Shown: positions 1 through 64,000 of the stretch, in pieces
How positions within the stretch are numbered: the first letter of the stretch is position 1
Layout: each line of letters starts with the position of its first letter
Source: Nonlabens sp. Ci31
GTDB taxonomy: Bacteria > Bacteroidota > Bacteroidia > Flavobacteriales > Flavobacteriaceae
Assembly (NCBI RefSeq): GCF_012974865.1
Contig: NZ_CP043633.1
Span: forward strand, 1,302,001 to 1,366,000
Direction of reading: 5' to 3'
Length of the DNA: 64,000 nt
Notes under the pieces: generated by a model
Told to the model about the DNA's origin: nothing
The model's input: the letters and a program-made list of their open reading frames with translations, nothing else
The model's database searches: none
Program-made: the position numbers and the translations under genes

Positions 1-32
1 CACAGGCTTCTCGCCCATAAACTTCCTTGCAT

Positions 33-64
33 AAAAAAAGACCTTATATTTCTATAAAGTCTTT
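33..64 (-). terminator. Rho-independent terminator after a duplicated tRNA 3' end
   Basis: Read on the minus strand, an 11-bp stem (one G-U pair) with a GAAA loop is followed by seven T. It sits directly downstream of a copied tRNA-Asn 3' end, as the terminator at 141-171 does for the intact tRNA. Confidence 0.75.
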
Positions 65-72
65 CTTGTTAT

Positions 73-127
73 TTGCTCCTCTTCTTGGGCTTACCGCATC
101 GAGTGCGGCACAGGCTTCTCGCCCATA
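73..127 (-). repeat. Duplicated tRNA-Asn 3' end plus spacer
   Basis: Positions 73-90 repeat exactly the 18 bases at 173-190, which cover the T-arm and acceptor 3' half of the tRNA-Asn gene. Positions 109-127 repeat the 19 bases at 1-19. The stretch between (91-108) holds a small hairpin (CCGCA/TGCGG). The units are therefore tRNA-tail, terminator and spacer copied in tandem, and the window edge cuts the next unit. It could be a remnant of a tandem tRNA array or of integration at the tRNA 3' end. Confidence 0.6.
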
Positions 128-140
128 GATTTTAGGGCAT

Positions 141-171
141 AAAAAAATCCCAACCATTGCTGATTGGGATT
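141..171 (-). terminator. Rho-independent terminator of tRNA-Asn
   Basis: On the minus strand an 8-bp perfect stem (AATCCCAA/TTGGGATT) is followed by a run of T, starting a few bases after the tRNA 3' end. Confidence 0.85.
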
Positions 172-174
172 ATG

Positions 175-248
175 CTCCTCTTCTTGGGCTCGAACCAAGG
201 ACCCTCTGATTAACAGTCAGATGCTCTAACCAACTGAGCTAAAGAGGA
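175..248 (-). tRNA. tRNA-Asn (anticodon GTT)
   Basis: The minus strand folds into a complete cloverleaf: 7-bp acceptor stem TCCTCTT/AAGAGGA, D-arm GCTC/GAGC, anticodon stem TCTGA/TCAGA around loop CTGTTAA (anticodon GTT), and T-arm CTTGG/CCAAG with loop TTCGAGC. The discriminator is G. No full CCA is encoded, so the CCA end would be added by the nucleotidyltransferase. Confidence 0.95.
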
Positions 249-356
249 CTGTGATATACACAAACTCAAGCTATTTGCTTAAGCGATGGCAAATTTACTA
301 CGTTTTTTAATTGTAGCAAACTTTTACATAAGAAAAATCACTATTTCTTATGTAAT

Positions 357-1694
357 TTAATTAAATAGTGCCTTAAACAAATCATTTCCATTGGCATACA
401 ACATCAATCCTAATAATATAACGATTCCTATGATCTGTGCTTTTTCTAAAAATTTATCTCCTGGCTTGCGACCTGTGATCATTTCATAAAGTAAAAACGT
501 TACATGACCACCGTCTAGTGCGGGAATAGGTAAGATGTTCATTATGGCTAATACAAAGGAAATCCAAGCAGTACGCTCCCAAAACTTCGTCCAGTCCCAA
601 GTATCAGGATACAACTTTGCAATCGTTCCAAAACCACCCAACTGACTAGCGCCTTTTTTAGTAAAAACATACTTGAACTGCACAATATAATCGTGCATGG
701 TCCAGTAACCATGAGAAACACCAAGGTTGACACTTTCAGCAAAGCTATACTCCACCTCAGTAGTAGTTAGATAATCAGCAGTCGGCTTTTTTCTAAATCC
801 GAGGATTCTTTCTTTATTATTTTTAAAATCAATGGTTTTACTCTCTACAACTCCATTTTTATCTTGATATTTAATAACAAACGGAATGCTATCAGTTATT
901 TTATGGTTAATGGCATAGGTATAATCTGAATTGTACTTAATAGGGTAGCCTGCCATTTCAACAATAGTCATCCCCGGTTGTAAGCCTATAGAATCGGCTT
1001 TAGTTCCTTGAGCCACCTCGCTCACTTCAAAAGGAAATCTAGGCTCTAGCGGGCCCATAATATCTGCCTCAAAAACACGATTCCCTATATCTTCTGGGAT
1101 ACTAATGTTTACTGGATTTCCATTTCTTAATACAGTAACTGAAGCTACATCTCTAAAAACCATTCTGTTAATAAGGTTTTGAGCGATGTTTATGGTGTCA
1201 CCATTAACTAATAAAACTTGATCTCCCTGTTCAAAACCTATTTCTTCCAGGACTGGAGGTATTCCAAAGCCAAATTTATAATCTGATCCGGTAGCTTTAT
1301 TAGAACCATTGGCATAAAACAACATGATGTAGATAAAGAATCCCACTACTACATTGACAAAAACTCCACCTAACATGATGATGAGTCGCTGCCACGCTGG
1401 CTTGGATCTAAATTCCCATTCTTTAGGTTCTTGAGCCATTTGCTCTTTGTCCATGCTCTCATCGATCATTCCAGAGATCTTTACATAACCTCCTAGAGGC
1501 AGCCAGCCTATACCGTATACCGTATCACCTATTTTCTTTTTAAATAGAGAATACTTGATATCAAAGAAGAGATAGAATTTTTCTACTCGTATTTTAAAAA
1601 GTCGAGCAGGAATAAAATGCCCTAACTCATGTAAAACAATAAGTAGGGAAAGACTCATTAAGAAATTTATAATCAGAACAACCGTAGGATGCAT
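357..1694 (-). CDS. rseP: RIP metalloprotease RseP (site-2 protease)
   Basis: Inner-membrane zinc protease of the M50 family that cuts transmembrane segments, usually of anti-sigma factors. The 445-residue protein begins with a membrane segment carrying the zinc motif HELGH (about residues 22-26). Further membrane segments lie near residue 110 and at the C-terminus, where the second catalytic motif appears as NILPIPALDGGH. Between them lie one or two PDZ-like modules (about 140-300). The length fits the family. A TAnnTTTG box lies 21 bases upstream. Here the motif is followed by FIPARLF. No anti-sigma partner is visible nearby. Confidence 0.95.
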   Translation of the reverse strand: MHPTVVLIINFLMSLSLLIVLHELGHFIPARLFKIRVEKFYLFFDIKYSLFKKKIGDTVYGIGWLPLGGYVKISGMIDESMDKEQMAQEPKEWEFRSKPAWQRLIIMLGGVFVNVVVGFFIYIMLFYANGSNKATGSDYKFGFGIPPVLEEIGFEQGDQVLLVNGDTINIAQNLINRMVFRDVASVTVLRNGNPVNISIPEDIGNRVFEADIMGPLEPRFPFEVSEVAQGTKADSIGLQPGMTIVEMAGYPIKYNSDYTYAINHKITDSIPFVIKYQDKNGVVESKTIDFKNNKERILGFRKKPTADYLTTTEVEYSFAESVNLGVSHGYWTMHDYIVQFKYVFTKKGASQLGGFGTIAKLYPDTWDWTKFWERTAWISFVLAIMNILPIPALDGGHVTFLLYEMITGRKPGDKFLEKAQIIGIVILLGLMLYANGNDLFKALFN

Positions 1695-1714
1695 ATATTT
1701 TAATTTAAGAGCCG

Positions 1715-1722
1715 CAAAAATA
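1715..1722 (-). promoter_or_regulatory. -7 promoter box of rseP
   Basis: TATTTTTG on the minus strand matches the Bacteroidetes -7 consensus TAnnTTTG and ends 20 bases before the rseP ATG. No clear -33 TTG is seen. Confidence 0.55.
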
Positions 1723-1759
1723 GGTCATTCAGGACAGTTGGCATAATGCTAGTATAGAT

Positions 1760-3730
1760 TTAGCGTACCATTAGTTTCTTGGTGACCACACCTTTTTCTG
1801 AGGCGAGTTTTATAAAGTAAATACCACTGATTTGTGGCGCTGTAAAAACCATCGCAGGACGTTCATGCAATTGGTTTTTATAATCTATAATCAACCTTCC
1901 ATGAAGGTCATAGATTTTAAGATCTGTCAAAACAGTATGTTCTGTACTAATTTGAAAAGTGTTGGAAGTAGGGTTGGGGAATAGTTGAAATTCCGCTTTC
2001 GCGAAAGCGTCACCTATACCAAGTGTAGCCGTATTATTCTTGCTTATAGTGTTTACATCTGGATCTATTTCTACGGTGACAACGCTAAAAGGAACGCTGA
2101 TGCTAAAGTTTTCATTAAGATGATCGATGTGCAATACTTCCCATTGTTCTTGACCAGCGACTCCTGTAATTTTAACAGGAAGAGCTACCTCAAATAAACT
2201 TACCGAGCTGTGACTGGGCAGCTGCTGGTAGTCCATTGTGATTCCAGTAGGAGTTACTGACCAGTTGATGCTGTGCTGCGGATAGCCTTCTCCATAAATC
2301 CAGTCGGCAAAAAACTCGGTCAGATTTTGCCAGCTAGTAGATTCGGCTATAGCTTTAAAATCTGGTGTTTTTGCATAATTAAAGGACAGTTGTGGGTCGT
2401 TCAAGTAGTTTTGAAGTGTTTGTTGGAAATCGGCAGCACCTATTTTTTCACGTAACATATGCAATACCATGCTGCCTTTGTAATAAGAGAGATTGCCGTT
2501 AAATACACGTCCTACACTCAAGGTATCTTGGGCGGGGACATAAACGCTCCCGTTTGTAGGAGTGGTGGCTCGATTATTTGCATTGATGCGCCAAGACTTA
2601 AAACCGCTCGCTCCGTCCAGATGTTCCACGGTCAATCCTGTGGCATAAGTAGCAAAACTCTCATTGAGCCATATGTCTTGCCAGCTGCCACAAGTCACCT
2701 TATTTCCAAACCACTGATGTGCCAGTTCATGAGCAATTAATCCACGACTAAAGTTACCCATAAAACTTATGGTGGTGTGCTCCATGCCGCCACCCCAGCC
2801 AAATTGCGCGTGACCGTATTTTTCACTTCTAAAGGGATAGGGTCCAAAGGTGGTTTCAAAGAAATTCATAATAGGAACGGTTACCGCAGTACTTGCCTGT
2901 GCCGTTGCGAGATCTTCGGGATACACATAATTATCTATAGGTAAAGCCGTTGACCCGCTCCCAACTAGATCGGTATATCGGGCATAATTAGTTACCGCAA
3001 TAGCAATCAGATAAGCAGGAATGGGATAGTTGTGTTGCCATCTGAACCTTTTTCCAGTGGGTGTTGTAGTTTCTGACAGGAGCAAGCCGTTAGAGACACC
3101 TGTGTTTCCTGCGGGTGTATGTATAATGACTTCTGTTTGATCAATTTTATCGTTAAGGTCTTGTTTGCAGGGCCACCAGGCTTTGGCTCCATAAGGCTCA
3201 GAAAGAGTCCATATAATTCCGACATTATTATGCGTGGTTTGTGCAAAACTTCCAAATCCGCTGGCGATAGGGTTACCGCTATAGGTCACACTTAAACTAT
3301 CTAAAACGCCATTATTTTGCGTTACAGGCAGGTCGATAACCAGTTCGTCATTTCCATTATTAGTATAGGTAAGTGCGACACCTCTTTGTGTGACTTGGCT
3401 TACATTCATATTAGAAGCCAGGTCAAAGGTTATTTGGTTGATGGCACCTACTGCTTCAAAATGTGAGGTAACCGTTCCAGAAATAACGGCAACATCTGGG
3501 TCGGTATCGAGTTCTAGACGTACGTATTTAAGATCGTAATTTGCAGTAGCTTGATGTATACTGCGTAAGGTCGGGTGGATCAAAGAAGATTTTAAGAGGC
3601 AAGCATCTACTCCTGGCTGGGCATAAGCGGCAAGTGTTTGTTGTGCTGCTGCGGCTGTTACTTGCCCTAAGCTGGTCGAGTGGATAGCGAGAACAAAACA
3701 CACCAAAATTAATATTTTAAAACTCTTCAT
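1760..3730 (-). CDS. Secreted M1 family metallopeptidase with T9SS sorting domain
   Basis: Zinc aminopeptidase-like enzyme exported through the Sec and Por (type IX) systems. The ATG at 3730 is preferred over one 14 codons upstream because it starts a clean signal peptide (MKSFKILILVCFVLAIHS). The M1 hallmarks follow: GGGMEH in the exopeptidase-motif position, and HELAHQWFGN with the third zinc ligand in WLNESFATY. The last 80 residues form a type A sorting domain (NPTSNTFQI ... DLHGRLI ... GIYFIKL). A CGCTTTCGCGAAAGCG palindrome encodes AFAKA just before this domain, in the linker. The substrate is unknown. Confidence 0.92.
   Translation of the reverse strand: MKSFKILILVCFVLAIHSTSLGQVTAAAAQQTLAAYAQPGVDACLLKSSLIHPTLRSIHQATANYDLKYVRLELDTDPDVAVISGTVTSHFEAVGAINQITFDLASNMNVSQVTQRGVALTYTNNGNDELVIDLPVTQNNGVLDSLSVTYSGNPIASGFGSFAQTTHNNVGIIWTLSEPYGAKAWWPCKQDLNDKIDQTEVIIHTPAGNTGVSNGLLLSETTTPTGKRFRWQHNYPIPAYLIAIAVTNYARYTDLVGSGSTALPIDNYVYPEDLATAQASTAVTVPIMNFFETTFGPYPFRSEKYGHAQFGWGGGMEHTTISFMGNFSRGLIAHELAHQWFGNKVTCGSWQDIWLNESFATYATGLTVEHLDGASGFKSWRINANNRATTPTNGSVYVPAQDTLSVGRVFNGNLSYYKGSMVLHMLREKIGAADFQQTLQNYLNDPQLSFNYAKTPDFKAIAESTSWQNLTEFFADWIYGEGYPQHSINWSVTPTGITMDYQQLPSHSSVSLFEVALPVKITGVAGQEQWEVLHIDHLNENFSISVPFSVVTVEIDPDVNTISKNNTATLGIGDAFAKAEFQLFPNPTSNTFQISTEHTVLTDLKIYDLHGRLIIDYKNQLHERPAMVFTAPQISGIYFIKLASEKGVVTKKLMVR
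1994..2009. repeat. Iterated palindrome CGCTTTCGCGAAAGCG, copy 1
   Basis: Perfect 16-bp palindrome inside the M1 peptidase gene, read there as AFAKA in the linker before the sorting domain. Confidence 0.9.
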
Positions 3731-3790
3731 TTTATGGAAATTTCTAGCAAGGAAAGTTACAAAACATTCCATATTAGGGTAATTAGGTCG

Positions 3791-3798
3791 TAATTTTG
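3791..3798 (+). promoter_or_regulatory. -7 promoter box of the SCO1-like gene
   Basis: TAATTTTG matches TAnnTTTG and ends 16 bases before the ATG at 3815. A -33 TTG is not obvious. Confidence 0.5.
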
Positions 3799-3814
3799 CA
3801 AAAAAGTATCATCT

Positions 3815-4498
3815 ATGCTTCAATTTTTGAATAAAAATAAGTGGCGCATTCTTTTTATGTTTGTCTTGTGCAGTGCTATTATGGCTTCTTTTCAGTACGC
3901 ACTTACACCAGAAAAAACGCTCTCTATTCTCCAGCCAGATAAATTTGACCCTACTCTGGTAGACGATTCCATGCTTTTTGTCAAAAAGTACCATAAAATA
4001 GCTCCTTTTGAATTAATAAATCAAAATGGAGATACCATAACTCAAGAGGATTACACGGGTAAGATTTATGTGGCAGACTTTTTCTTTACCACTTGTCCTA
4101 CTATATGTCCTATTATGACTAAGAATATGATGTTGGTTCAGGAAGAGTTTAAAAATGACCCTGAAGTACTGATTTTATCTCATAGTGTCACTCCAGAAAT
4201 AGATTCTGTAGCAGTGCTTAAAAAGTATGCGGTAAAAAAAGGAGTGATGGATACTAAGTGGAATTTAGTGACCGGTGATCGCAAGCAAATCTATGATCTG
4301 GCTCGCAAATCTTATCTCGCGGCAAAAAAGAATAAATACGGTGGAGAATACGCATTGATCCATACAGAGAATTTCTTGCTTGTTGATAAAGAGGGAAGGC
4401 TGAGAAGTCGCTCTTATGACGGTACAGATCCAGAAGATGTCGAGAAGTTAATAGAAGATATTTACATCTTAAAAGAGAGTTACAAAAAGCAAGATTAG
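3815..4498 (+). CDS. SCO1/SenC family copper protein
   Basis: Membrane-anchored thioredoxin-fold protein of the family that delivers copper to the CuA site of cytochrome oxidase or reduces its cysteines. The 227-residue protein has an N-terminal membrane anchor (about residues 8-28), the copper-binding motif CPTICP near residue 97 (CxxxC), and the distal histidine in the family region near the end (LIHTENFLLVD). It is divergent from the M1 peptidase gene and stands alone, about 100 bases before the DUF3078 gene. No oxidase genes are visible next to it, so the partner is not shown. Confidence 0.9.
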   Translation: MLQFLNKNKWRILFMFVLCSAIMASFQYALTPEKTLSILQPDKFDPTLVDDSMLFVKKYHKIAPFELINQNGDTITQEDYTGKIYVADFFFTTCPTICPIMTKNMMLVQEEFKNDPEVLILSHSVTPEIDSVAVLKKYAVKKGVMDTKWNLVTGDRKQIYDLARKSYLAAKKNKYGGEYALIHTENFLLVDKEGRLRSRSYDGTDPEDVEKLIEDIYILKESYKKQD

Positions 4499-4569
4499 TG
4501 ATTTGGTATAAAGGTAGCGGCTCGCACTTATAAATAGATTCCTGTTTTCGATTTATTTTAAGGTATACC

Positions 4570-4577
4570 TATATTTG
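4570..4577 (+). promoter_or_regulatory. -7 promoter box of the DUF3078 gene
   Basis: TATATTTG matches TAnnTTTG and ends 25 bases before the ATG at 4603. Confidence 0.6.
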
Positions 4578-4602
4578 TCCAAAATTCAACTAATATTTTA
4601 TT

Positions 4603-5535
4603 ATGAAAAAAATACTGTTCAGTCTTGTACTGGTATTTTCAGTAGGCATGTCTTTTGCTCAAACAGAGCAAGAACTGAAAGCTATGAGAAAAGTAAAGAA
4701 AGATTCTATAGCTCAAATTCAATCAAGAGTAAATGAGATCCAGTCCAAGATAGAAGCTATTCCTGGCTGGAAATATGGCGCTTTTGGTACGGTAGGTGTC
4801 AACCTCTCTGAATTTAGCAACTGGTATTCTCAAGGGAATGCTAATGTATCTTCTGGAAATATAGGATTGACAATCAACTCTTTTGCAAACCTCAAACAAC
4901 CTAAATACTTCTGGAGAAACTCCTTGAATGTCAATTTAGGATGGGTGAAATTTGATGATAGAGACGATCCAACAGATGATGATAGTTTTCAAGAAGCAAC
5001 TGACGTTTTTAATATTTCTACTCTTTACGGTTATAAATTAACTGAAAAAATAGCCATTTCTACTTTGGGAGAATACCGTACTACTATTCTTAACAATTTT
5101 AATGATCCTGGCTATTTGGATATAGGGGTCGGTGGTACTTGGACTCCTGCTAATAATCTGGTAGTGGTTGTTCACCCTTTAAACTACAACTTTGTATTTG
5201 CAACAAACAACCCTGTTTTTGAATCTTCTATAGGAGCAAAAGTAGTAGCCGATTATACCCGTAGCATTGGTGAGGTGAGTTTTAAAACCAACCTTTCTAT
5301 GTTTTATAGTTACAAAAGTAGCAACCTTTCTAATTACACATGGATCAACTCTTTTGGTTATACCATCTGGAAGAATATAGGTGTAGGATTTGAGTTTGGT
5401 ATAAGAGGTAACAAACAAGAAGCGTTAAACTTTCAAAATAACAACCTTGCTGTGGGGGCAACTCCACTTACATTTGATACAGTAGATAATAAGTTGCAGT
5501 CGTATTATTTAGTAGGATTGAATTACAAGTTTTAA
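4603..5535 (+). CDS. DUF3078 outer-membrane protein
   Basis: Function unknown. The protein (310 residues) has a signal peptide (MKKILFSLVLVFSVGMSFAQ), a short charged and possibly coiled helix (about 22-50), and then alternating aromatic strands rich in N, G and Y that look like an outer-membrane beta-barrel ending in an aromatic residue (NYKF). The segment GVNLSEFSNWYSQGNANVS is typical of the Bacteroidetes DUF3078 family. It is a single-gene unit with its own promoter box and a strong terminator. Confidence 0.85.
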   Translation: MKKILFSLVLVFSVGMSFAQTEQELKAMRKVKKDSIAQIQSRVNEIQSKIEAIPGWKYGAFGTVGVNLSEFSNWYSQGNANVSSGNIGLTINSFANLKQPKYFWRNSLNVNLGWVKFDDRDDPTDDDSFQEATDVFNISTLYGYKLTEKIAISTLGEYRTTILNNFNDPGYLDIGVGGTWTPANNLVVVVHPLNYNFVFATNNPVFESSIGAKVVADYTRSIGEVSFKTNLSMFYSYKSSNLSNYTWINSFGYTIWKNIGVGFEFGIRGNKQEALNFQNNNLAVGATPLTFDTVDNKLQSYYLVGLNYKF

Positions 5536-5555
5536 AAATACAATTTGATTTATTT

Positions 5556-5588
5556 AAAAAGGCTTTCCAGAAATGGAAAGTCTTTTTT
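5556..5588 (+). terminator. Rho-independent terminator of the DUF3078 gene
   Basis: Stem GGCTTTCCA/TGGAAAGTC with a GAAA loop, followed by six T. Located about 20 bases after the stop codon. Confidence 0.85.
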
Positions 5589-5947
5589 GATGCTGGAAAG
5601 TGGGATGTTTAAACAGGAATTTTGTTTTCTAAAATCGAAGATATATCAACCCTTTTCTCAAATGGAAAGCCTTTTGGATCGCTCTCTCGGCTTAGCCTCG
5701 ATCGTCGCTAACCTGTTTTCCCTTTGGAAAAAAGGGAAAAGCTCTTAGTTTAGAGAGTTTATTTAGGACCTATCTATTAGGTGTATTTTTAGATATAAAA
5801 CTTTATTTTAACAGAAGTCCTGACTCTATAGTCATACCGCGCAGCCTCGAATAAATAACTGGGAATTAGAGTTTTTGAATTCCAATTTTATTGCAGGTAA
5901 AGTCTTGATTAAAAATGCGCCTAGCAAAGTAATTGCATCTCTTTCTC
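5589..5947. other. Intergenic stretch without a convincing gene
   Basis: A short open frame (5545-5748) crosses the terminator and has no protein character. An inverted repeat CTTTTCCC/GGGAAAAG lies near 5717-5742. It is followed by AT-rich sequence up to the convergent TonB-type receptor gene. I see no RNA gene. Confidence 0.5.
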
Positions 5948-8359
5948 TTAAAGTCCGCGTTCTTTTTTAGTGGTGCGATTTTGTTCTTCAGGAGTAGTCA
6001 CCTCATTATTTTCCAGTCTGAAATTACCGAAGTTATAAGTAAAGCCCACACTTACTGTTCTCGTTTCTGGCAAGCTCAGATAGAAATTATCTTGATTTAA
6101 ATAACGGGTGGTCATTCTTTGGTTTTGTGTTCTAAAAATATCAGTAAAAGCCAGAGTGAGTTGTGCTCTTCTGTTCCAGAGACTCTTATTAAAACTCATG
6201 TTAACGCCTAAAGAATCTCCCCATTCATAAGTTCCAAAGAGGATGCTCGATAAATAGGTGACGTCTACATCCATAGATAAGGTTCGGTTATCTGCAAGGT
6301 TAAATCTGTTAAAGGAGTTGAGGTAGAATCCAGTAGTAGAATTGACCACATCAACTCCTCCAGATTGAATTGCTCTGGTTTCATTTTCCATGTAGAACAA
6401 ACTTGTACTGATTCCCGTATACCAGCTGCTATTTACATATTGGTAAGTGGCAGCGTCTATGCTGTACTGTAATTCATAGTTCAAGTTGATGCTCTGTGAG
6501 TTCAATACATTAGTAGTATTGTTTTGAAAAGGTACGTCGTTCAACATGTCTGCGGTATACAGAAAATAAGTGTCTAAAAACCAGGTGTTTTTATGGTTCC
6601 AGCTTAAGGTGAATTTGTTATTGAATGCTGGTTGCAGATTAGGATTTCCAGTATTAAAATTAAAGTCATTTATAAAAGTACGGAACGGATTTAAGTCTGC
6701 GTATCGAGGTCTATCAATGGATCTTTTATAGCTTAAAGTGTAAGAATTATTCTCGTTAAATTGGTTGGTCAGTGCTAGATTAGGGAATAACTCCAGGTAT
6801 TCTTGGGTATTCACTTGGCCTAGAGACTCTGAGATTCCCTCTACATCAGTCTGTTCTGCGCGCAATCCAGCGGCAAACGACCATTTTTCCCAACTGCGAT
6901 CTATTTGTGCGTAGGCAGCAAAAATATTTTCGTCATAAAGAAATAAATCAGATTTTGCGGGGTCAAAAACAACGCCACTATTGGTATCAAAGAAATTTTG
7001 TGAACTGCTTGAAGCAACGTTGGAGAATTTTAAACCCGTACTAAAGGCATAATTTCCTATAGAGGTATTGTAATCTAATTTTGCGGTATAAATATCGATT
7101 TCTTGAAGGGCATCAGTTAAAAAACTGTTTGTTCCTGTCGTCGCCTGATTGTTGTCAAAAAATCGGGTGCTTAAATCTTGTAGTTGATCGCTATTGGTAA
7201 AAATGTAATTCCCTTCTAAAGTTAGAGAAGCACCGTTTTCATTAAGACTGTGCTGCCACTGTGCGTTTACAAAGCCATTAGTTCTATTTTTCTCAAATTG
7301 AGAGTCCGCGTTAAATCCAGAAAAGCTCGTTCCTCCATCTGGTAAAATGAGCGTCTCATTTTGATAATTGACATCGTTATTTTGGTTGGTGCTAAAATTA
7401 CCAGAAAAGCTTAAAGCGTTTTTCTTATCTACGTTAATATCAACAATGGTATTGAAGTTATGAGCTGCACTGCGATCTACTTTTTCTAGTTCTGTGAACC
7501 ACCTTTCTGACCTACTGCCATCTGGATTAAAGAAACCTATTTGTGAGTCGTCAAACTTGAAGTCTTTCCTAGGGTTAAAGTTGTAATTGGCATACACATT
7601 AAGCCAGTTGTTCTTGTAAAAATGGGAGCTTCCTACTTGGTATTTAGTAAAGGTTCCTTGGGTCCATTCTCCGTTTACATTTCCTTTATAACCTAGTGAA
7701 ATACCTTTAGAAGTATTGATATTGATCACGGCAACACCTTCTGCATCATAACTCGCCGGCGGGTTTGTAATGACCTCTACACTATTGATATTGTCAGCGC
7801 TATAACTGCGTAGTAATGTACTCAGTTCATCACTAGTCAGGTACACACGCTTGTTGTTGATATAAATCACCGCGGGCGAATTTTGAACCATGTAGGTTCC
7901 TTCCATTTCAAAGACTCCAGGTGTCTTTTTCAATAGGTTTTGAGTGTTTCCCGTACTTAAGACGGTATTTTCTACATTAAAAATTAATCTATCGGTCTTT
8001 TTATCTATAGTAGGTTTGCTTGCGGTTACCACGACAGCCTCCAATTGTTCGGTATCTTCGTCAAGAAAGAAATCTCCTATTTTCCCAGAGCCAGTAATGT
8101 TTTGCTTTCGCGAAAGCGTCACATATCCAACAGAAGAAAACTGAAAGGTGTATGCTCCCTGCTCAAAATTATTGAATTTAAACGTTCCTTTTTCATCTGT
8201 TGCCGTTGCTTTGTAAAAGGTGCTGTCAGGCATTTTAAAAGTTACAACAGTGGCATAGGGGATGGCGACTTTCTCTTTAGTCCATACATTTCCTGTAAGA
8301 TCATTTTGAGCGGTCGTACTAAGGACTAGGAGAAAAATAAAAAAGGGTAAATATTTCAT
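5948..8359 (-). CDS. TonB-dependent receptor-like outer-membrane beta-barrel protein
   Basis: Large outer-membrane protein (803 residues) of the Bacteroidetes receptor group. Order: signal peptide (MKYLPFFIFLLVLSTTAQ), a carboxypeptidase-like regulatory domain (about 20-105), a plug domain (about 115-215, with VEVITNPPASYDAEG), and a long beta-barrel of the OMP_b-brl_3 type to the C-terminus. The substrate is unknown; no SusD partner is next to it, so a glycan SusC role is not supported. A palindrome copy at 8104-8117 encodes LSRK in the N-terminal domain. The last residues after the barrel are charged. Confidence 0.88.
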   Translation of the reverse strand: MKYLPFFIFLLVLSTTAQNDLTGNVWTKEKVAIPYATVVTFKMPDSTFYKATATDEKGTFKFNNFEQGAYTFQFSSVGYVTLSRKQNITGSGKIGDFFLDEDTEQLEAVVVTASKPTIDKKTDRLIFNVENTVLSTGNTQNLLKKTPGVFEMEGTYMVQNSPAVIYINNKRVYLTSDELSTLLRSYSADNINSVEVITNPPASYDAEGVAVININTSKGISLGYKGNVNGEWTQGTFTKYQVGSSHFYKNNWLNVYANYNFNPRKDFKFDDSQIGFFNPDGSRSERWFTELEKVDRSAAHNFNTIVDINVDKKNALSFSGNFSTNQNNDVNYQNETLILPDGGTSFSGFNADSQFEKNRTNGFVNAQWQHSLNENGASLTLEGNYIFTNSDQLQDLSTRFFDNNQATTGTNSFLTDALQEIDIYTAKLDYNTSIGNYAFSTGLKFSNVASSSSQNFFDTNSGVVFDPAKSDLFLYDENIFAAYAQIDRSWEKWSFAAGLRAEQTDVEGISESLGQVNTQEYLELFPNLALTNQFNENNSYTLSYKRSIDRPRYADLNPFRTFINDFNFNTGNPNLQPAFNNKFTLSWNHKNTWFLDTYFLYTADMLNDVPFQNNTTNVLNSQSINLNYELQYSIDAATYQYVNSSWYTGISTSLFYMENETRAIQSGGVDVVNSTTGFYLNSFNRFNLADNRTLSMDVDVTYLSSILFGTYEWGDSLGVNMSFNKSLWNRRAQLTLAFTDIFRTQNQRMTTRYLNQDNFYLSLPETRTVSVGFTYNFGNFRLENNEVTTPEEQNRTTKKERGL
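8104..8117. repeat. Iterated palindrome, copy 2 (14-bp core)
   Basis: GCTTTCGCGAAAGC inside the TonB-type receptor gene, read as LSRK in the regulatory domain. Confidence 0.9.
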
Positions 8360-8423
8360 TCTAAGAATTTAATGACAAGCTAAAATACCAAACATCAATA
8401 AAACTTCCCGTGATGTTTTAGAT

Positions 8424-8431
8424 TATATTTG
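8424..8431 (+). promoter_or_regulatory. -7 promoter box of lepA
   Basis: TATATTTG fits TAnnTTTG and ends 18 bases before the ATG at 8450. The in-frame TTG at 8429 is part of this box, so it is not the start codon. Confidence 0.65.
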
Positions 8432-8449
8432 CACCCTATTGTAAGGACT

Positions 8450-10249
8450 ATGAAGAATATACGTAATTTTTGTATCATCGCACATATTGATCACGGCAAG
8501 AGCACACTGGCAGACAGGCTGTTAGATGCTACGCACACGGTTACAAAGCGGGAATCTCAAGCGCAGTTGCTGGACAGTATGGATCTAGAAAGAGAACGCG
8601 GGATAACGATAAAATCGCACGCGATTCAAATGGATTATACGGCTCCAGATGGGGAACAATATATTTTAAATTTGATTGATACCCCTGGACATGTTGACTT
8701 TTCTTATGAGGTATCGCGTTCCATAGCCGCTTGCGAAGGTGCCTTACTTATCGTTGATGCGGCACAAAGTATACAAGCACAAACCATTTCTAATCTTTAC
8801 CTCGCTTTAGAAAACAACTTGGAAATTATTCCTGTGCTTAATAAAATAGACCTTCCTAGTGCCAATCCAGAAGAAGTAACAGACGATATCGTAGATTTAT
8901 TAGGTTGTGATCCTAGTGATGTTATTCCTGCCAGTGCTAAAACAGGACAAGGAATTCAAGAAATTTTAGATGCTATTATAGCAAAAATTCCTGCTCCTAA
9001 AGGGAATCCAGATGAACCGCTACAAGCGCTCGTTTTTGACTCCCAGTACAACCAGTTCCGTGGAGTGGAGACTATTTTTAGAGTGATCAATGGCTCTATA
9101 AAAAAAGGACAGCACATTAAGTTTGTCGCTACAGGAGAAAGCTATTATGCTGATGAGGTGGGGACTTTAAAACTCACTCAAGTTGCTAAAAAAGAAATAA
9201 AAACTGGCGATGTAGGCTATCTTATTACCGGTATCAAAGAAGCCAAAGAAGTAAAAGTAGGTGATACGATTACAGACCATGCAAATCCAACTACAAATCC
9301 TATAGGTGGATTTGAAAATGTAAAGCCTATGGTCTTTGCTGGTATTTATCCAGTAGATACTGAGGATTATGAAGATTTGAGATCCAGTATGGAAAAACTC
9401 CAACTCAATGACGCATCTTTAGTTTTTGCAGCAGAAAGTAGTGCAGCTTTAGGTTTTGGATTCCGTTGTGGGTTCTTAGGTATGTTGCACTTAGAAATTA
9501 TCCAAGAGCGACTGGAACGCGAATTTGACATGACCGTTATTACCACAGTTCCTAACGTGTCTTATCATGCCTATACGCATAAGAATCCAGAGGAGATCCT
9601 TATTGTAAATAACCCAACAGATCTTCCAGATCCTTCTAGTTTGAATAGAGTAGAAGAGCCTTATATCAAAGCTACCATCATAACAAAAGCTGATTTTGTG
9701 GGTAATGTGATGTCGTTATGTATCGAGAAACGAGGTATAGTGACCAATCAGACGTATTTAACCACAGAGCGTGTAGAATTGACTTTTGACATGCCACTTG
9801 CAGAAATCGTTTTTGATTTTTATGACAGGTTGAAGACCGTTTCTAAAGGTTATGCCTCTTTTGATTACGCACCTATCGGGATGCGAGAATCAAAATTAGT
9901 ACGAGTAGATATTTTATTAAACGCACAGACTGTTGATGCCTTGAGTGCATTGATTCACGCTGATAATGCTTATAACATCGGTAAAAAGATGGTAGAAAAG
10001 CTGCGTGAATTGATTCCGAGACAACAATTTGATATACCGGTACAGGCGGCGATAGGAGCAAAAATAATTGCTCGTGAAACGATCAAAGCTTTACGTAAAG
10101 ATGTAACAGCAAAATGTTATGGTGGAGACATCTCTCGTAAGCGTAAGCTTCTTGAAAAGCAAAAGAAAGGAAAGAAACGCATGCGTCAGGTGGGTAATGT
10201 AGAAATTCCACAACAGGCATTTATGGCGGTCTTAAAACTGAACGATTAA
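8450..10249 (+). CDS. lepA: Elongation factor 4 (LepA), ribosome back-translocase GTPase
   Basis: Cytosolic translational GTPase that acts on stalled or wrongly translocated ribosomes. The 599-residue protein shows the G1 motif AHIDHGKST, the effector region RERGITIK, G3 DTPGHVDF and G4 NKIDLP. Domain II and EF-G-like domains follow, and the C-terminal domain ends with the typical lysine-rich stretch [22 protein letters not shown] 8450 preceded by AAGGA is chosen; a longer frame would need a TTG that lies inside the promoter box. It is monocistronic and ends before a shared hairpin terminator. Confidence 0.97.
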
Positions 10250-10314
10250 GTTATAAATAAAATACCGCTTTTTTTGAAGTTTATCCCGCACTTGTAGTCA
10301 TATCAAAGCATATA

Positions 10315-10355
10315 AACAACAAAGCCCCATCGATACGATGAGGCTTTGTTGTTTT
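10315..10355. terminator. Bidirectional terminator between lepA and the antiporter gene
   Basis: A 12-bp perfect stem AACAACAAAGCC/GGCTTTGTTGTT encloses a further stem CATCG/CGATG. It serves the two convergent genes. Confidence 0.85.
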
Positions 10356-10370
10356 GGTGAGTAGAATGTT

Positions 10371-12221
10371 TTAGGAGGATTCTTTATCCATAATTACTTC
10401 TCCAGTTTCTTTTTCTATTATTTCTTTCCCGAGGTAAGCAAGCACACTGCCTTCTTCAATCTCTAAATCGAGCGCCATGGATGGGATGATATCGATCTTA
10501 TTATCGTTTCTTACAAATAGTGGGATGATATCATTATCGGTCTTTGTAATTTCTATAAGTCCTTTAAAATGATCTTGAGATTTGATGGCCATCTCATGAA
10601 TTTTACCGTGATATCGAGCCACCTCCATCATGTTTACATAATCATCTGTTGCAGAAAATAAACCAGCATCAGAGTTTTTATTAGGGTTGTTGATTTCGGT
10701 AGAGTGCACTAATCGGTAAGCTCCATTCTCACCAAAACGCTCGCTGAAACGTTCCAAAGCATAGTCATTAATTTGTGAATTACCAGTAAGCGCTAATAAA
10801 AAGCCTATGTTGTTAAATTCAATATCATCAGATATGGAGTCCGAATAAATGTCTGCTGTTATAGCGTCTAGTCCTTGTTCTTTTGCAACACGTATATTGT
10901 TCGCATTGGTATCTACTAAAACCACACTACGCCCATGATCCTTTAGGTAAGAAGCAATAATTCTAGAGAATTTTGAGGCCCCTACGATCATGATACCGTT
11001 AGATTTCTCAAGAAATACACCTACCATTTTTGCAAACAGTCGTGCCGTAGTAGCATTGAGCAATACCGTACCTAGTACGATCATAAAAACTAGCGGGGTG
11101 ATGTATTCTGCTCCTTCAACGCCTTGAGATACCAGTTTAGAACCGAATAATGAGGCGATACCAGCAGCAACAATACCACGTGGTCCTACCCAAGAAATAA
11201 ACAGTTTTTCGTTGGTTTGCAAACCGCTATTGGTAGAACTAGCAAACACACCTAATGGCCTAATGACAAATGCTATGATGGCAAATAGAACAGCAGTTTC
11301 CCATCTATAGATCAAGTAGAGATCTTCCATGTTGATGTTTGCAGACAGCAATATAAAGAGTATAGAGATAAGCAATACACTCAGTGATTCTTTAAAGTAA
11401 AGCAATTCTTTAAGGTTGGGTAAATTCATATTACCCATTACCATTCCCATCACTACAACAGCAAGTAACCCAGATTCATGTGCAAAAGCATCACTCAATA
11501 CAAAAACTCCTAGCACTGCTGCTAGAGTAAAGACATTCAATAAATAATGAGGAATGAGTTTCTTTTTAATAGAAAATACCAGGGCATGTGCAAAAGAAAA
11601 ACCAAAAGTAAAACCGAATAAAACGATCTTACCAAATTCTTCTAAAGCTACTAAGGTGAATTCGCCACCAGCACCAGCACTAATAAACTCAAAAACCAAT
11701 ACAGCAAACAACGCACCTATAGGATCTATAAGAATCCCTTCCCATTTCAAGATAGAACTCAGGTCTTTTTTAAGAGGAATATTTCTAAGGATAGGAGTGA
11801 TTACAGTAGGTCCAGTTACAATAATAAGGGCAGAGAAAAGCAAAGAGATTTTCCAGCTCAATCCAAAAATATAATGTGCTGACACACCACCACCTATAAA
11901 AGTGATCAGCACAGCAATAGAGATTAACTTACCTATTACAGGTCCTGTATTTAGTATTTCGGCGCGCTTTAGAGTTAGTCCGCCTTCAAATAATATGATA
12001 CTGATCGCCAGTGAAACAAAATAAAATAAGCTGTCTCCCGGAAACAAGCCTTTCTCTCCATTCCATATGGGTTCTATAATTTTAGCGTCCATATATAAGG
12101 TAGCTATAGGGCCGACAAGTAAACCTATAATAATAAGTGGAAGAATAGCAGGGATCTTAAGCCTCCATGCCATCCACTGTGCCAGTATTCCTAATATGAT
12201 AATTCCTGCTAATTCTAGCAT
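10371..12221 (-). CDS. CPA-type cation:proton antiporter with RCK (TrkA-N) domain
   Basis: Inner-membrane sodium or potassium/proton antiporter of 616 residues. The first 400 residues hold about 12 membrane segments typical of the Na_H_Exchanger fold (for example IIGLLVGP and WVGPRGIVAAGIASLFG). A cytosolic TrkA-N nucleotide-binding module follows (IMIVGASKFSRIIASYLKDH, then VLVDTN), and the C-terminal 70 residues look like a TrkA-C domain. This layout suggests gating by NAD(H) or another nucleotide. The ion cannot be read from sequence. It is divergent from the universal stress gene, and a palindrome copy lies between them. Confidence 0.9.
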   Translation of the reverse strand: MLELAGIIILGILAQWMAWRLKIPAILPLIIIGLLVGPIATLYMDAKIIEPIWNGEKGLFPGDSLFYFVSLAISIILFEGGLTLKRAEILNTGPVIGKLISIAVLITFIGGGVSAHYIFGLSWKISLLFSALIIVTGPTVITPILRNIPLKKDLSSILKWEGILIDPIGALFAVLVFEFISAGAGGEFTLVALEEFGKIVLFGFTFGFSFAHALVFSIKKKLIPHYLLNVFTLAAVLGVFVLSDAFAHESGLLAVVVMGMVMGNMNLPNLKELLYFKESLSVLLISILFILLSANINMEDLYLIYRWETAVLFAIIAFVIRPLGVFASSTNSGLQTNEKLFISWVGPRGIVAAGIASLFGSKLVSQGVEGAEYITPLVFMIVLGTVLLNATTARLFAKMVGVFLEKSNGIMIVGASKFSRIIASYLKDHGRSVVLVDTNANNIRVAKEQGLDAITADIYSDSISDDIEFNNIGFLLALTGNSQINDYALERFSERFGENGAYRLVHSTEINNPNKNSDAGLFSATDDYVNMMEVARYHGKIHEMAIKSQDHFKGLIEITKTDNDIIPLFVRNDNKIDIIPSMALDLEIEEGSVLAYLGKEIIEKETGEVIMDKESS

Positions 12222-12274
12222 ATTTTAATTTTTGGGGAAAATTACGACCTTTTTTACAGGTATTATAGTTGTTC

Positions 12275-12290
12275 CGCTTTCGCGAAAGCG
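12275..12290. repeat. Iterated palindrome, copy 3
   Basis: Perfect 16-bp copy in the divergent spacer between the antiporter and the universal stress gene, one of three non-coding copies. Confidence 0.9.
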
Positions 12291-12341
12291 AAACACGCAA
12301 TAATTAACCCTATATTTATGATTTTTAACAAATATTAAGCG

Positions 12342-13190
12342 TTGAGTGATCCCTCATTTAAAAACATAGCGATAGGAATCGCATTTTCCCCTACTTTAGA
12401 AGCAAACGTAAGTGAAGCCGCTAGACTAAGTTGTATGTTGGGAGCAAAATTATTACTTATTCACGTAGGTAAAGGAAGCCCAGAAAAAATACAGATCATT
12501 GATCAATTTATAGGAAATTGTAATCAATCGCAATTATCCTACGAGCTCCTCTTTAAAGAAGGAGAGCCGGTGGAAGTTATTTTACAAGCGGTTCAAGAAT
12601 ATCGTATAGACTTACTTTTATTAGGAGCATTAAAACAGGAGAAATTTGTAAAATTTTATTTAGGTTCTATCGCTCGTAAAATTACTAGAAAAGCTACTTG
12701 CTCCGTACTTCTAATTACCAATCCTAGTGTGGTTAGAAAAGCTTGTAAGCACTTAGTCGTTAACGGTTTAAAAGATGCGCATACGGAGCGCACCATAGAA
12801 ACTGCTTTTTATGTAGCTCACAGTCTAGGCAGCAATCAACTCACTATTGTAGAAGAAATTGATCAACAAAAAATATCTATTAAAATTGATGATGATCAAA
12901 GTTTGCGCAAAGCAAACCTGCTTAAAGAAAAGTTAAAAAGGCAGGAAGAATCAAGAGTGCGAGGGATTTTAAGCGATATTCCTGAAGAACAGAAGAAAGC
13001 TATTCATATAGAAACACAAGCTATTTTTGGAAAACGAGGTTATTCTATAGGCCATTACGCACAAATAGCACGTGCTGACCTTCTGGTTATGAACGGACCT
13101 AAGAAATCTACTTTTTTAAACAGATTTTTTCCACATGATCTGGAATATATTTTAAAAGAATTACCTACTGATGTACTCATAGTTAGATGA
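12342..13190 (+). CDS. Universal stress protein, two UspA domains
   Basis: Cytosolic nucleotide-binding stress protein (282 residues) made of two UspA-like halves. The first half (1-130) begins FKNIAIGIAFSPTLEANV and ends with the UspA phosphate-loop pattern (LGSIARKITRKATCSVLLI). The second half is more divergent but ends similarly (FFPHDLEYILKELPTDVLIV). The start is a TTG, since no in-frame ATG occurs before residue 32 and the family N-terminus needs the earlier start. Its stop overlaps the ATG of the SulP gene (ATGA), so the two are translationally coupled, which suggests stress-linked control of anion transport. Confidence 0.85.
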   Translation: MSDPSFKNIAIGIAFSPTLEANVSEAARLSCMLGAKLLLIHVGKGSPEKIQIIDQFIGNCNQSQLSYELLFKEGEPVEVILQAVQEYRIDLLLLGALKQEKFVKFYLGSIARKITRKATCSVLLITNPSVVRKACKHLVVNGLKDAHTERTIETAFYVAHSLGSNQLTIVEEIDQQKISIKIDDDQSLRKANLLKEKLKRQEESRVRGILSDIPEEQKKAIHIETQAIFGKRGYSIGHYAQIARADLLVMNGPKKSTFLNRFFPHDLEYILKELPTDVLIVR

Positions 13191-15403
13191 CAAAGAAGAA
13201 AACAGACATTAAAGGATTTTTTAAGGCATTGCCCAAAAACATTTTTAGTGGTTTTGTTGTAAGTCTTATAGCCTTGCCCTTAGGTTTAGGGCTCGCTATG
13301 GCTAGTGATGCGCCACCTATTTCGGGTGTCATTGCAGCGGTGGTGGGAGGTGTTTTAGTCTCTATTTTAGGAGGAAGCCACGTCACTATTTCTGGACCTG
13401 GAAACGGACTGGTAGGAGTTATTTTAGTCGCTGTGGCGACTTTAGGATTAAATGGAACTTATGCAGCAATCATATGTTCTGGAATATTGCTTACCCTATT
13501 GGGATTTTTAAGAATGGGTAAATTGGCAGATTTCTTTCCGTCCAGCGCTATTCAAGGAATGCTTGCGGCAATAGGCCTTATTATTCTGGGCAAACAGTTC
13601 CATATCATGATGGGGAATCAAATACAACTAGACGGCAGTGTGGATTATTTACTCGCGATTCCTTCTACTGTAATAGGTGCTTTTTCTTATGATCATTCTG
13701 GTTTTACCTATGCGGCCATCGCAGGTATTTTAGCATTGGGTATTATGATTTTTTACCCTAAAATACGCAACAAATACTTTCACCTCATTCCAGCACCCAT
13801 GTGGATTGTACTGCTCTCTATAGGGTTCAGCTATTTTTATGAATTGGTATTGCAGCAACCTCACCCCGTAGATCCTGCATATATGATTGCAGATATTCCT
13901 ACCGGAGCTCAAATTATTTCTGATATTCCTACTCCAGATTTTGATCTTTTGGGATCTTTTGGCTTTTGGGGCAGTGTGCTCGCAATTACTTTGATCGCTA
14001 GTATAGAGTCTTTGTTAAGTATCAAGGCAGTAGATCAATTAGATCCTGAAAAAAGACGCTCTAATGTAAATCGAGACTTAAAAGCATTAGGTCTTGCAAC
14101 TATAGGAAGCGGATTTTTAGGTGGTCTTAATGTAGTTACGGTAATTGCCCGCAGTTCGGTAAATGTAAATAATGGCGGTAGTAACCGCTCTTCCAACTTT
14201 GCCCATGCTACTTTTTTAGTGATTTTTATATTGCTTTTTAGTACCCAACTCACTCGTATTCCGTTGCCGGCATTGATGGCCATCCTGGTTTATACCGGTT
14301 ATAACCTGGCCTCACCAAGAAATGTAGCTAAGATTTTTAGGATAGGTAAAGAGCAGCTCCTTATTTTTTCTACCACTTTACTAGTCACCCTATTTGTCGG
14401 GTTGATTTCTGGGATTTTGGCAGGTGTATTGATGACATTTATCATTCACGTGATTATTAATAAAGATTTAGAGCTTTTTATCAAAAATTGGAGCAAGCCT
14501 AATGTATTGATGTTTAAAGAAAAGCGAGGTGGTCTACATTATTATATCAATGTAAAACACTATTGTACTTTTCTAAACTTCTATAAGCTCAAAGAAAAAT
14601 TAAATGCTATTCCAGAAAGTGAAGATGTTGTGGTAGACTTTTCCCTCTGTGAGTTTGTCGATCATACCGTGATGGAAAATTTGAGTGCTTATCAAGATGT
14701 CTTTCACAAACGAGGTGGGCACCTGGAGTTGATAGGCTTAGATCTTCACGGCACAGAATCAGAGCATCCTTTTGCTCTAAGGAGGTTGATCCCAGGAATT
14801 CCATTCCTTACCGATAACCTAACTAAAAGACAGACCAGACTTCAAGATATTGCTGATGATTATAAATTGAATTACGAGGCCGACGTAAAAGAAGATACAG
14901 AGGTGCTGGATGGTTTTAGATACTTTAGAACCAAGCGTATTGAAAAAATATACAACAGGTTATTCAATAAAGATGCTTCTTTTGCTGTTTTTGACATTCA
15001 TTACTCTGAGGGAGAATTTATTGCCAAAGAAGACGTGCGTACCACCATGCTTCATATAAAATTTGATCATCAGATTCCAGAATTTACCTTAGACAGTGAA
15101 GGTTTCCTTGAGCGCGTTTATGCTATAGCTGGTTATAACGATATCCCAATAGATAATCATTCTGATTTTTCTAAGCGCTTCTATTTGTTAGGAGATGATC
15201 CCAAATTGGTTCAAGATTATTTTACCGATGACCTGGTGCGATTTTTTGAAAGCAATACCTATTATCATGTGGAGTCTGACGGCATTTCTTTATTGGTATT
15301 TAAATCGCAGCATACTGCTGGAGTGAAGGAAATCAAACAGCTGTTAGACTTTGGTAAAAGACTCTCCAAAATTGTAGTTAGAGAAGAAGCCTTACAAGCT
15401 TAA
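13187..15403 (+). CDS. SulP family anion transporter with STAS domain and extra C-terminal domain
   Basis: Inner-membrane anion transporter of the SulP family (sulfate, bicarbonate or similar), 738 residues. The first 430 residues hold the membrane core (GFVVSLIALPLGLGLAMASD near the start, and SIESLLSIKAVDQLDP). A STAS domain follows (about 455-560, VVVDFSLCEFVDHTVMENL). A further 170 residues of unknown fold are appended (FRYFRTKRIEKIYNRLF ... FYLLGDDPKLVQDYF), which ordinary SulP proteins lack. The gene overlaps the upstream stress protein gene by 4 bases. Bicarbonate uptake is possible, but the sequence does not decide the substrate. Confidence 0.9.
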   Translation: MTKKKTDIKGFFKALPKNIFSGFVVSLIALPLGLGLAMASDAPPISGVIAAVVGGVLVSILGGSHVTISGPGNGLVGVILVAVATLGLNGTYAAIICSGILLTLLGFLRMGKLADFFPSSAIQGMLAAIGLIILGKQFHIMMGNQIQLDGSVDYLLAIPSTVIGAFSYDHSGFTYAAIAGILALGIMIFYPKIRNKYFHLIPAPMWIVLLSIGFSYFYELVLQQPHPVDPAYMIADIPTGAQIISDIPTPDFDLLGSFGFWGSVLAITLIASIESLLSIKAVDQLDPEKRRSNVNRDLKALGLATIGSGFLGGLNVVTVIARSSVNVNNGGSNRSSNFAHATFLVIFILLFSTQLTRIPLPALMAILVYTGYNLASPRNVAKIFRIGKEQLLIFSTTLLVTLFVGLISGILAGVLMTFIIHVIINKDLELFIKNWSKPNVLMFKEKRGGLHYYINVKHYCTFLNFYKLKEKLNAIPESEDVVVDFSLCEFVDHTVMENLSAYQDVFHKRGGHLELIGLDLHGTESEHPFALRRLIPGIPFLTDNLTKRQTRLQDIADDYKLNYEADVKEDTEVLDGFRYFRTKRIEKIYNRLFNKDASFAVFDIHYSEGEFIAKEDVRTTMLHIKFDHQIPEFTLDSEGFLERVYAIAGYNDIPIDNHSDFSKRFYLLGDDPKLVQDYFTDDLVRFFESNTYYHVESDGISLLVFKSQHTAGVKEIKQLLDFGKRLSKIVVREEALQA

Positions 15404-15478
15404 ACCCACTTATCAAAATAAGTATTAATGTTTAAAGCCATTCTTTTATTAGAGTTGATTTTGTATTTTGCATATCCT

Positions 15479-16333
15479 ATGAAAATACACGCTATAGAAT
15501 CCGGTAATTTTAAGTTGGACGGCGGTGCCATGTTTGGTGTGGTGCCTAAAACTTTATGGACCCGTACTAATCCAGCAGACGCTAACAACATGATTGATAT
15601 GGCAGCACGATGCCTTCTTATCGAGAATGGAGATCGACTGACGCTTATAGATACCGGAATGGGAAATAAGCAGTCAGAGAAGTTTTTTGGCTACTATTAT
15701 ATGGATCACAAATTTGATCTGGACAGCTCATTAAAGGAAAAAGGGTTTTCTAGGGATGATATTACAGACGTATTTTTGACGCACTTGCATTTTGATCATT
15801 GTGGAGGTGTGATTAAGAAAAGTAGCACAGGAGATTTTTTAGAGCCCGCTTTCGCGAAAGCGGTATGCCACACCAACTCCAGTCACTGGAACTGGGCTAC
15901 ACATCCTAACGATAGGGAGAAGGCTAGTTTTTTATCAGAAAACATAAAGCCTATAGAAGAAAATGGGCAGTTGAACTTTATTTCTCAGAACGGTACCTAT
16001 GAGAAACAAAACGAAATGGACTTTGATATTTTATTTGTAGACGGCCATACAGAAAAAATGATGATTCCTCATATTCATATGGGAGATAAGACATTTGTAT
16101 TTATGGCAGATTTGCTTCCTACAGTAGGACACCTGCCATTACCTTATGTGATGGGGTACGATACCAGACCATTATTGACGCTTGGAGAAAAAGAAAAATT
16201 TCTTAATGAGGCGGCAACTAAAGGCTATTACCTTATTTTAGAGCATGACCCTTTTAACGAAATCATCACTGTAAAACACACTGATAAAGGGGTGAGATTA
16301 GACCAAACCTTTACTTTTAAAGACTTATTTTAA
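15479..16333 (+). CDS. MBL-fold metallo-hydrolase
   Basis: Metallo-beta-lactamase fold hydrolase of 284 residues with the two-metal motif THLHFDHCGG and further ligands in FVDGHTEKMM and LEHDP near the C-terminus. The layout is like the AHL-lactonase/quorum-quenching branch of MBL proteins, but the substrate is unknown. ATG 15479 is chosen because the family starts at MKIHAIESG; an upstream ATG would add a hydrophobic 17-residue leader with no clear cleavage site. A palindrome copy at 15847-15862 encodes AFAKA in a surface-like loop. Confidence 0.88.
   Translation: MKIHAIESGNFKLDGGAMFGVVPKTLWTRTNPADANNMIDMAARCLLIENGDRLTLIDTGMGNKQSEKFFGYYYMDHKFDLDSSLKEKGFSRDDITDVFLTHLHFDHCGGVIKKSSTGDFLEPAFAKAVCHTNSSHWNWATHPNDREKASFLSENIKPIEENGQLNFISQNGTYEKQNEMDFDILFVDGHTEKMMIPHIHMGDKTFVFMADLLPTVGHLPLPYVMGYDTRPLLTLGEKEKFLNEAATKGYYLILEHDPFNEIITVKHTDKGVRLDQTFTFKDLF
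15847..15862. repeat. Iterated palindrome, copy 4
   Basis: Perfect 16-bp copy inside the MBL hydrolase gene, read as AFAKA. Confidence 0.9.
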
Positions 16334-16363
16334 AAATTAAATGAACTCAATAATTAATAACAA

Positions 16364-17989
16364 ATGAAGTATTCAAATTTTAAATCGACTTTGTTAACCA
16401 TTGCAGCAGCAGGTTTATTAGCTAGTTGTGGTAGTGGTGGAGCAATAGTCTCGCCACCTATAGGAAATATAGACAGTATACCTTTAAAAACGCAAGCACT
16501 CACGGAGGTGCAGGCAAAAAACTGGAAAGACTATGACCTTGTTACAGATACCATTCCTGGAATGAGTATCGATAAAGCATACACAGAATTGCTCAAAGGT
16601 AAAAAAGGTAAAACCGTGGTAGTAGCGGTAATTGACTCTGGTATTGATATCGAGCACGAAGATCTGGATGGAGTGATCTGGACCAATACGGATGAAATTC
16701 CTAATAACGGGAAAGATGACGATAACAATGGCTATATTGATGATGTTCACGGATGGAACTTTCTAGGAGATATCGTAGATGAAAACCTAGAATACGAGCG
16801 TATCGTAAGAGATAAAGCAAAGCTTCCCGCAGACATAGTTGCCAAAGCACAAAAGGAATATGATCAAAAACTTGAGGAAGCACAACAAGGAAAACAGCAA
16901 TACGAGCAAATTTTACAACAAGTAAATGGAGCAGATAAAGTTATAGTAGCTCATCTAGGTAAAGCCACATATACTCCAACAGAACTAGAAGCAATAAAGT
17001 CTGATGATGAAGCTGTTGTAAACGCAAAAGGGTTACTGGCTTATATTTATTCTCAAGGATTAAAAGATACTAAGGATGCAAAAGAAACTTTAACCAAGAT
17101 CATTGCTGACGCTACAGCGCTTCTTAATGGTGAAAAGTTAAAGACTAATTACCGTATGGACATCCTTAATGACGATCCTTATGTGTGGGACACTCCAGTA
17201 TATGGGAACAATGAATATTCAGGTCCAGATCCAGAAAAAGCAGATGTTTTTCACGGTACCCACGTGGCAGGAATCATCGCTGCAGAGCGCGATAACGGTC
17301 TAGGGGTAAACGGTGTTGCAAATAATGTGGAGATCATGGTGCTAAGAGCTGTTTCTCAAGCAGACGAGTATGACAAAGATATTGCTAAAGCCATACGTTA
17401 TGCTGCAGATAATGGAGCTACAATAATTAATGGAAGTTTTGGAAAATACCACTCCCCAAATGCACAGTGGGTTTGGGACGCGATCAAATATGCCGAATCT
17501 AAAGACGTACTTTTTGTAAATGCCGCGGGTAATGAAGGAATTGATACTGATTTTACTCAGGTATATCCACAAGATCAAGTTCTTGCTGGTGCAGAGATCT
17601 CTGATAATTTTTTAACCGTAGGAGCATTGAATTTTGAATACGGCTCTGGTTTAGTAGCAAATTTTTCAAACTACGGTAAGAGTAGTGTAGATGTATTTGC
17701 TCCTGGAGTTGCTATTTATTCTACATGGATCGATAATGAATACAATAGTATAGGTGGTACTTCTATGGCTTCTCCTGCTGTAGCAGGTGTAGCTGCGGTG
17801 ATTAGATCTCAATATCCTAAACTAACCGCTTCACAAGTAAAGCATGTCATTATGGACAGTGGTTTAACAACCAGTGCCAGAGTGGTGTTAGGTGGTGATG
17901 CAGAAGACACCAAAGCATTTGGTGAAATAACAGTTTCCGGTAAAATGGTCAACTTATATAACGCGTTAATTCTTGCTTCTAGAATATAG
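16364..17989 (+). CDS. S8 family serine peptidase lipoprotein (subtilase)
   Basis: Exported subtilisin-like protease anchored as a lipoprotein: lipobox LLASC at residues 18-22. Catalytic triad: Asp91 in AVIDSGIDIEHEDL, His297 in HGTHVAGI and Ser467 in GGTSMASP; oxyanion Asn390 in NAAGNEG. The Asp-to-His spacing is about 206 residues, far more than in subtilisin, because of an inserted charged helical block (about 140-265). There is no T9SS sorting domain. It lies 30 bases after the MBL gene on the same strand and has its own strong terminator. Confidence 0.93.
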   Translation: MKYSNFKSTLLTIAAAGLLASCGSGGAIVSPPIGNIDSIPLKTQALTEVQAKNWKDYDLVTDTIPGMSIDKAYTELLKGKKGKTVVVAVIDSGIDIEHEDLDGVIWTNTDEIPNNGKDDDNNGYIDDVHGWNFLGDIVDENLEYERIVRDKAKLPADIVAKAQKEYDQKLEEAQQGKQQYEQILQQVNGADKVIVAHLGKATYTPTELEAIKSDDEAVVNAKGLLAYIYSQGLKDTKDAKETLTKIIADATALLNGEKLKTNYRMDILNDDPYVWDTPVYGNNEYSGPDPEKADVFHGTHVAGIIAAERDNGLGVNGVANNVEIMVLRAVSQADEYDKDIAKAIRYAADNGATIINGSFGKYHSPNAQWVWDAIKYAESKDVLFVNAAGNEGIDTDFTQVYPQDQVLAGAEISDNFLTVGALNFEYGSGLVANFSNYGKSSVDVFAPGVAIYSTWIDNEYNSIGGTSMASPAVAGVAAVIRSQYPKLTASQVKHVIMDSGLTTSARVVLGGDAEDTKAFGEITVSGKMVNLYNALILASRI

Positions 17990-18014
17990 TATGATAGTAT
18001 CTTAACAGTATAAA

Positions 18015-18055
18015 ATAGCGGTCCGTTTTAATTCTAAAACGGACCGCTATATTTT
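18015..18055 (+). terminator. Strong Rho-independent terminator
   Basis: A perfect 16-bp stem (ATAGCGGTCCGTTTTA and its complement) with an ATTC loop, followed by ATTTTG, 25 bases after the subtilase stop codon. Confidence 0.9.
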
Positions 18056-18310
18056 GACTAAAAATGTCTTTTTTTTTAAAGGAGAACTAAAACTGATGTT
18101 TTTACGTTAATACAACTGTGAAGTTTCCATTTTTGAGCGCTTGAACAGGTAGAATTTAGTGATAATGGTTTACTTAATTTTATTTGTCGTTTTTAATTAC
18201 CGTTTAAAAAATAAAAAACACCGACGAAATACAGCAAATAAAAATATAATCAACAGATGACACATCTTTTTTGCCGTATTTCATTTTAATTTTTACATTC
18301 GCAACCGACA
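18056..18310. other. AT-rich spacer between terminator and small gene
   Basis: No gene seen. TACATTCG at 18295-18302, a one-mismatch TAnnTTTG box, could be the -7 element of the small gene that starts at 18311. Confidence 0.4.
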
Positions 18311-18517
18311 ATGATGAACATGATATTAACAAATTTTAACTTTTTTTGCGTGATGTTGCTTCAGCGGGTTCCACCGCCGCCAAATGTTCCCGGCAAAAAT
18401 GGTCCCACTCCACCTGGGGATATAGTGCCTTTAGATACTAATATTTGGATTTTATTGATCATAGCAATCGTTATGATAGCCTATGTAACACTGCCTAGAC
18501 TAAAAAAAGCTGCTTAA
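18311..18517 (+). CDS. Small proline-rich membrane protein
   Basis: Not recognised. The 68-residue protein has a hydrophobic N-terminus, a proline/glycine-rich middle (RVPPPPNVPGKNGPTPPG) and a hydrophobic segment near the C-terminus (IWILLIIAIVMIAYV) followed by a basic tail (PRLKKAA). This is the make-up of a small exported or inner-membrane protein with a periplasmic proline-rich stretch. It has a likely promoter box 9 bases upstream and its stop overlaps the end of the convergent ribE. Coding status is likely because the domain order is coherent, but this is inferred. Confidence 0.6.
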   Translation: MMNMILTNFNFFCVMLLQRVPPPPNVPGKNGPTPPGDIVPLDTNIWILLIIAIVMIAYVTLPRLKKAA

Positions 18518-19098
18518 AGGCTCATCAGTCTTTTTACGTACTTTCCTATTACGTCAAATTCTAAATTTACCTGATCACCTTTTGATAAGGTTTTGAATCC
18601 AGTGTGCTCATAAGTGTATGGAATGATCGCAACTGAAAAGGAATCGAGTTTGGAATCTACTACCGTAAGGCTTACTCCATTGATACAAATACTTCCCTTT
18701 TCAATAGTTACGTTGTTCAGCTTTGAATCGTATTTAAAACTAAACCTCCATGAACCATCTTTATTGATCACTTCGGTACAAGTAGCCGTTTGATCCACAT
18801 GGCCTTGTACAATATGTCCGTCCAGACGTGCATTCATTTTCATGGCGCGCTCTATGTTTACTATATCGCCTTCTTGTAGATGGCCTATATTAGTTTTATT
18901 TAAAGTTTCCTCAATGGCTGTTACCGTATATTGATTTCCATCAATGGCAACAACGGTAAGACAGACCCCATTATGAGCAACACTCTGATCTATTTTTAAT
19001 TCTGAAGTTAAATCACAATGCAAACTCAGATGTAAATTTGTATCCTTTTTTTTTAGTTGGACAACTTTTGCGGCACTCTCAATGATTCCTGTAAACAT
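18514..19098 (-). CDS. ribE: Riboflavin synthase, alpha chain
   Basis: Converts two 6,7-dimethyl-8-ribityllumazine molecules to riboflavin. The 194-residue protein has the duplicated lumazine-binding fold: MFTGIIE at the N-terminus, the first barrel with SVAHNGVCLTV, and the second with GSICINGVSLTVVD. The NARLDGHIVQGHVD motif sits between them. Length and motifs are standard. It is divergent from pdxA and has its own promoter box. Confidence 0.96.
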   Translation of the reverse strand: MFTGIIESAAKVVQLKKKDTNLHLSLHCDLTSELKIDQSVAHNGVCLTVVAIDGNQYTVTAIEETLNKTNIGHLQEGDIVNIERAMKMNARLDGHIVQGHVDQTATCTEVINKDGSWRFSFKYDSKLNNVTIEKGSICINGVSLTVVDSKLDSFSVAIIPYTYEHTGFKTLSKGDQVNLEFDVIGKYVKRLMSL

Positions 19099-19129
19099 AA
19101 CTGGTTAAAAAACTTTACTTTTATACTTT

Positions 19130-19137
19130 CAAAAATA
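19130..19137 (-). promoter_or_regulatory. -7 promoter box of ribE
   Basis: TATTTTTG on the minus strand, 31 bases upstream of the ribE ATG, in the divergent spacer with pdxA. Confidence 0.5.
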
Positions 19138-19157
19138 AGGCATAAATAGCGGAATAC

Positions 19158-20207
19158 ATGAATAAGGAAGAGAATATCAAAGTAGGTATTACGATAGGGG
19201 ATCCTAATGGAGTAGGTGGAGAGATTATACTAAAGGCATTTGAGGATCCTAGAATGTTAGAAATGTACACTCCAGTAGTTTTTGCAAGTACAAAACTACT
19301 CTCCTTCTATGCAAAAACATTTGATTTGAAAACTAAAATACACGGTATTACCTCTCTAGACGAGGTTGTTCCAGGGAAGTTTAATGTATTGAGGTTGATT
19401 AAAGAACCATTTATAGTTAACTGGGGCGAGGTAAGTACTGAGGCAGGTAAGCTGGCTATAAGAAGTTTACAAGCAGCTACTGCTGCTCTTAAAGAGAATA
19501 AAATAGACGTATTAGTTACAGCGCCTATCAATAAAGAATCAATTCATTCAGAAGACTTTAAATTTCCAGGACATACCGATTATTTAAATCAAGAACTGGA
19601 AGGAGAAAGCTTAATGTTTATGGTTTCTGATGAGTTACGGGTAGGGTTGCTAACAGACCATGTACCGGTAAAAGATGTCCCTTCAATTATTAACGCAAAA
19701 TTAATTATGACCAAGATAGGAACCATTAAAGAGTCCCTTAAAAAGGATTTTGGAATTAGTAAACCTAGAATAGCCGTTTTAGGAATTAATCCCCACGTAG
19801 GAGATAATGGTGTTATAGGGACAGAAGATCAAGATACACTTATTCCTGCTTTAGAGCAATTACGAGAAGATGGGAATATTATTTTTGGCCCTTATGCGGC
19901 AGATTCCTTCTTCGGAAACAAAAAATACAGAGAATTTGATGCTGTTTTAGCAAGTTATCACGACCAAGGATTGATACCTTTTAAAACGATAGCCTTTGGT
20001 CATGGTGTCAATTATACGGCAGGGCTCAGTCACGTAAGAACAAGTCCCGATCATGGGACAGGCTTTGATATTGCTGGAAAGGGAACCGCAAATCCAGAAT
20101 CATTTGTCGCTGCAATTCATGCTGCAATTGAAATACATCGAAAGCGTAAAGAGTATGAAACCTTGAATGAAAACCCGTTGAAAAAACTTTCTCGCAAACG
20201 AAGGTGA
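19158..20207 (+). CDS. pdxA: 4-hydroxythreonine-4-phosphate dehydrogenase
   Basis: NAD-dependent enzyme of the DXP-dependent vitamin B6 pathway. The 349-residue protein starts with IKVGITIGDPNGVGGEII, has VTAPINKESI, the metal-binding histidines in FPGHTDYLNQE and SYHDQGLIPFK, and the C-terminal signature VRTSPDHGTGFDIAGKG. Length is normal. It is followed by the DUF177-rpmF-fabH-acc block, which has its own promoter box, so co-transcription is optional. Confidence 0.96.
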   Translation: MNKEENIKVGITIGDPNGVGGEIILKAFEDPRMLEMYTPVVFASTKLLSFYAKTFDLKTKIHGITSLDEVVPGKFNVLRLIKEPFIVNWGEVSTEAGKLAIRSLQAATAALKENKIDVLVTAPINKESIHSEDFKFPGHTDYLNQELEGESLMFMVSDELRVGLLTDHVPVKDVPSIINAKLIMTKIGTIKESLKKDFGISKPRIAVLGINPHVGDNGVIGTEDQDTLIPALEQLREDGNIIFGPYAADSFFGNKKYREFDAVLASYHDQGLIPFKTIAFGHGVNYTAGLSHVRTSPDHGTGFDIAGKGTANPESFVAAIHAAIEIHRKRKEYETLNENPLKKLSRKRR

Positions 20208-20237
20208 TATTAACACTAGGTTTTTAATATCTTTTAT

Positions 20238-20245
20238 TATCTTTG
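20238..20245 (+). promoter_or_regulatory. -7 promoter box of the DUF177-rpmF operon
   Basis: TATCTTTG fits TAnnTTTG and ends 24 bases before the DUF177 ATG. Confidence 0.6.
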
Positions 20246-20269
20246 CCCGCTCTTTGAAAGAGTAGGTTT

Positions 20270-20812
20270 ATGGAACTCAAAGCTTTTATTTTATCTTTTG
20301 CCGGATTAAAGCAAGGGAAACACCAGTTTAAGTACGAGGTCGATAATACGTTTTTTGAAAATTTTGGATTTGAAGAGTTTAATAGTTCGTCAATAGTAAT
20401 TGATGCAGAGCTGAATAAAAGAAACACCATCATGGATCTTTTTTTAACAGCTACGGGATCAGTTAATTTAAATTGCGATGTAACTAATGAGCCATTTGAT
20501 CTAGACATAGATGCTTCTATGGATCTGGTCGTCAAATTTGGAGATACTTTTAATGATGATAATGAAGACTTATTGATCCTTTCACATGGTGACTATGAAT
20601 TCAATATCGCTCAGTATGTGTATGAAATGCTAGTGCTTTCCATACCTCAAAAGAGAGTTCATCCAGGTGTTGAAGACGGTTCCTTAGAGTCAGACGTTTT
20701 AGATAAATTGGACGAGTTAAGCGTTTCAATGCCAGAAGAAAGAAGCAAGAGTAAAGATATAGATCCCAGATGGGACGCATTAAAGAAATTAAAAACGGAT
20801 AATAATTTATAG
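20270..20812 (+). CDS. DUF177 (YceD-like) protein
   Basis: The 180-residue protein belongs to the DUF177 family, whose gene usually stands just before rpmF; family members have been linked to 23S rRNA precursor handling. The acidic protein shows the family core [14 protein letters not shown] (about residues 67-80), though the usual cysteine pair is reduced to one Cys, and the [11 protein letters not shown] tail typical of the family end. The next gene, rpmF, starts 2 bases after the stop. Confidence 0.85.
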
Positions 20813-20814
20813 CC

Positions 20815-21012
20815 ATGGCGCATCCTAAGAGAAAAATCTCGAAAACGAGAAGAGACAAAAGAAGAACTCACTACAAAGCTACAGTTCCTCAAATTGCTAC
20901 AGATTCAACAACTGGTGAGGCTCACCTTTATCACAGAGCACACTGGCATGAAGGTAAACTGTACTACCGAGGTAATGTAGTTATAGACAAAACTGAAGTA
21001 GCTGAGGCTTAA
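20815..21012 (+). CDS. rpmF: 50S ribosomal protein L32
   Basis: Small basic ribosomal protein (65 residues) beginning [19 protein letters not shown], the standard L32 start, with YYRGNVVI near the end. The zinc-binding cysteines of some L32 proteins are absent (C-minus form). It sits between DUF177 and the fatty-acid genes, the common bacterial order, and is followed by its own terminator. Confidence 0.96.
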
Positions 21013-21065
21013 TTCATAATTAGATATTTCGTAGAAAACAATTGCTTTCTATAAGAAATCAAAAA

Positions 21066-21100
21066 AAATGACACGTTTTTATTAAAAATGTGTCATTTTT
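21066..21100 (+). terminator. Rho-independent terminator after rpmF
   Basis: Stem AATGACAC plus GTTTTT pairing with AAAAAT plus GTGTCATT, followed by a T run, 54 bases after the rpmF stop. It separates rpmF from fabH, so fabH probably has its own promoter or relies on readthrough. Confidence 0.85.
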
Positions 21101-21163
21101 TGTGGTTTCTAGAGCTTTTTTATTAGCTTTCCACGCTCTAATTAAACCAGTAGAATCCCCAGT

Positions 21164-22159
21164 ATGAGTAATATCAAAGCGGCGATAACGGCAGTAGGCG
21201 CCTATGCTCCAGAGTATAGGCTTACAAATGCTATTTTAGAAACCATGGTCGACACAAACGATGAATGGATCACTTCTCGTACCGGGATTAAAGAACGCCG
21301 TATTCTTAAGGATAAGGATAAAGGAACTTCTTATCTCGCTATTCAAGCAGCGCAAGACCTTATTAAGAGTGCAAAGCTAGATGTATCAACTATAGATTTA
21401 GTTCTCGTTGCAACAATAACTCCAGATATGCCAGTCGCCTCTACCGCAGCTTATGTCGCTTCAGAAATAGGTGCTGTGAATGCATTTTCTTATGATTTAA
21501 TGGCAGCATGCTCAGGCTTTCTGTATGGGATGAGTACCGCTAGTAGTTATATAGAATCTGGTCGTTATAAAAAGGTGCTGTTAATAGGGGCAGATAAAAT
21601 GTCCTCCATTATAAATTACGAAGACCGCGCTACTTGTATCATTTTTGGAGATGGTGCTGGCGCAGTTCTTTTTGAACCTAATTTAGAAGATTATGGATTT
21701 GAAGATGAAATCCTGCGTAGTGATGGAATAGGTCGTAACTTTCTTAAAATAGATGCTGGTGGATCTTTGTTACCAGCTTCTCATGAAACCGTAGATAATA
21801 AACAACATTACGTCTTTCAAGATGGAAAAAATGTTTTCAAATATGCGGTATCAAATATGGCCGATGTCTCAGAGCAAATTGTTAAACGCAATAACCTCAC
21901 TAATGAAGACATCACTTGGTTGGTGCCACATCAAGCAAACAAACGCATCATAGATGCAACTGCAAGAAGAATTAATCTTCCTGCAGAAAAGGTGATGATG
22001 AATATCCATAAATATGGAAATACGACCAGTGCCACACTACCTCTATTATTAAAAGAATATGAGACTCAGTTGAAAAAAGGAGATCGCTTAGTTTTTGCTG
22101 CCTTTGGTGGTGGATTTACTTGGGGATCTATCTTATTAACATGGGCTTACGATAGTTAA
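21164..22159 (+). CDS. fabH: 3-oxoacyl-ACP synthase III (FabH)
   Basis: Starts fatty-acid chain synthesis by condensing acetyl-CoA or a branched acyl-CoA with malonyl-ACP. The 331-residue protein carries the catalytic Cys in MAACSGFLYGM, His in WLVPHQANKRIIDAT and Asn in HKYGNTTSATLPLLL. The start region ITAVGAYAPEYRL is typical. It is followed by accB and accC. In flavobacteria this enzyme usually supplies iso-branched primers, but specificity is not visible. Confidence 0.96.
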   Translation: MSNIKAAITAVGAYAPEYRLTNAILETMVDTNDEWITSRTGIKERRILKDKDKGTSYLAIQAAQDLIKSAKLDVSTIDLVLVATITPDMPVASTAAYVASEIGAVNAFSYDLMAACSGFLYGMSTASSYIESGRYKKVLLIGADKMSSIINYEDRATCIIFGDGAGAVLFEPNLEDYGFEDEILRSDGIGRNFLKIDAGGSLLPASHETVDNKQHYVFQDGKNVFKYAVSNMADVSEQIVKRNNLTNEDITWLVPHQANKRIIDATARRINLPAEKVMMNIHKYGNTTSATLPLLLKEYETQLKKGDRLVFAAFGGGFTWGSILLTWAYDS

Positions 22160-22180
22160 ACTTAATAACCACTCTTATTT

Positions 22181-22660
22181 ATGGACATTAAAGAAATACA
22201 AAACTTAATCAAATTTGTTGCAAAATCTGGAGCAAGTGAGGTGAAATTAGAAATGGATGATATTAAAATCACCATAAGAACAGGAAGTGATGCTGACGTA
22301 ACTTATGTGTCTCAGGCAGCTCCTATGCAAATGGCTCCAGCTCAACAAGCGGCTCCTGCACAAGCAGCTCCAGCTGCAAGTGAAGCCCCTGCAGCAGCTC
22401 CAGTAGAAAGTATGGACAAATACATCACTGTAAAATCTCCTATAATTGGAACATTTTATAGAAAATCTTCTCCAGATAAGCCTTCTTTTGTCGAGATAGG
22501 AGATAGTATTAAAGAAGGTGATACCTTATGTATTATCGAAGCTATGAAACTTTTCAACGAGATAGAAAGTGAAGTTTGTGGTACGATAGTAAAAGTGCTT
22601 ATTGATGATTCTTCCCCGGTAGAATTTGATCAGCCATTATTTTTAGTAGATCCTTCTTAA
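22181..22660 (+). CDS. accB: Biotin carboxyl carrier protein of acetyl-CoA carboxylase
   Basis: Carries the carboxylated biotin for malonyl-CoA synthesis. The 159-residue protein has a short N-terminal domain (DIKEIQNLIKFVAKSGASEV), an alanine/proline/glutamine linker (about 50-80), and the biotinyl domain with the lysine motif IIEAMKLFNEIE near residue 124. The order fabH-accB-accC is conserved. The biotin-synthesis genes that serve it lie 26 kb away. Confidence 0.96.
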   Translation: MDIKEIQNLIKFVAKSGASEVKLEMDDIKITIRTGSDADVTYVSQAAPMQMAPAQQAAPAQAAPAASEAPAAAPVESMDKYITVKSPIIGTFYRKSSPDKPSFVEIGDSIKEGDTLCIIEAMKLFNEIESEVCGTIVKVLIDDSSPVEFDQPLFLVDPS

Positions 22661-22807
22661 ATAGTAAAAGGATTTTTTATGTCTTAGTGTTGGTTTTGCC
22701 TCTGATTTCTTATTGCTTTTGCGAAAGTGAAACAGAAACGAGTTATGCTGATTTTGATGCAGTACTAGAGCAGACTAATGACCAGTACCTTATTAAAAAG
22801 AAACATC
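22661..22807. other. accB-accC spacer with a degenerate palindrome
   Basis: The 147-base spacer has a degraded palindrome copy at 22715-22728 and an ATG at 22778 that would give accC a 10-residue extension; the family start is at 22808. Confidence 0.5.
22715..22728. repeat. Iterated palindrome, degenerate copy 5
   Basis: GCTTTTGCGAAAGT, two changes from the core, followed by the same AAACA flank as several perfect copies. Non-coding, between accB and accC. Confidence 0.6.
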
Positions 22808-24157
22808 ATGTTTAAAAAAATATTGATAGCAAATCGTGGTGAGATAGCCTTAAGGGTTATACGAACTTGCAAGGAAATGGGAATCAAAACAGTAGCGGTC
22901 TATTCTACTGCTGATGCCGAAAGCCTCCACGTAAAATTTGCTGATGAAGCAGTATGCATAGGCCCACCACCTAGCAATCTATCGTACTTAAAAATGTCTA
23001 ACATTATTAGTGCCGCAGAGATTACAAATGCAGATGCCATACACCCGGGATATGGATTCCTTTCTGAAAATGCAGACTTTTCTCGTATTTGTGAAGAACA
23101 CCAAATCAAGTTTATAGGCGCTAGTGCTGAGATGATCTCAAAAATGGGAGATAAAGCTACAGCAAAGAAAACTATGAAAGCCGCAGGAGTACCTTGCGTT
23201 CCAGGATCTGAGGGTATCATTGCAGATTTTGAAGATTGTATCAAAGTAGCAAAAGAAACTGGTTATCCAGTAATGCTTAAGGCTACTGCTGGTGGCGGTG
23301 GTAAAGGGATGCGTGCTGTGTGGAAAGAAGAAGACCTTCAAGACGCGTGGGATAGCGCTCGTAACGAATCTAAAGCAGCCTTCGGTAATGATGATATGTA
23401 TATGGAGAAACTCATAGAACAGCCACGCCATATAGAAATCCAGATCGTAGGAGATAGCTATGGAACAGCATGCCATTTAAGTGAGCGCGATTGTTCTGTA
23501 CAAAGACGTCACCAGAAGCTTACAGAAGAAGTGCCTTCTCCTTTTATGACTAAGAAATTACGTAAGGAAATGGGTGAAGCTGCAGTAAAAGCTGCAGAAT
23601 ACATCGCATATGAAGGAGCTGGAACAGTAGAGTTTCTTGTAGATAAGCACCGTAATTTCTACTTTATGGAGATGAACACTCGTATCCAAGTAGAACACCC
23701 TATTACAGAGCAAGTAATTGATTTTGACCTTATTAGAGAGCAAATATTAGTTGCTGCGGGAGTAAAAATATCAGGTAAGAATTATGAGCCTTCATTACAT
23801 TCTATCGAGTGTAGAATAAATGCAGAAGATCCTTATCATGATTTCCGCCCTTCTCCAGGGAAGATCACTACATTACACGCACCTGGTGGTCATGGTGTTC
23901 GATTAGATACTCACGTATATGCTGGATATTCTATCCCGCCTAATTATGACTCGATGATTGCAAAGCTGATTACAACGGCAAGAACACGTCAGGAGGCGAT
24001 TGATAAGATGAAACGTGCGCTGGATGAGTTTGTCATAGAGGGAATTAAAACTACGATTCCTTTTCACAGACAACTTATGGATGAGCCAGATTATGTAGCG
24101 GGGAATTATACCACCGCATTTATGGATACTTTTAAAATGAAGCCTTTATCTGAATAA
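22808..24157 (+). CDS. accC: Acetyl-CoA carboxylase, biotin carboxylase subunit
   Basis: ATP-grasp enzyme that carboxylates the biotin on AccB. The 449-residue protein begins [18 protein letters not shown] and shows the ATP-binding loop [12 protein letters not shown], the [13 protein letters not shown] motif and [17 protein letters not shown] 22808 gives the family start; an in-frame ATG 30 bases upstream would only add [10 protein letters not shown]. It is the last gene of the block and is followed by a bidirectional terminator. Confidence 0.96.
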
Positions 24158-24173
24158 GAAGACCTTCACACAT

Positions 24174-24210
24174 AAAAAAACCTATCTGGTAATTCCAGAT
24201 AGGTTTTTTT
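24174..24210. terminator. Rho-independent terminator after accC
   Basis: Stem CCTATCTGG/CCAGATAGG flanked by seven A and seven T. Confidence 0.9.
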
Positions 24211-24310
24211 ATGCAATTAATCCTCATTTCATGTTTCTGTACTAGCTATTTGAAATATTTTTGAAGAGGAACTGTTTTAAGTAATACCAGTATATTTAAA
24301 TGCTGTACAT

Positions 24311-27300
24311 ATGAAGTTGAAGTTGTTTTTTATTCTGGTGTTTTGCTGCTCAATAGGTGGTGCACAAGAGTATACCAACTTGAAAAAAAAACGTGTTGCT
24401 GTTAAGGATTCTATTCCCCTAGATTCTATAAGTATCAATCCAGCTTATTTTAAAGTAGTGGATAAAATAGGTAGGACTATCGACAGTTCTCGTTACAGCG
24501 TTAATTTTTCCACTTCTATTTTAACCTTTAAAAATAAAACGGAAATAGGTACAGATTCTATAGATGTCACTTATTTACCATTACCTGATTTTCTTACCAA
24601 GTCTTATCAATTCTACGACCCTAGTATTATTCTAGATAATGACAGTAGACAAGAACAATTAGTGGCACTACAGCAACCGACTGCAGTAAATACCTTTATT
24701 CCTTTTGATGGTCTGCAAACTTCTGGAAGTATTACCAGAGGTGTACGCGTAGGGAATAATCAAAACAGTGTAGTAGATTCTGAACTGGATTTAAGAATTA
24801 CAGGAAAACTCAGTGATAAAGTATCACTGAGAGCTTCTATTCAAGATGCAAACGTACCACAAACCCAAAATGGATATTCCCAACGACTGGATGAATTTGA
24901 TCAAATATTTATAGAACTATACAGTGAAGACTGGAATATAAGAGCAGGAGACGTAGACTTAATACAAGAAAATTACCAATTCAATAACTTTACAAAACGC
25001 GTTCAGGGAATTTCTGGACAGGTAAAGTTTAATGGAGACGACTCTTCTGGTTATGCAGGTGCTTCTGGAGCTTTGGTTAGAGGTACTTTTAACATCAGTA
25101 GATTTACTGGTCAGGAAGGGAATCAAGGCCCGTATAAGCTCACTGGTCAGAACGAAGAGTTGTTTATACTAGTGGTTTCAGGAAGTGAGCGTGTTTTTGT
25201 AAATGGTGTCCCTTTAAAAAGAGGAGAAAATCAAGATTATGTGATCGATTATAATGCCGGGGAAGTGCGTTTTACCCCCACATTTCCTATTACTAGTGAA
25301 ATGCGTATTTCTATAGAATACCAATATAGTGAGCGTAATTTCACCAGGTTTATAGGTTATGGAACAGGTGGCTTTAAGTCTGACAAATTCCAAATAGATT
25401 CTTACATCTACACAGAAACCGATGCAAAAAACCAGCCGCTACAACAAAACCTAAGCGAAGATCAAGTAGCGATTTTGGTAGATGCTGGAGATGACAGAGA
25501 ACTAGCCATTGCGCCCAGTGCCATAGCAAATGAGTTTTCTGAAAATCAGATTCTTTATCGCAGAGAAGTCGTGAACGGTGAAGAGCGTTTTATTTTTTCT
25601 CAAAATAGAACATTACAACTGTTTAACGTGAGATTCAGCTTTTTAGGTGAAAATCAAGGGGATTACCGACTCATTAATGAACAGGCTATTGCAAATATTT
25701 ATGAATACATTGCACCTATAAATGGCGTGTCCCAAGGAAGTTATGATCCAGTTATCCAATTATTTTCCCCAGAAATTTTAACTATTACTGGAATTAAAGC
25801 TAGTTATGAGCCTGCTACAGGCACTAAGATATTTACAGAGCTCGCAGCAAGTAATAAGGATTTAAATAAATTCTCTTCCATTGACGATAATGATAATAAA
25901 GGTGTTGCCGTAAAACTCGCCGTACAACAACAATTGCGCAAAAAGGATAGCCTGCAGTCGTTGAATGTAAATTTAAACACAGATTATATTCAAGAAAATT
26001 TTAGAAATGTAGAGCGAGTTTATAATATTGAATTTAACAGAGACTGGAATATAGAAACGACTAGGGGGAATCAGCTATTTACCACTTTAGGGCTCAATTA
26101 TGAGCTGGATTCTACCTTAACTTCATCTTATAAATTGGAGCATTTAGAATTTGACGGATTTTATAAAGGGAACAGGCATGAAATTGCTGCTGCTTATCAA
26201 GATAGTTTATGGAAGGCTCGCTTTCGCGGAAGCGTACTAAATACAAAATCTACAGAACAAGAGTCTGAATTTAATAGAGTAAATGTTGATGTGTTAAGGA
26301 AAATCAATAACTACTATGTGGGGACGCGATTAGAAAGTGAAAATAATCAGCAACGACTTACCGCTACAGATGAGCTTACTGGGCTATCTCAAAAATTTAC
26401 TGGTTATGAAATTTATGCAGGACGTGGCGATACGACAACGACTTTTGTAGAGATCGGTTATAGAAATAGGACAAACGACAGTTTAAGAATGGGCAATCTT
26501 ACTAGAGTAAACAGCTCTAACAACTATTACATTAAGTCACAACCCATTAAAAATGAGTTTAGTAGGTTACGTGTATTTGCCAACTACAGAAAATTAAAAA
26601 GCGATCTAGAGGGTTTTTCAGATGAGGTTTCTTTTAATTCAAGAATACAGTATAAACGTAAGATTTATGATGGTAAAATATTGTGGAACACCACTTATGA
26701 AACCAATAGCGCGCGTATTCCAAGACAGGATTTTACTTATGTATCTGTAAATCCTGGTCAGGGAACTTTTACATGGATTGATTATAATAACGATGGTATT
26801 CAGGACCTCAATGAATTTGAAGTTGCTCAATTTCAAGATCAGGCGAGTTTTGTAAGGATTTTACTGCCTAATCAGGTGTTCTTGCCCACGCACCAAAATA
26901 AATTTTCTCAAACGCTGACTTTAAATCCTATCTCTTGGACTGATGAAAAAGGCTATAAAAAGTTTTTTTCTCGATTTTATAACCAGACCAGTTATTTAAT
27001 TGACCGTATGGTAGCGAGAGAAGGAGAAAATTTTGACTTAAATCCATTTCAAAGCAGCGATAATCAACTGGGATTGAACCTTAGCTTTAGAAACAGTTTG
27101 TTCTTTAATAGAGGCAAGCAAAATTTTACTACTAATTACACTTATTTAAGTACGGCAAATGAAAATTTACAAAGTATAGGGAGCATATCTAATGACATAG
27201 AAAGTCATCAATTGCGATTTTTACATAAGATTGAGGACACGTGGCTGGTAACCATAAATGCACAATCAGGAATTAACGCGAGCAGTAGTGAAAACTTTAC

Positions 27301-27718
27301 GAATAGAAATTATAAGATTGATGACCTGTTGTTAAAGCCACAGCTATCCTATTTATTTGATAATAGCAATAGGTTAGAAGTCTTTTATCAATATCAGAAT
27401 AAAGACAATCAACTCAATGAAACGGCCACTTTGAGTCAGCAAAATATAGGTTTAGGCTGGGCATTTAATAAAGCTCAAAAGTTTGCTGTAAATGGGGAGA
27501 TTAAATATGTAAAAAACGATTTTGAAGGTCAAGCTTTTTCTCCAGTAGGTTTTCAAATGCTGGAAGGATTGCAGCCAGGCACTAATTTTACTTGGAACCT
27601 GCTTTTTCAAAAAAACATCACTAAATTTTTAGATTTAAACCTGAGCTATAGTGGTCGTGGAAGTGAAACCGCCAGAACAGTGCATACCGGTAATGTGCAG
27701 TTGAAGGCTTTTTTTTAG
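24311..27718 (+). CDS. Large outer-membrane or surface protein, not recognised
   Basis: The 1135-residue protein has a signal peptide (MKLKLFFILVFCCSIGGAQ), a 100-residue N-terminal domain, and then long runs of alternating polar/aromatic strands (ITRGVRVGNNQNSVVDSELDL, RAGDVDLIQENYQFNNF, YVIDYNAGEVRFTP) that look like an extended beta-barrel or surface-exposed beta domain ending in an aromatic residue. One loop, DYNNDGIQDLNEFE near residue 820, looks like a calcium-binding EF-hand loop. It stands alone. I know similar large proteins in Bacteroidetes but no defined function. A degenerate palindrome at 26219 encodes RFRGS. Confidence 0.6.
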   Translation: MKLKLFFILVFCCSIGGAQEYTNLKKKRVAVKDSIPLDSISINPAYFKVVDKIGRTIDSSRYSVNFSTSILTFKNKTEIGTDSIDVTYLPLPDFLTKSYQFYDPSIILDNDSRQEQLVALQQPTAVNTFIPFDGLQTSGSITRGVRVGNNQNSVVDSELDLRITGKLSDKVSLRASIQDANVPQTQNGYSQRLDEFDQIFIELYSEDWNIRAGDVDLIQENYQFNNFTKRVQGISGQVKFNGDDSSGYAGASGALVRGTFNISRFTGQEGNQGPYKLTGQNEELFILVVSGSERVFVNGVPLKRGENQDYVIDYNAGEVRFTPTFPITSEMRISIEYQYSERNFTRFIGYGTGGFKSDKFQIDSYIYTETDAKNQPLQQNLSEDQVAILVDAGDDRELAIAPSAIANEFSENQILYRREVVNGEERFIFSQNRTLQLFNVRFSFLGENQGDYRLINEQAIANIYEYIAPINGVSQGSYDPVIQLFSPEILTITGIKASYEPATGTKIFTELAASNKDLNKFSSIDDNDNKGVAVKLAVQQQLRKKDSLQSLNVNLNTDYIQENFRNVERVYNIEFNRDWNIETTRGNQLFTTLGLNYELDSTLTSSYKLEHLEFDGFYKGNRHEIAAAYQDSLWKARFRGSVLNTKSTEQESEFNRVNVDVLRKINNYYVGTRLESENNQQRLTATDELTGLSQKFTGYEIYAGRGDTTTTFVEIGYRNRTNDSLRMGNLTRVNSSNNYYIKSQPIKNEFSRLRVFANYRKLKSDLEGFSDEVSFNSRIQYKRKIYDGKILWNTTYETNSARIPRQDFTYVSVNPGQGTFTWIDYNNDGIQDLNEFEVAQFQDQASFVRILLPNQVFLPTHQNKFSQTLTLNPISWTDEKGYKKFFSRFYNQTSYLIDRMVAREGENFDLNPFQSSDNQLGLNLSFRNSLFFNRGKQNFTTNYTYLSTANENLQSIGSISNDIESHQLRFLHKIEDTWLVTINAQSGINASSSENFTNRNYKIDDLLLKPQLSYLFDNSNRLEVFYQYQNKDNQLNETATLSQQNIGLGWAFNKAQKFAVNGEIKYVKNDFEGQAFSPVGFQMLEGLQPGTNFTWNLLFQKNITKFLDLNLSYSGRGSETARTVHTGNVQLKAFF
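26219..26234. repeat. Iterated palindrome, degenerate copy 6
   Basis: CGCTTTCGCGGAAGCG, one mismatch from the 16-bp palindrome, inside the large surface-protein gene, read as RFRGS. Confidence 0.8.
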
Positions 27719-28144
27719 GGAAATGAAGATACTATTTTCATGATGTATATTTTTAATCGGTAAGTAAGAGTGTCATCAATTTTGAAAAGCGACTTTTTTA
27801 AATTTAAAGCTCTATTCCATGATATAATTTTCTTTGAAACACAATTACTTTTAAAGACACTTAGGCTCATAAAATCAACAAAAAACAAGTCATTATTTTC
27901 ATTTAATCGATAAAAAAGGATTTTAGGTTTGATTTACCAATTGTTTTACTTAATTGTTAAGAGAGAATAACTATCTGATATTAAGATTTTTGCAAAGATA
28001 TATCTCGAAAAAGAGTGCGTTTCTTGTGTTAAATAATTGCCGCTAGAATGAATTTGGGTGTTTCTACTCATAATATTAATCAAAATTTTAAGTTACTTTT
28101 CACTCTATACGATCATCAATTATTAATTCACTAAAATCAACAAG
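27719..28144. other. AT-rich spacer upstream of the phase-variable locus
   Basis: No gene or RNA seen. It separates the large surface-protein gene from the accessory cassette and presumably holds the cassette promoter, which I could not pinpoint. Confidence 0.4.
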
Positions 28145-29306
28145 ATGAAAAAACAAAAACATCTATTGAAATATTTTTCAATAGGATTACTAACTCTCTC
28201 TCTCTCTCTCTCTCTCTCTAGTTAGTTGTGAAGATGAGATAACAAATGACACGATAACTGCCAAATCTGGAGAAGGTGGTGGAGATATGGAATGTGAATT
28301 GGAACCTCACGGACTTTATTTTGACAATGGAGTCTCTCCCAGTACTGGTAATAACATGATGCATTTTCCTTCATGGGATTCTTTTGAGTATACAATTGGT
28401 CATCTTGATAATCTTGTCGAGCTGCATGAAGATTCTTTTGTTATTCCTAATGATTTGCTTTCTGAGGACGCTTTGAATGATCTTGAGGAATCTTCAGGAT
28501 TTGAGGAGGATCAGCCACTTATTGATTATGAGAACAGTCATAATTTCTTTTCTTTAAGAGCATTTGCCAGAATTAAAGAAGATAATTGGTTAGATAACTC
28601 AGATCAATCAGGGTGGACTTGGGACGATGATCCCGATAATGATTGGCTTATCCATGGAACGGAACAAACAGTATACAATCAATATTATGAAGTTATGATA
28701 TGTAGCTTTATATTTAAATATATGGAAGGTGGTGTCATTGTAATTGATTCTCAAAATCAAGATGCGTCTAGTATTTTGAATAGTGCAAACAATGGAGTTC
28801 CTATTGAAGAGTTGTTGACACAATTTGCAGGTAGTAATGAGAAACCAGGTGGAATAACTGACCATGTAATTTATGACAATTCAGGAGTATGTGTATTCAA
28901 AGTTACCGACACTAAAAGATTTATTTTATCTAATCCTCGTTATAGAGTAAAAGGAATACAACACATGAGTGGATATTCTGTTGGTGGTAATGGTTTGAAA
29001 GCCTATTTTAAATACAAGTCCATTACTAAAAACTATAAAAAGAAGGGAAGTAAATGGAAAAAAAGAAGAATTAAAAGTTATGCTAAGATTGTTGGAGAAA
29101 GACATGATCCATATTTAGGTTGCGGCAGTCCATTAATTGAAGTAGATAAAAGATCCACTATTAAAAAGAGAAGAAGAAGAAAAGTTGTCATTAGAGTGAA
29201 TCCAGAATCTTACAATAGTCCTTCTCAATTAGGAACTGAAATTCAGAAATTGGAAAGTGTTCATTGGCAACGTGGCGAAACATTTAGATATTATTATGAA
29301 AATTAA
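28145..29306 (+). CDS. Lipoprotein with (CT)13 tract, currently out of frame (candidate phase-variable gene)
   Basis: Not recognised as to function. From ATG 28145 the frame reads MKKQKHLLKYFSIGLLT and then leucine/serine codons from the CT tract, and stops at TAG 28223-28225. In the next frame the sequence continues as LVSCEDEITND, a proper lipobox with lipidated Cys, and stays open to 29306 (about 360 residues). Gain of one CT or loss of two would join signal peptide and body into a lipoprotein of about 385-387 residues. The body is acidic at its N-terminus and basic at its C-terminus (KKRRRRKVVIR). The stop overlaps the next gene by 11 bases. A sequencing error must be excluded. Confidence 0.7.
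28194..28219 (+). repeat. Dinucleotide tract (CT)13
   Basis: Uninterrupted run of 13 CT units within the signal-peptide codons of the lipoprotein gene at 28145. Its unit number decides whether start and body are in frame: 11 or 14 in frame, 13 out of frame. Confidence 0.95.
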
Positions 29307-30084
29307 AAAACAGTTATCACTACTTGCAGTTTTTATAACTGCAAGTAGTTTATCTTTTTCACAAGAAAACAAACCTCATGCTGAAGAATTATTTAATCGC
29401 ACATCAAATTTAGGAGTGTACTTAAGCCTTAATCAAGATATTTATAACAATAGGCAAAATTCACTGATTACCTTTGAATATCGCAATATAAATAGTCTTG
29501 CCTTTGGCGTAGATTATAACTTTTATCAAAAAGGTAAATTTAATTTCAGAACTGGATTTTACATGAAAAACAGTGTTTTAAATGAGTTTATATTAGTCCC
29601 ACCTGGTCTAAACGGGTTAACTAGGCAATTTGAGCTAGATAGTACTGATGGGCCTAATTGGACGTATCACTTGCCTATTATGGTCGATTATGTTGCAAAA
29701 ATAAATGAACACATATTCTTTATGCCATCTTTGGGCTATGAAGTAACTCATTATGGATTTACAGAAGGGACTAGTGAAACGAGGCTATCTTTAAATGATC
29801 AAATTATTTATAATGGTTTATATACTGAAGTTCAGAAACCATTTACTGGTGGATTTAATTTTGAGCTAGGTGTTGCCGTTGATCTCAAGAATAACTTTTT
29901 CATGAAATTCAATGCAAAATATCATAGAAATAATACCAACATTGCTGGAGAAACTATTCAAAGTTTTGATAACGATAGAAATCTAACTGCAGTTAGTGCC
30001 AGCACATGGACTGGTCATTATTGGCAATTTGGAATCTCACTCTATCCACCTGCTGGATGGTTAAAAAGCAAATCAAAAAAATAA
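29296..30084 (+). CDS. Small outer-membrane beta-barrel protein, paralogue 1
   Basis: The 262-residue protein has a signal peptide (MKIKKQLSLLAVFITASSLSFSQ) and then about ten alternating strands (SLITFEYRN, FGVDYNFYQ, WTYHLPIMVDYVAKI, FELGVAVDLKNNFFMKF, YWQFGISLYPP), as in small porin-like barrels of Bacteroidetes. ATG 29296 is chosen; an upstream GTG would remove the clean signal peptide. It overlaps the end of the lipoprotein gene, so the two are probably coupled. The next gene is its paralogue. Function is unknown; a surface role together with the lipoprotein is an inference. Confidence 0.65.
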   Translation: MKIKKQLSLLAVFITASSLSFSQENKPHAEELFNRTSNLGVYLSLNQDIYNNRQNSLITFEYRNINSLAFGVDYNFYQKGKFNFRTGFYMKNSVLNEFILVPPGLNGLTRQFELDSTDGPNWTYHLPIMVDYVAKINEHIFFMPSLGYEVTHYGFTEGTSETRLSLNDQIIYNGLYTEVQKPFTGGFNFELGVAVDLKNNFFMKFNAKYHRNNTNIAGETIQSFDNDRNLTAVSASTWTGHYWQFGISLYPPAGWLKSKSKK

Positions 30085-30134
30085 GTTCATAGGTGCTTAA
30101 ACAATTAAGAGAATGTTTTCAATCATTTTAATGG

Positions 30135-30891
30135 ATGACAAAAATTAAATTAAATTTATTACTACTTGTAGTTTTTATAATTGCAAGTAGTTTTTCCTAC
30201 TCTCAAGAAAACAAAAGACATGCAGAAAATTTATTTGATAGAATTTTTCCAGTAGGTTTAAAAATAGGTCTCGATCAATCTGTTTACAAAAATGCACCTA
30301 ATAGTTTAATCACTTATGAATGGAGAAAAGTAGCTGTTTTAACTTTTGGATTTGACTACAACATATATCAATCTAATACATTTAATTTTAGAATCGGTAT
30401 ATCTGCAAAAAACAACATTTTCAAACGAATTTGCAGTAATACCAGCTGGTTTCAACAATATACCTAGACAAGTAAATTCTGATGAGTTAGATAGTCCTAA
30501 CTGGACATATCATTTGCCTATAATGGTAGACTATGTGGCTAGAATTAGTGATGAAGTTTATTTTACTATAGGAGTAGGTTATGAATTTGATGTACGTATT
30601 AATAATAGTGTTGTTTACAACCATTTTTTTGAAGAAACGCAACAGTCGTTGTTTGGTGGTTACAACTTTGAATTATCTGCTTTCGTAAATTTAAAAAATG
30701 ATTTTTTTATGCGATTCGGCTACAAATATCATGCTAATAATGCAAATATTGCAGGGTCACGTATAAATGCTATAGATAGTGAGAATAATACAGACGCTGT
30801 AAGTGGCCATACATGGACAGGTAACTATAGTGAGCTCTCCATCGTTCTTTATCCACCTATCTATTGGTTTAAAAAGAAGTCTAAGAAATAA
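30135..30891 (+). pseudogene. Outer-membrane beta-barrel paralogue 2, frameshifted at an A6 run
   Basis: The N-terminal half (30135-30467) repeats paralogue 1: signal peptide MTKIKLNLLLLVVFIIASSF, then SLITYEW and FGFDYNIYQSNTFNFRIG. The rest (SNEFAVIPAGFNNIPRQ ... WTYHLPIMVDYVARI ... SIVLYPPIYWF) continues in the +1 frame. Removing one A from the six A at 30407-30412 restores a 251-residue protein that aligns to paralogue 1 without gaps around the site (AKTTFSNEF against MKNSVLNEF). It is either a recent pseudogene, a homopolymer-switched gene, or a sequencing error. Confidence 0.7.
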
Positions 30892-30917
30892 AATATGGAG
30901 TTGTTTTTACGATAATT

Positions 30918-30953
30918 AAAAATCCCTTACGATTAATTTTTTAGGGGATTTTT
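30918..30953. terminator. Bidirectional terminator after the cassette
   Basis: Nine-bp stem AAAAATCCC/GGGATTTTT with A and T flanks between the cassette and the convergent TlpA-like gene. Confidence 0.7.
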
Positions 30954-30980
30954 GATTTATTTGAATGAGTAAAGCTATAA

Positions 30981-31514
30981 CTATATCGTTAGAAATCCAT
31001 CAATAGTAGTTTCAAGATCTTTGTCACTGGGTCTTCTGGCGTTATCATCTATAAGGCGACCATTTTTATCAAACAGCATGTACCTAGGAATGGAGCTCAC
31101 ATTGTTATCTTGAAAAAGTTTTGCTTGAGGATAATTGCGGGCGAGAAAACTATTCTCTATCAAATCAAAGTTTCTAGCAGAGCGTTCCCACTTTCCAGGA
31201 TCTTGATCTATAGAAATAAATACGAAGGTAACATCCTTGTCTTTATATTTTTCTTGCAGCTTCTCAGAATAAGGCATCATTGCTCTACAGGGACCACACC
31301 AGCTTGCCCAAATATCTAGATAAACGACTTTCCCTTTATGAGCTGCTAGGATTTGATCGAGGTTGTAATAATTGTCTTCAAAATCAGTTAAATGTACCGA
31401 GTCGTTGCTAGAGATATTAGCGTTGGCAAATTTCAGGATTGGTTTTTTTTCAGGAGTTTTTTCTCCACAACTGGTCATTAAAATGGCAGCAAGTATGATA
31501 ACTAGGTTTCTCAT
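30981..31514 (-). CDS. TlpA-like thioredoxin-fold lipoprotein
   Basis: Membrane-anchored disulfide reductase of the TlpA/ResA group (177 residues). Lipobox LMTSC gives a lipidated Cys near residue 16. The redox motif WASWCGPC lies near residue 80, followed by thioredoxin-fold strands (VTFVFISIDQDPGKW and the cis-proline region SSIPRYMLFD). ATG 31514 is chosen over an upstream TTG. It is alone on the minus strand, convergent with the cassette. The partner could be a cytochrome-c or a secreted protein; nothing here decides it. Confidence 0.9.
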   Translation of the reverse strand: MRNLVIILAAILMTSCGEKTPEKKPILKFANANISSNDSVHLTDFEDNYYNLDQILAAHKGKVVYLDIWASWCGPCRAMMPYSEKLQEKYKDKDVTFVFISIDQDPGKWERSARNFDLIENSFLARNYPQAKLFQDNNVSSIPRYMLFDKNGRLIDDNARRPSDKDLETTIDGFLTI

Positions 31515-31640
31515 GGTTTTATTTTTCAAATTATTTTTGATCGCTTTTGGCGTTTTTTATTTAGTGCAATTCTTAGATAAGTTCAGCACAGCTAAATTCG
31601 GTATATTTCTATTTTAAAGAAATCTTGCCCTTTAGTCATC

Positions 31641-31659
31641 GCACTGAGCTTGTCGAAGT
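31641..31659. repeat. Dispersed repeat GCACTGAGCTTGTCGAAGT
   Basis: A one-mismatch copy lies at 63962-63980, near the window end. Both are in intergenic spacers. Confidence 0.6.
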
Positions 31660-31758
31660 AGTTGGTTTTTTTGTTATTATTTTATTTCAAAACCTAGCTG
31701 GCAGACGGAAGTCTGCCGCTGTGATTTTATGGGGTCGCCTGCGGCGTTTTTTTTATTT

Positions 31759-31784
31759 AGCGGAATGAATTCCGCTTTTTTTTT
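31759..31784 (+). terminator. Rho-independent terminator-like hairpin
   Basis: AGCGGAA/TTCCGCT stem with TGAA loop and nine T. On the plus strand it would stop transcription running toward radA. Confidence 0.6.
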
Positions 31785-31836
31785 GTCAATGAATTCAAAA
31801 ATTCCTCATTTCTCATTCCACATGTCTATTGCCTCT

Positions 31837-33207
31837 TTAAGCAAACAAATACCTCACTAAATCTTCAATTTTTGAGAAGGCTTGCACTTCTGTTCCTACA
31901 TTTTTAAAACTTTGTTTTCCTGGAGCGATAAACACTTTTTCAAAACCTAGTTTTGCGACCTCATTCACACGTTGTTCCATGCGGCTTACTGGTCTTATTT
32001 CTCCTCCTAAACCTACTTCTGCACTGAAGCAGTGTTGTGAAGATAGCTCTATGTCAAAATTAGAAGAAAGAATAGCAGCTACTACGGCAAGGTCTATAGC
32101 TGGATCATCCACAGTGATTCCTCCTGTAATATTGAGAAAAACATCTTTTTGACCTAATTTAAAACCGGCCCTTTTTTCAAGAACCGCAAGAATCATATTT
32201 AATCTCTTCAAATTGTAACCAGTCGCACTGCGTTGAGGAGTTCCATAAACTGCCGTACTCACTAATGCTTGCACTTCTATCATAAGTGGTCGCATTCCTT
32301 CCATGGTAGCGGCGATTGCCGTACCACTTAAGGTAGCGCCACGTTGTGAGATTAAAATTTCACTAGGGTTGACTACTTCTCTAAGTCCGTGACCGAGCAT
32401 TTCATAAATACCTATTTCATGGGTGCTTCCAAAACGATTCTTTAGGGCTCTCAAAATCCTATACGTATGATTGCGATCTCCTTCAAATTGAAGCACCGTA
32501 TCCACCATGTGTTCCAAAATTTTTGGTCCAGCAATATTTCCGTCTTTGGTAATATGACCTATTAGAAGTACGGGTGTGTTGGTTTCTTTAGCAAATTTGA
32601 TGAGTTCACTGGTACATTCTCTAATTTGTGAAACACTACCTGGAGAACTTTCAATATGATCTGTTTGTAGAGTTTGAATAGAGTCAATAATCAATACATC
32701 TGGCTCTACTTCAGTGATTTGTCTAAAGATATTTTGCGTCTTGGTTTCGGTAAGAATATAGCAGTTCACTGCTTCATTTTTAATACGGTCAGCACGCATT
32801 TTGATTTGCTGCGCACTTTCTTCTCCAGATACATAAAGTGTTTTGTAGGGCAAATTGAGACATACTTGTAGCAATAAAGTGGATTTTCCTATCCCAGGTT
32901 CTCCACCTAGAAGGGTGATCGATCCAGGGACTAATCCACCACCTAGAACTCTATTAAATTCTGCATTTGTAGTGTCCATTCTAGGACTTTCGGCGGCATC
33001 AATTTTGGAAATCAATTGTGGCTGAGGGGCTCGCTTTCGCGAAAGCGGAACATCTACAACATTACTTTCCCAAGATTTTTTAGTTTCTTTTTGAACGATC
33101 TCTTCCACCAGAGTGTTCCATTCTTTACAGGTCGAACACTGTCCTTGCCACTTAGAATGTTGGGCGCCACAATTTTGGCAAAACCAAGTCGTTTTTACTT
33201 TGGCCAT
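31837..33207 (-). CDS. radA: DNA repair protein RadA
   Basis: RecA-like ATPase that promotes branch migration in recombination. Order in the 456 residues: N-terminal C4 zinc finger (CQNCGAQHSKWQGQCSTC), Walker A GGEPGIGKST, the RadA motif LKNRFGST and a C-terminal Lon-like domain. A palindrome copy encodes LSRKR near residue 57, in the linker between zinc finger and ATPase core. Its start abuts the stop of the esterase-like gene, so it is the last gene of the panD operon. Confidence 0.96.
   Translation of the reverse strand: MAKVKTTWFCQNCGAQHSKWQGQCSTCKEWNTLVEEIVQKETKKSWESNVVDVPLSRKRAPQPQLISKIDAAESPRMDTTNAEFNRVLGGGLVPGSITLLGGEPGIGKSTLLLQVCLNLPYKTLYVSGEESAQQIKMRADRIKNEAVNCYILTETKTQNIFRQITEVEPDVLIIDSIQTLQTDHIESSPGSVSQIRECTSELIKFAKETNTPVLLIGHITKDGNIAGPKILEHMVDTVLQFEGDRNHTYRILRALKNRFGSTHEIGIYEMLGHGLREVVNPSEILISQRGATLSGTAIAATMEGMRPLMIEVQALVSTAVYGTPQRSATGYNLKRLNMILAVLEKRAGFKLGQKDVFLNITGGITVDDPAIDLAVVAAILSSNFDIELSSQHCFSAEVGLGGEIRPVSRMEQRVNEVAKLGFEKVFIAPGKQSFKNVGTEVQAFSKIEDLVRYLFA
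33032..33047. repeat. Iterated palindrome, copy 7
   Basis: Perfect 16-bp copy inside radA with flank GAACA on the plus strand, read as LSRKR between zinc finger and ATPase core. Confidence 0.9.
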
Positions 33208-34383
33208 TTACTCTTTTTCTTTTATTTGAAGCAGTTCTATTTTATCGAGCACATCATCTTTATTGATTCCTGCGGCGGGTTCCAGCCCATAAGCAATATT
33301 AAATGCTTTGATAGCTCTAGAAGGTCTTCCTAGACCTTCGTAGCCTAAACCTTCTATAAAACTCCCATAAAGCAGGTCTGGGTATTCCTTGTCAGCAAGA
33401 ACACCTATATCAATGAGTTGATCCCAATCCTTTTTAGAGGCTACATAATTGGAAATAGTAACAAGATCTACGAGACGTAATTTCATATCTACGCCATAGA
33501 CTTCTTTGATCATGCGGTACTTTTCTAAAATGCGATCTATTACTCGCACCATGCCTTTTTTATTTTCCTGACCTTCAAACTTCACCTCTTCAGCCAGGTC
33601 TTCATTCAGCAGTTTTTCCTCGTCTATGAGTTGGTATTCTTTGAAAATAAACTCGAGTCCGCGAGGAATAGCATGAGCGGCAACAGTATACTTATTAGAG
33701 CCTTTTATGGTTTCGTGTTTAAGGTGTAAATTTTTCTTAGTATCAAATAAGGAGTCGGTTTCTTTTGTGATGAGCTCACTTTGCAAATTGTCCTTCTCTG
33801 GAGTGGCCACATAGAAATAGTTGTATTCTTCTAGCTGACTTATTTTATTGATCAAGTTTTCTTGAATCAGTGTTGAATATTCTGGGGCAATTTGAATAAA
33901 TGCGTTTATCGGTATTTTTTTACGCATGAGGTAGAAACTGGCAAGATTTGCGGTGATGTCTTTTCCTACTATTACGGTAAATGGCGCTACTCGATATTCA
34001 TCCATCATGGTCTGTCTTATTTCCATAACAAAGTCCATAAATTGGAGTGATTGAGGTTCTGGAAAACCAGACTCTCGATTGATTTGGGTTTCATCATAAC
34101 GACTTTCTCTCTGGTTGATACCTACCACAAAAGATTCTGGCATTTGATCCCAATAAGAAAGGTAATCTACTGTTCCTGCAACTGGTTCAAAAAGAAAGTC
34201 TCCATCGAGAACAATCACTAAGGGATAGGTTTTTTCAGGATTGGCAGCATAATTACGAGGTTTTAAGATCTTTACATTGCGTTCTTCCCCCAAAACATCA
34301 CTAGGAAAAGCTCTATATAAAGCTTGAGAAATTGCCAATTGACTTACAAAGAAAGTCACTACGAGCACTATAAAGTTTTTCAT
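33208..34383 (-). CDS. Esterase-fold protein lacking the catalytic Ser
   Basis: The exported 391-residue protein has a signal peptide and an alpha/beta-hydrolase fold of the putative-esterase (Fes/EstD-like) family: LVIVLDGDFLF and VVGINQRESRYDETQ are typical. Where the family has GHSxGG, this one reads GKDITA, so the nucleophile Ser is replaced by Asp. The distal His region survives (AAHAIPRGLEFIF). The last 130 residues are helical and end in a TPR-like segment. It is probably a binding protein or pseudo-enzyme. ATG 34383 is chosen over an upstream TTG. It lies in the panD-radA operon. Confidence 0.7.
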   Translation of the reverse strand: MKNFIVLVVTFFVSQLAISQALYRAFPSDVLGEERNVKILKPRNYAANPEKTYPLVIVLDGDFLFEPVAGTVDYLSYWDQMPESFVVGINQRESRYDETQINRESGFPEPQSLQFMDFVMEIRQTMMDEYRVAPFTVIVGKDITANLASFYLMRKKIPINAFIQIAPEYSTLIQENLINKISQLEEYNYFYVATPEKDNLQSELITKETDSLFDTKKNLHLKHETIKGSNKYTVAAHAIPRGLEFIFKEYQLIDEEKLLNEDLAEEVKFEGQENKKGMVRVIDRILEKYRMIKEVYGVDMKLRLVDLVTISNYVASKKDWDQLIDIGVLADKEYPDLLYGSFIEGLGYEGLGRPSRAIKAFNIAYGLEPAAGINKDDVLDKIELLQIKEKE

Positions 34384-34413
34384 CAAACAAAAATTACGAA
34401 GCGGAATTTACAA

Positions 34414-35397
34414 TTATTTACTTGAAAGACTGCCTTTCACAGATAATAATAGAAGAGATATGGAGCCATAAACTAAAACTAGAATGGTTTGAGACAACCA
34501 TAAAATCCATCCAAAAGAGGTTCCTAAAGGTTCTGAAACACCAAAAACCAACAGCACCTGAGCTATAAAATAGGGGTAAGCACCAAAACCGCCATTTGTG
34601 AAGGCTACAGCAAAGCTACCAGCCACAAAAGCACATAGAATGGCACTTATGGGTATAGTGGCTATTCCAGGTATAGCAAAAATACTAACGTAAAACATGA
34701 GTAAATACATGCCCCAAATAAATAAGGTATGTAGGAAGTACCACCATTTTTTCTTCATGGTCCAGATGGTCATAAACCCTTCTTTCATGCCTAGGATAAA
34801 ACTTTTTAGTCTATTAAATAGCTGCATACGTCTCGATATGAAAACGATCAAAATAACTAATACCAGAAATATACCAGAATAGAGCAAGATTTTTGACGGT
34901 TCTGCTTTCGCGAAAGCGGAATCTAAACGAGCTTTAAAGAAGTTAATAATGGCATCACCAGCAGTAAAAATAGCGACCGCTGTAATTATTAAAAGGACCA
35001 TAAGGTCGAGCACGCGCTCTGCAATAATAGTTCCAATTGCTTTATCCATAGGCACCTGATCGGAGCGATTAACAATAGCAGCTCTTGAAATTTCACCACT
35101 GCGAGGAATGATAAGATTCATGGCGTAGCCAGCTCCTATTGCCATAACATTAGTTATAAATTTAGGTGTTGCGCCCAAAGTTTCCAGCATATAGTTCCAT
35201 CTCCATGCTCTAGATAGATGACTTAAAAAAGCAAAAATTACAGAGAGAATGATCCATGCATAGTCTGCATCGAGGAGATAAGAATAAATTTTATCTCGCT
35301 CTAGATCTGTAAACTGGTTGTAGGAATAATAAATGAGAAAAAAGCCTAAGAATAATGGGAGAGCAATCTTTAATATTTTGAAGAGAGTTTTTTTCAC
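34414..35397 (-). CDS. LPG-synthase/YbhN-like membrane protein
   Basis: Integral membrane protein (327 residues) of the lysylphosphatidylglycerol-synthase transmembrane (YbhN/UPF0104) family, with about eight membrane segments and the family patterns SHLSRAWRWNYML and GAYPYFIAQVLLV. The start is GTG. It has no C-terminal aminoacyl-transferase domain, so it is not a full MprF. A palindrome copy at 34904 encodes AFAKA in a loop. It lies 3 bases after panD and is probably co-transcribed. The likely role is lipid or undecaprenyl-related transport, by family only. Confidence 0.85.
   Translation of the reverse strand: MKKTLFKILKIALPLFLGFFLIYYSYNQFTDLERDKIYSYLLDADYAWIILSVIFAFLSHLSRAWRWNYMLETLGATPKFITNVMAIGAGYAMNLIIPRSGEISRAAIVNRSDQVPMDKAIGTIIAERVLDLMVLLIITAVAIFTAGDAIINFFKARLDSAFAKAEPSKILLYSGIFLVLVILIVFISRRMQLFNRLKSFILGMKEGFMTIWTMKKKWWYFLHTLFIWGMYLLMFYVSIFAIPGIATIPISAILCAFVAGSFAVAFTNGGFGAYPYFIAQVLLVFGVSEPLGTSFGWILWLSQTILVLVYGSISLLLLSVKGSLSSK
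34904..34917. repeat. Iterated palindrome, copy 8 (14-bp core)
   Basis: Core copy inside the YbhN-like gene, read as AFAKA in a loop between membrane segments. Confidence 0.9.
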
Positions 35398-35400
35398 TAC

Positions 35401-35751
35401 TTAAGAAAGCCTGTTGTCCTCTTCATTAGGAAAAAGAAGGGTAGGTTTAAATTTTTTGGCTTCTTCCATAGTCATTTGAGCATAACAAATAAGTATGAGT
35501 ACGTCTCCTTTAGAAACCATTCTAGCAGCTGCACCGTTAAGGGTAATTTCTCCGCTACCTCGCGGGCCAGGAATAGCATAGGTTTCCAGTCGATTGCCGT
35601 TATTATTATTAACGATTTGTACTTTTTCACCTTCTACAATGTTTGCACCGTCCATTAGATCTTCATCAATAGTAATGCTTCCTATATAATTAAGGTCTGC
35701 GCCGGTTACTTTAACTCGGTGAATTTTTGATTTTACAACTGTAATTAACAT
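35401..35751 (-). CDS. panD: Aspartate 1-decarboxylase
   Basis: Makes beta-alanine for pantothenate. The 116-residue proenzyme has the self-cleavage site Gly-Ser in [10 protein letters not shown], which yields the pyruvoyl cofactor, and the family core [19 protein letters not shown]. Length is normal. It is the first gene of a minus-strand run with the YbhN-like gene, the esterase-like gene and radA. Its usual neighbour panC lies 2.7 kb upstream because decayed genes are inserted between. Confidence 0.96.
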
Positions 35752-35755
35752 ACTG

Positions 35756-35763
35756 CAAAGATA
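35756..35763 (-). promoter_or_regulatory. -7 promoter box of panD
   Basis: TATCTTTG on the minus strand, 4 bases upstream of the panD ATG, so the transcript would be leaderless or nearly so. Confidence 0.45.
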
Positions 35764-35858
35764 CGATTTGTAATAAATAAAATAAGATTGTTTTAAAACG
35801 GTAATTTTGAAATAATTCTTTGTCAGTATTCAGTTGTTACTTATTTTTATTATAGTAA

Positions 35859-37950
35859 ATGAATACAAATCATGCGAAAATTTATTTCCTTATTTCCCTA
35901 TTTCTAGGATTAACATCTTGAGATAAAGTTGATGATAACACGCTAGACAATGGTTCAATTGAAAATAATATCACAACTTAAAAATCAATAACATCTGTTA
36001 ATGATGATTATGAGGGATATAGGCAGATGATACTGGGAGAATCACTTAATAACCTATATGAAATCGATTTCATGCGTGCAACAATCAATTATTTAAACCA
36101 AAAGGTAGCTGACAGTCCAGTTTGAGATTTAACTAGTGTACCCACGCATTATTATATTAAAATAACAGCAGTAAACGATCAAGATTTACAGTTTCTAGAT
36201 GATCTAGATAAATCTGACGATATCGATGCGCCTGTGTTACCTGAATATCCGTTAGATCGAGAAATAATACAAGAAGGCGATTATTATAGAGAAGCATCTT
36301 CTGAGGATATACGTTTTAATCATCCAGTTTTTACAGTCATACCTGTTAACTATCAATTTTCAAATCCCTTATATTATGAAATTCTAGCAGAGATATAAGA
36401 GCCCACAAATGAAGAATATTTCTTAGAAATAGTTTCTTTATTTAGTACAGGTTGGTATAATGATTTAAGTGCTGAATTTGATGAAGATATTACAGATGAA
36501 GACCTAGATGATCTTATATACTTTCTTAATCATCCAGAAGAATTAGAAGATCAAAATGCTGGCGATTTTTAACCCAAAATTTTTAGAAGTATAGGACGAT
36601 GGATAAGAAGAGCTTTTACAAGACCAGCAAAGTACACCCCTGAAGGTAACATAAATTTTGAAAATACTAATTCAAATCCCAGTGCTTTACAACCATTTAT
36701 GCGGGCAAAAATCAGTATAGGAAGAAACTTTTTCTGGACTAATACCTATACAGACATCAATGGGGCTTTTAGAGCGTCTAAAGACTATAGAGAAATGGTA
36801 TTAGTCAGGTCTAAATTTAGAAGTGCTGCTGCTACTATTAGAAAATCTTGGAACGAAGTAATAGGAGTAGGTGTCTCTGACCACGTAATGACTGTGACTA
36901 GAGGAAGTAATGATAGAACAAGAACTATTTTATACGATTCAAGAAGGCATTTCTGGATAAAGGCTACTTCTCATAATGGAATAGCTTTATATAATGATTA
37001 TTGTTTAAGAAATGGTATCTCAGAGACGGTTAGAAATGCAAACGTATGGGCATGGTCATATGGAAATAATGCTTCTGCGCCTATGCTGTATACTTATTCT
37101 CAGCTTGCGCTAATAACACAGCTTGCCAATATTGGTCAAGCAAATGTGTGGTAAAATTTGACCTTAACTTTAACTGGAATTGGCATTAATTTAGTCCCTT
37201 TCTGCTTGCGACCAGATATTACTTTCCGTGGACTGGAAGATAAGCCCATAAGTAATTCCAATTCCATAAACAGTACCATACGAATACATCAAGTTGTTTT
37301 TCATGAATCTGGACATTTTTCTCATGCGAAAAAAGGAAATGCATTGTATTGGGAAAAAAATGCAGCTGCAATAATTTCTAACTCTATCGCTACTACTATC
37401 ATTAGTTTACAAGGCGGAGACTCTTATAGAGATAGCTCTCAACCTTCTTATCAAGCGGCAGATAGAATTAGTGTAGTTGAAGGATGGGGAAATTTTACAG
37501 AATATAAAGTCACATCAGAGATTTATGGTGGTGCCTATTTGAATAATGCCTTTGTTACTGAAGTTGGGTTTAATACTATCAATAGACATGGAAAAATTTG
37601 ATATGTTTCAACGACCTATGAGTGCTAATCGATCTGATACAAGAAGTTGGTTTCTACATGGTTTGATGTGGGACTTATTGGATAATAGAAATGAAATCCC
37701 TTCCTCTATATCAACTGTTTTTTCAGAATTAAGAAGTGGTGATGACTTGAATAGAGAAAATTTTATAATAGATAACTGCGATATATCAAATGCTGGTAAT
37801 GTATTTAATCTTGCGCCAGTTTTTGACGCATTGGATGGAGATATAGAAAATGGTTGTGAATTATATGAGCGATTGAAGTCTCAACACCCTAGTGATATAA
37901 TGGCTCTCCATGAGTTATTTTCATTTTATGGAATTAATTGTTTTGAATAA
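35859..37950 (+). pseudogene. Zinc-metallopeptidase-like lipoprotein gene with six in-frame stops and one frameshift
   Basis: From ATG 35859 one frame stays protein-like for 1.7 kb although it meets TGA 35919, TAA 35979, TGA 36123, TAA 36396, TAA 36570 and TAA 37152. It starts with a lipoprotein leader (MNTNHAKIYFLISLFLGLTS) in which the first TGA falls exactly at the lipobox Cys. Later it carries an HExxH motif (VFHESGHFSHAKKGN) and a possible third ligand (EGWGNFTEY). After an A5 run at 37592-37596 it shifts to the +1 frame to 37950. Four TAA fit Gln (CAA) and TGA 36123 fits Trp or Arg. It lies between panD and panC. Confidence 0.75.
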
Positions 37951-37979
37951 ATTTAATTAACTGGAATCAAAAATAAATG

Positions 37980-38501
37980 ATGAACAAAATGAAAAACTAT
38001 GTTACAATAATTTGTTCATGTATTTCATTAAATAGCCGTATACCTTTAGATTAAGATTGTAATGATGGAGAAATTTTCGTTGAAGGATTAGTGAGCATCA
38101 CACCCGTTTAGTCTCCATCTTTATTGAATGACACTTTAACAATTTCTTGTAATATTCCGTCCCGTAAACATTTTTATGGTGATGAACGAGATGTTTTTTC
38201 AGAAACCTCAAACTCTAGGGCAAGGTGGTCATTTAGAAGTGGTTCAGAGTTAATAGGTGACCAAGAGCTAATTGTAAGAAAGGGTGAACTTGACGGCCCA
38301 TTTTTTGTTGACGTGTACGATCCAATTTGTGATTGTTATGAATTTGAAGCTGACCTAATTTTGAGCGAGGTCGATACGTACAACATATTTATAGGCAATG
38401 TTTTCGATTTTATAGGCGAGAATTGTGATAGGTTTTTCATAGAAAGTAATTTTCCATGGATAAATGAGGCAGGTATATTAGAATTTGAGGTGGAGCCTTA
38501 A
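37980..38501 (+). pseudogene. Unrecognised secreted protein gene with two in-frame stops
   Basis: From ATG 37980 (leader MNKMKNYVTIICSCISLN) the frame stays readable to 38501 through TAA 38052 and TAG 38109; both can arise from Gln codons by C to T. The longest uninterrupted part starts at 38124 (MNDTLTISCNIPSRKHFYGDE). The protein would be about 173 residues, rich in D and E, with several Cys. No known domain recognised. It follows the peptidase-like pseudogene by 30 bases, which suggests a former two-gene unit. Confidence 0.55.
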
Positions 38502-38504
38502 AAT

Positions 38505-39362
38505 TTAAAGATCACTAAGTTTTAAGTTATCAATAAGCCGCACACCTTCTAGATGTGCAACTATAAAAGCCCTATAATGATGCTTCTTATATTTGCGAGT
38601 TACAGGATTTAAGGTTTCCTCGCTAGCAATGGTAAAATATTCTAGCTCAAAATCAGGCTCTTTTTTAAACAGCTCCTCTACTAGTTTTTGAGTATTTTTT
38701 ATACTGTGGTGTTTGAAATATTTTTTTGCCAGCTGCAAGGTGGCATAAATAAATTGGGCTTTTTCACGAGCTTTGGGAGATAAGCGTTCATTTCTTGAAC
38801 TCATTGCCAGGCCATGTGGTTCTCTTTCTATGGGGCAGCCTATAACCTCAATATTTAATTGAAGTTTTTCAACGAGTTTATTTACAATCTGCAATTGCTG
38901 AAAGTCTTTTTCTCCAAAGAAAGCTTTATCTGGTTGTACCACCGCAAATAGAAACTCGAGAATAGTCCCTACACCATCAAAATGTCCTGGTCTATTTTTC
39001 CCTTCCATTACATTTTCTAAACCGTCATAGTGATATGTTTTTGCGACAGTTTGTTTTCCATAAACATCTTTCACTTCAGGGGCATAGACGGTTAGTTTAT
39101 GGGTGTTTATATGTTTCTTGATAAGTGCGACGTCGTTATTTACCGTTCGCGGATACTTTTCCAGATCTTTTTTATTATCAAATTGTGTAGGATTTACAAA
39201 AATAGATACGACCAGGTGATCACATTGGGAAATAGCTTCCTTCATTAAAGAGATGTGGCCATTGTGTAGAGCACCCATAGTTGGGACAAAGCTTATGGTT
39301 TCAGAGCTTTTAACCTTTTTTTTAAGATGTTCGACAAGTAATTTATGAGATTTAAAAATCAT
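38505..39362 (-). CDS. panC: Pantothenate synthetase
   Basis: Joins pantoate and beta-alanine with ATP. The 285-residue protein has the nucleotidyl-transferase signatures SFVPTMGALHNGHISLM and FFGEKDFQQLQ, and the KMSKS-like region MSSRNERLS. ATG 39362 is chosen because the family starts there; an upstream ATG would add 16 unrelated residues that overlap the promoter. It is separated from panD by the decayed insert. Confidence 0.95.
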   Translation of the reverse strand: MIFKSHKLLVEHLKKKVKSSETISFVPTMGALHNGHISLMKEAISQCDHLVVSIFVNPTQFDNKKDLEKYPRTVNNDVALIKKHINTHKLTVYAPEVKDVYGKQTVAKTYHYDGLENVMEGKNRPGHFDGVGTILEFLFAVVQPDKAFFGEKDFQQLQIVNKLVEKLQLNIEVIGCPIEREPHGLAMSSRNERLSPKAREKAQFIYATLQLAKKYFKHHSIKNTQKLVEELFKKEPDFELEYFTIASEETLNPVTRKYKKHHYRAFIVAHLEGVRLIDNLKLSDL

Positions 39363-39387
39363 AACAATCTGAATATGGTAAGGCCTA

Positions 39388-39417
39388 CAAACATAAGGTT
39401 TACAAAGCAAAGTGCAA
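39388..39417 (-). promoter_or_regulatory. panC promoter (-33 TTG, -7 TATGTTTG)
   Basis: On the minus strand TTG (39415-39417), 19 bases, then TATGTTTG (39388-39395), 25 bases before the ATG. This fits the Bacteroidetes -33/-7 spacing well. Confidence 0.65.
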
Positions 39418-39426
39418 GAAATTGCT

Positions 39427-39434
39427 TATTTTTG
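39427..39434 (+). promoter_or_regulatory. -7 promoter box of the GT5-like gene
   Basis: TATTTTTG, 36 bases upstream of the ATG at 39471, divergent from panC. Confidence 0.5.
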
Positions 39435-39470
39435 CAACTTGCTTAAAGTTAGGCATCAATAAATCTATCT

Positions 39471-40307
39471 ATGAAGGAAAAAAGAGTTTTATACGTATCA
39501 TCTGAAGTTATACCCTATTTACCTGAGACTGAGGCCTCCTCCATGTCTTATTTTGCTCCTAAAATGGTAAATGATCGCGGTGGCCAAATACGTATTTTCA
39601 TGCCGAGATTTGGAAATATTAATGAGAGAAGACATCAACTACACGAGGTGATACGCCTTAGTGGAATGAATTTAATTATCAATGATTTAGACATGCCGCT
39701 TATCATTAAAGTAGCGTCAATCCCCAAGGAACGTATGCAAGTATATTTCATCGATAATGAAGATTATTTCAAAAGAAAAGCTACATTAACAGATGAAGAT
39801 GGAAACCTTTTCCCAGATAATGACGAGCGTGCCATTTTCTTTGCAAAAGGAGTAATTGAAACAGTCAAAAAATTAAATTGGGCACCAGACATTATTCATG
39901 TCCATGGATGGTTAGCTAGCTTGCTTCCATTGTACCTTAAAAACTATTATGGGAACGATCCATTATTTGAGGAAAGTAAAATAGTGACCTCTATTTATAA
40001 TCAATCCTTTGAAGGAGCGTTAGATGATGAGATGATTGAGAAACTTCAATATGATGCATTAGAAGACGAGGCTTTAGAAGAGTTCCATGACCCTACCTAT
40101 ATTAATTTGATGAAAAGCGCTGTTAAATACAGTGATGCTATTATTAAAGGTAGTGAGGAGCTAGATCCAGAAATTGATCAATATATCGATGCGCAGGAAA
40201 ATAAGCCTATCTTAAAATACTATGCCCCAGAAGAATTTGCTGATGCATATGAGGAGTTCTACCTTGATCAAGTTTTAAACGAAAAAGAAGAAGCTCAAGA
40301 AAAATGA
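39471..40307 (+). CDS. Glycogen/starch synthase N-terminal domain protein
   Basis: The 278-residue protein resembles only the N-terminal half of GT5 glycogen synthases: VLYVSSEVIPYLPETEASSM near the start and DIIHVHGWLASLLPLYLK in the middle. The C-terminal ADP-glucose-binding half is missing, and the N-terminal KTGGLAD signature is changed to ETEASSM. It ends in an acidic tail (NEKEEAQEK). It overlaps the DUF4270 lipoprotein gene by 4 bases and precedes glmS. It is probably not an active synthase; a regulatory or structural role is inferred. Confidence 0.75.
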   Translation: MKEKRVLYVSSEVIPYLPETEASSMSYFAPKMVNDRGGQIRIFMPRFGNINERRHQLHEVIRLSGMNLIINDLDMPLIIKVASIPKERMQVYFIDNEDYFKRKATLTDEDGNLFPDNDERAIFFAKGVIETVKKLNWAPDIIHVHGWLASLLPLYLKNYYGNDPLFEESKIVTSIYNQSFEGALDDEMIEKLQYDALEDEALEEFHDPTYINLMKSAVKYSDAIIKGSEELDPEIDQYIDAQENKPILKYYAPEEFADAYEEFYLDQVLNEKEEAQEK

Positions 40308-41935
40308 AAAAAATGTTATGTAATGCTGCGATAGTAATCGCGGTAGTTTTAGGAGTGGTGTCCTGTGAAAATGAATTAACTCCTTTGGGAGCTAACTTTT
40401 TAGGAGATGATCCTGCAAATGTTATTAAAGAGGCTGAGTTTGATGTGAAGGCGTACAGCGTTCCTGTGAATACCGTCCAAACGAATAACTTTAATTCGAC
40501 ACCTTTTGGAGTGTATGATGATCCAGCTTACGGAAGAACAACCTATTCGTTTGTGGCTCAAATAAATCCAAATTTTACTAGTCCGTCTTTTGGACAAAAC
40601 AAGGTGGTAGAAGAAGTTATTTTAGAAGTACCTTATTATTCAGTACTAACAGGTATTAACGGCGAAGAAAGAGAGTACCGAATCGATTCTCTATACGGTA
40701 TAGGGCCAACTCATTTTCAGATCTATAGAAACAATTACTTTTTGAGTGGTTTTGATGACCAAGACATAACTCAAAATGCAATTTATTATTCGGATTTTGA
40801 AAGTGTTATAGACATGAATCGAGGAGATTTAATTTATGAGAACACTTTATTCCTTCCAGATAATCAAGAGATTGATCTTTTTGAGACTAATGATGAAGGC
40901 GAGTTAACGGTTTCAGAGAGACTAACTCCTAGGCTTAGAATTTCTCTACCTGTAGATTATTGGGAAACAGTAATTGTGGATCAGGAAGGAAGTGCTAATC
41001 TGGAAAGTATTAGTAATTTTCAAAACTATTTTAGAGGTTTGTATTTTAAGATTGCTGGAGCGCCAAGTTCTTCTAACCTCGTTCATTTAGATTTGAATAA
41101 TGCCAAAATCGATATTAAAATTAACTCTGATTTCCCTGATTTAAGTGATTTTGACGATGATGGGGATACTACAGAATTAAATAATATCACGTCAAATTTT
41201 CGTTTAAACTTTAATGGTAATAAGGTAGTTTTTGTAAAGAACGACTTTAGCGCAAGCGTTCAAAGCGACATGGCAGATTCTAACGATCCTATAAATGGAG
41301 CAGAAAATATTTATTTAAAAGGGGGTCCTGGATCAATAGCTGTCTTAGAGTTGTTTGGTCAGGCGACAAATGGATCAAATGGTGAGGCACCAGCGCTTAC
41401 GGAGGCTATAGAAAACGATTGGTTGATTAATGATGCCTATATAGAATTTTACGTGAACAGATCTATTGTTGCGGCTAGCGCTAAGGATCCAGAGCGTATC
41501 TTGATCTATGATTATGATACCAAGAGACTGCTATCAGATTACGCGATTGGTGGTTCTAATGGGCTTGATAGCAACTTGTCTCACTTAGGTAGGTTGGAAA
41601 GAATTGATCCTGATGATACTTCTACTGATCGTATTAAATATAGAATAAGACTCACGCAACATTTAAGCAATATTATACAAGGTAATATTGAAAACAATAG
41701 ATTGGCAATTGTAGTTAGTCAAAATGTGTCAATAGTAGGAAATAATCGAGTGTTGAATACAGTAAACCCTAATCCAGATCTAGAATCTATACCGATTAGC
41801 GCCGCTATATCTCATGAAGGAACAGTACTTTACGGAAATCTTGCCCAGGGAAACCTTGTTCAGCAAACTGTAAACGGAGAGGCTATACCTAAAAAACCTA
41901 TGTTAAAGGTTTTTTATTCTGAAACAATCAACTAA
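40304..41935 (+). CDS. DUF4270 lipoprotein
   Basis: Exported lipoprotein of 543 residues with lipobox GVVSC (about residues 17-21) and the DUF4270 start ENELTPLGANFLGDDP. The body is beta-rich with aromatic and asparagine-rich repeats typical of Bacteroidetes surface lipoproteins. The start overlaps the GT5-like gene (ATGA) and the stop lies 12 bases before glmS, so the three are likely one operon. Function is unknown. Confidence 0.85.
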   Translation: MKKMLCNAAIVIAVVLGVVSCENELTPLGANFLGDDPANVIKEAEFDVKAYSVPVNTVQTNNFNSTPFGVYDDPAYGRTTYSFVAQINPNFTSPSFGQNKVVEEVILEVPYYSVLTGINGEEREYRIDSLYGIGPTHFQIYRNNYFLSGFDDQDITQNAIYYSDFESVIDMNRGDLIYENTLFLPDNQEIDLFETNDEGELTVSERLTPRLRISLPVDYWETVIVDQEGSANLESISNFQNYFRGLYFKIAGAPSSSNLVHLDLNNAKIDIKINSDFPDLSDFDDDGDTTELNNITSNFRLNFNGNKVVFVKNDFSASVQSDMADSNDPINGAENIYLKGGPGSIAVLELFGQATNGSNGEAPALTEAIENDWLINDAYIEFYVNRSIVAASAKDPERILIYDYDTKRLLSDYAIGGSNGLDSNLSHLGRLERIDPDDTSTDRIKYRIRLTQHLSNIIQGNIENNRLAIVVSQNVSIVGNNRVLNTVNPNPDLESIPISAAISHEGTVLYGNLAQGNLVQQTVNGEAIPKKPMLKVFYSETIN

Positions 41936-41947
41936 AATAAATTAATT

Positions 41948-43795
41948 ATGTGCGGAATTGTAGGCTACATAGGGCATCGACAGGCATATCCAATAGTTTT
42001 AAATGGTCTTAAAAGGCTAGAATACAGAGGCTATGACAGTGCTGGAATTGCTATTTATGATGGGAAAAAACTTAATTTTTCCAAAACAAAAGGGAAAGTA
42101 GCTGACTTAGAATCAAAGCTTGAAGCTGAAATTTCTACAGTAGGAACTATTGCAATAGGTCATACCAGATGGGCAACTCATGGGGTACCTAATGATGTAA
42201 ACTCGCATCCTCACTTTTCAAATAATGGTGATCTAGTGATCATCCATAATGGTATTATAGAAAATTATGAGCCGTTAAAACAAGAGTTGAAAAACCGAGG
42301 TTATACCTTTCAATCAGATACAGACACAGAGGTGCTGGTTAACCTGATAGAAGATGCGCAAACTAAAGAGAATGTCAAGTTAGGAAAAGCAGTTCAAATA
42401 GCGCTTAATCAAACAATAGGCGCTTATGCAATTGCCGTTTTTGATCGTAAAAAACCTAACGAAATTGTGGTAGCCCGATTGGGCTCTCCTCTTGCTATAG
42501 GTGTAGGGGAAAATGAGTATTTTATTGCAAGTGATGCAAGTCCATTTTTAGAATTCACTAAAAATGCAATCTATTTGGAAGACGGTGAGATGGCAGTAGT
42601 ACGCACTCACAAGGATGTGAAGATTAGAAAAATTAAAGACGATTCTTTGGTAGCTCCTTATATTCAAGAATTGCAAATGAACTTGGAGCAAATAGAAAAA
42701 GGTGGTTACGAGCACTTTATGCTGAAAGAGATTTACGAGCAGCCGCAAGCCATTAAAGATACATTCAGAGGGCGTATGTTAGTTGATCAAGGCTTGATAA
42801 AAATGGCTGGAATCGATGATCATATCGATAAATTTATCAATGCAAAACGTATAGTAATAGTTGCCTGTGGGACTTCGTGGCATGCAGGCTTAGTAGCTGA
42901 ATATATTTTTGAAGAACTAGCGCGTGTACCTGTTGAGGTAGAGTATGCTTCCGAGTTTAGATACCGCAATCCTGTAATAGACAAAGATGACGTTATAATT
43001 GCCATTTCTCAGTCAGGAGAAACAGCAGATACTATGGCAGCAATTAAACTTGCCAAAGCAAATGGGGCTTTTGTTTTTGGAGTTTGTAACGTTGTAGGTA
43101 GTTCTATTTCTAGAGAGACTCATGCTGGAGCCTATACTCATGCCGGTCCAGAAATAGGAGTGGCCTCAACAAAAGCATTTACTACTCAAATTACAGTGCT
43201 TACCTTAATTGCTTTACAGATCGCTAAGAAAAAAGGTAAGATCTCTACCAGTGAATTTCACAATTACTTACAGGAATTAGCTTCCATACCAGATAAAGTT
43301 GCTGAAGCATTAACTTCAAATGATCATATTGAGAAGATTGCAGAAATTTATAAAGATTCTAAAAACTGCCTTTATCTAGGTCGTGGTTTCAATTTTCCAG
43401 TAGCTTTAGAAGGAGCATTAAAACTTAAAGAAATCAGCTATATTCATGCCGAAGGTTATCCAGCCGCAGAAATGAAACACGGTCCGATTGCGCTTATTGA
43501 TGAGCAAATGCCAGTGGTCGTAATTGCTACTAAAAAGGGACATTATGAAAAAGTGGTCAGTAATATACAAGAGATTAAATCCCGTAGCGGTAAGATTATA
43601 GGTATTGTTACTAAAGGCGACGTGGATGTGAGAAACCTCGCAGATCACGTGATAGAAGTGCCAGAAACTATTGAGTTTATGACGCCTTTATTAACTACTA
43701 TTCCCTTACAGTTGCTCTCTTACCATATCGCTGTTAAGCTTGGTAAAAATGTGGATCAACCCCGTAACTTAGCTAAAAGTGTTACCGTAGAATAA
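41948..43795 (+). CDS. glmS: Glutamine-fructose-6-phosphate aminotransferase (isomerizing)
   Basis: Makes glucosamine-6-phosphate for peptidoglycan and LPS. The 615-residue protein starts MCGIVGYIGHRQAYPIVLNG, where Cys2 is the glutaminase nucleophile, and has GHTRWATHG in the glutaminase domain. Two SIS domains follow (ISQSGETADTMAA), and the C-terminus ends in the conserved PRNLAKSVTVE. It is the last gene of the run and is followed by a terminator. Confidence 0.97.
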   Translation: MCGIVGYIGHRQAYPIVLNGLKRLEYRGYDSAGIAIYDGKKLNFSKTKGKVADLESKLEAEISTVGTIAIGHTRWATHGVPNDVNSHPHFSNNGDLVIIHNGIIENYEPLKQELKNRGYTFQSDTDTEVLVNLIEDAQTKENVKLGKAVQIALNQTIGAYAIAVFDRKKPNEIVVARLGSPLAIGVGENEYFIASDASPFLEFTKNAIYLEDGEMAVVRTHKDVKIRKIKDDSLVAPYIQELQMNLEQIEKGGYEHFMLKEIYEQPQAIKDTFRGRMLVDQGLIKMAGIDDHIDKFINAKRIVIVACGTSWHAGLVAEYIFEELARVPVEVEYASEFRYRNPVIDKDDVIIAISQSGETADTMAAIKLAKANGAFVFGVCNVVGSSISRETHAGAYTHAGPEIGVASTKAFTTQITVLTLIALQIAKKKGKISTSEFHNYLQELASIPDKVAEALTSNDHIEKIAEIYKDSKNCLYLGRGFNFPVALEGALKLKEISYIHAEGYPAAEMKHGPIALIDEQMPVVVIATKKGHYEKVVSNIQEIKSRSGKIIGIVTKGDVDVRNLADHVIEVPETIEFMTPLLTTIPLQLLSYHIAVKLGKNVDQPRNLAKSVTVE

Positions 43796-43820
43796 AACCA
43801 TTAAGTTTATATTATTATAG

Positions 43821-43848
43821 AGCTGCTTCCTATGGAAGCGGCTTTTTT
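43821..43848 (+). terminator. Rho-independent terminator after glmS
   Basis: Ten-bp stem AGCTGCTTCC/GGAAGCGGCT (one G-U pair) with TAT loop, followed by six T. Confidence 0.85.
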
Positions 43849-44013
43849 GTTTAGGCACTAACTGCTATGGACATCGCTCAAGGCAAAAGCAGAAGCTAGC
43901 ATTACAACAGCTACAATGAACCTCTGTCCATTAGAAACGGGGAGGAGAAGCTTCGTGCGAGTTACGCAAGAAAAAAATTGAAAAACACCATGTTTTTATA
44001 AATAGGAATGCAG

Positions 44014-44021
44014 TATCTTTG
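44014..44021 (+). promoter_or_regulatory. -7 promoter box of atpD
   Basis: TATCTTTG, 58 bases before the atpD ATG. The downstream leader is purine-poor with no clear Shine-Dalgarno, as usual in Bacteroidetes. Confidence 0.6.
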
Positions 44022-44079
44022 CGCGACGAAAAACAGCCGCTAAAAGCTGTATCTTTTTAAGTTTTAAAACATTATATAA

Positions 44080-45591
<1,512 letters not shown>

Positions 45592-45596
45592 TCAAG

Positions 45597-45658
45597 TTAG
45601 GAGTTAGGAGTTCAGAGTTGTAATTAACTCTAGACTCCTAATTCTAAACTCATAACTA
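45597..45658. repeat. Heptamer repeats TTAGGAG with inverted counterpart
   Basis: TTAGGAG TTAGGAG TTCAGAG in direct order, then after a short gap ACTCTAG ACTCCTA ATTCTAA ACTCATA as an imperfect inverse. It fills the atpD-atpC spacer. Confidence 0.6.
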
Positions 45659-45665
45659 TACAAAG

Positions 45666-45941
45666 ATGATTTTAGAAATAGTTACACCAGAGATGACCCT
45701 TTTTAAAGGTGAGGTAGAATCAGTTTCTGTACCTGGGATTAACGGTCAGTTTCAGATGCTAGATAATCATGCGCCTGTGGTATCCCTGCTTGCTAAGGGA
45801 GCTATTAGGATTTTTGGAAGTGTACAACTTGAAGAATCGGTCGCTGATTTGTTTACCAAAGCAGACGGCACTACTAATTTTGCCATTACTGGCGGAGTTC
45901 TAGAAATGAAAGATAACAAAGCGATTGTTTTAGCAGACTAA
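45666..45941 (+). CDS. atpC: ATP synthase F1 subunit epsilon, short form
   Basis: The 91-residue protein contains only the N-terminal beta-sandwich domain: MILEIVTPEMTLFKGEVESVSVPG, GQFQMLDNHAPVVSLL, and the end FAITGGVLEMKDNKAIVLAD. The C-terminal helical hairpin, which inhibits ATP hydrolysis in longer epsilon subunits (about 130-140 residues), is absent. It is 74 bases from atpD. Confidence 0.93.
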   Translation: MILEIVTPEMTLFKGEVESVSVPGINGQFQMLDNHAPVVSLLAKGAIRIFGSVQLEESVADLFTKADGTTNFAITGGVLEMKDNKAIVLAD

Positions 45942-45972
45942 AGCAAGACTTGTTTTAAAAACAGTAGGAAAG

Positions 45973-46000
45973 CCTTTATCATTTTGATAGAGGTTTTTTT
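45973..46000 (+). terminator. Rho-independent terminator after atpC
   Basis: Stem CCTTTATCA/TGATAGAGG with one G-U pair and a three-base loop, followed by eight T. Confidence 0.8.
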
Positions 46001-46160
46001 TATGATAGCAAGCTGCTCTACCTAGCCGAAATCCGGCTCGCTTATTTCAGGACCATACAAGGAGTTGAAAGTAAAAAGCTAGCCTCTACAGTCATAAGCC
46101 CTGATCACATGAAAACTTCCTATCAGGGACTAGGCTCCCTTATCTTTCTTAGTATTCAAT

Positions 46161-46193
46161 AAAAAATCCTTTAAAGCGAGCTCCAAAGGATTT
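46161..46193 (-). terminator. Rho-independent terminator of the ankyrin gene
   Basis: On the minus strand stem AAATCCTTT/AAAGGATTT, then T run, 56 bases after the stop codon. Confidence 0.75.
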
Positions 46194-46248
46194 AATTATT
46201 TAAAATAGTCGGTCTTATGGAGAACGACTCTACAGAGTGGAGTTGCTT

Positions 46249-46677
46249 TTATTTCAACAACTTAATCGCAGATTCATTACCATTGGTCATAGCGAGTTGA
46301 AGGGCTGTTTTTCCGTCAACTTGAACAGACTTATCAGCTCCTGCATCTAATAGTTGAGCCACTAAATCAGTACGACCCATTTTTGCGGCCCACATTAAGG
46401 GAGTGTTATCATCACATGCTATGTTGACATCTACTTCAGCTTCTGTGATAAGGTATAAGGCAACATCAGAGCTTTCCATTTGAATAGCTAGTTGTAAAAG
46501 TGTTGCTTTCCTTGTGCCGGCTTGTAGGCATTCGTTTTTGTTGGTGTCGTTAACTAAAACTTTAAGATCTCTAGGGCTATCGTTCTTAAGAGCAATAGTC
46601 ATGTCTTTAGTTAGGTCTTGAGCGCTTACCGTTCCTGCTAGGATAAGAGCGAGAATAAAAAGAACTTTTTTCATCAT
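46249..46677 (-). CDS. Exported ankyrin-repeat protein
   Basis: Protein of 142 residues with a signal peptide (MMKKVLFILALILAGTVSAQ) and about three ankyrin repeats (TPLMWAAKMGRTDLVAQLLDAG, KTALQLAMTNGNESAIKLL). Predicted periplasmic. Ankyrin repeats bind proteins; the partner is unknown. It is alone with its own terminator, next to the palindrome copy at 46758. ATG 46677 or 46674 are equally possible. Confidence 0.8.
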   Translation of the reverse strand: MMKKVLFILALILAGTVSAQDLTKDMTIALKNDSPRDLKVLVNDTNKNECLQAGTRKATLLQLAIQMESSDVALYLITEAEVDVNIACDDNTPLMWAAKMGRTDLVAQLLDAGADKSVQVDGKTALQLAMTNGNESAIKLLK

Positions 46678-46757
46678 TGTTAGGTTTTAAGAGTTGCTAA
46701 GATAACACTATCGTTTCAAACCTTTTAGCAGTTTTATAATTGATTTCATATGGATAC

Positions 46758-46773
46758 CGCTTTCGCGAAAGAG
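46758..46773. repeat. Iterated palindrome, degenerate copy 9
   Basis: CGCTTTCGCGAAAGAG, one change from the 16-bp form, flank GAACA as in several others; intergenic, between the ankyrin gene and the XRE module. Confidence 0.75.
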
Positions 46774-46815
46774 GAACATATCACCTAGCGCCAAAGATTA
46801 TTTAATTTTTCAAGA

Positions 46816-47019
46816 TTATTTTCTGTATTCTAATATATCCCCAGGCTGGCATTCCAGGGCTTCACAAATAGCTTCAAGAGTAGAAAATCGCACCGCTTTT
46901 GCTTTTCCCGTTTTCAAAATAGAAAGATTTGCAGTGGTGATTCCTACCAGATCTGCTAGTTCATTGCTTTTCATGCCTTTTTGTGCCAGTACTATGTCTA
47001 GGTTGATGTATATGGACAT
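46816..47019 (-). CDS. XRE-family HTH regulator (YozG-like)
   Basis: Small DNA-binding protein (67 residues) of the Cro/C1 helix-turn-helix type: MKSNELADLVGITTANLSIL covers the helix-turn-helix, and FSTLEAICEALECQPGDILEY the tail. Such YozG-like regulators commonly accompany DUF2975 genes. It is the last gene of a DUF2975-DUF2975-XRE run, starting 3 bases after the stop of the middle gene. It probably binds the operator upstream of the run, which would be autoregulation. Confidence 0.9.
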   Translation of the reverse strand: MSIYINLDIVLAQKGMKSNELADLVGITTANLSILKTGKAKAVRFSTLEAICEALECQPGDILEYRK

Positions 47020-47022
47020 GGT

Positions 47023-47556
47023 TTATATGGTTAAGTCGTTTTCTTGTTTTAAATCAGCTCCTTTTTTTGCCATGTCTATATACAAATAAGAGATGATGGA
47101 GACAAAACCATGAATAATTATAAACATTACTGACTCTTCTATTTTAAAATATCCTCGAGAAATAGTTGAGGCTATAGCAGCTATAAAAGCTATAAGTAAG
47201 GCCGCTAGATTCAAATAGAAAAACCGGCATAAATCTCTGATTGCTTTTTCATGAAATAGAGAGTCCGCAATAAAAACTTTAAAAAATCGGTGCATCAGGT
47301 AAAAGTAAAAGCTAAAAAACGGAAATATAGCAATCATTATAATGGCTCTGGGCTGGAATATCATGCTAATTTCAATATCAGGTGCCACAACGCTGATCAT
47401 TTCTTTTCCTTTGAGCATACTTATTTCTACAAAAGGAATATCCCATCCTAGATAAAATTCAAAAAAGCCTAAAGAGCAGCAGATGACGAAGAAAATAGAC
47501 CATATCGTAAAGCAGTAAAAAAATATTTTTGAGAACCAGTAAAGTATGTATTTCAT
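47023..47556 (-). CDS. DUF2975 membrane protein 1
   Basis: Membrane protein of 177 residues with four predicted segments (about 8-30, 70-90, 105-130, 140-160) and the DUF2975 C-terminal tail LKQENDLTI. It lies between the paralogous gene at 47559 and the XRE regulator gene. Function is unknown; the tail shared with the paralogue is the main identifiable motif. The pair may form a heteromer. Confidence 0.85.
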   Translation of the reverse strand: MKYILYWFSKIFFYCFTIWSIFFVICCSLGFFEFYLGWDIPFVEISMLKGKEMISVVAPDIEISMIFQPRAIIMIAIFPFFSFYFYLMHRFFKVFIADSLFHEKAIRDLCRFFYLNLAALLIAFIAAIASTISRGYFKIEESVMFIIIHGFVSIISYLYIDMAKKGADLKQENDLTI

Positions 47557-47558
47557 AA

Positions 47559-48098
47559 TTATATAGTTAAGTCGTTTTCTTGTTGAATTTTAATAGACTG
47601 GTTGATGATCTTAGATATGATAATTAAGAAGATTCCAAAGGCAATAATGACTAGAAAAGAATCAAATGAAAAACCCAAGTCAATAGAAACGTTCTTCATT
47701 GAAATCGCATTTGATTTTACAACAGCCATTGTAGCGTATTTGTAAATTAAGGAAGGTATTTTAGTAATCAATGATCCGATAACACAAAAAAGGCCTGCTC
47801 GATAAAAATGTTTTTCTATTTCTACATCGATAAATCGATACGGCGAAATTCTATAAGACACTTTTCTTAAATGATACACCATCGCTAGGAACATCCAGTA
47901 ACCCATAACTGAAAGCGCTAACACCACATAAAATGTCCAATGAACATTGTATAGGTCAACTCCAAAATTGTCAAAGCCCGTCTCGTAATTATCCACAAAA
48001 ACAAAAAATGCTACAGGGCCCAAAACGGCTGATATCCACGTAAAAAAGTAGACCAAAGTCATAATAGCTCTAAGCATACTTAACCAACTTATTTTCAT
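47559..48098 (-). CDS. DUF2975 membrane protein 2
   Basis: Membrane protein of 179 residues with four predicted segments and a QQENDLTI tail, a paralogue of the next gene. It is the first gene of the operon. Promoter and operator elements lie directly upstream. Its role is unknown; a membrane-sensing module controlling or controlled by the XRE protein is an inference. Confidence 0.85.
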   Translation of the reverse strand: MKISWLSMLRAIMTLVYFFTWISAVLGPVAFFVFVDNYETGFDNFGVDLYNVHWTFYVVLALSVMGYWMFLAMVYHLRKVSYRISPYRFIDVEIEKHFYRAGLFCVIGSLITKIPSLIYKYATMAVVKSNAISMKNVSIDLGFSFDSFLVIIAFGIFLIIISKIINQSIKIQQENDLTI

Positions 48099-48108
48099 AA
48101 TTATTATC

Positions 48109-48148
48109 GTTTATCGATGACAAACATACTATATACTTATTGATAAAC
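48109..48148. promoter_or_regulatory. Inverted-repeat operator overlapping the DUF2975 promoter
   Basis: Arms GTTTATCGAT (48109-48118) and ATTGATAAAC (48139-48148) are inverted repeats with one mismatch. They flank the -7 box at 48121-48128, and the outer arm touches the -33 TTG. A likely binding site for the XRE protein of this operon. Confidence 0.6.
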
Positions 48149-48150
48149 AA
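48121..48150 (-). promoter_or_regulatory. DUF2975-XRE operon promoter (-33 TTG, -7 TATGTTTG)
   Basis: On the minus strand TTG (48148-48150), 19 bases, TATGTTTG (48121-48128), 22 bases before the ATG. The best-matched promoter of the window together with that of panC. Confidence 0.65.
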
Positions 48151-48568
48151 TAATAAATTATCGAAAAAGAATAATAAAAATATGTTATATACGGATGTTG
48201 AGATAGTTGCACTTTTGAAATTTAAGGTGAAATCGACAGGGGCTCTAACCGATTTCGCTCTGCATTAAAATGAAGTCATCAATAATGGTTTTGTTGGAAA
48301 CCAAAAGGGTTTGACACGGTGCTGGTTTTGAGAATTTAATTGGAATCTTAGATAAATTTCCAGCACCGCATCAACCTTTCCGAGCTTAGCTCGTTGCACT
48401 CTCTTTGCCCATCTTTCCTATTCCAGAAATTTGTCGTAACAAATTATCAGGGATTAAGGAAAGGAGCTTTTAAAATTAAAAGTCGAGTTATAGCTCTTTT
48501 TGATTTTCGTTTTGATTTTGATTTTGCGATTTGGAATTTAGAACTCTTTCTTTCCTTACTTTTACACC
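48151..48568. other. Spacer before bioF with inverted repeats
   Basis: No convincing gene (a short open frame at 48394-48582 is low-complexity). Inverted repeats GAAATCG/CGATTTC (48230-48257) and CGGTGCTGG/CCAGCACCG (48317-48325 and 48360-48368) are seen; the latter might fold in a leader. Biotin-operator likeness cannot be judged. Confidence 0.45.
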
Positions 48569-49690
48569 ATGCTTCCAGATAAACTACAAGCTCTTTTAGG
48601 TATGCGTCACTTTTCAGGAAGTTTGCGTAAACTCACTGTAAATAAAGGTTTGGTAGATTTTTCTTCTAACGATTACCTAGGTTTTTCAAAGTTACCGGTA
48701 ACCGCATCACACTCTTCAAATGGTGCGACGGGCAGCAGGCTTATTTCTGGACACAGCGAGTTGCACAATCAGGTAGAAAATCAAATTGCAGCGTTTCACA
48801 ATGCACCAGCAGCATTACTGTTTAATTCGGGTTACGACGCAAACATAGGACTCATCCCTGCGTTAACAGATCGCGCAGATTTGATCCTTTTTGACCAGTT
48901 GGTTCATGCTAGCATACGTGATGGAATTCAATTGTCGCAGGCTAAATCACTTAAATACCGTCATAACGATTTTGATCATCTCGAGATTTTATTGTCTAAA
49001 TTCAGCGAGGAAGAAGAGCGCGAGGTGTATGTCATTACAGAGTCTGTTTTTTCTATGGATGGCGATATGCCAGACCTTAAGAAATTGGTAGAATTAGTAA
49101 TGCGATTTGAAAATGCACACTTGATTTTGGACGAGGCGCACGCCTTGGGTGTTATAGGAAAAAGCGGTGCTGGTCTCGCCCATGAACTGGATGTAGAAAA
49201 TGATATTTTTGCTCGAGTGGTCACTTTTGGCAAAGGCTTGGGCTGTCATGGTGCGGCTGTTTTAGGAAGTGGAGATCTTAAGGAATATTTGATCAATTAT
49301 GCCCGTAGCTTTATTTATACAACCGCACTTCCAGAGCATTCGTTGCGGTCTATTGCTTATGGTTACCGCACTTTGAGTCAGGGGGAAGATGCCGTCTCTC
49401 GATTAACCCATAACATAGGACTTTTTAATAAATTGGTGCTGCAAAATGGTTTGAGACTACGCTTTCGCGAAAGCGAGACAGCCATCCAAGTATGTATCAT
49501 TCCAAAAAACGACAAAGTAAAAAAGGCAGCACGTGTACTACAAGAAAATGGCTATGATGTACGAGCCATTCTTTCTCCTACAGTAAGTCAGGGAGAAGAA
49601 CGATTGCGCGTCTGTATTCATAGTTATAATACAGGAAATGAAATGGAAAACATGCTGAAATTGCTTGCCAAAACCCTAAAAAATCTATGA
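48569..49690 (+). CDS. bioF: 8-amino-7-oxononanoate synthase (KAPA synthase)
   Basis: PLP enzyme of biotin synthesis that condenses pimeloyl thioester with alanine. The 373-residue protein has FSSNDYLGFS, the aspartate LILDEAHALGVIG and the PLP-lysine motif VVTFGKGLGCHGA. The length is a little shorter than typical (about 385). A palindrome copy at 49460 encodes RFRES. It is the first gene of a run with overlapping junctions to the DUF2007, bioD and bioA genes. Confidence 0.95.
   Translation: MLPDKLQALLGMRHFSGSLRKLTVNKGLVDFSSNDYLGFSKLPVTASHSSNGATGSRLISGHSELHNQVENQIAAFHNAPAALLFNSGYDANIGLIPALTDRADLILFDQLVHASIRDGIQLSQAKSLKYRHNDFDHLEILLSKFSEEEEREVYVITESVFSMDGDMPDLKKLVELVMRFENAHLILDEAHALGVIGKSGAGLAHELDVENDIFARVVTFGKGLGCHGAAVLGSGDLKEYLINYARSFIYTTALPEHSLRSIAYGYRTLSQGEDAVSRLTHNIGLFNKLVLQNGLRLRFRESETAIQVCIIPKNDKVKKAARVLQENGYDVRAILSPTVSQGEERLRVCIHSYNTGNEMENMLKLLAKTLKNL
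49460..49475. repeat. Iterated palindrome, copy 10
   Basis: Perfect 16-bp copy inside bioF, read as RFRES. Confidence 0.9.
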
Positions 49691-50100
49691 GTAAATTCAG
49701 AACCGTGGCGGTATTTGCCTATCCTGCAGAGGCTGTAGTCGTAAAAGGTAAATTGGAAAGTGAAAACGTGCATGTATACCTCAAGGACGAATTTTCTGTA
49801 GCGGCAGATCCTTTTGCGACCAATGCTATAGGCGGTGTGAAAATGCAGGTGTATAAAGAAGATTTTATCAAAGCAATGGGGATCCTCGAGCAGTCTAATC
49901 CAGACCTGCTAAAGCATCGCGTGGAATATATAAAATGTCCCAACTGCGGTAAACGGGAGGCGAGAGAAATGAGAGATATAGAAACGGCACGCTCGTTATC
50001 TGAAAAAATGACAGCAATAGGGTTGAGTATTTTTCCTTTCACAAATTCGTTTAATTACGAGTGTAAAAACTGTCAAACTAAATTTGATGTAAATGAGTAG
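49687..50100 (+). CDS. DUF2007 protein with zinc ribbon
   Basis: The 137-residue protein belongs to the DUF2007 group: FRTVAVFAYPAEAVVVKGKLES at the N-terminus, with a C-terminal zinc ribbon of two CxxC pairs (CPNCGKREA and CKNCQTKF). It overlaps bioF by 4 and bioD by 8 bases, so it is translated inside the biotin operon. No link to biotin synthesis is known to me; a role as signal or carrier protein is inferred from family only. Confidence 0.8.
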   Translation: MSKFRTVAVFAYPAEAVVVKGKLESENVHVYLKDEFSVAADPFATNAIGGVKMQVYKEDFIKAMGILEQSNPDLLKHRVEYIKCPNCGKREAREMRDIETARSLSEKMTAIGLSIFPFTNSFNYECKNCQTKFDVNE

Positions 50101-50710
50101 TATTTTTATTACCGGAATAGGAACTGATGTAGGTAAAACGGTTGTAGCAGCCATTGTAACACAAGCACTACAAGCCGATTACTGGAAACCCATACAGAGT
50201 GGTCTGGAAGAAACAGATAAAGCTACTATTGCTGGCCTTATAGACAATGCCACAACAGTGATCCATCCAGAAGCCTACCGACTTCATACGCCTATGAGTC
50301 CGCATAAGGCGGCTGAAATTGATGGAATTACCATAGACCGCACTAAAATTATACGTCCTAAAACAGAAAACACTTTAGTTATAGAAGGTGCTGGAGGCTT
50401 GCTGGTTCCTATTAATGATCAAGAAACTATTGTCGATTTGATTGCTCCTGAGGATCAAGTGATTCTAGTCAGTTCGGGCTATTTAGGAAGTATCAATCAT
50501 ACCTTATTGAGCGCAGCGCTTTTAAAAGCTAAAGGCTTGAACTGTGTAGGGATTATTTACAACCACGTTGATCTTGATGGTACCATCGAAGTGATTGAAA
50601 AAATGACAGGATTAAAAACCTTGGGTCACATAACAAGAGAACAAGAAATAAGTGCGGCTATTGTTTCTAAATATGCTTCAAAATTTAAAAAAACGCTAAA
50701 AGCATTATGA
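50093..50710 (+). CDS. bioD: Dethiobiotin synthase
   Basis: ATP-dependent enzyme that closes the ureido ring of dethiobiotin. The 205-residue protein has the P-loop GIGTDVGKTVV and the later motif VIEGAGGLLVP. The start overlaps the DUF2007 gene and the stop overlaps bioA (ATGA). The length is slightly below 220, typical for Bacteroidetes. Confidence 0.95.
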   Translation: MSSIFITGIGTDVGKTVVAAIVTQALQADYWKPIQSGLEETDKATIAGLIDNATTVIHPEAYRLHTPMSPHKAAEIDGITIDRTKIIRPKTENTLVIEGAGGLLVPINDQETIVDLIAPEDQVILVSSGYLGSINHTLLSAALLKAKGLNCVGIIYNHVDLDGTIEVIEKMTGLKTLGHITREQEISAAIVSKYASKFKKTLKAL

Positions 50711-51984
50711 AAAAGGAAGAGATTCTAAAAAATGATGCAAGTTTTATATGGCATCCGCTTACGCAACATAAAACGGCGACAGCACCTCTTGCCATCTCCC
50801 ATGCTAAGGGAAATTACTTGTATGATTTTGATGGGAAGAACTATTTTGATGGGATATCGAGTTGGTACACCTGCAGTTATGGGCATACCAATCCTGCGTT
50901 GACAAGTGCGATCAAAAATCAAGTCGATCAATTGCACCATATAGTCTTTGCTGGAATGACGCATGAGCCAGCGGCAACTTTAGGAAAGAAACTGATAGCA
51001 ATTTTGCCAGATAACCAGCAGAAGCTCTTTTTTTCTGAGAATGGATCTACCAGTGTAGAGATAGGTTTAAAAATGGCTTTTCAATACCATTTCAATAAAG
51101 GCGAGAAACGAAATACAGTGGTAGCATTAGAAAATGGGTTCCACGGAGACACTTTTGGAGCTATGAGTGCCAGTGGGTTGTCGGTTTATAATGGACCATT
51201 TGAAGATTTCTTTATTGATGTGGTGCGTATACCAGCACCTACAAAAGAGAATTTAGAGCAGGTCTTACTACTCGTTGATACCATCTTAGAACAACAGCAA
51301 ATTTCTAGTTTTATCTATGAACCATTAGTTCAAGGAGCCGCAGCGATGCAGCTCAACGATAATGAGGCTTTGTGCCAAGTGATCAACAAATTCCAGCAAC
51401 ACGGGGTGATTGCTATTGCCGATGAAGTAATGACTGGTTTTGGGAAAACAGGAACGTACTTTGCCAGCGATCAAATAGGTGCCAAACCAGATGTGATGTG
51501 TCTTTCTAAAGCGCTATCTGGTGGAATCATGCCTATGGCAATTACTTCGTGTACTTCAGATATTTACGACGCTTTTTACGATGATGAGCTCGCCAAAGGT
51601 CTTTTTCACGGTCATACCTATTCTGGAAACCCATTAGGTTGTGCTGTTGCTAGTGCGGCAATAGACTTGTTGATTTCTGAAGAGATTCAGGAAAACATCA
51701 AACGAATAACAAGGTCTAATCTAGCCTTTCAAACAAAAATTGAAGCCCATTCATCCGTTTCTGCAGTGCGAACAAAAGGAGTCATTCTTGCGATGGACCT
51801 TGCGATCGAAATGGAGCGCTATGGAAACAAACGCAATGAGATGTTTCAATGGTTTTGGCAACGCGGTTTATTTTTAAGACCTTTAGGTAAAACAGTCTAT
51901 ATCGTGCCGCCTTTTACGAGTTCGGAGCAAGAAATGAATTTTGTTTATAAGTTATTGGAGGAATTTTTAGGTCAGGTGGTCTAA
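50707..51984 (+). CDS. bioA: Adenosylmethionine-8-amino-7-oxononanoate aminotransferase
   Basis: PLP aminotransferase that turns KAPA into DAPA using SAM. The 425-residue protein has FIWHPLTQHKTATAPLAI, DGISSWYTCSYGHTNPAL, GFHGDTFGAMSASG and the PLP-lysine region LSKALSGGIMPMA. It overlaps bioD by 4 bases and is followed by 222 bases of spacer before the KAS gene. Confidence 0.95.
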   Translation: MKKEEILKNDASFIWHPLTQHKTATAPLAISHAKGNYLYDFDGKNYFDGISSWYTCSYGHTNPALTSAIKNQVDQLHHIVFAGMTHEPAATLGKKLIAILPDNQQKLFFSENGSTSVEIGLKMAFQYHFNKGEKRNTVVALENGFHGDTFGAMSASGLSVYNGPFEDFFIDVVRIPAPTKENLEQVLLLVDTILEQQQISSFIYEPLVQGAAAMQLNDNEALCQVINKFQQHGVIAIADEVMTGFGKTGTYFASDQIGAKPDVMCLSKALSGGIMPMAITSCTSDIYDAFYDDELAKGLFHGHTYSGNPLGCAVASAAIDLLISEEIQENIKRITRSNLAFQTKIEAHSSVSAVRTKGVILAMDLAIEMERYGNKRNEMFQWFWQRGLFLRPLGKTVYIVPPFTSSEQEMNFVYKLLEEFLGQVV

Positions 51985-52206
51985 TTTTTTCCATCGTCAC
52001 CAGTGAGATTTAAGTGGAGTTGTTCCCTTATATGCTTAAACAAATGTTGATGATCACATAAAAAATATCAAAAAAACAAGGAGGTTTTACAATGTCTCTA
52101 GAACTTCTAATGCTCTATTTTTAAGGTGTAACGCTTAGGATTTTTTTTCTACAATTCATTCTAAGTCTAACTTCTTTTGACGATTTTTGCAAGAGTTAAA
52201 AAGCCA

Positions 52207-53328
52207 GTGAAAAACCCTATTTACATCAACGATGCAGCGATGATTGCTGCGATAGATTCATTTACGAATCAAGAGTCAGCTCCTTTTTTTAAGAAAAAAA
52301 ATAAGGCTTGGATCAGTCCTATTTCAAAAGTAAAGGAAGATCAATTGCAAGCTTTTTTAAGAGATCATGATGCTTATAAATCGTTGGATCGCAGTGTGCA
52401 TCTGGCGATTTTTGCAGCGAGGTCCTTAAACCATATTCCAGAGCAAACGGCGGTAAATATAGGTTCTAGTCGCGGTGCTACTGGATTGTGGGAGGAATAT
52501 TATTCTCGCTTTCGCGAAAGCGGAACAGTTCCAACAGCAACTTCTCCATTAACTACTTTGGGGAATGTCTCTAGTTGGGTAGCTCAAGATTTGGGATTGA
52601 AAGGAACAGCTTTTTCTCATAGCATTACTTGTGCAACGGCATCGCATGCCATCCTCAATGCTATCGCTTGGCTAGAAAGCGGTATGGCAACGAGTTTTAT
52701 CGCTGGCGGAAGTGAAGCGCCATTGACTGATTTTACCATAGCCCAAATGCAAGCCTTGCGCATTTATTCAAGAGAAACCGGTCGGTATCCGTGCAGGTCA
52801 TTGGATTTAGATAAGTCACAAAATTCGATGATTTTAGGGGAGGCAGCAGCCTGTTTTTTACTTTCTAAAGAAGACAAGAACAGCCTTGCCAAAATCACTG
52901 GATACGGAAGTGCCATCGAAAAATTAAATAGTCCCACTTCTCTTACGGAAAGTGGAGAATGCCTGCAAGAATCCATGAGACAGGCTATACAGCACATAGA
53001 TCTGGAAACGGTAGATGCGATCATTACACACGCGCCTGGAACTATTAAAGGTGATAAAGCAGAGTTTACTGCTATAAAAGCAGTTTTTGGAGATCGTTAT
53101 CCACACTTGTGTAATAACAAATGGCAATTAGGTCACTCGCTTGGGGCAAGTAGTGCCCTTAATCTACACATGGCAATCGAAATGCTGCAATCAGAAACTA
53201 TTTTTAAAATTCCTTATTTAGAAGAAGCCTTGGTAAACCCGCGGGGAGATGTAAGAGCTCCTAACCGCATTTTGATCAATGCAACGGGATTTGGAGGTAA
53301 CGCAGTGAGTTTGTTGGTCGAGAAATAA
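52207..53328 (+). CDS. Beta-ketoacyl synthase of the KAS I/II type in the biotin cluster
   Basis: Thiolase-fold condensing enzyme of about 373 residues with catalytic Cys in SITCATASHAILNAI, His in ITHAPGTIKGDKAEF and His in LGHSLGASSALNLHMA. It is shorter than FabF (about 415), and sequence identity to FabF is not obvious. It lies between bioA and bioB, so a role in building the pimeloyl precursor is a reasonable inference. The GTG at 52207 is preferred, with a TTG 30 bases upstream as alternative. A palindrome copy encodes RFRESG. Confidence 0.8.
   Translation: MKNPIYINDAAMIAAIDSFTNQESAPFFKKKNKAWISPISKVKEDQLQAFLRDHDAYKSLDRSVHLAIFAARSLNHIPEQTAVNIGSSRGATGLWEEYYSRFRESGTVPTATSPLTTLGNVSSWVAQDLGLKGTAFSHSITCATASHAILNAIAWLESGMATSFIAGGSEAPLTDFTIAQMQALRIYSRETGRYPCRSLDLDKSQNSMILGEAAACFLLSKEDKNSLAKITGYGSAIEKLNSPTSLTESGECLQESMRQAIQHIDLETVDAIITHAPGTIKGDKAEFTAIKAVFGDRYPHLCNNKWQLGHSLGASSALNLHMAIEMLQSETIFKIPYLEEALVNPRGDVRAPNRILINATGFGGNAVSLLVEK
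52507..52522. repeat. Iterated palindrome, copy 11
   Basis: Perfect 16-bp copy inside the KAS gene with flank GAACA, read as RFRESGT. Confidence 0.9.
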
Positions 53329-53407
53329 ACTCCAATCTTTGTACTTTATACTTGCCACTTAATACTTCAAGAAACCCTATTTTTACTTATTCAACTATCA
53401 TACGATT

Positions 53408-54496
53408 ATGAGATACAACTGGACTAAAGAAGAAGTATTAGAGGTTTATAACAGACCGATTATGAATTTGTTATATGATGCGGCAACGATTCATAGAGAA
53501 TTTCACAACCCAAATCAAGTACAAGTTTCTACACTTCTTTCCATTAAAACTGGCGGTTGTCCAGAAGATTGTGGGTATTGTCCACAAGCTGCTCGTTACC
53601 ATACAGACTTAGAAGGAAACGACTTGATGTCTGTACAGCAAGTAAAAGCACAAGCCTTAAGAGCAAAATCTAGTGGTAGTTCTCGTGTTTGTATGGGAGC
53701 AGCATGGAGAAATGTAAAAGACGGACCAGAATTTGACCAAGTCCTAGAAATGGTTCGTACCATTAATAAATTAGACATGGAAGTGTGTTGTACTTTAGGT
53801 ATGATCACAGAAAATCAAGCACACCGACTTGCTGAGGCTGGATTATATGCTTATAACCACAACTTAGACAGTTCTGAAGAATACTATAAAGAGGTTATTT
53901 CTACTCGTGGTTATCAAGACCGTTTAGATACGATTGGTAATGTACGTAAGACCAATGTTACTGTTTGTAGCGGCGGAATTATAGGAATGGGAGAGAATAT
54001 AGAGGATCGCGCAGGAATGTTGGTAGCTTTAGCTAGTCTAAGTCCGCAGCCAGAAAGTACGCCTATCAACGCATTAGTTGCTGTAGAAGGAACACCACTA
54101 GAAGAGCAACAACCAATTTCTATTTGGGAAATGATACGTATGGTGGCTACTACTCGTATCGTTATGCCACAAACTCAGGTGAGGTTGAGTGCCGGTCGTA
54201 TGGACATGAGTCGTGAAGGACAAGCGATGTGTTTCTTTGCTGGAGCCAACTCTATTTTTGCGGGGGATAAATTACTGACGACTCCTAATCCAGATGTAAA
54301 TGAAGACATGAAAATGTTTGAATTGTTAGGATTAGAGCCTATGAAGCCGTTTGTAAAAAAGTCACAACCAGAAACAGTAGAAGCTCAATATTCTGAATAT
54401 AAAGATCAAGGAGAGAAACCTAGATGGACCCGTCCAGATCATAAAATTGAACGTAACGAGCAAGCAAAACAAGCTGGCAAAGCGGTTAAAGCATAG
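53408..54496 (+). CDS. bioB: Biotin synthase
   Basis: Radical-SAM enzyme that inserts sulfur into dethiobiotin. The 362-residue protein has the iron-sulfur motif CPEDCGYC (CxxxCxxC) and YNHNLDSSEEYY in the barrel. The C-terminus carries a lysine-rich extension (DHKIERNEQAKQAGKAV). It is the last gene of the biotin run, 79 bases after the KAS gene. Confidence 0.96.
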   Translation: MRYNWTKEEVLEVYNRPIMNLLYDAATIHREFHNPNQVQVSTLLSIKTGGCPEDCGYCPQAARYHTDLEGNDLMSVQQVKAQALRAKSSGSSRVCMGAAWRNVKDGPEFDQVLEMVRTINKLDMEVCCTLGMITENQAHRLAEAGLYAYNHNLDSSEEYYKEVISTRGYQDRLDTIGNVRKTNVTVCSGGIIGMGENIEDRAGMLVALASLSPQPESTPINALVAVEGTPLEEQQPISIWEMIRMVATTRIVMPQTQVRLSAGRMDMSREGQAMCFFAGANSIFAGDKLLTTPNPDVNEDMKMFELLGLEPMKPFVKKSQPETVEAQYSEYKDQGEKPRWTRPDHKIERNEQAKQAGKAVKA

Positions 54497-54546
54497 TTAT
54501 AGGAGTTGCATTAGTTCCTTTAACTCCCTAATTTAGCTAGTTATTT

Positions 54547-55419
54547 ATGGCGCTTAATCTTCAAAAAATACCGCGTGTATCCACAATGAGTAAAGATGAT
54601 TTTATCAAAAATCATCTCCAGCCACAACAACCTGTAATCATTGAAAAACTAACAGAAGACTGGCCGGCTTATGAAAAGTGGAATCTAGCATACATCAAAC
54701 AAGTAGCCGGAAATAAAACAGTGCCTTTGTATGATGACCGCCCAGTAAAGCACGATGAAGGTTTTAACGATGCACAAACCGAAATGAAGATGTCGGATTA
54801 CTTAGATCTGTTGGAAGAAAAGCCCACTAACTTTAGAATTTTTCTTTACAATATATTAAAAGAAGTTCCAGTCCTTCAAGCCGATTATAAATTTCCGAAG
54901 TTAGGAATGCAATTGATCAAAGGCTTGCCTATGATGTTTTTTGGAGGAACCGATTCTAAGGTGTTTATGCATTTTGATATAGACTTTACGAATATCCTGC
55001 ATTTTCAATTTCACGGTAAAAAGAGGTGTATTATTTTCCCGCCTGATCAGTCACCTTATTTGTATCGCGTTCCACATTCTTTAATCGCTAGAGAAGATAT
55101 TGATTTTACCGACCCAGATTTTGAAAAATGGCCTGCTTTACTGAAAGCGCAAGGCTATGTTTGCGAGCTTCAACATGGGGAAATGTTGTACATGCCAGAA
55201 GGATACTGGCACTACATGCATTACCTCACACCTGGTTTTTCTATAAGCTTGAGGTCCTATCCTCGAAAGATTAAAAATTTAGGAAAGGCGCTGTATCATC
55301 TATTATTTATGCGTCATTATGATAATTTCATGCGCAAACGTAAAGGGCAGGAATGGATCGACTATAAAAATGATCAGGCTATTATAAGGACACACGAGCG
55401 TTTAAAGAGGGATAGTTGA
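54547..55419 (+). CDS. Cupin-like (JmjC-type) protein
   Basis: The 290-residue protein fits the cupin_8/JmjC group of Fe(II)/2-oxoglutarate enzymes: VIIEKLTEDWPAYEKW near the start, metal ligands HFDID and the distal His in GYWHYMHYL. The lysine-rich end is probably not part of the fold. Substrate unknown; protein or small-molecule hydroxylation are possible. It follows bioB by 50 bases but appears unrelated to it. Confidence 0.8.
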   Translation: MALNLQKIPRVSTMSKDDFIKNHLQPQQPVIIEKLTEDWPAYEKWNLAYIKQVAGNKTVPLYDDRPVKHDEGFNDAQTEMKMSDYLDLLEEKPTNFRIFLYNILKEVPVLQADYKFPKLGMQLIKGLPMMFFGGTDSKVFMHFDIDFTNILHFQFHGKKRCIIFPPDQSPYLYRVPHSLIAREDIDFTDPDFEKWPALLKAQGYVCELQHGEMLYMPEGYWHYMHYLTPGFSISLRSYPRKIKNLGKALYHLLFMRHYDNFMRKRKGQEWIDYKNDQAIIRTHERLKRDS

Positions 55420-55516
55420 TTGAGCACCAGTTTCAAAAGCTCTTATAGAAATCATATTGTTTTTTGTCTCAATAATTTCGAAAAGAAATTCCATTTAATG
55501 ACAGCGTATGGTAAAA

Positions 55517-55993
55517 CTAATTAGGTATGAGCTCTACTGTTTTGGCATAAACCAGGTGGCTTTCCCAACCGCGATAGAGAAGGTAATCGGCTAGTTTTTT
55601 ACGTTTTTTGTATGTATCGGTTTCCGTTGTGAGTTGTTGTAACCGCTTTCGCGAAAGCCTATCAAAAGCAATTTCGTAATCATCATTAGAAATCTCTTTA
55701 AGACCTATTTTTATAGTACGCTCGTTCAAACCTTTCATTTTAAGTTCGCGTACGATACGAACTCTGCCCCAACTTTTAATACGGAATTTCCCTCTAGCAA
55801 AAGCTTCGGCATAGCGTGTTTCATTCAAAAACTTGTGGTGGATCAAATGCGGGATGATTTCATCTATCGCAAGTTGGATCATTCCCATACTCTTCAATTT
55901 ATCTTCTATCTCTTTATGACAGCGCTCTTGATAAGCGCAGTACCGCTCTATAGAACGAGTCGCTTCTTCAACGGTGTAGGTGTCTTTGGACAT
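55517..55993 (-). CDS. recX: Regulatory protein RecX
   Basis: Small three-helix-repeat protein that modulates RecA (158 residues). RecX hallmarks: LIHHKFLNETRYAEAFARGKFRIKSWGRVRI, which matches the family core, followed by ELKMKGLNERTI. A palindrome copy at 55645 encodes LSRKR in the third repeat. It is alone; recA is not in the window. Confidence 0.93.
   Translation of the reverse strand: MSKDTYTVEEATRSIERYCAYQERCHKEIEDKLKSMGMIQLAIDEIIPHLIHHKFLNETRYAEAFARGKFRIKSWGRVRIVRELKMKGLNERTIKIGLKEISNDDYEIAFDRLSRKRLQQLTTETDTYKKRKKLADYLLYRGWESHLVYAKTVELIPN
55645..55658. repeat. Iterated palindrome, copy 12 (14-bp core)
   Basis: Core copy inside recX, read as LSRKR. Confidence 0.9.
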
Positions 55994-56327
55994 GAGTTAT
56001 TTATTCCGTTTTAAAGAATGGTGGAGCGTTTCAAAGTATGCTATAGGAACTGGTTTAAAACTAAGTCGTTCTTTTTTGTTGTTGGCGAGTAGGTATTTCA
56101 AAATTAGTTGGTTTTAATATGCATGCTTTCTATAAACTTCTTCCTCTCCATTAAATTCTAACTTTAATTCTAAACCCCATTTCTTGTATTTCATATCTCA
56201 AAGGTATTAATTGAAATTTAAAATATCACTCTGAGCTTATTGGGGCTAGACTATTCAACTGTTGTTTTTTGCTTTCATAAGAGCAGAGTTCATGCTGCCC
56301 TTATGAAAAGGGGAATCTATATTTCTT
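55994..56327. other. Spacer between recX and hemB with a structured hairpin
   Basis: No gene. It contains the hairpin element 56273-56308, which is described separately; the rest is AT-rich. Confidence 0.5.
56273..56308. repeat. Hairpin element A with conserved core
   Basis: Outer stem TTTCATAAG/CTTATGAAA and inner stem GCAG/CTGC around an eight-base loop (CATGAACT on the minus strand). The 18 bases 56283-56300 are the exact reverse complement of 57804-57821 in element B. Confidence 0.75.
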
Positions 56328-57302
56328 CTAAGAAATCAACTTTACTACATCCTTAGCAAAATAACTCGCAATCAAGTCGGCGCCAGCTCTTTTTATGGCA
56401 GTGACTTGTTCCATCATTACGGCATCATGGTTGAGCCAGCCTCTTTCGGCCGCTGCTTTAAGCATAGCATACTCGCCGCTTACTTGATAAACACTTACAG
56501 GAACATCTACTTCGTTTTTAATATCTCTAACGATGTCTAAGTAGCACAATCCTGGTTTTACCATGACGATATCAGCTCCTTCATTGATGTCCATTAATGT
56601 TTCTTTGATGGCTTCACTGCGGTTGGCAGGATCCATTTGATAGGTTTTTTTATCTCCAAAACCTGGTGCGCTGTCCAGCGCATCTCTAAAAGGACCATAG
56701 AAAGCACTCGCATATTTTGCCGAGTAGCTCATGATACCCATATCTATAAATCCTTCTTCTTCCAGCGCTTCTCTGATATAAAGAATACGGCCATCCATCA
56801 TATCGCTGGGCGCCACCATATCTGCTCCTGCTTGTGCGTGTGAGATACTCATTTGAGCGAGCACTTCACAAGTAGCATCATTAATTATTTTTTGATTCTC
56901 TACAATACCATCGTGGCCAAAACTTGAATAAGGATCCAACGCTACATCTGTCATGACGTACATTTCTGGAGCGACTTCTTTAACGGTTTTGATAGCACGT
57001 TGCATAAGGCCCTCTTTATTTAAAGCTTCTGTTCCTTTGTTATCTTTTAATTCGTCCGGTACTTTGACAAATAGCAACACGCTTTTCAGTCCCATATCCC
57101 AGAGCAATTGCACTTCTTTTTTTAAAATATCCAGGCTGTAACGGTAATAATCAGGCATGGACGCGATTTCTTCCCTGATACCTTTTCCTTCTACTATAAA
57201 TAAGGGTACAATAAAATCACTTGGTGAAATCAAGGTCTGTTGCACCAGAGATCTTACCGTGGCACTGGTTCTTAATCTTCTATTTCTTCTTAGCGGATAC
57301 AT
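56328..57302 (-). CDS. hemB: Delta-aminolevulinic acid dehydratase (porphobilinogen synthase)
   Basis: Condenses two ALA molecules in the heme pathway. The 324-residue protein has MYPLRRNRRLRTSATVRSLV, the Schiff-base Lys region YSAKYASAFYGPFRDA and MVKPGLCYLDI. Length is standard. The magnesium/zinc-type site cannot be settled by eye. A small lipoprotein gene ends 1 base upstream, so both may be co-transcribed. Confidence 0.96.
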   Translation of the reverse strand: MYPLRRNRRLRTSATVRSLVQQTLISPSDFIVPLFIVEGKGIREEIASMPDYYRYSLDILKKEVQLLWDMGLKSVLLFVKVPDELKDNKGTEALNKEGLMQRAIKTVKEVAPEMYVMTDVALDPYSSFGHDGIVENQKIINDATCEVLAQMSISHAQAGADMVAPSDMMDGRILYIREALEEEGFIDMGIMSYSAKYASAFYGPFRDALDSAPGFGDKKTYQMDPANRSEAIKETLMDINEGADIVMVKPGLCYLDIVRDIKNEVDVPVSVYQVSGEYAMLKAAAERGWLNHDAVMMEQVTAIKRAGADLIASYFAKDVVKLIS

Positions 57303-57303
57303 A

Positions 57304-57690
57304 TTATAAATCTAGTTTATTGATGAGGTTGCGGTAATCCATTTCATAATTAGGAATCTTCAAAGTTACCTTCTTTGCGGTATTTAAAATAATGATAGCG
57401 GGAGTTTCTGAGTTGCTGTCATTATGAAACCGGAATTGGTTTTGTATAAAATCATTGATAAGAAGCGCTTCATCATAAGTAATGGTTCTTCTCACAACTT
57501 CTTCAGCCTTTTTATAAACGATATAATCTTCTATAAAGCTCATGGATGCTGTTGTGTCATCATTTAGAATATACTCTATCGTAAAATCTTTACTTTGAAA
57601 TATCGAATTGATGTTCTCTGTGGTGACATCAGCGGTTTGCTGGCAAGAGATGAAGCTCAAAAAACCAAGAAGAATTATTACCTTTCTCAT
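57304..57690 (-). CDS. Small lipoprotein upstream of hemB
   Basis: Not recognised. The 128-residue protein starts at ATG 57690 with MRKVIILLGFLSFISCQQ, lipobox FISC, then a small alpha/beta-like body (FTIEYILNDDTTASMSFIED, LKIPNYEMDYRN). A longer in-frame start exists 26 codons upstream but lacks a signal sequence. It is 1 base from hemB on the same strand. Any link to heme synthesis is unproven. Confidence 0.65.
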   Translation of the reverse strand: MRKVIILLGFLSFISCQQTADVTTENINSIFQSKDFTIEYILNDDTTASMSFIEDYIVYKKAEEVVRRTITYDEALLINDFIQNQFRFHNDSNSETPAIIILNTAKKVTLKIPNYEMDYRNLINKLDL

Positions 57691-57708
57691 AACTGGTACT
57701 TTATAATT

Positions 57709-57730
57709 TTTGTCATTCCAGAAAATTTGG
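57709..57730. repeat. Dispersed 22-bp repeat
   Basis: TTTGTCATTCCAGAAAATTTGG, exact inverse of 63892-63913. It lies just upstream of the small lipoprotein gene. Confidence 0.7.
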
Positions 57731-57794
57731 ACGTAGAACTTTAGAATTGATCTATCATGCGTTTCCAAATTTGTCTGGTATCCAATCTAGTTTT

Positions 57795-57832
57795 TTTTCC
57801 TAGGGGCAGCATGAACTCTGCCCTTAGGAAAA
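57795..57832. repeat. Hairpin element B with conserved core
   Basis: Outer stem TTTTCCTA/TAGGAAAA and inner stem GGGCAG/CTGCCC around loop CATGAACT, joined by one G-T pair. It shares only the 18-bp core with element A; the outer stem is different yet self-complementary. Confidence 0.75.
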
Positions 57833-57875
57833 CGCTTTAAGTCAATCGTCTACCGTCACCAGTCGGCCGTCACTA

Positions 57876-58628
57876 TCATTCCTTATTCAAAACCGTACTG
57901 CTTGCTTGTGCGGTGCACATTACTGTTAAATCAGCAATATTTACGTGTGCCGGTCGGGTCAGTGCAAACAGAATGACATCAGCCACATCTTGCGGTTGCA
58001 GGGGCATGTAACCTTGATATACTTTATCTGCTCTTTCTGCATCTCCTTTAAATCGCACTTCGCTAAAGTTAGTTTGTACGAGCCCTGGATTTACAGCACC
58101 TACTCTAATATGGTAGGGATTTAAGTCCAGTCGCATTCCAGTAGTAATAGCATCGACCGCATGTTTAGAACCGCAATATACATTTCCATTAGGATAGACT
58201 TCTTTTCCTGCCGTAGAACCTATGTTGATGATGTGCCCGCTTTTACGCTCGCGCATTTGTGGCATTACCGCATGACTTACATAAAGCAAGCCTTTGACAT
58301 TAATATCTATCATCGCGTCCCAGTCTTCTAGACTACCTTTGTCAATAGGGTCTAAGCCATGAGCATTACCAGCATTATTAATTAAGATATCGATCTTGTG
58401 GAAAGGAGGTTCGGTAAGGCTATGTATTTGTTCTTCTACTGTTTTTTGATCGCGCACATCAAAGCAAAGCGTTTGTATAGGGACCAGTTGAGAAAGTTCT
58501 TGTTTTAATTCGGCTAGTTTTTCTTTGTTACGGCCACAAAGCACTAAAGCAAAATCATTTTTGGCAAGTGTTTGTGCTGTAGCTAGTCCTATTCCGCTTG
58601 TTGCTCCAGTAATCAGTGCTGTTTTCAT
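57876..58628 (-). CDS. Short-chain dehydrogenase/reductase
   Basis: NAD(P)-dependent oxidoreductase of 250 residues: MKTALITGATSGIGLATAQ glycine-rich motif, NNAG, active-site YCGSKHAVDAI (YxxxK) with upstream Ser in NIGSTAG. ATG 58628 is chosen over an upstream TTG. Substrate unknown; it is a single-gene unit on the minus strand. Confidence 0.9.
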   Translation of the reverse strand: MKTALITGATSGIGLATAQTLAKNDFALVLCGRNKEKLAELKQELSQLVPIQTLCFDVRDQKTVEEQIHSLTEPPFHKIDILINNAGNAHGLDPIDKGSLEDWDAMIDINVKGLLYVSHAVMPQMRERKSGHIINIGSTAGKEVYPNGNVYCGSKHAVDAITTGMRLDLNPYHIRVGAVNPGLVQTNFSEVRFKGDAERADKVYQGYMPLQPQDVADVILFALTRPAHVNIADLTVMCTAQASSTVLNKE

Positions 58629-58976
58629 ATCTGATGTTTCTAACAAAAATAAGGAAAAGGTACGGTCGATATGTTGGAATTATGTTAGGGTTTTTATTTC
58701 CTAAGAAAAGGAAAGTGGATAAAAAATCATCATTTATCAGAAAGCACCAGCGTTAACAATCGATAACATAAAAATATACTTCTGTGAAGTATATCAACCT
58801 GTCCTTAGTTAAATTTGGTAGTTACAGAAGCGGGGGTTAATTTTAACGACTTTTAAACAGTTCTATCTTTTATGATTGGGCATTTTTGTAATTCCTTGAC
58901 GTCGCTAGTCATTAATGAATAAGGGAAGCTTAAAGTTTTAACGAGTTTACTAAATAAGATTTAAGAAAATATACTT
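58629..58976. other. Spacer before moxR with an inverted repeat
   Basis: No gene. A perfect inverted repeat ATATACTTC-TGT-GAAGTATAT lies at 58774-58794, an operator-like site about 180 bases before the moxR ATG. No TAnnTTTG box close to moxR is obvious. Confidence 0.5.
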
Positions 58977-59981
58977 ATGGATCAACAAAACACGCAGGTA
59001 GATATTGCGAGTATCAATGAAAAAGTGGCACAGGAAAGCCAGTTTGTGGATTTACTCGTTAATGAAATGAACAAGGTAATTGTAGGTCAACAATACATGA
59101 TAGAACGTTTGCTTATAGGCCTTTTGGGTCGTGGGCACATTCTATTAGAAGGAGTTCCTGGACTTGCAAAAACACTTGCTATTACAACACTTTCTAAAGC
59201 CGTAAGCGGTTCTTTTTCAAGAATCCAATTTACACCAGATCTTCTTCCAGCAGATGTGGTAGGTACATTGATTTACAACATGAAAGATGGCGAATTCAAT
59301 ATCAAAAAAGGACCCATATTTGCCAATTTTGTACTTGCAGATGAGATCAACCGTGCACCAGCTAAAGTACAGAGTGCGCTGTTAGAGGCTATGCAGGAAA
59401 AGCAGGTAACTATAGGGGATACCACTTTTAAATTACAAAAGCCATTTTTAGTAATGGCAACACAAAATCCAGTAGATCAAGAAGGAACCTATCCATTGCC
59501 AGAAGCACAAATGGATCGTTTTATGTTAAAAACGGTGATCGATTACCCTAGCATTGCAGACGAGCAGCACATTATGCGAGCAAATTTAAAAAAGGATTTT
59601 CCCGAGCCTAATGCAGTGGTGTCAGTAGAACAAATTTTACGTGCTCAGGATGCGGTAGAAATTGTTTACATGGATGAAAAGATCGAGAAATACATTCTAG
59701 ACATCATCTTTGCGACTCGTTACCCAGAAAAATACAACCTGGCTGAGTTGAAGCCATTGATCTCCTTCGGTGCATCGCCTCGTGGATCGATCAACCTTGC
59801 CAAGGCTGCAAAATGTTATGCTTTTATAAAAAGACGTGGTTATGTAGTTCCAGAAGATGTACGCGCCGTAGTACTAGACGTTTTGCGTCACAGAATAGGA
59901 ATCACTTACGAAGCTGAAGCAGAAAACTACACCACAGAAGACATCGTAAACAAGATCGTAAATACGATTGAGGTACCATAA
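58977..59981 (+). CDS. MoxR-type AAA+ ATPase
   Basis: AAA+ chaperone ATPase of the MoxR family (334 residues), working with VWA proteins. Walker A LEGVPGLAKTLAITTLSK, Walker B FVLADEINRAPAKVQSALL, sensor ATQNPVDQEGTYPLPEAQMDRF, and an arginine-finger region. It is followed by DUF58, BatD-like and BatA genes, the Bacteroidetes aerotolerance-type order. Confidence 0.95.
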   Translation: MDQQNTQVDIASINEKVAQESQFVDLLVNEMNKVIVGQQYMIERLLIGLLGRGHILLEGVPGLAKTLAITTLSKAVSGSFSRIQFTPDLLPADVVGTLIYNMKDGEFNIKKGPIFANFVLADEINRAPAKVQSALLEAMQEKQVTIGDTTFKLQKPFLVMATQNPVDQEGTYPLPEAQMDRFMLKTVIDYPSIADEQHIMRANLKKDFPEPNAVVSVEQILRAQDAVEIVYMDEKIEKYILDIIFATRYPEKYNLAELKPLISFGASPRGSINLAKAAKCYAFIKRRGYVVPEDVRAVVLDVLRHRIGITYEAEAENYTTEDIVNKIVNTIEVP

Positions 59982-60185
59982 TAGTTGTTTGTTAATGGTT
60001 GTCAGTTAATTGTCGTATCGCAAAATGTTGGACACTGCTGCGCATTCTCATGATAAGTATTGATCAAGTGTGTATAAAAACTCGATTTTTGAAACCAATT
60101 CGATACTAATTTTAAGTGGAGTTTTTTTACTTCTAACAACTAACAACTAACAACTAATAACTAATAACCACGAGTACACCGAGCC
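59982..60185. other. Spacer with a heptamer repeat
   Basis: 204 bases; the repeat CTAACAA/CTAATAA (five units, 60133-60167) lies 18 bases before the DUF58 ATG. Confidence 0.5.
60133..60167. repeat. Tandem heptamer, five units
   Basis: CTAACAA three times, then CTAATAA twice, in the spacer before the DUF58 gene. Confidence 0.85.
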
Positions 60186-61049
60186 ATGAACACACAAGAA
60201 CTCCTTAAAAAAGTACGTAAGATCGAGATCAAAACGCGTCGCTTGAGCGATGCTGTTTTTGGTGGCGAGTACCACAGTGCTTTTAAAGGGCGCGGAATGA
60301 CTTTTAGCGAGGTGCGGCAGTACCAGTTTGGTGATGATGTGCGTAATATCGATTGGAACGTAACCGCTCGATACAGTGAGCCCTATATCAAAGTTTTTGA
60401 GGAAGAACGGGAGTTGACCTTAATGTTGGTAGCAGACATTAGCGGCTCTACACTTTTTGGAACTCAAGAGCAAATCAAAAAAGAAATTATAACAGAGTTG
60501 TGCGCTACACTGGCATTCAGCGCTATGCAAAACAATGATAAAGTAGGATTGCTTTTATTTTCTGATCAGGTAGAATTGTACATTCCGCCTAAGAAAGGGA
60601 AATTTCATATTCTTAGAATTATAAGAGAATTGCTAGAATTTAAAGCTATAGGTAAAGGAACAGATGTGGCTGGAGCATTGAAGTTTCTAGCCGGTGTCCT
60701 TAAGAAAAAAGCCATCGTATTTGTGATGTCAGATTTCATGAGTGCCGATTATAAAAAAACGCTTCAAATTGCAGGACGCAAACACGATGTCACTGGAATT
60801 AGAGTTTATGACCAGCGTGAGGCAGAAATGCCTAAAATGGGACTCGTACAATTCAAAGATCAAGAAACAGGAAAAACACAGTTGATCAATACCAGTTCTA
60901 AATCGGTACGCATTAAATATGCCGCTTATCACAAAGAATGCGCTGCTTATTTTAAAGATGCTTTTACAAGATCTGATGCAGGCGCCATAGATTTAGAAAC
61001 ACAAGAGAATTATACCAAGAAACTATTAGGATACTTTAAAGCACGATGA
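60186..61049 (+). CDS. DUF58 / VWA-like protein of the Bat cluster
   Basis: DUF58 protein (287 residues) with core FKGRGMTFSEVRQYQFGDDVRNIDWNVTAR and a vWA-like domain with the MIDAS-like ADISGS. Acts with MoxR in many bacteria. It overlaps the next gene by 4 bases (ATGA). Cytosolic. Confidence 0.93.
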   Translation: MNTQELLKKVRKIEIKTRRLSDAVFGGEYHSAFKGRGMTFSEVRQYQFGDDVRNIDWNVTARYSEPYIKVFEEERELTLMLVADISGSTLFGTQEQIKKEIITELCATLAFSAMQNNDKVGLLLFSDQVELYIPPKKGKFHILRIIRELLEFKAIGKGTDVAGALKFLAGVLKKKAIVFVMSDFMSADYKKTLQIAGRKHDVTGIRVYDQREAEMPKMGLVQFKDQETGKTQLINTSSKSVRIKYAAYHKECAAYFKDAFTRSDAGAIDLETQENYTKKLLGYFKAR

Positions 61050-62692
61050 TCAAAAAACTAGTGTACATATCGTTTTTATTATGCATCGCCATAACTACTG
61101 CTCAAGATCAGACAAAGAAAGAGGTGGTTACTAAGGTAGATCGCGACTTGATCAAAATAGGGGAAGAAGTAAAACTAGGAATCAGTGTAGAAGCTGACTT
61201 AGGTGATTTGATCATTTTTCCCGAACAACAAACTATGGGTGCCATGGAAGTGCTGCAAAGTTACCCAGTAGATAGCTTGAGAATTGCCGATAAAATCAGG
61301 TTGTTCAAGCAATACGGCATTACGCAATTTGACTCGGGTGACTACTGGGTGCCACGATTGCAGATATTGAAAAACAGCCGAAGCATACAATCAGACTCTG
61401 TACTGATAAGCGTGAGAGAAGTGGTTGTTGACACTACTAAGCAAGGCATGTTTCCTATAAAGGATTCGGTAGATATAGAAGATCAATCCACTCTTTCTTA
61501 CAGCTGGATGTGGTGGTTATTGCTATTAATTCCTGTGGGGCTTTTAGTAGTTTTGCTTTCGCGAAAGCGGGAACAAAAAACCTATGAAGAAACGTTACAA
61601 CCTTACGAGTGGACCAAATATCGTCTCAAACTGCTGGACGAAAGTGGTCGTTTAGAAAACCGCGAATGGAAGCAATATTATACAGAGCTTACGTATATTA
61701 TTAGAAGGTACATCGATTCTAAAGTCTACGGTCAGACGCTGGAAAGTACCACTGGACAATTGATTAAAGAGCTGAAAATTGCGATGTCAGAAAAAGACAT
61801 GCACATTACCGATAAAACACAATCCAGGCTAGAAGAAATCCTTCAAAAAGCCGATTTGGTAAAATTTGCTACTGCCAGTGGAGATGCGATAAGTGCTAAG
61901 GAAGACCGACAGCGCACTATGGAAATTATTAATAATATCCATCAAGTACTACCACCGCCTACTGAAGAAGAACTCATGCAGGATGCGCGTTACAGACGCA
62001 AGCAAGAAATTAAAAAACGCACTCGCAACCTATTAATCGGTATCGCAGTAGGTGTTGTTGCTTTGGGAATTGCGGCTGGAATCTGGGGCTACCTATCAGG
62101 ATTTGATAATGTAAAAGACAAGGTTTTTGGGAATTCTCAAAGAGCACTTACAGAGCAAACATGGTTGACTAGTGAATACGGGATGCCGCCTGTTCAATTG
62201 AATTCACCAGATATTTTGGTACGTCAAGACACTACCGTTTTAAGTGATCAATTCTCTGTTATTGCCGCCACAGTAGATCAATTTGCGTCTGGAGAACTCT
62301 CTGATGATTTTTATATAGGTGTGATCACATTTACTTTAAAGGGTCAAGGTCCTAAAGAAGAAAGTCAATTATCTAAAGAAATGGCACACGATAATATGAT
62401 TCAAATGCTTGATGGAATGGGAGCTACTGATATTTTAATGCTCGATGATGACGTAGAAATTAATGGTATAAATGGAGTTTCGCTAGAAGGTACTTATAAT
62501 CTAGATGGTGAGGATTATGAATATGAAATTCTCATGATGCTCAATAAAGTAGGAATAGATCAAATAATTATCAGTAATAAAAAGGACGATGAAGAAGATT
62601 CTGATCGCGAATTCGGAAGAATTTTGAGAGAACGGGTAAGAAGTTCTATTGTATTTCCATCTTTTGATGATGGTAAAAAGAAGAAAGAATAA
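61046..62692 (+). CDS. BatD-like membrane protein of the Bat cluster
   Basis: Membrane protein of 548 residues with a signal peptide (MIKKLVYISFLLCIAITTAQ), a periplasmic domain, membrane segments near 155-175 and 330-350, a cytosolic helical region, and an acidic C-terminal domain. The first half resembles BatD/oxygen tolerance proteins. A palindrome copy encodes LSRKR right behind the first membrane segment. The DUF58 gene overlaps its start and the BatA gene overlaps its stop by 1 base. Confidence 0.7.
   Translation: MIKKLVYISFLLCIAITTAQDQTKKEVVTKVDRDLIKIGEEVKLGISVEADLGDLIIFPEQQTMGAMEVLQSYPVDSLRIADKIRLFKQYGITQFDSGDYWVPRLQILKNSRSIQSDSVLISVREVVVDTTKQGMFPIKDSVDIEDQSTLSYSWMWWLLLLIPVGLLVVLLSRKREQKTYEETLQPYEWTKYRLKLLDESGRLENREWKQYYTELTYIIRRYIDSKVYGQTLESTTGQLIKELKIAMSEKDMHITDKTQSRLEEILQKADLVKFATASGDAISAKEDRQRTMEIINNIHQVLPPPTEEELMQDARYRRKQEIKKRTRNLLIGIAVGVVALGIAAGIWGYLSGFDNVKDKVFGNSQRALTEQTWLTSEYGMPPVQLNSPDILVRQDTTVLSDQFSVIAATVDQFASGELSDDFYIGVITFTLKGQGPKEESQLSKEMAHDNMIQMLDGMGATDILMLDDDVEINGINGVSLEGTYNLDGEDYEYEILMMLNKVGIDQIIISNKKDDEEDSDREFGRILRERVRSSIVFPSFDDGKKKKE
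61555..61568. repeat. Iterated palindrome, copy 13 (14-bp core)
   Basis: Core copy inside the BatD-like gene with GGAACA flank, read as LSRKR after the first membrane segment. Confidence 0.9.
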
Positions 62693-63705
62693 TGATGGAC
62701 TGGTTTACAAATATCAAGTTTGCTTCACCAGAAATGTTTTGGTTGCTGCTGGCATTGCCTGTGGTGATCGCTTTTTACATCTGGACTTTTAATCAACAGA
62801 ATGCGCAAATACAAGTTTCTTCTATTAAGGGGTTTCAAAATAAAGGATCTCTATTAGGAAAGTTGAGACCCTTACTTTTTGTATTTAGACTGCTGGCTTT
62901 GGCTTTAATCATCACAGCTCTTGCAAGACCCCAAACAACTGACGTTACTACAAAAACAAAAACAACAAACGGTATAGACATCGTTCTTGCGGTAGATGTA
63001 AGTGCGAGTATGCTGGCACGAGACTTTAAACCTGATAGGCTAGAGGCCACTAAAGAAGTTGCCGCAGACTTCATTAATGGAAGACCTAACGACCGTATAG
63101 GAGTTGTTGTATATGCTGGAGAAAGCTATACAAAAACACCTATCACAACCGATGAAAAGATATCGCTTAAAGCCATAAAAGATATCAAATTTGACGGTGT
63201 TCTAGAAAATGGAACAGCCATAGGAATGGGACTTGCTACCGCAGTAAATAGACTGAAAGAAAGTGAAGCACTGAGTAAAGTGATTATTTTAATGACAGAT
63301 GGAGTGAACAACAGCGGTTTTCTCGATCCTAAAATAGCTAGTGAGTTAGCGGTAGAGTTTGGTATTAAAGTCTATACCATTGGAATAGGAACTAACGGCA
63401 ACGCATTGTCTCCATATGCTCAATTACCTGATGGCAGATTCCAGTTTAGAATGGCTCCCGTAGAAATTGATGAAGAGCTCATGAAACAAATCGCAGCTGA
63501 TACGGGTGGTAAATATTTTAGAGCAGATAATAATAAAAAGCTTAAAGAAATTTATGATGAGATTGATAAATTAGAAAAAACAGAGATCGAGCAATTTGAA
63601 TTCTATAACATTGAAGAAAAATACAGAGATCTTGTTTTGCTAGCTTTGATCTTTATCGGATTAGAAATGTTATTGCGATATACCATTTTCAAGACGGCGG
63701 CGTAG
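62692..63705 (+). CDS. batA: BatA-type VWA membrane protein
   Basis: Inner-membrane protein of 337 residues with two N-terminal membrane segments, a vWA domain with MIDAS motif DVSASM and the later Thr/Asp in MTDGVNNSG, and a C-terminal membrane segment (LVLLALIFIGLEMLLRY). Last gene of the cluster in the window; batB does not follow directly. Confidence 0.92.
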   Translation: MMDWFTNIKFASPEMFWLLLALPVVIAFYIWTFNQQNAQIQVSSIKGFQNKGSLLGKLRPLLFVFRLLALALIITALARPQTTDVTTKTKTTNGIDIVLAVDVSASMLARDFKPDRLEATKEVAADFINGRPNDRIGVVVYAGESYTKTPITTDEKISLKAIKDIKFDGVLENGTAIGMGLATAVNRLKESEALSKVIILMTDGVNNSGFLDPKIASELAVEFGIKVYTIGIGTNGNALSPYAQLPDGRFQFRMAPVEIDEELMKQIAADTGGKYFRADNNKKLKEIYDEIDKLEKTEIEQFEFYNIEEKYRDLVLLALIFIGLEMLLRYTIFKTAA

Positions 63706-63891
63706 AAAAAGTTATGAGTTCAGAGTTTTTTGAATGGTGAAATATAAGTTGACTATAGAGGATGGAGAGGCAATTAGAAAGCTTTTAGGACAACCTCACA
63801 GGTTATAAGCTTGTAAATAACACAGATAAAGCATACTGGATTCCAGACAAATTTGGAACCAGCTATTAAGAATAAAAAGAATTTTGGGAAG

Positions 63892-63913
63892 CCAAATTTT
63901 CTGGAATGACAAA
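63892..63913. repeat. Dispersed 22-bp repeat, inverse copy
   Basis: Exact reverse complement of 57709-57730. Confidence 0.7.
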
Positions 63914-63961
63914 TGGTGTGAAAAGAATCGCCTCAGTAAAAGTTCCTTCCCTTGAGGCGTT

Positions 63962-63980
63962 GCACTGAGCTTGTGGAAGT
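63962..63980. repeat. Dispersed repeat, second copy
   Basis: GCACTGAGCTTGTGGAAGT, one change from 31641-31659. Confidence 0.6.
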
Positions 63981-64000
63981 GGTTGAAGAAAGTAGTGGCA

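Follow-up and report, generated by a model that had tools for sequence, protein, structure and literature searches.

According to the available text of Redfield et al. (2006; PMC1626085), uptake sequences were at that time known from two proteobacterial families only. In the same text, these words (USS and DUS) are described as more regularly spaced than random, more frequent in non-coding DNA, stable over long periods and originating by substitution. Their perfect copies exceed the singly mismatched ones, a feature called unlike the sites of regulatory proteins. According to the accessible part of PMC7965970, which treats Riemerella columbina as kin of the family Flavobacteriaceae, this species is competent, with a preference for its own DNA. 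A literature search, preprints aside, returned no description of the palindromic word analysed here.

An iterated palindrome in Nonlabens sp. Ci31

The window, by which we mean the whole 64,000-nt stretch of Nonlabens sp. Ci31 under analysis, contains 13 copies of a palindrome (Table 1). All 13 had been claimed in the initial annotation and each was recovered at most one base from the coordinate given there. Its count of ten perfect 14-bp cores (GCTTTCGCGAAAGC) also holds, as does, judging by ORF positions, its count of ten copies in coding sequence; the other three lie between ORFs. In the 16-bp form there are six exact copies, six with one mismatch and one with three, the last being read as a decayed site. 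Copies in genes are read in three frames, as AFAKA, RFRES/RFRGS or LSRKR. Chance occurrence had been called rare, and 100 shuffles of the window gave a mean of 0.10 copies and a maximum of 2. A genome-wide count, also proposed at that stage, is far above expectation: in the 3,740,082-bp chromosome, the 12-mer CTTTCGCGAAAG occurs 504 times and the same word reversed once, and the 14-mer occurs 487 times and its reversed form 0 times. Site density is approximately 0.12-0.25 per kb.

Table 1. Palindrome copies in the window, with their setting and their state in related genomes (G numbers)
Position	Copy	Setting	Related genomes
1994..2009	exact 16 bp, AFAKA frame	M1 peptidase gene, 1760-3772, - (Pfam)	core at same place in G208, G219
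8103..8118	perfect 14-bp core, LSRK frame	outer-membrane beta-barrel gene, 5948-8359, - (Pfam)	kept in G208, G219
12275..12290	exact 16 bp	between ORFs	kept in G208, G202, G219, G214
15847..15862	exact 16 bp, AFAKA frame	metallo-beta-lactamase-fold gene, 15428-16333, +	kept in G208, G202, G214; one mismatch in G219
22714..22729	degenerate, three mismatches	between ORFs 22181-22660 and 22778-24157	exact 12-bp core at same place in G202, G208
26219..26234	one-mismatch variant, RFRGS	ORF 24311-27718, +	same variant in G208, G202, G219
33032..33047	exact 16 bp, LSRKR frame, linker	radA/sms-like gene, 31837-33207, -	
34903..34918	perfect 14-bp core, AFAKA frame	LPG_synthase_TM gene, 34414-35397, -	kept in G202, G219, G201, G204, G212, G205; one mismatch in G208
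46758..46773	one mismatch	between ORFs	alignable in G219 alone of eight relatives, not kept there
49460..49475	exact 16 bp, RFRES frame	aminotransferase (bioF-like) gene, 48569-49690, +	kept in G208, G202, G219, G201, G204, G212; outgroup ungapped
52507..52522	exact 16 bp, RFRES frame	ketoacyl-synthase gene, 52177-53328, +	kept in G208, G202, G219, G201; absent in G204, G212
55644..55659	perfect 14-bp core, LSRKR frame	recX, 55517-55993, -	kept in G208, G202, G219, G201, G204, G212
61554..61569	perfect 14-bp core, LSRKR frame	ORF 61046-62692, +	kept in G208; diverged in G219

Exactness, spacing and symmetry

Exact copies exceed those with one mismatch, although 42 one-mismatch words exist. The sampled ratios are 62:11 in our own genome, 97:13 in its relatives, 24:2 in G634 and 54:20 in G190, where mismatched copies are commoner. 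Thirty control palindromes of the same composition gave 0 exact copies in the same samples from our own genome, its relatives and G190. Spacing was computed from the first listed sites of three genomes (100, 100 and 94), and the resulting 291 gaps include 11 shorter than 1.5 kb, against 62 expected. The coefficient of variation is 0.70 in G000 and 0.68 in G190, compared to 0.99 for random placement (P 0.0001). That of G199, at 0.92, is not unusual (P = 0.25), with gaps below 1 kb still numbering 5 against 18 expected.

Genes hold 171 of 229 sites, and the remaining 58 fall in the 10.6% of bases that are non-coding. Within the genus, non-coding sites amount to 21 of 65 and 30 of 110, where 13.3% and 8.9% of the bases are non-coding; in G190 this excess is absent (7 of 54 sites, 9.6% of bases). 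Convergent gene ends are not favoured, having 7 of the 56 intergenic sites and 15.6% of the intergenic length.

The flanks mirror each other, T/G-rich on the left and A/C-rich on the right; they are degenerate and not copied. What is conserved is a unit of 14-16 bp together with its flanks. Scores of the two flanks are positively correlated (r = 0.33, n = 253), and the site is therefore symmetric. No base-pair covariation between the two flanks was found; the site thus has no direction, and no hairpin is under selection. The directional element of the initial annotation, proposed from a right flank of GAACA or AAACA, thus falls, the same preference being mirrored on the left. An intrinsic terminator or hairpin was rejected on the same absence of covariation, on the predominance of sites within genes and on the lack of a preference for convergent gene ends.

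Retention and origin of the copies

The sites keep their positions in relatives with 73-89% identity in the aligned DNA. In eight such relatives the identical 14-mer is found at 9/10, 8/10, 7/7, 5/5, 4/5, 4/5, 3/3 and 2/2 sites, while other 14-mers are identical in 26% of cases in the first and in 2-6% in the remaining seven. The sites outlast other DNA and are kept for a long time. To illustrate, the 12-mer CTTTCGCGAAAG in radA is identical in 20 of the 22 genus genomes in which the N-terminus could be read, our own included (a count that leaves out G203, where the gene is partial, with L180 not aligned). The palindrome is absent from all seven aligned outgroups, and the RadA proteins of outgroups are 2-5 codons shorter.

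Sixteen distinct coding loci, merged by eye from 73 alignment rows, have a usable outgroup. Ten are ungapped, two have a one-residue gap, and four have an outgroup gap of 3-7 residues beside the site, of no constant length. These alignments, of a kind already proposed in the initial annotation, show that most intragenic copies originated through substitution and not through insertion. Conservation of the same peptides in outgroups lacking the palindrome was not seen at the alignable loci; the nearest case is the site at 15847, where outgroups encode AFKNA, ungapped, in place of AFAKA.

Distribution across genomes and genera

All 23 genomes of the genus are dense, with 288-857 copies each (487 in our own). 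Among 237 genera sampled in the family, only three are dense, namely our own and those of G190 and G634. A survey of 20 other genera at 20 kb each, which detects dense words only, found no comparable iterated palindrome. A few non-palindromic 11-mers in that survey reach counts of four to five.

Siteless genera share a metal-efflux island that carries palindrome copies, its genes encoding an RND pump, an outer-membrane efflux protein, P-type ATPases and a Fur-family regulator. A conjugative element was considered as the origin of the copies found in these and other genera and rejected, the island genes being those of metal efflux instead. Phage-like contigs also carry sites. In a viral scan with the bare 14-mer, many of the matches listed were G+C-rich and probably due to chance. 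In phage P12024S, a search of 35,000 of the 35,700 bases gave no copy, even with two mismatches allowed. The record of this phage names a Persicivirga (Nonlabens) host. The four longest gaps listed between chromosomal sites include three that hold transposases, two of these with a defence or glycosyltransferase cluster. The remaining one (L285) contains ordinary genes, mfd and recO among them.

Interpretation

We judge the palindrome most likely to be a signal of the uptake-sequence kind, by which self-DNA is recognised, and give this reading about an even chance. It was already among the analogies listed in the initial annotation. In its favour are the excess of exact copies, their spacing, the non-coding excess in the genus, the origin by substitution and the long retention, which are also habits of USS and DUS, together with ComEC in every genome profiled, the competence of Riemerella columbina and the transposases in three of the four longest gaps. 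In the proposed mechanism, a naturally competent cell would carry, on its surface or in its periplasm, a DNA-binding protein of two-fold symmetry that would hold the core and touch the A/C-rich (on the mirror side, T/G-rich) flanks approximately one and two helical turns out. Uptake and recombination would favour fragments bearing a site over siteless ones. A new site, arising by mutation, would therefore be copied into relatives at a higher rate than the allele lacking it, and a broken one would be overwritten, so that copies would accumulate, building up where the protein tolerates AFAKA, RFRES or LSRKR. A second nearby site on one fragment would add nothing, and the scarcity of gaps below 1.5 kb would follow from this. 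The broader proposal, held with somewhat less than even confidence, is that some Flavobacteriaceae possess a sequence-specific DNA uptake system that differs from the known ones in its palindromic 14-bp signal, in a two-fold symmetric receptor and in the lack of type IV pili. It would span at least three genera and have evolved separately from the two known families, as a third origin of uptake signals, in another phylum.

ComEC (PF03772) occurs in 34 of 34 genomes profiled, dense or not, and does not separate dense from siteless genera. Of 20 dense genomes, only 3 have a pilus/T2SS ATPase (PF00437) above cut-off, and weak sub-cut-off matches occur in all 34 genomes. A ComP/pilus route is therefore unlikely, and the type IV pilus is not supported as the uptake machine. 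An Endonuclease_NS gene lies near comEC in our own genus and in G190 and is not there in two siteless genera; it was dropped as a lead, having relatives in 144 of 199 family genomes. No receptor for the palindrome was found among ComEC, PF00437 and Endonuclease_NS. Several results count against the uptake reading: the scarcity of PF00437, the failure of ComEC to discriminate, a word that is palindromic and sparser than USS and DUS, sites in phage-like contigs, the missing non-coding excess and commoner mismatched copies in G190, the ordinary coefficient of variation in G199, the four gapped loci and the ordinary genes in the L285 gap.

The main rival, which we consider possible though unlikely, is a chromosome-organising or nucleoid protein of the matS or parS kind. 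It would bind the palindrome as a dimer, with the spread sites as anchors, each kept by ordinary selection. The symmetric core and the flanks free of covariation fit a dimer on double-stranded DNA, and the even spacing, the deep conservation at orthologous places and the occurrence of sites in 19 of the 20 chromosomal stretches sampled fit as well. However, hundreds of sites, most of them within genes where they fix the protein sequence, are a large number for this role, and the large excess of exact over mismatched copies is unlike regulatory-protein sites as described in the available text of PMC1626085. Nor does the role sit well with sites in metal-efflux islands and phage-like contigs, or with density in only 3 of 237 genera.

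Some other function, such as an RNA-level signal or a Chi-like recombination word, is improbable. The word is self-complementary, but its flanks show no hairpin-stem covariation and its sites no bias to convergent gene ends. In density it resembles a recombination word, but words of the Chi type are directional as well as short.

Quite improbable, too, is a process like that of HIP1, in which the palindrome would be made and kept by repair bias together with a methyltransferase whose target is an inner word (TCGCGA or CGCG). Both words are palindromic, iterated and read in several frames (HIP1 from the available text of PMC4390886). Nevertheless, C5 methylases (PF00145) are missing from 8 of 19 genus genomes and from G190, which excludes a C5 enzyme as the universal partner and to that extent the methylase suggested in the initial annotation. 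The conserved unit is also far longer than the inner word, 69 of 95 TCGCGA occurrences in our own sample lying inside TTCGCGAA and 62 inside the full 14-mer.

Repeated insertion of a tiny palindromic mobile element (REP/MITE-like), a kind of origin that the initial annotation had suggested, is very improbable and mostly refuted: exact copies, islands in other genera, the four gapped loci and the shorter outgroup RadA would suit it, but 12 of 16 loci have at most a one-residue gap, no insert length is fixed and the flanks are degenerate.

How uptake sequences arise is an old dispute. If the uptake reading is true, the palindrome would be a third case, in another phylum and with a different geometry, would point to an unrecognised DNA receptor, and would make the molecular-drive model testable where dense and siteless genera stand side by side. 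Should the palindrome organise the chromosome instead, it would be exceptionally dense and exact for a site of that class. In both cases the word is of use for tracing gene transfer, as with the metal-efflux island common to siteless genera.

Comparison with known systems

The parS and matS sites are palindromic and of dimer type, far fewer and regional, and the half-site layout of parS differs from that of the palindrome. HIP1 of cyanobacteria (GCGATCGC) is likewise an iterated palindrome, with extensions that stay palindromic in some genomes; in the available text of PMC4390886 it is 8 bp long and tied to orphan GATC and CGATCG methylases, whereas no universal C5 methylase is found here. The HIP1 word also differs from the core GCTTTCGCGAAAGC.

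With the DUS of Neisseriaceae the palindrome shares an exact iterated word, regular spacing and occurrence throughout a genus. DUS are read by ComP. The hosts of USS and DUS use a type IV pilus uptake machine, whereas 17 of 20 dense genomes here are without the PF00437 ATPase above cut-off. As given in the available text of PMC1626085, DUS are 10 bp, non-palindromic and without flank motifs, and like USS they occur near once per kb. In that text, the USS of Haemophilus influenzae and other Pasteurellaceae resembles the palindrome in its many copies, the excess of perfect over mismatched ones, regular spacing, preference for non-coding DNA with many copies in genes, origin by substitution and AT-rich flanks. 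The USS core AAGTGCGGT, in contrast, is non-palindromic, with one-sided flank motifs and a frequency near 1 per kb, whereas the word described here is a 14-bp palindrome with mirror flanks, at approximately 0.12-0.25 per kb.

Copy number and distribution

All 13 palindromes listed for the window in the initial annotation are found: as 16-mers, six are exact, six carry one mismatch and one carries three, and the 14-bp core is perfect in ten. Shuffled sequence yields a mean of 0.10 copies. The Ci31 chromosome (one contig, 3,740,082 bp) holds the 12-mer 504 times and the 14-mer 487 times, against once and never for the same words read backwards. In the dense stretches tested, a first-order model predicts no more than about 0.0001 copies of the 14-mer per 20 kb, far below the count observed.

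Every genome of the home genus (23/23) has 288-857 copies. A family sample with close to one genome per genus (199 in all) has any copy in 44; the only dense ones, with hundreds of copies, are G000 (Ci31) and G010, both of one genus, and G190, representing another. A larger sample of 397 genomes has any copy in 80 and adds one further dense genus, represented by G634 (857 copies), so that dense genera number three of the 237 sampled. The next counts are 19, 17 and 16 (G714, G051 and G076, the first and last both of genus g76), above background and far below dense. A class-level draw of 395 genomes has any copy in 24, with a maximum of four outside the home genus. In a tree of LepA, a single gene, G190 stands apart from the home genus and groups with Aquimarina, Salegentibacter and Aequorivita.

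Symmetry of the site

The core of the site is GCTTTCGCGAAAGC. Within the home genus, G adjoins it in 85-93% of flanks; past this G the right flank is A/C-rich and G-poor and the left is its mirror image, as far as about 18-25 bp out, with preference peaks near +3/+4 and +10 to +13. G190 flanks (46% G+C in the sample) repeat the pattern more weakly. At 24 sites of G634 (L307-L311), the preferred letters at +2 and +3 are T (0.65) and A (0.85), whereas Ci31 prefers A or G at +2; this is possibly a dialect of the site. In none of the four groups do letters of the two flanks match more often than with shuffled partners, and the flank scores of the two sides are positively correlated (r = 0.33, n = 253). 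The site is therefore symmetric: it has no direction, contrary to the directional element first proposed, and shows no selection for a hairpin. A protein of two-fold symmetry that binds double-stranded DNA would be expected to give such a pattern.

Position and spacing

Coding sites use all three frames, as initially reported: AFAKA (22 in Ci31, 29 in relatives), LSRKR-type (12 and 18) and RFRES-type (7 and 21). Non-coding sites are in excess (58/229, against 10.6% of bases in Ci31, relative and G190 stretches). This excess is confined to the home genus (21/65 and 30/110 sites); G190 shows none (7/54, against 9.6% of bases). Intergenic sites are not in excess at convergent gene ends (7/56, against 15.6% of length).

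Among the first sites listed for G000, G190 and G199 (291 gaps; 12-mers for G000), 11 gaps are shorter than 1.5 kb and 62 are expected; taken alone, the coefficient of variation of this spacing stands out in G000 and G190, not in G199. Five stretches, chosen as free of exact 14-mers, were taken from the four longest gaps among the G000 sites listed. Transposases lie in three of these gaps, accompanied in one by an Ssp/Pbe-like defence cluster and in another by glycosyltransferases. The content of the fourth (L285) is ordinary genes, mfd and recO among them, plus a one-mismatch site.

Conservation and origin

In RadA the word CTT TCG CGA AAG is identical in 20/22 home-genus genomes, while adjacent codons and residues vary, and has decayed in the other two; it is absent from all seven outgroups, in which the linker is shorter by 2-5 codons. 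At alignable sites, the window's 14-mers are kept in G208 (9/10), G219 (8/10), G202 (7/7), G201 (5/5), G204 (4/5), G212 (4/5), G214 (3/3) and G205 (2/2), against identity of background 14-mers of 26% in G208 and 2-6% in the other seven. Exact copies outnumber one-mismatch copies in Ci31 (62:11), relatives (97:13), G190 (54:20) and G634 (24:2). Siteless genera, sampled over 400 kb and 371 kb, have no copy within one mismatch and 0 and 1 at two; at three mismatches, the counts of 21 and 18 lie within the range of the controls, whose means are 9.3 and 6.5. There are no clear remains of the site.

The initial annotation asked whether sites arise by insertion or substitution. Outgroup alignments (73 rows merged by eye into 16 distinct loci) are ungapped at ten loci and have a one-residue gap at two, as for substitution; at four the outgroup is 3-7 residues shorter beside the site. 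G190 comparisons with the site on one side only are mostly ungapped too. Sites in genes thus arose mainly by substitution, as where AFKNA became AFAKA. One site is common to G190 and the home genus at the same residue, and may reflect either convergence at a tolerant peptide or transfer.

Copies in other genera and mobile DNA

Many of the sparse copies outside dense genera are clustered. Eight siteless genera sampled share metal-efflux island DNA at about 65-97% identity (L131-L142, L149), identified from three annotated stretches (L131, L132 and L139) with genes for an RND pump, an outer-membrane efflux protein, P-type ATPases and a Fur-family regulator. Several palindromes lie at homologous places, and in some of them one or two bases have decayed; we read these genes as having probably passed through, and been exported from, a dense lineage. 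Viral contigs L346 and L332 (37-38% G+C) carry sites with flanks typical by eye, as do L362 and the unannotated L350, L354, L363 and L387, and one viral site recurs in contigs from several metagenomes; mobile DNA in dense hosts is therefore not free of the palindrome.

Features located in fetched stretches (L numbers), the window and the Ci31 chromosome
Feature	Location	Observation
PdxA-like protein, G190	L242:17816-18943	ends in LSRK, palindrome there
PdxA-like protein, Ci31	window 20187-20207	ends in LSRKRR, spelled by codons other than the palindrome
Siteless stretch, 34 kb, Ci31	488-520 kb (L283:9340-19780, L284:421-1305)	SspA/B/C/D-like phosphorothioation defence genes, PbeA-like gene
Metal-efflux island (example)	L131:3640-16605
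Palindrome in efflux-pump gene	L139:4640	split in L132, which has a net 24 additional bases there
11-mer GAGCGAGAGCG	L218 (G073:C1:300001-320000)	five times in 20 kb, either strand, many more than expected; may be a local repeat
Viral contig	L346	integrase, tape-measure matches
Viral contig	L332	terminase, portal matches
Viral contig	L362	unknown phage family only

Comparison with uptake sequences

By analogy, the palindrome is most likely an uptake-type signal, as the initial annotation had suggested among other readings, and biased import would spread sites and repair broken ones, presumably through a receptor and a recombination bias. We prefer this reading because the habits of USS and DUS, the uptake sequences of Pasteurellaceae and Neisseriaceae, recur in the home genus and because the exactness is unlike that of regulatory-protein sites, against which Redfield et al. 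2006 set USS/DUS exactness (PMC1626085). A chromosome-organising protein accounts nearly as well for symmetry, spacing and conservation, but fits less well with exactness, cost inside proteins and presence in mobile DNA. Of the HIP1-like methylase idea, a C5 methylase as common partner is ruled out.

The feasibility of uptake is favoured by the ComEC family, which occurs in 34/34 genomes tested, and by Riemerella columbina, treated in its paper as Flavobacteriaceae kin and described there as competent and preferring its own DNA; the k-mers tabulated in that paper are only A/T-rich, of 7-10 bp (PMC7965970). The literature searched, which included few subscription journals and had preprints outside its scope, yielded no earlier mention of the 14-mer or 12-mer and, in topic searches, no description of an uptake sequence in Bacteroidetes/Bacteroidota.

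Counting against uptake, a pilus/T2SS ATPase scores above cut-off in only 3/20 dense genomes, USS and DUS are non-palindromic, and the flavobacterial palindrome is less dense than either. PMC1626085 describes both as spaced more regularly than random, preferring non-coding DNA and favouring perfect over singly mismatched copies, and USS as stable over very long times, with an origin by substitution and AT-rich motifs in its flanks. The type IV pilus feature aside, the palindrome thus appears to behave like an uptake sequence, resembling in the home genus USS and DUS in regular spacing, non-coding preference and exactness over single mismatch, and USS in long stability, substitution origin and flank motifs.
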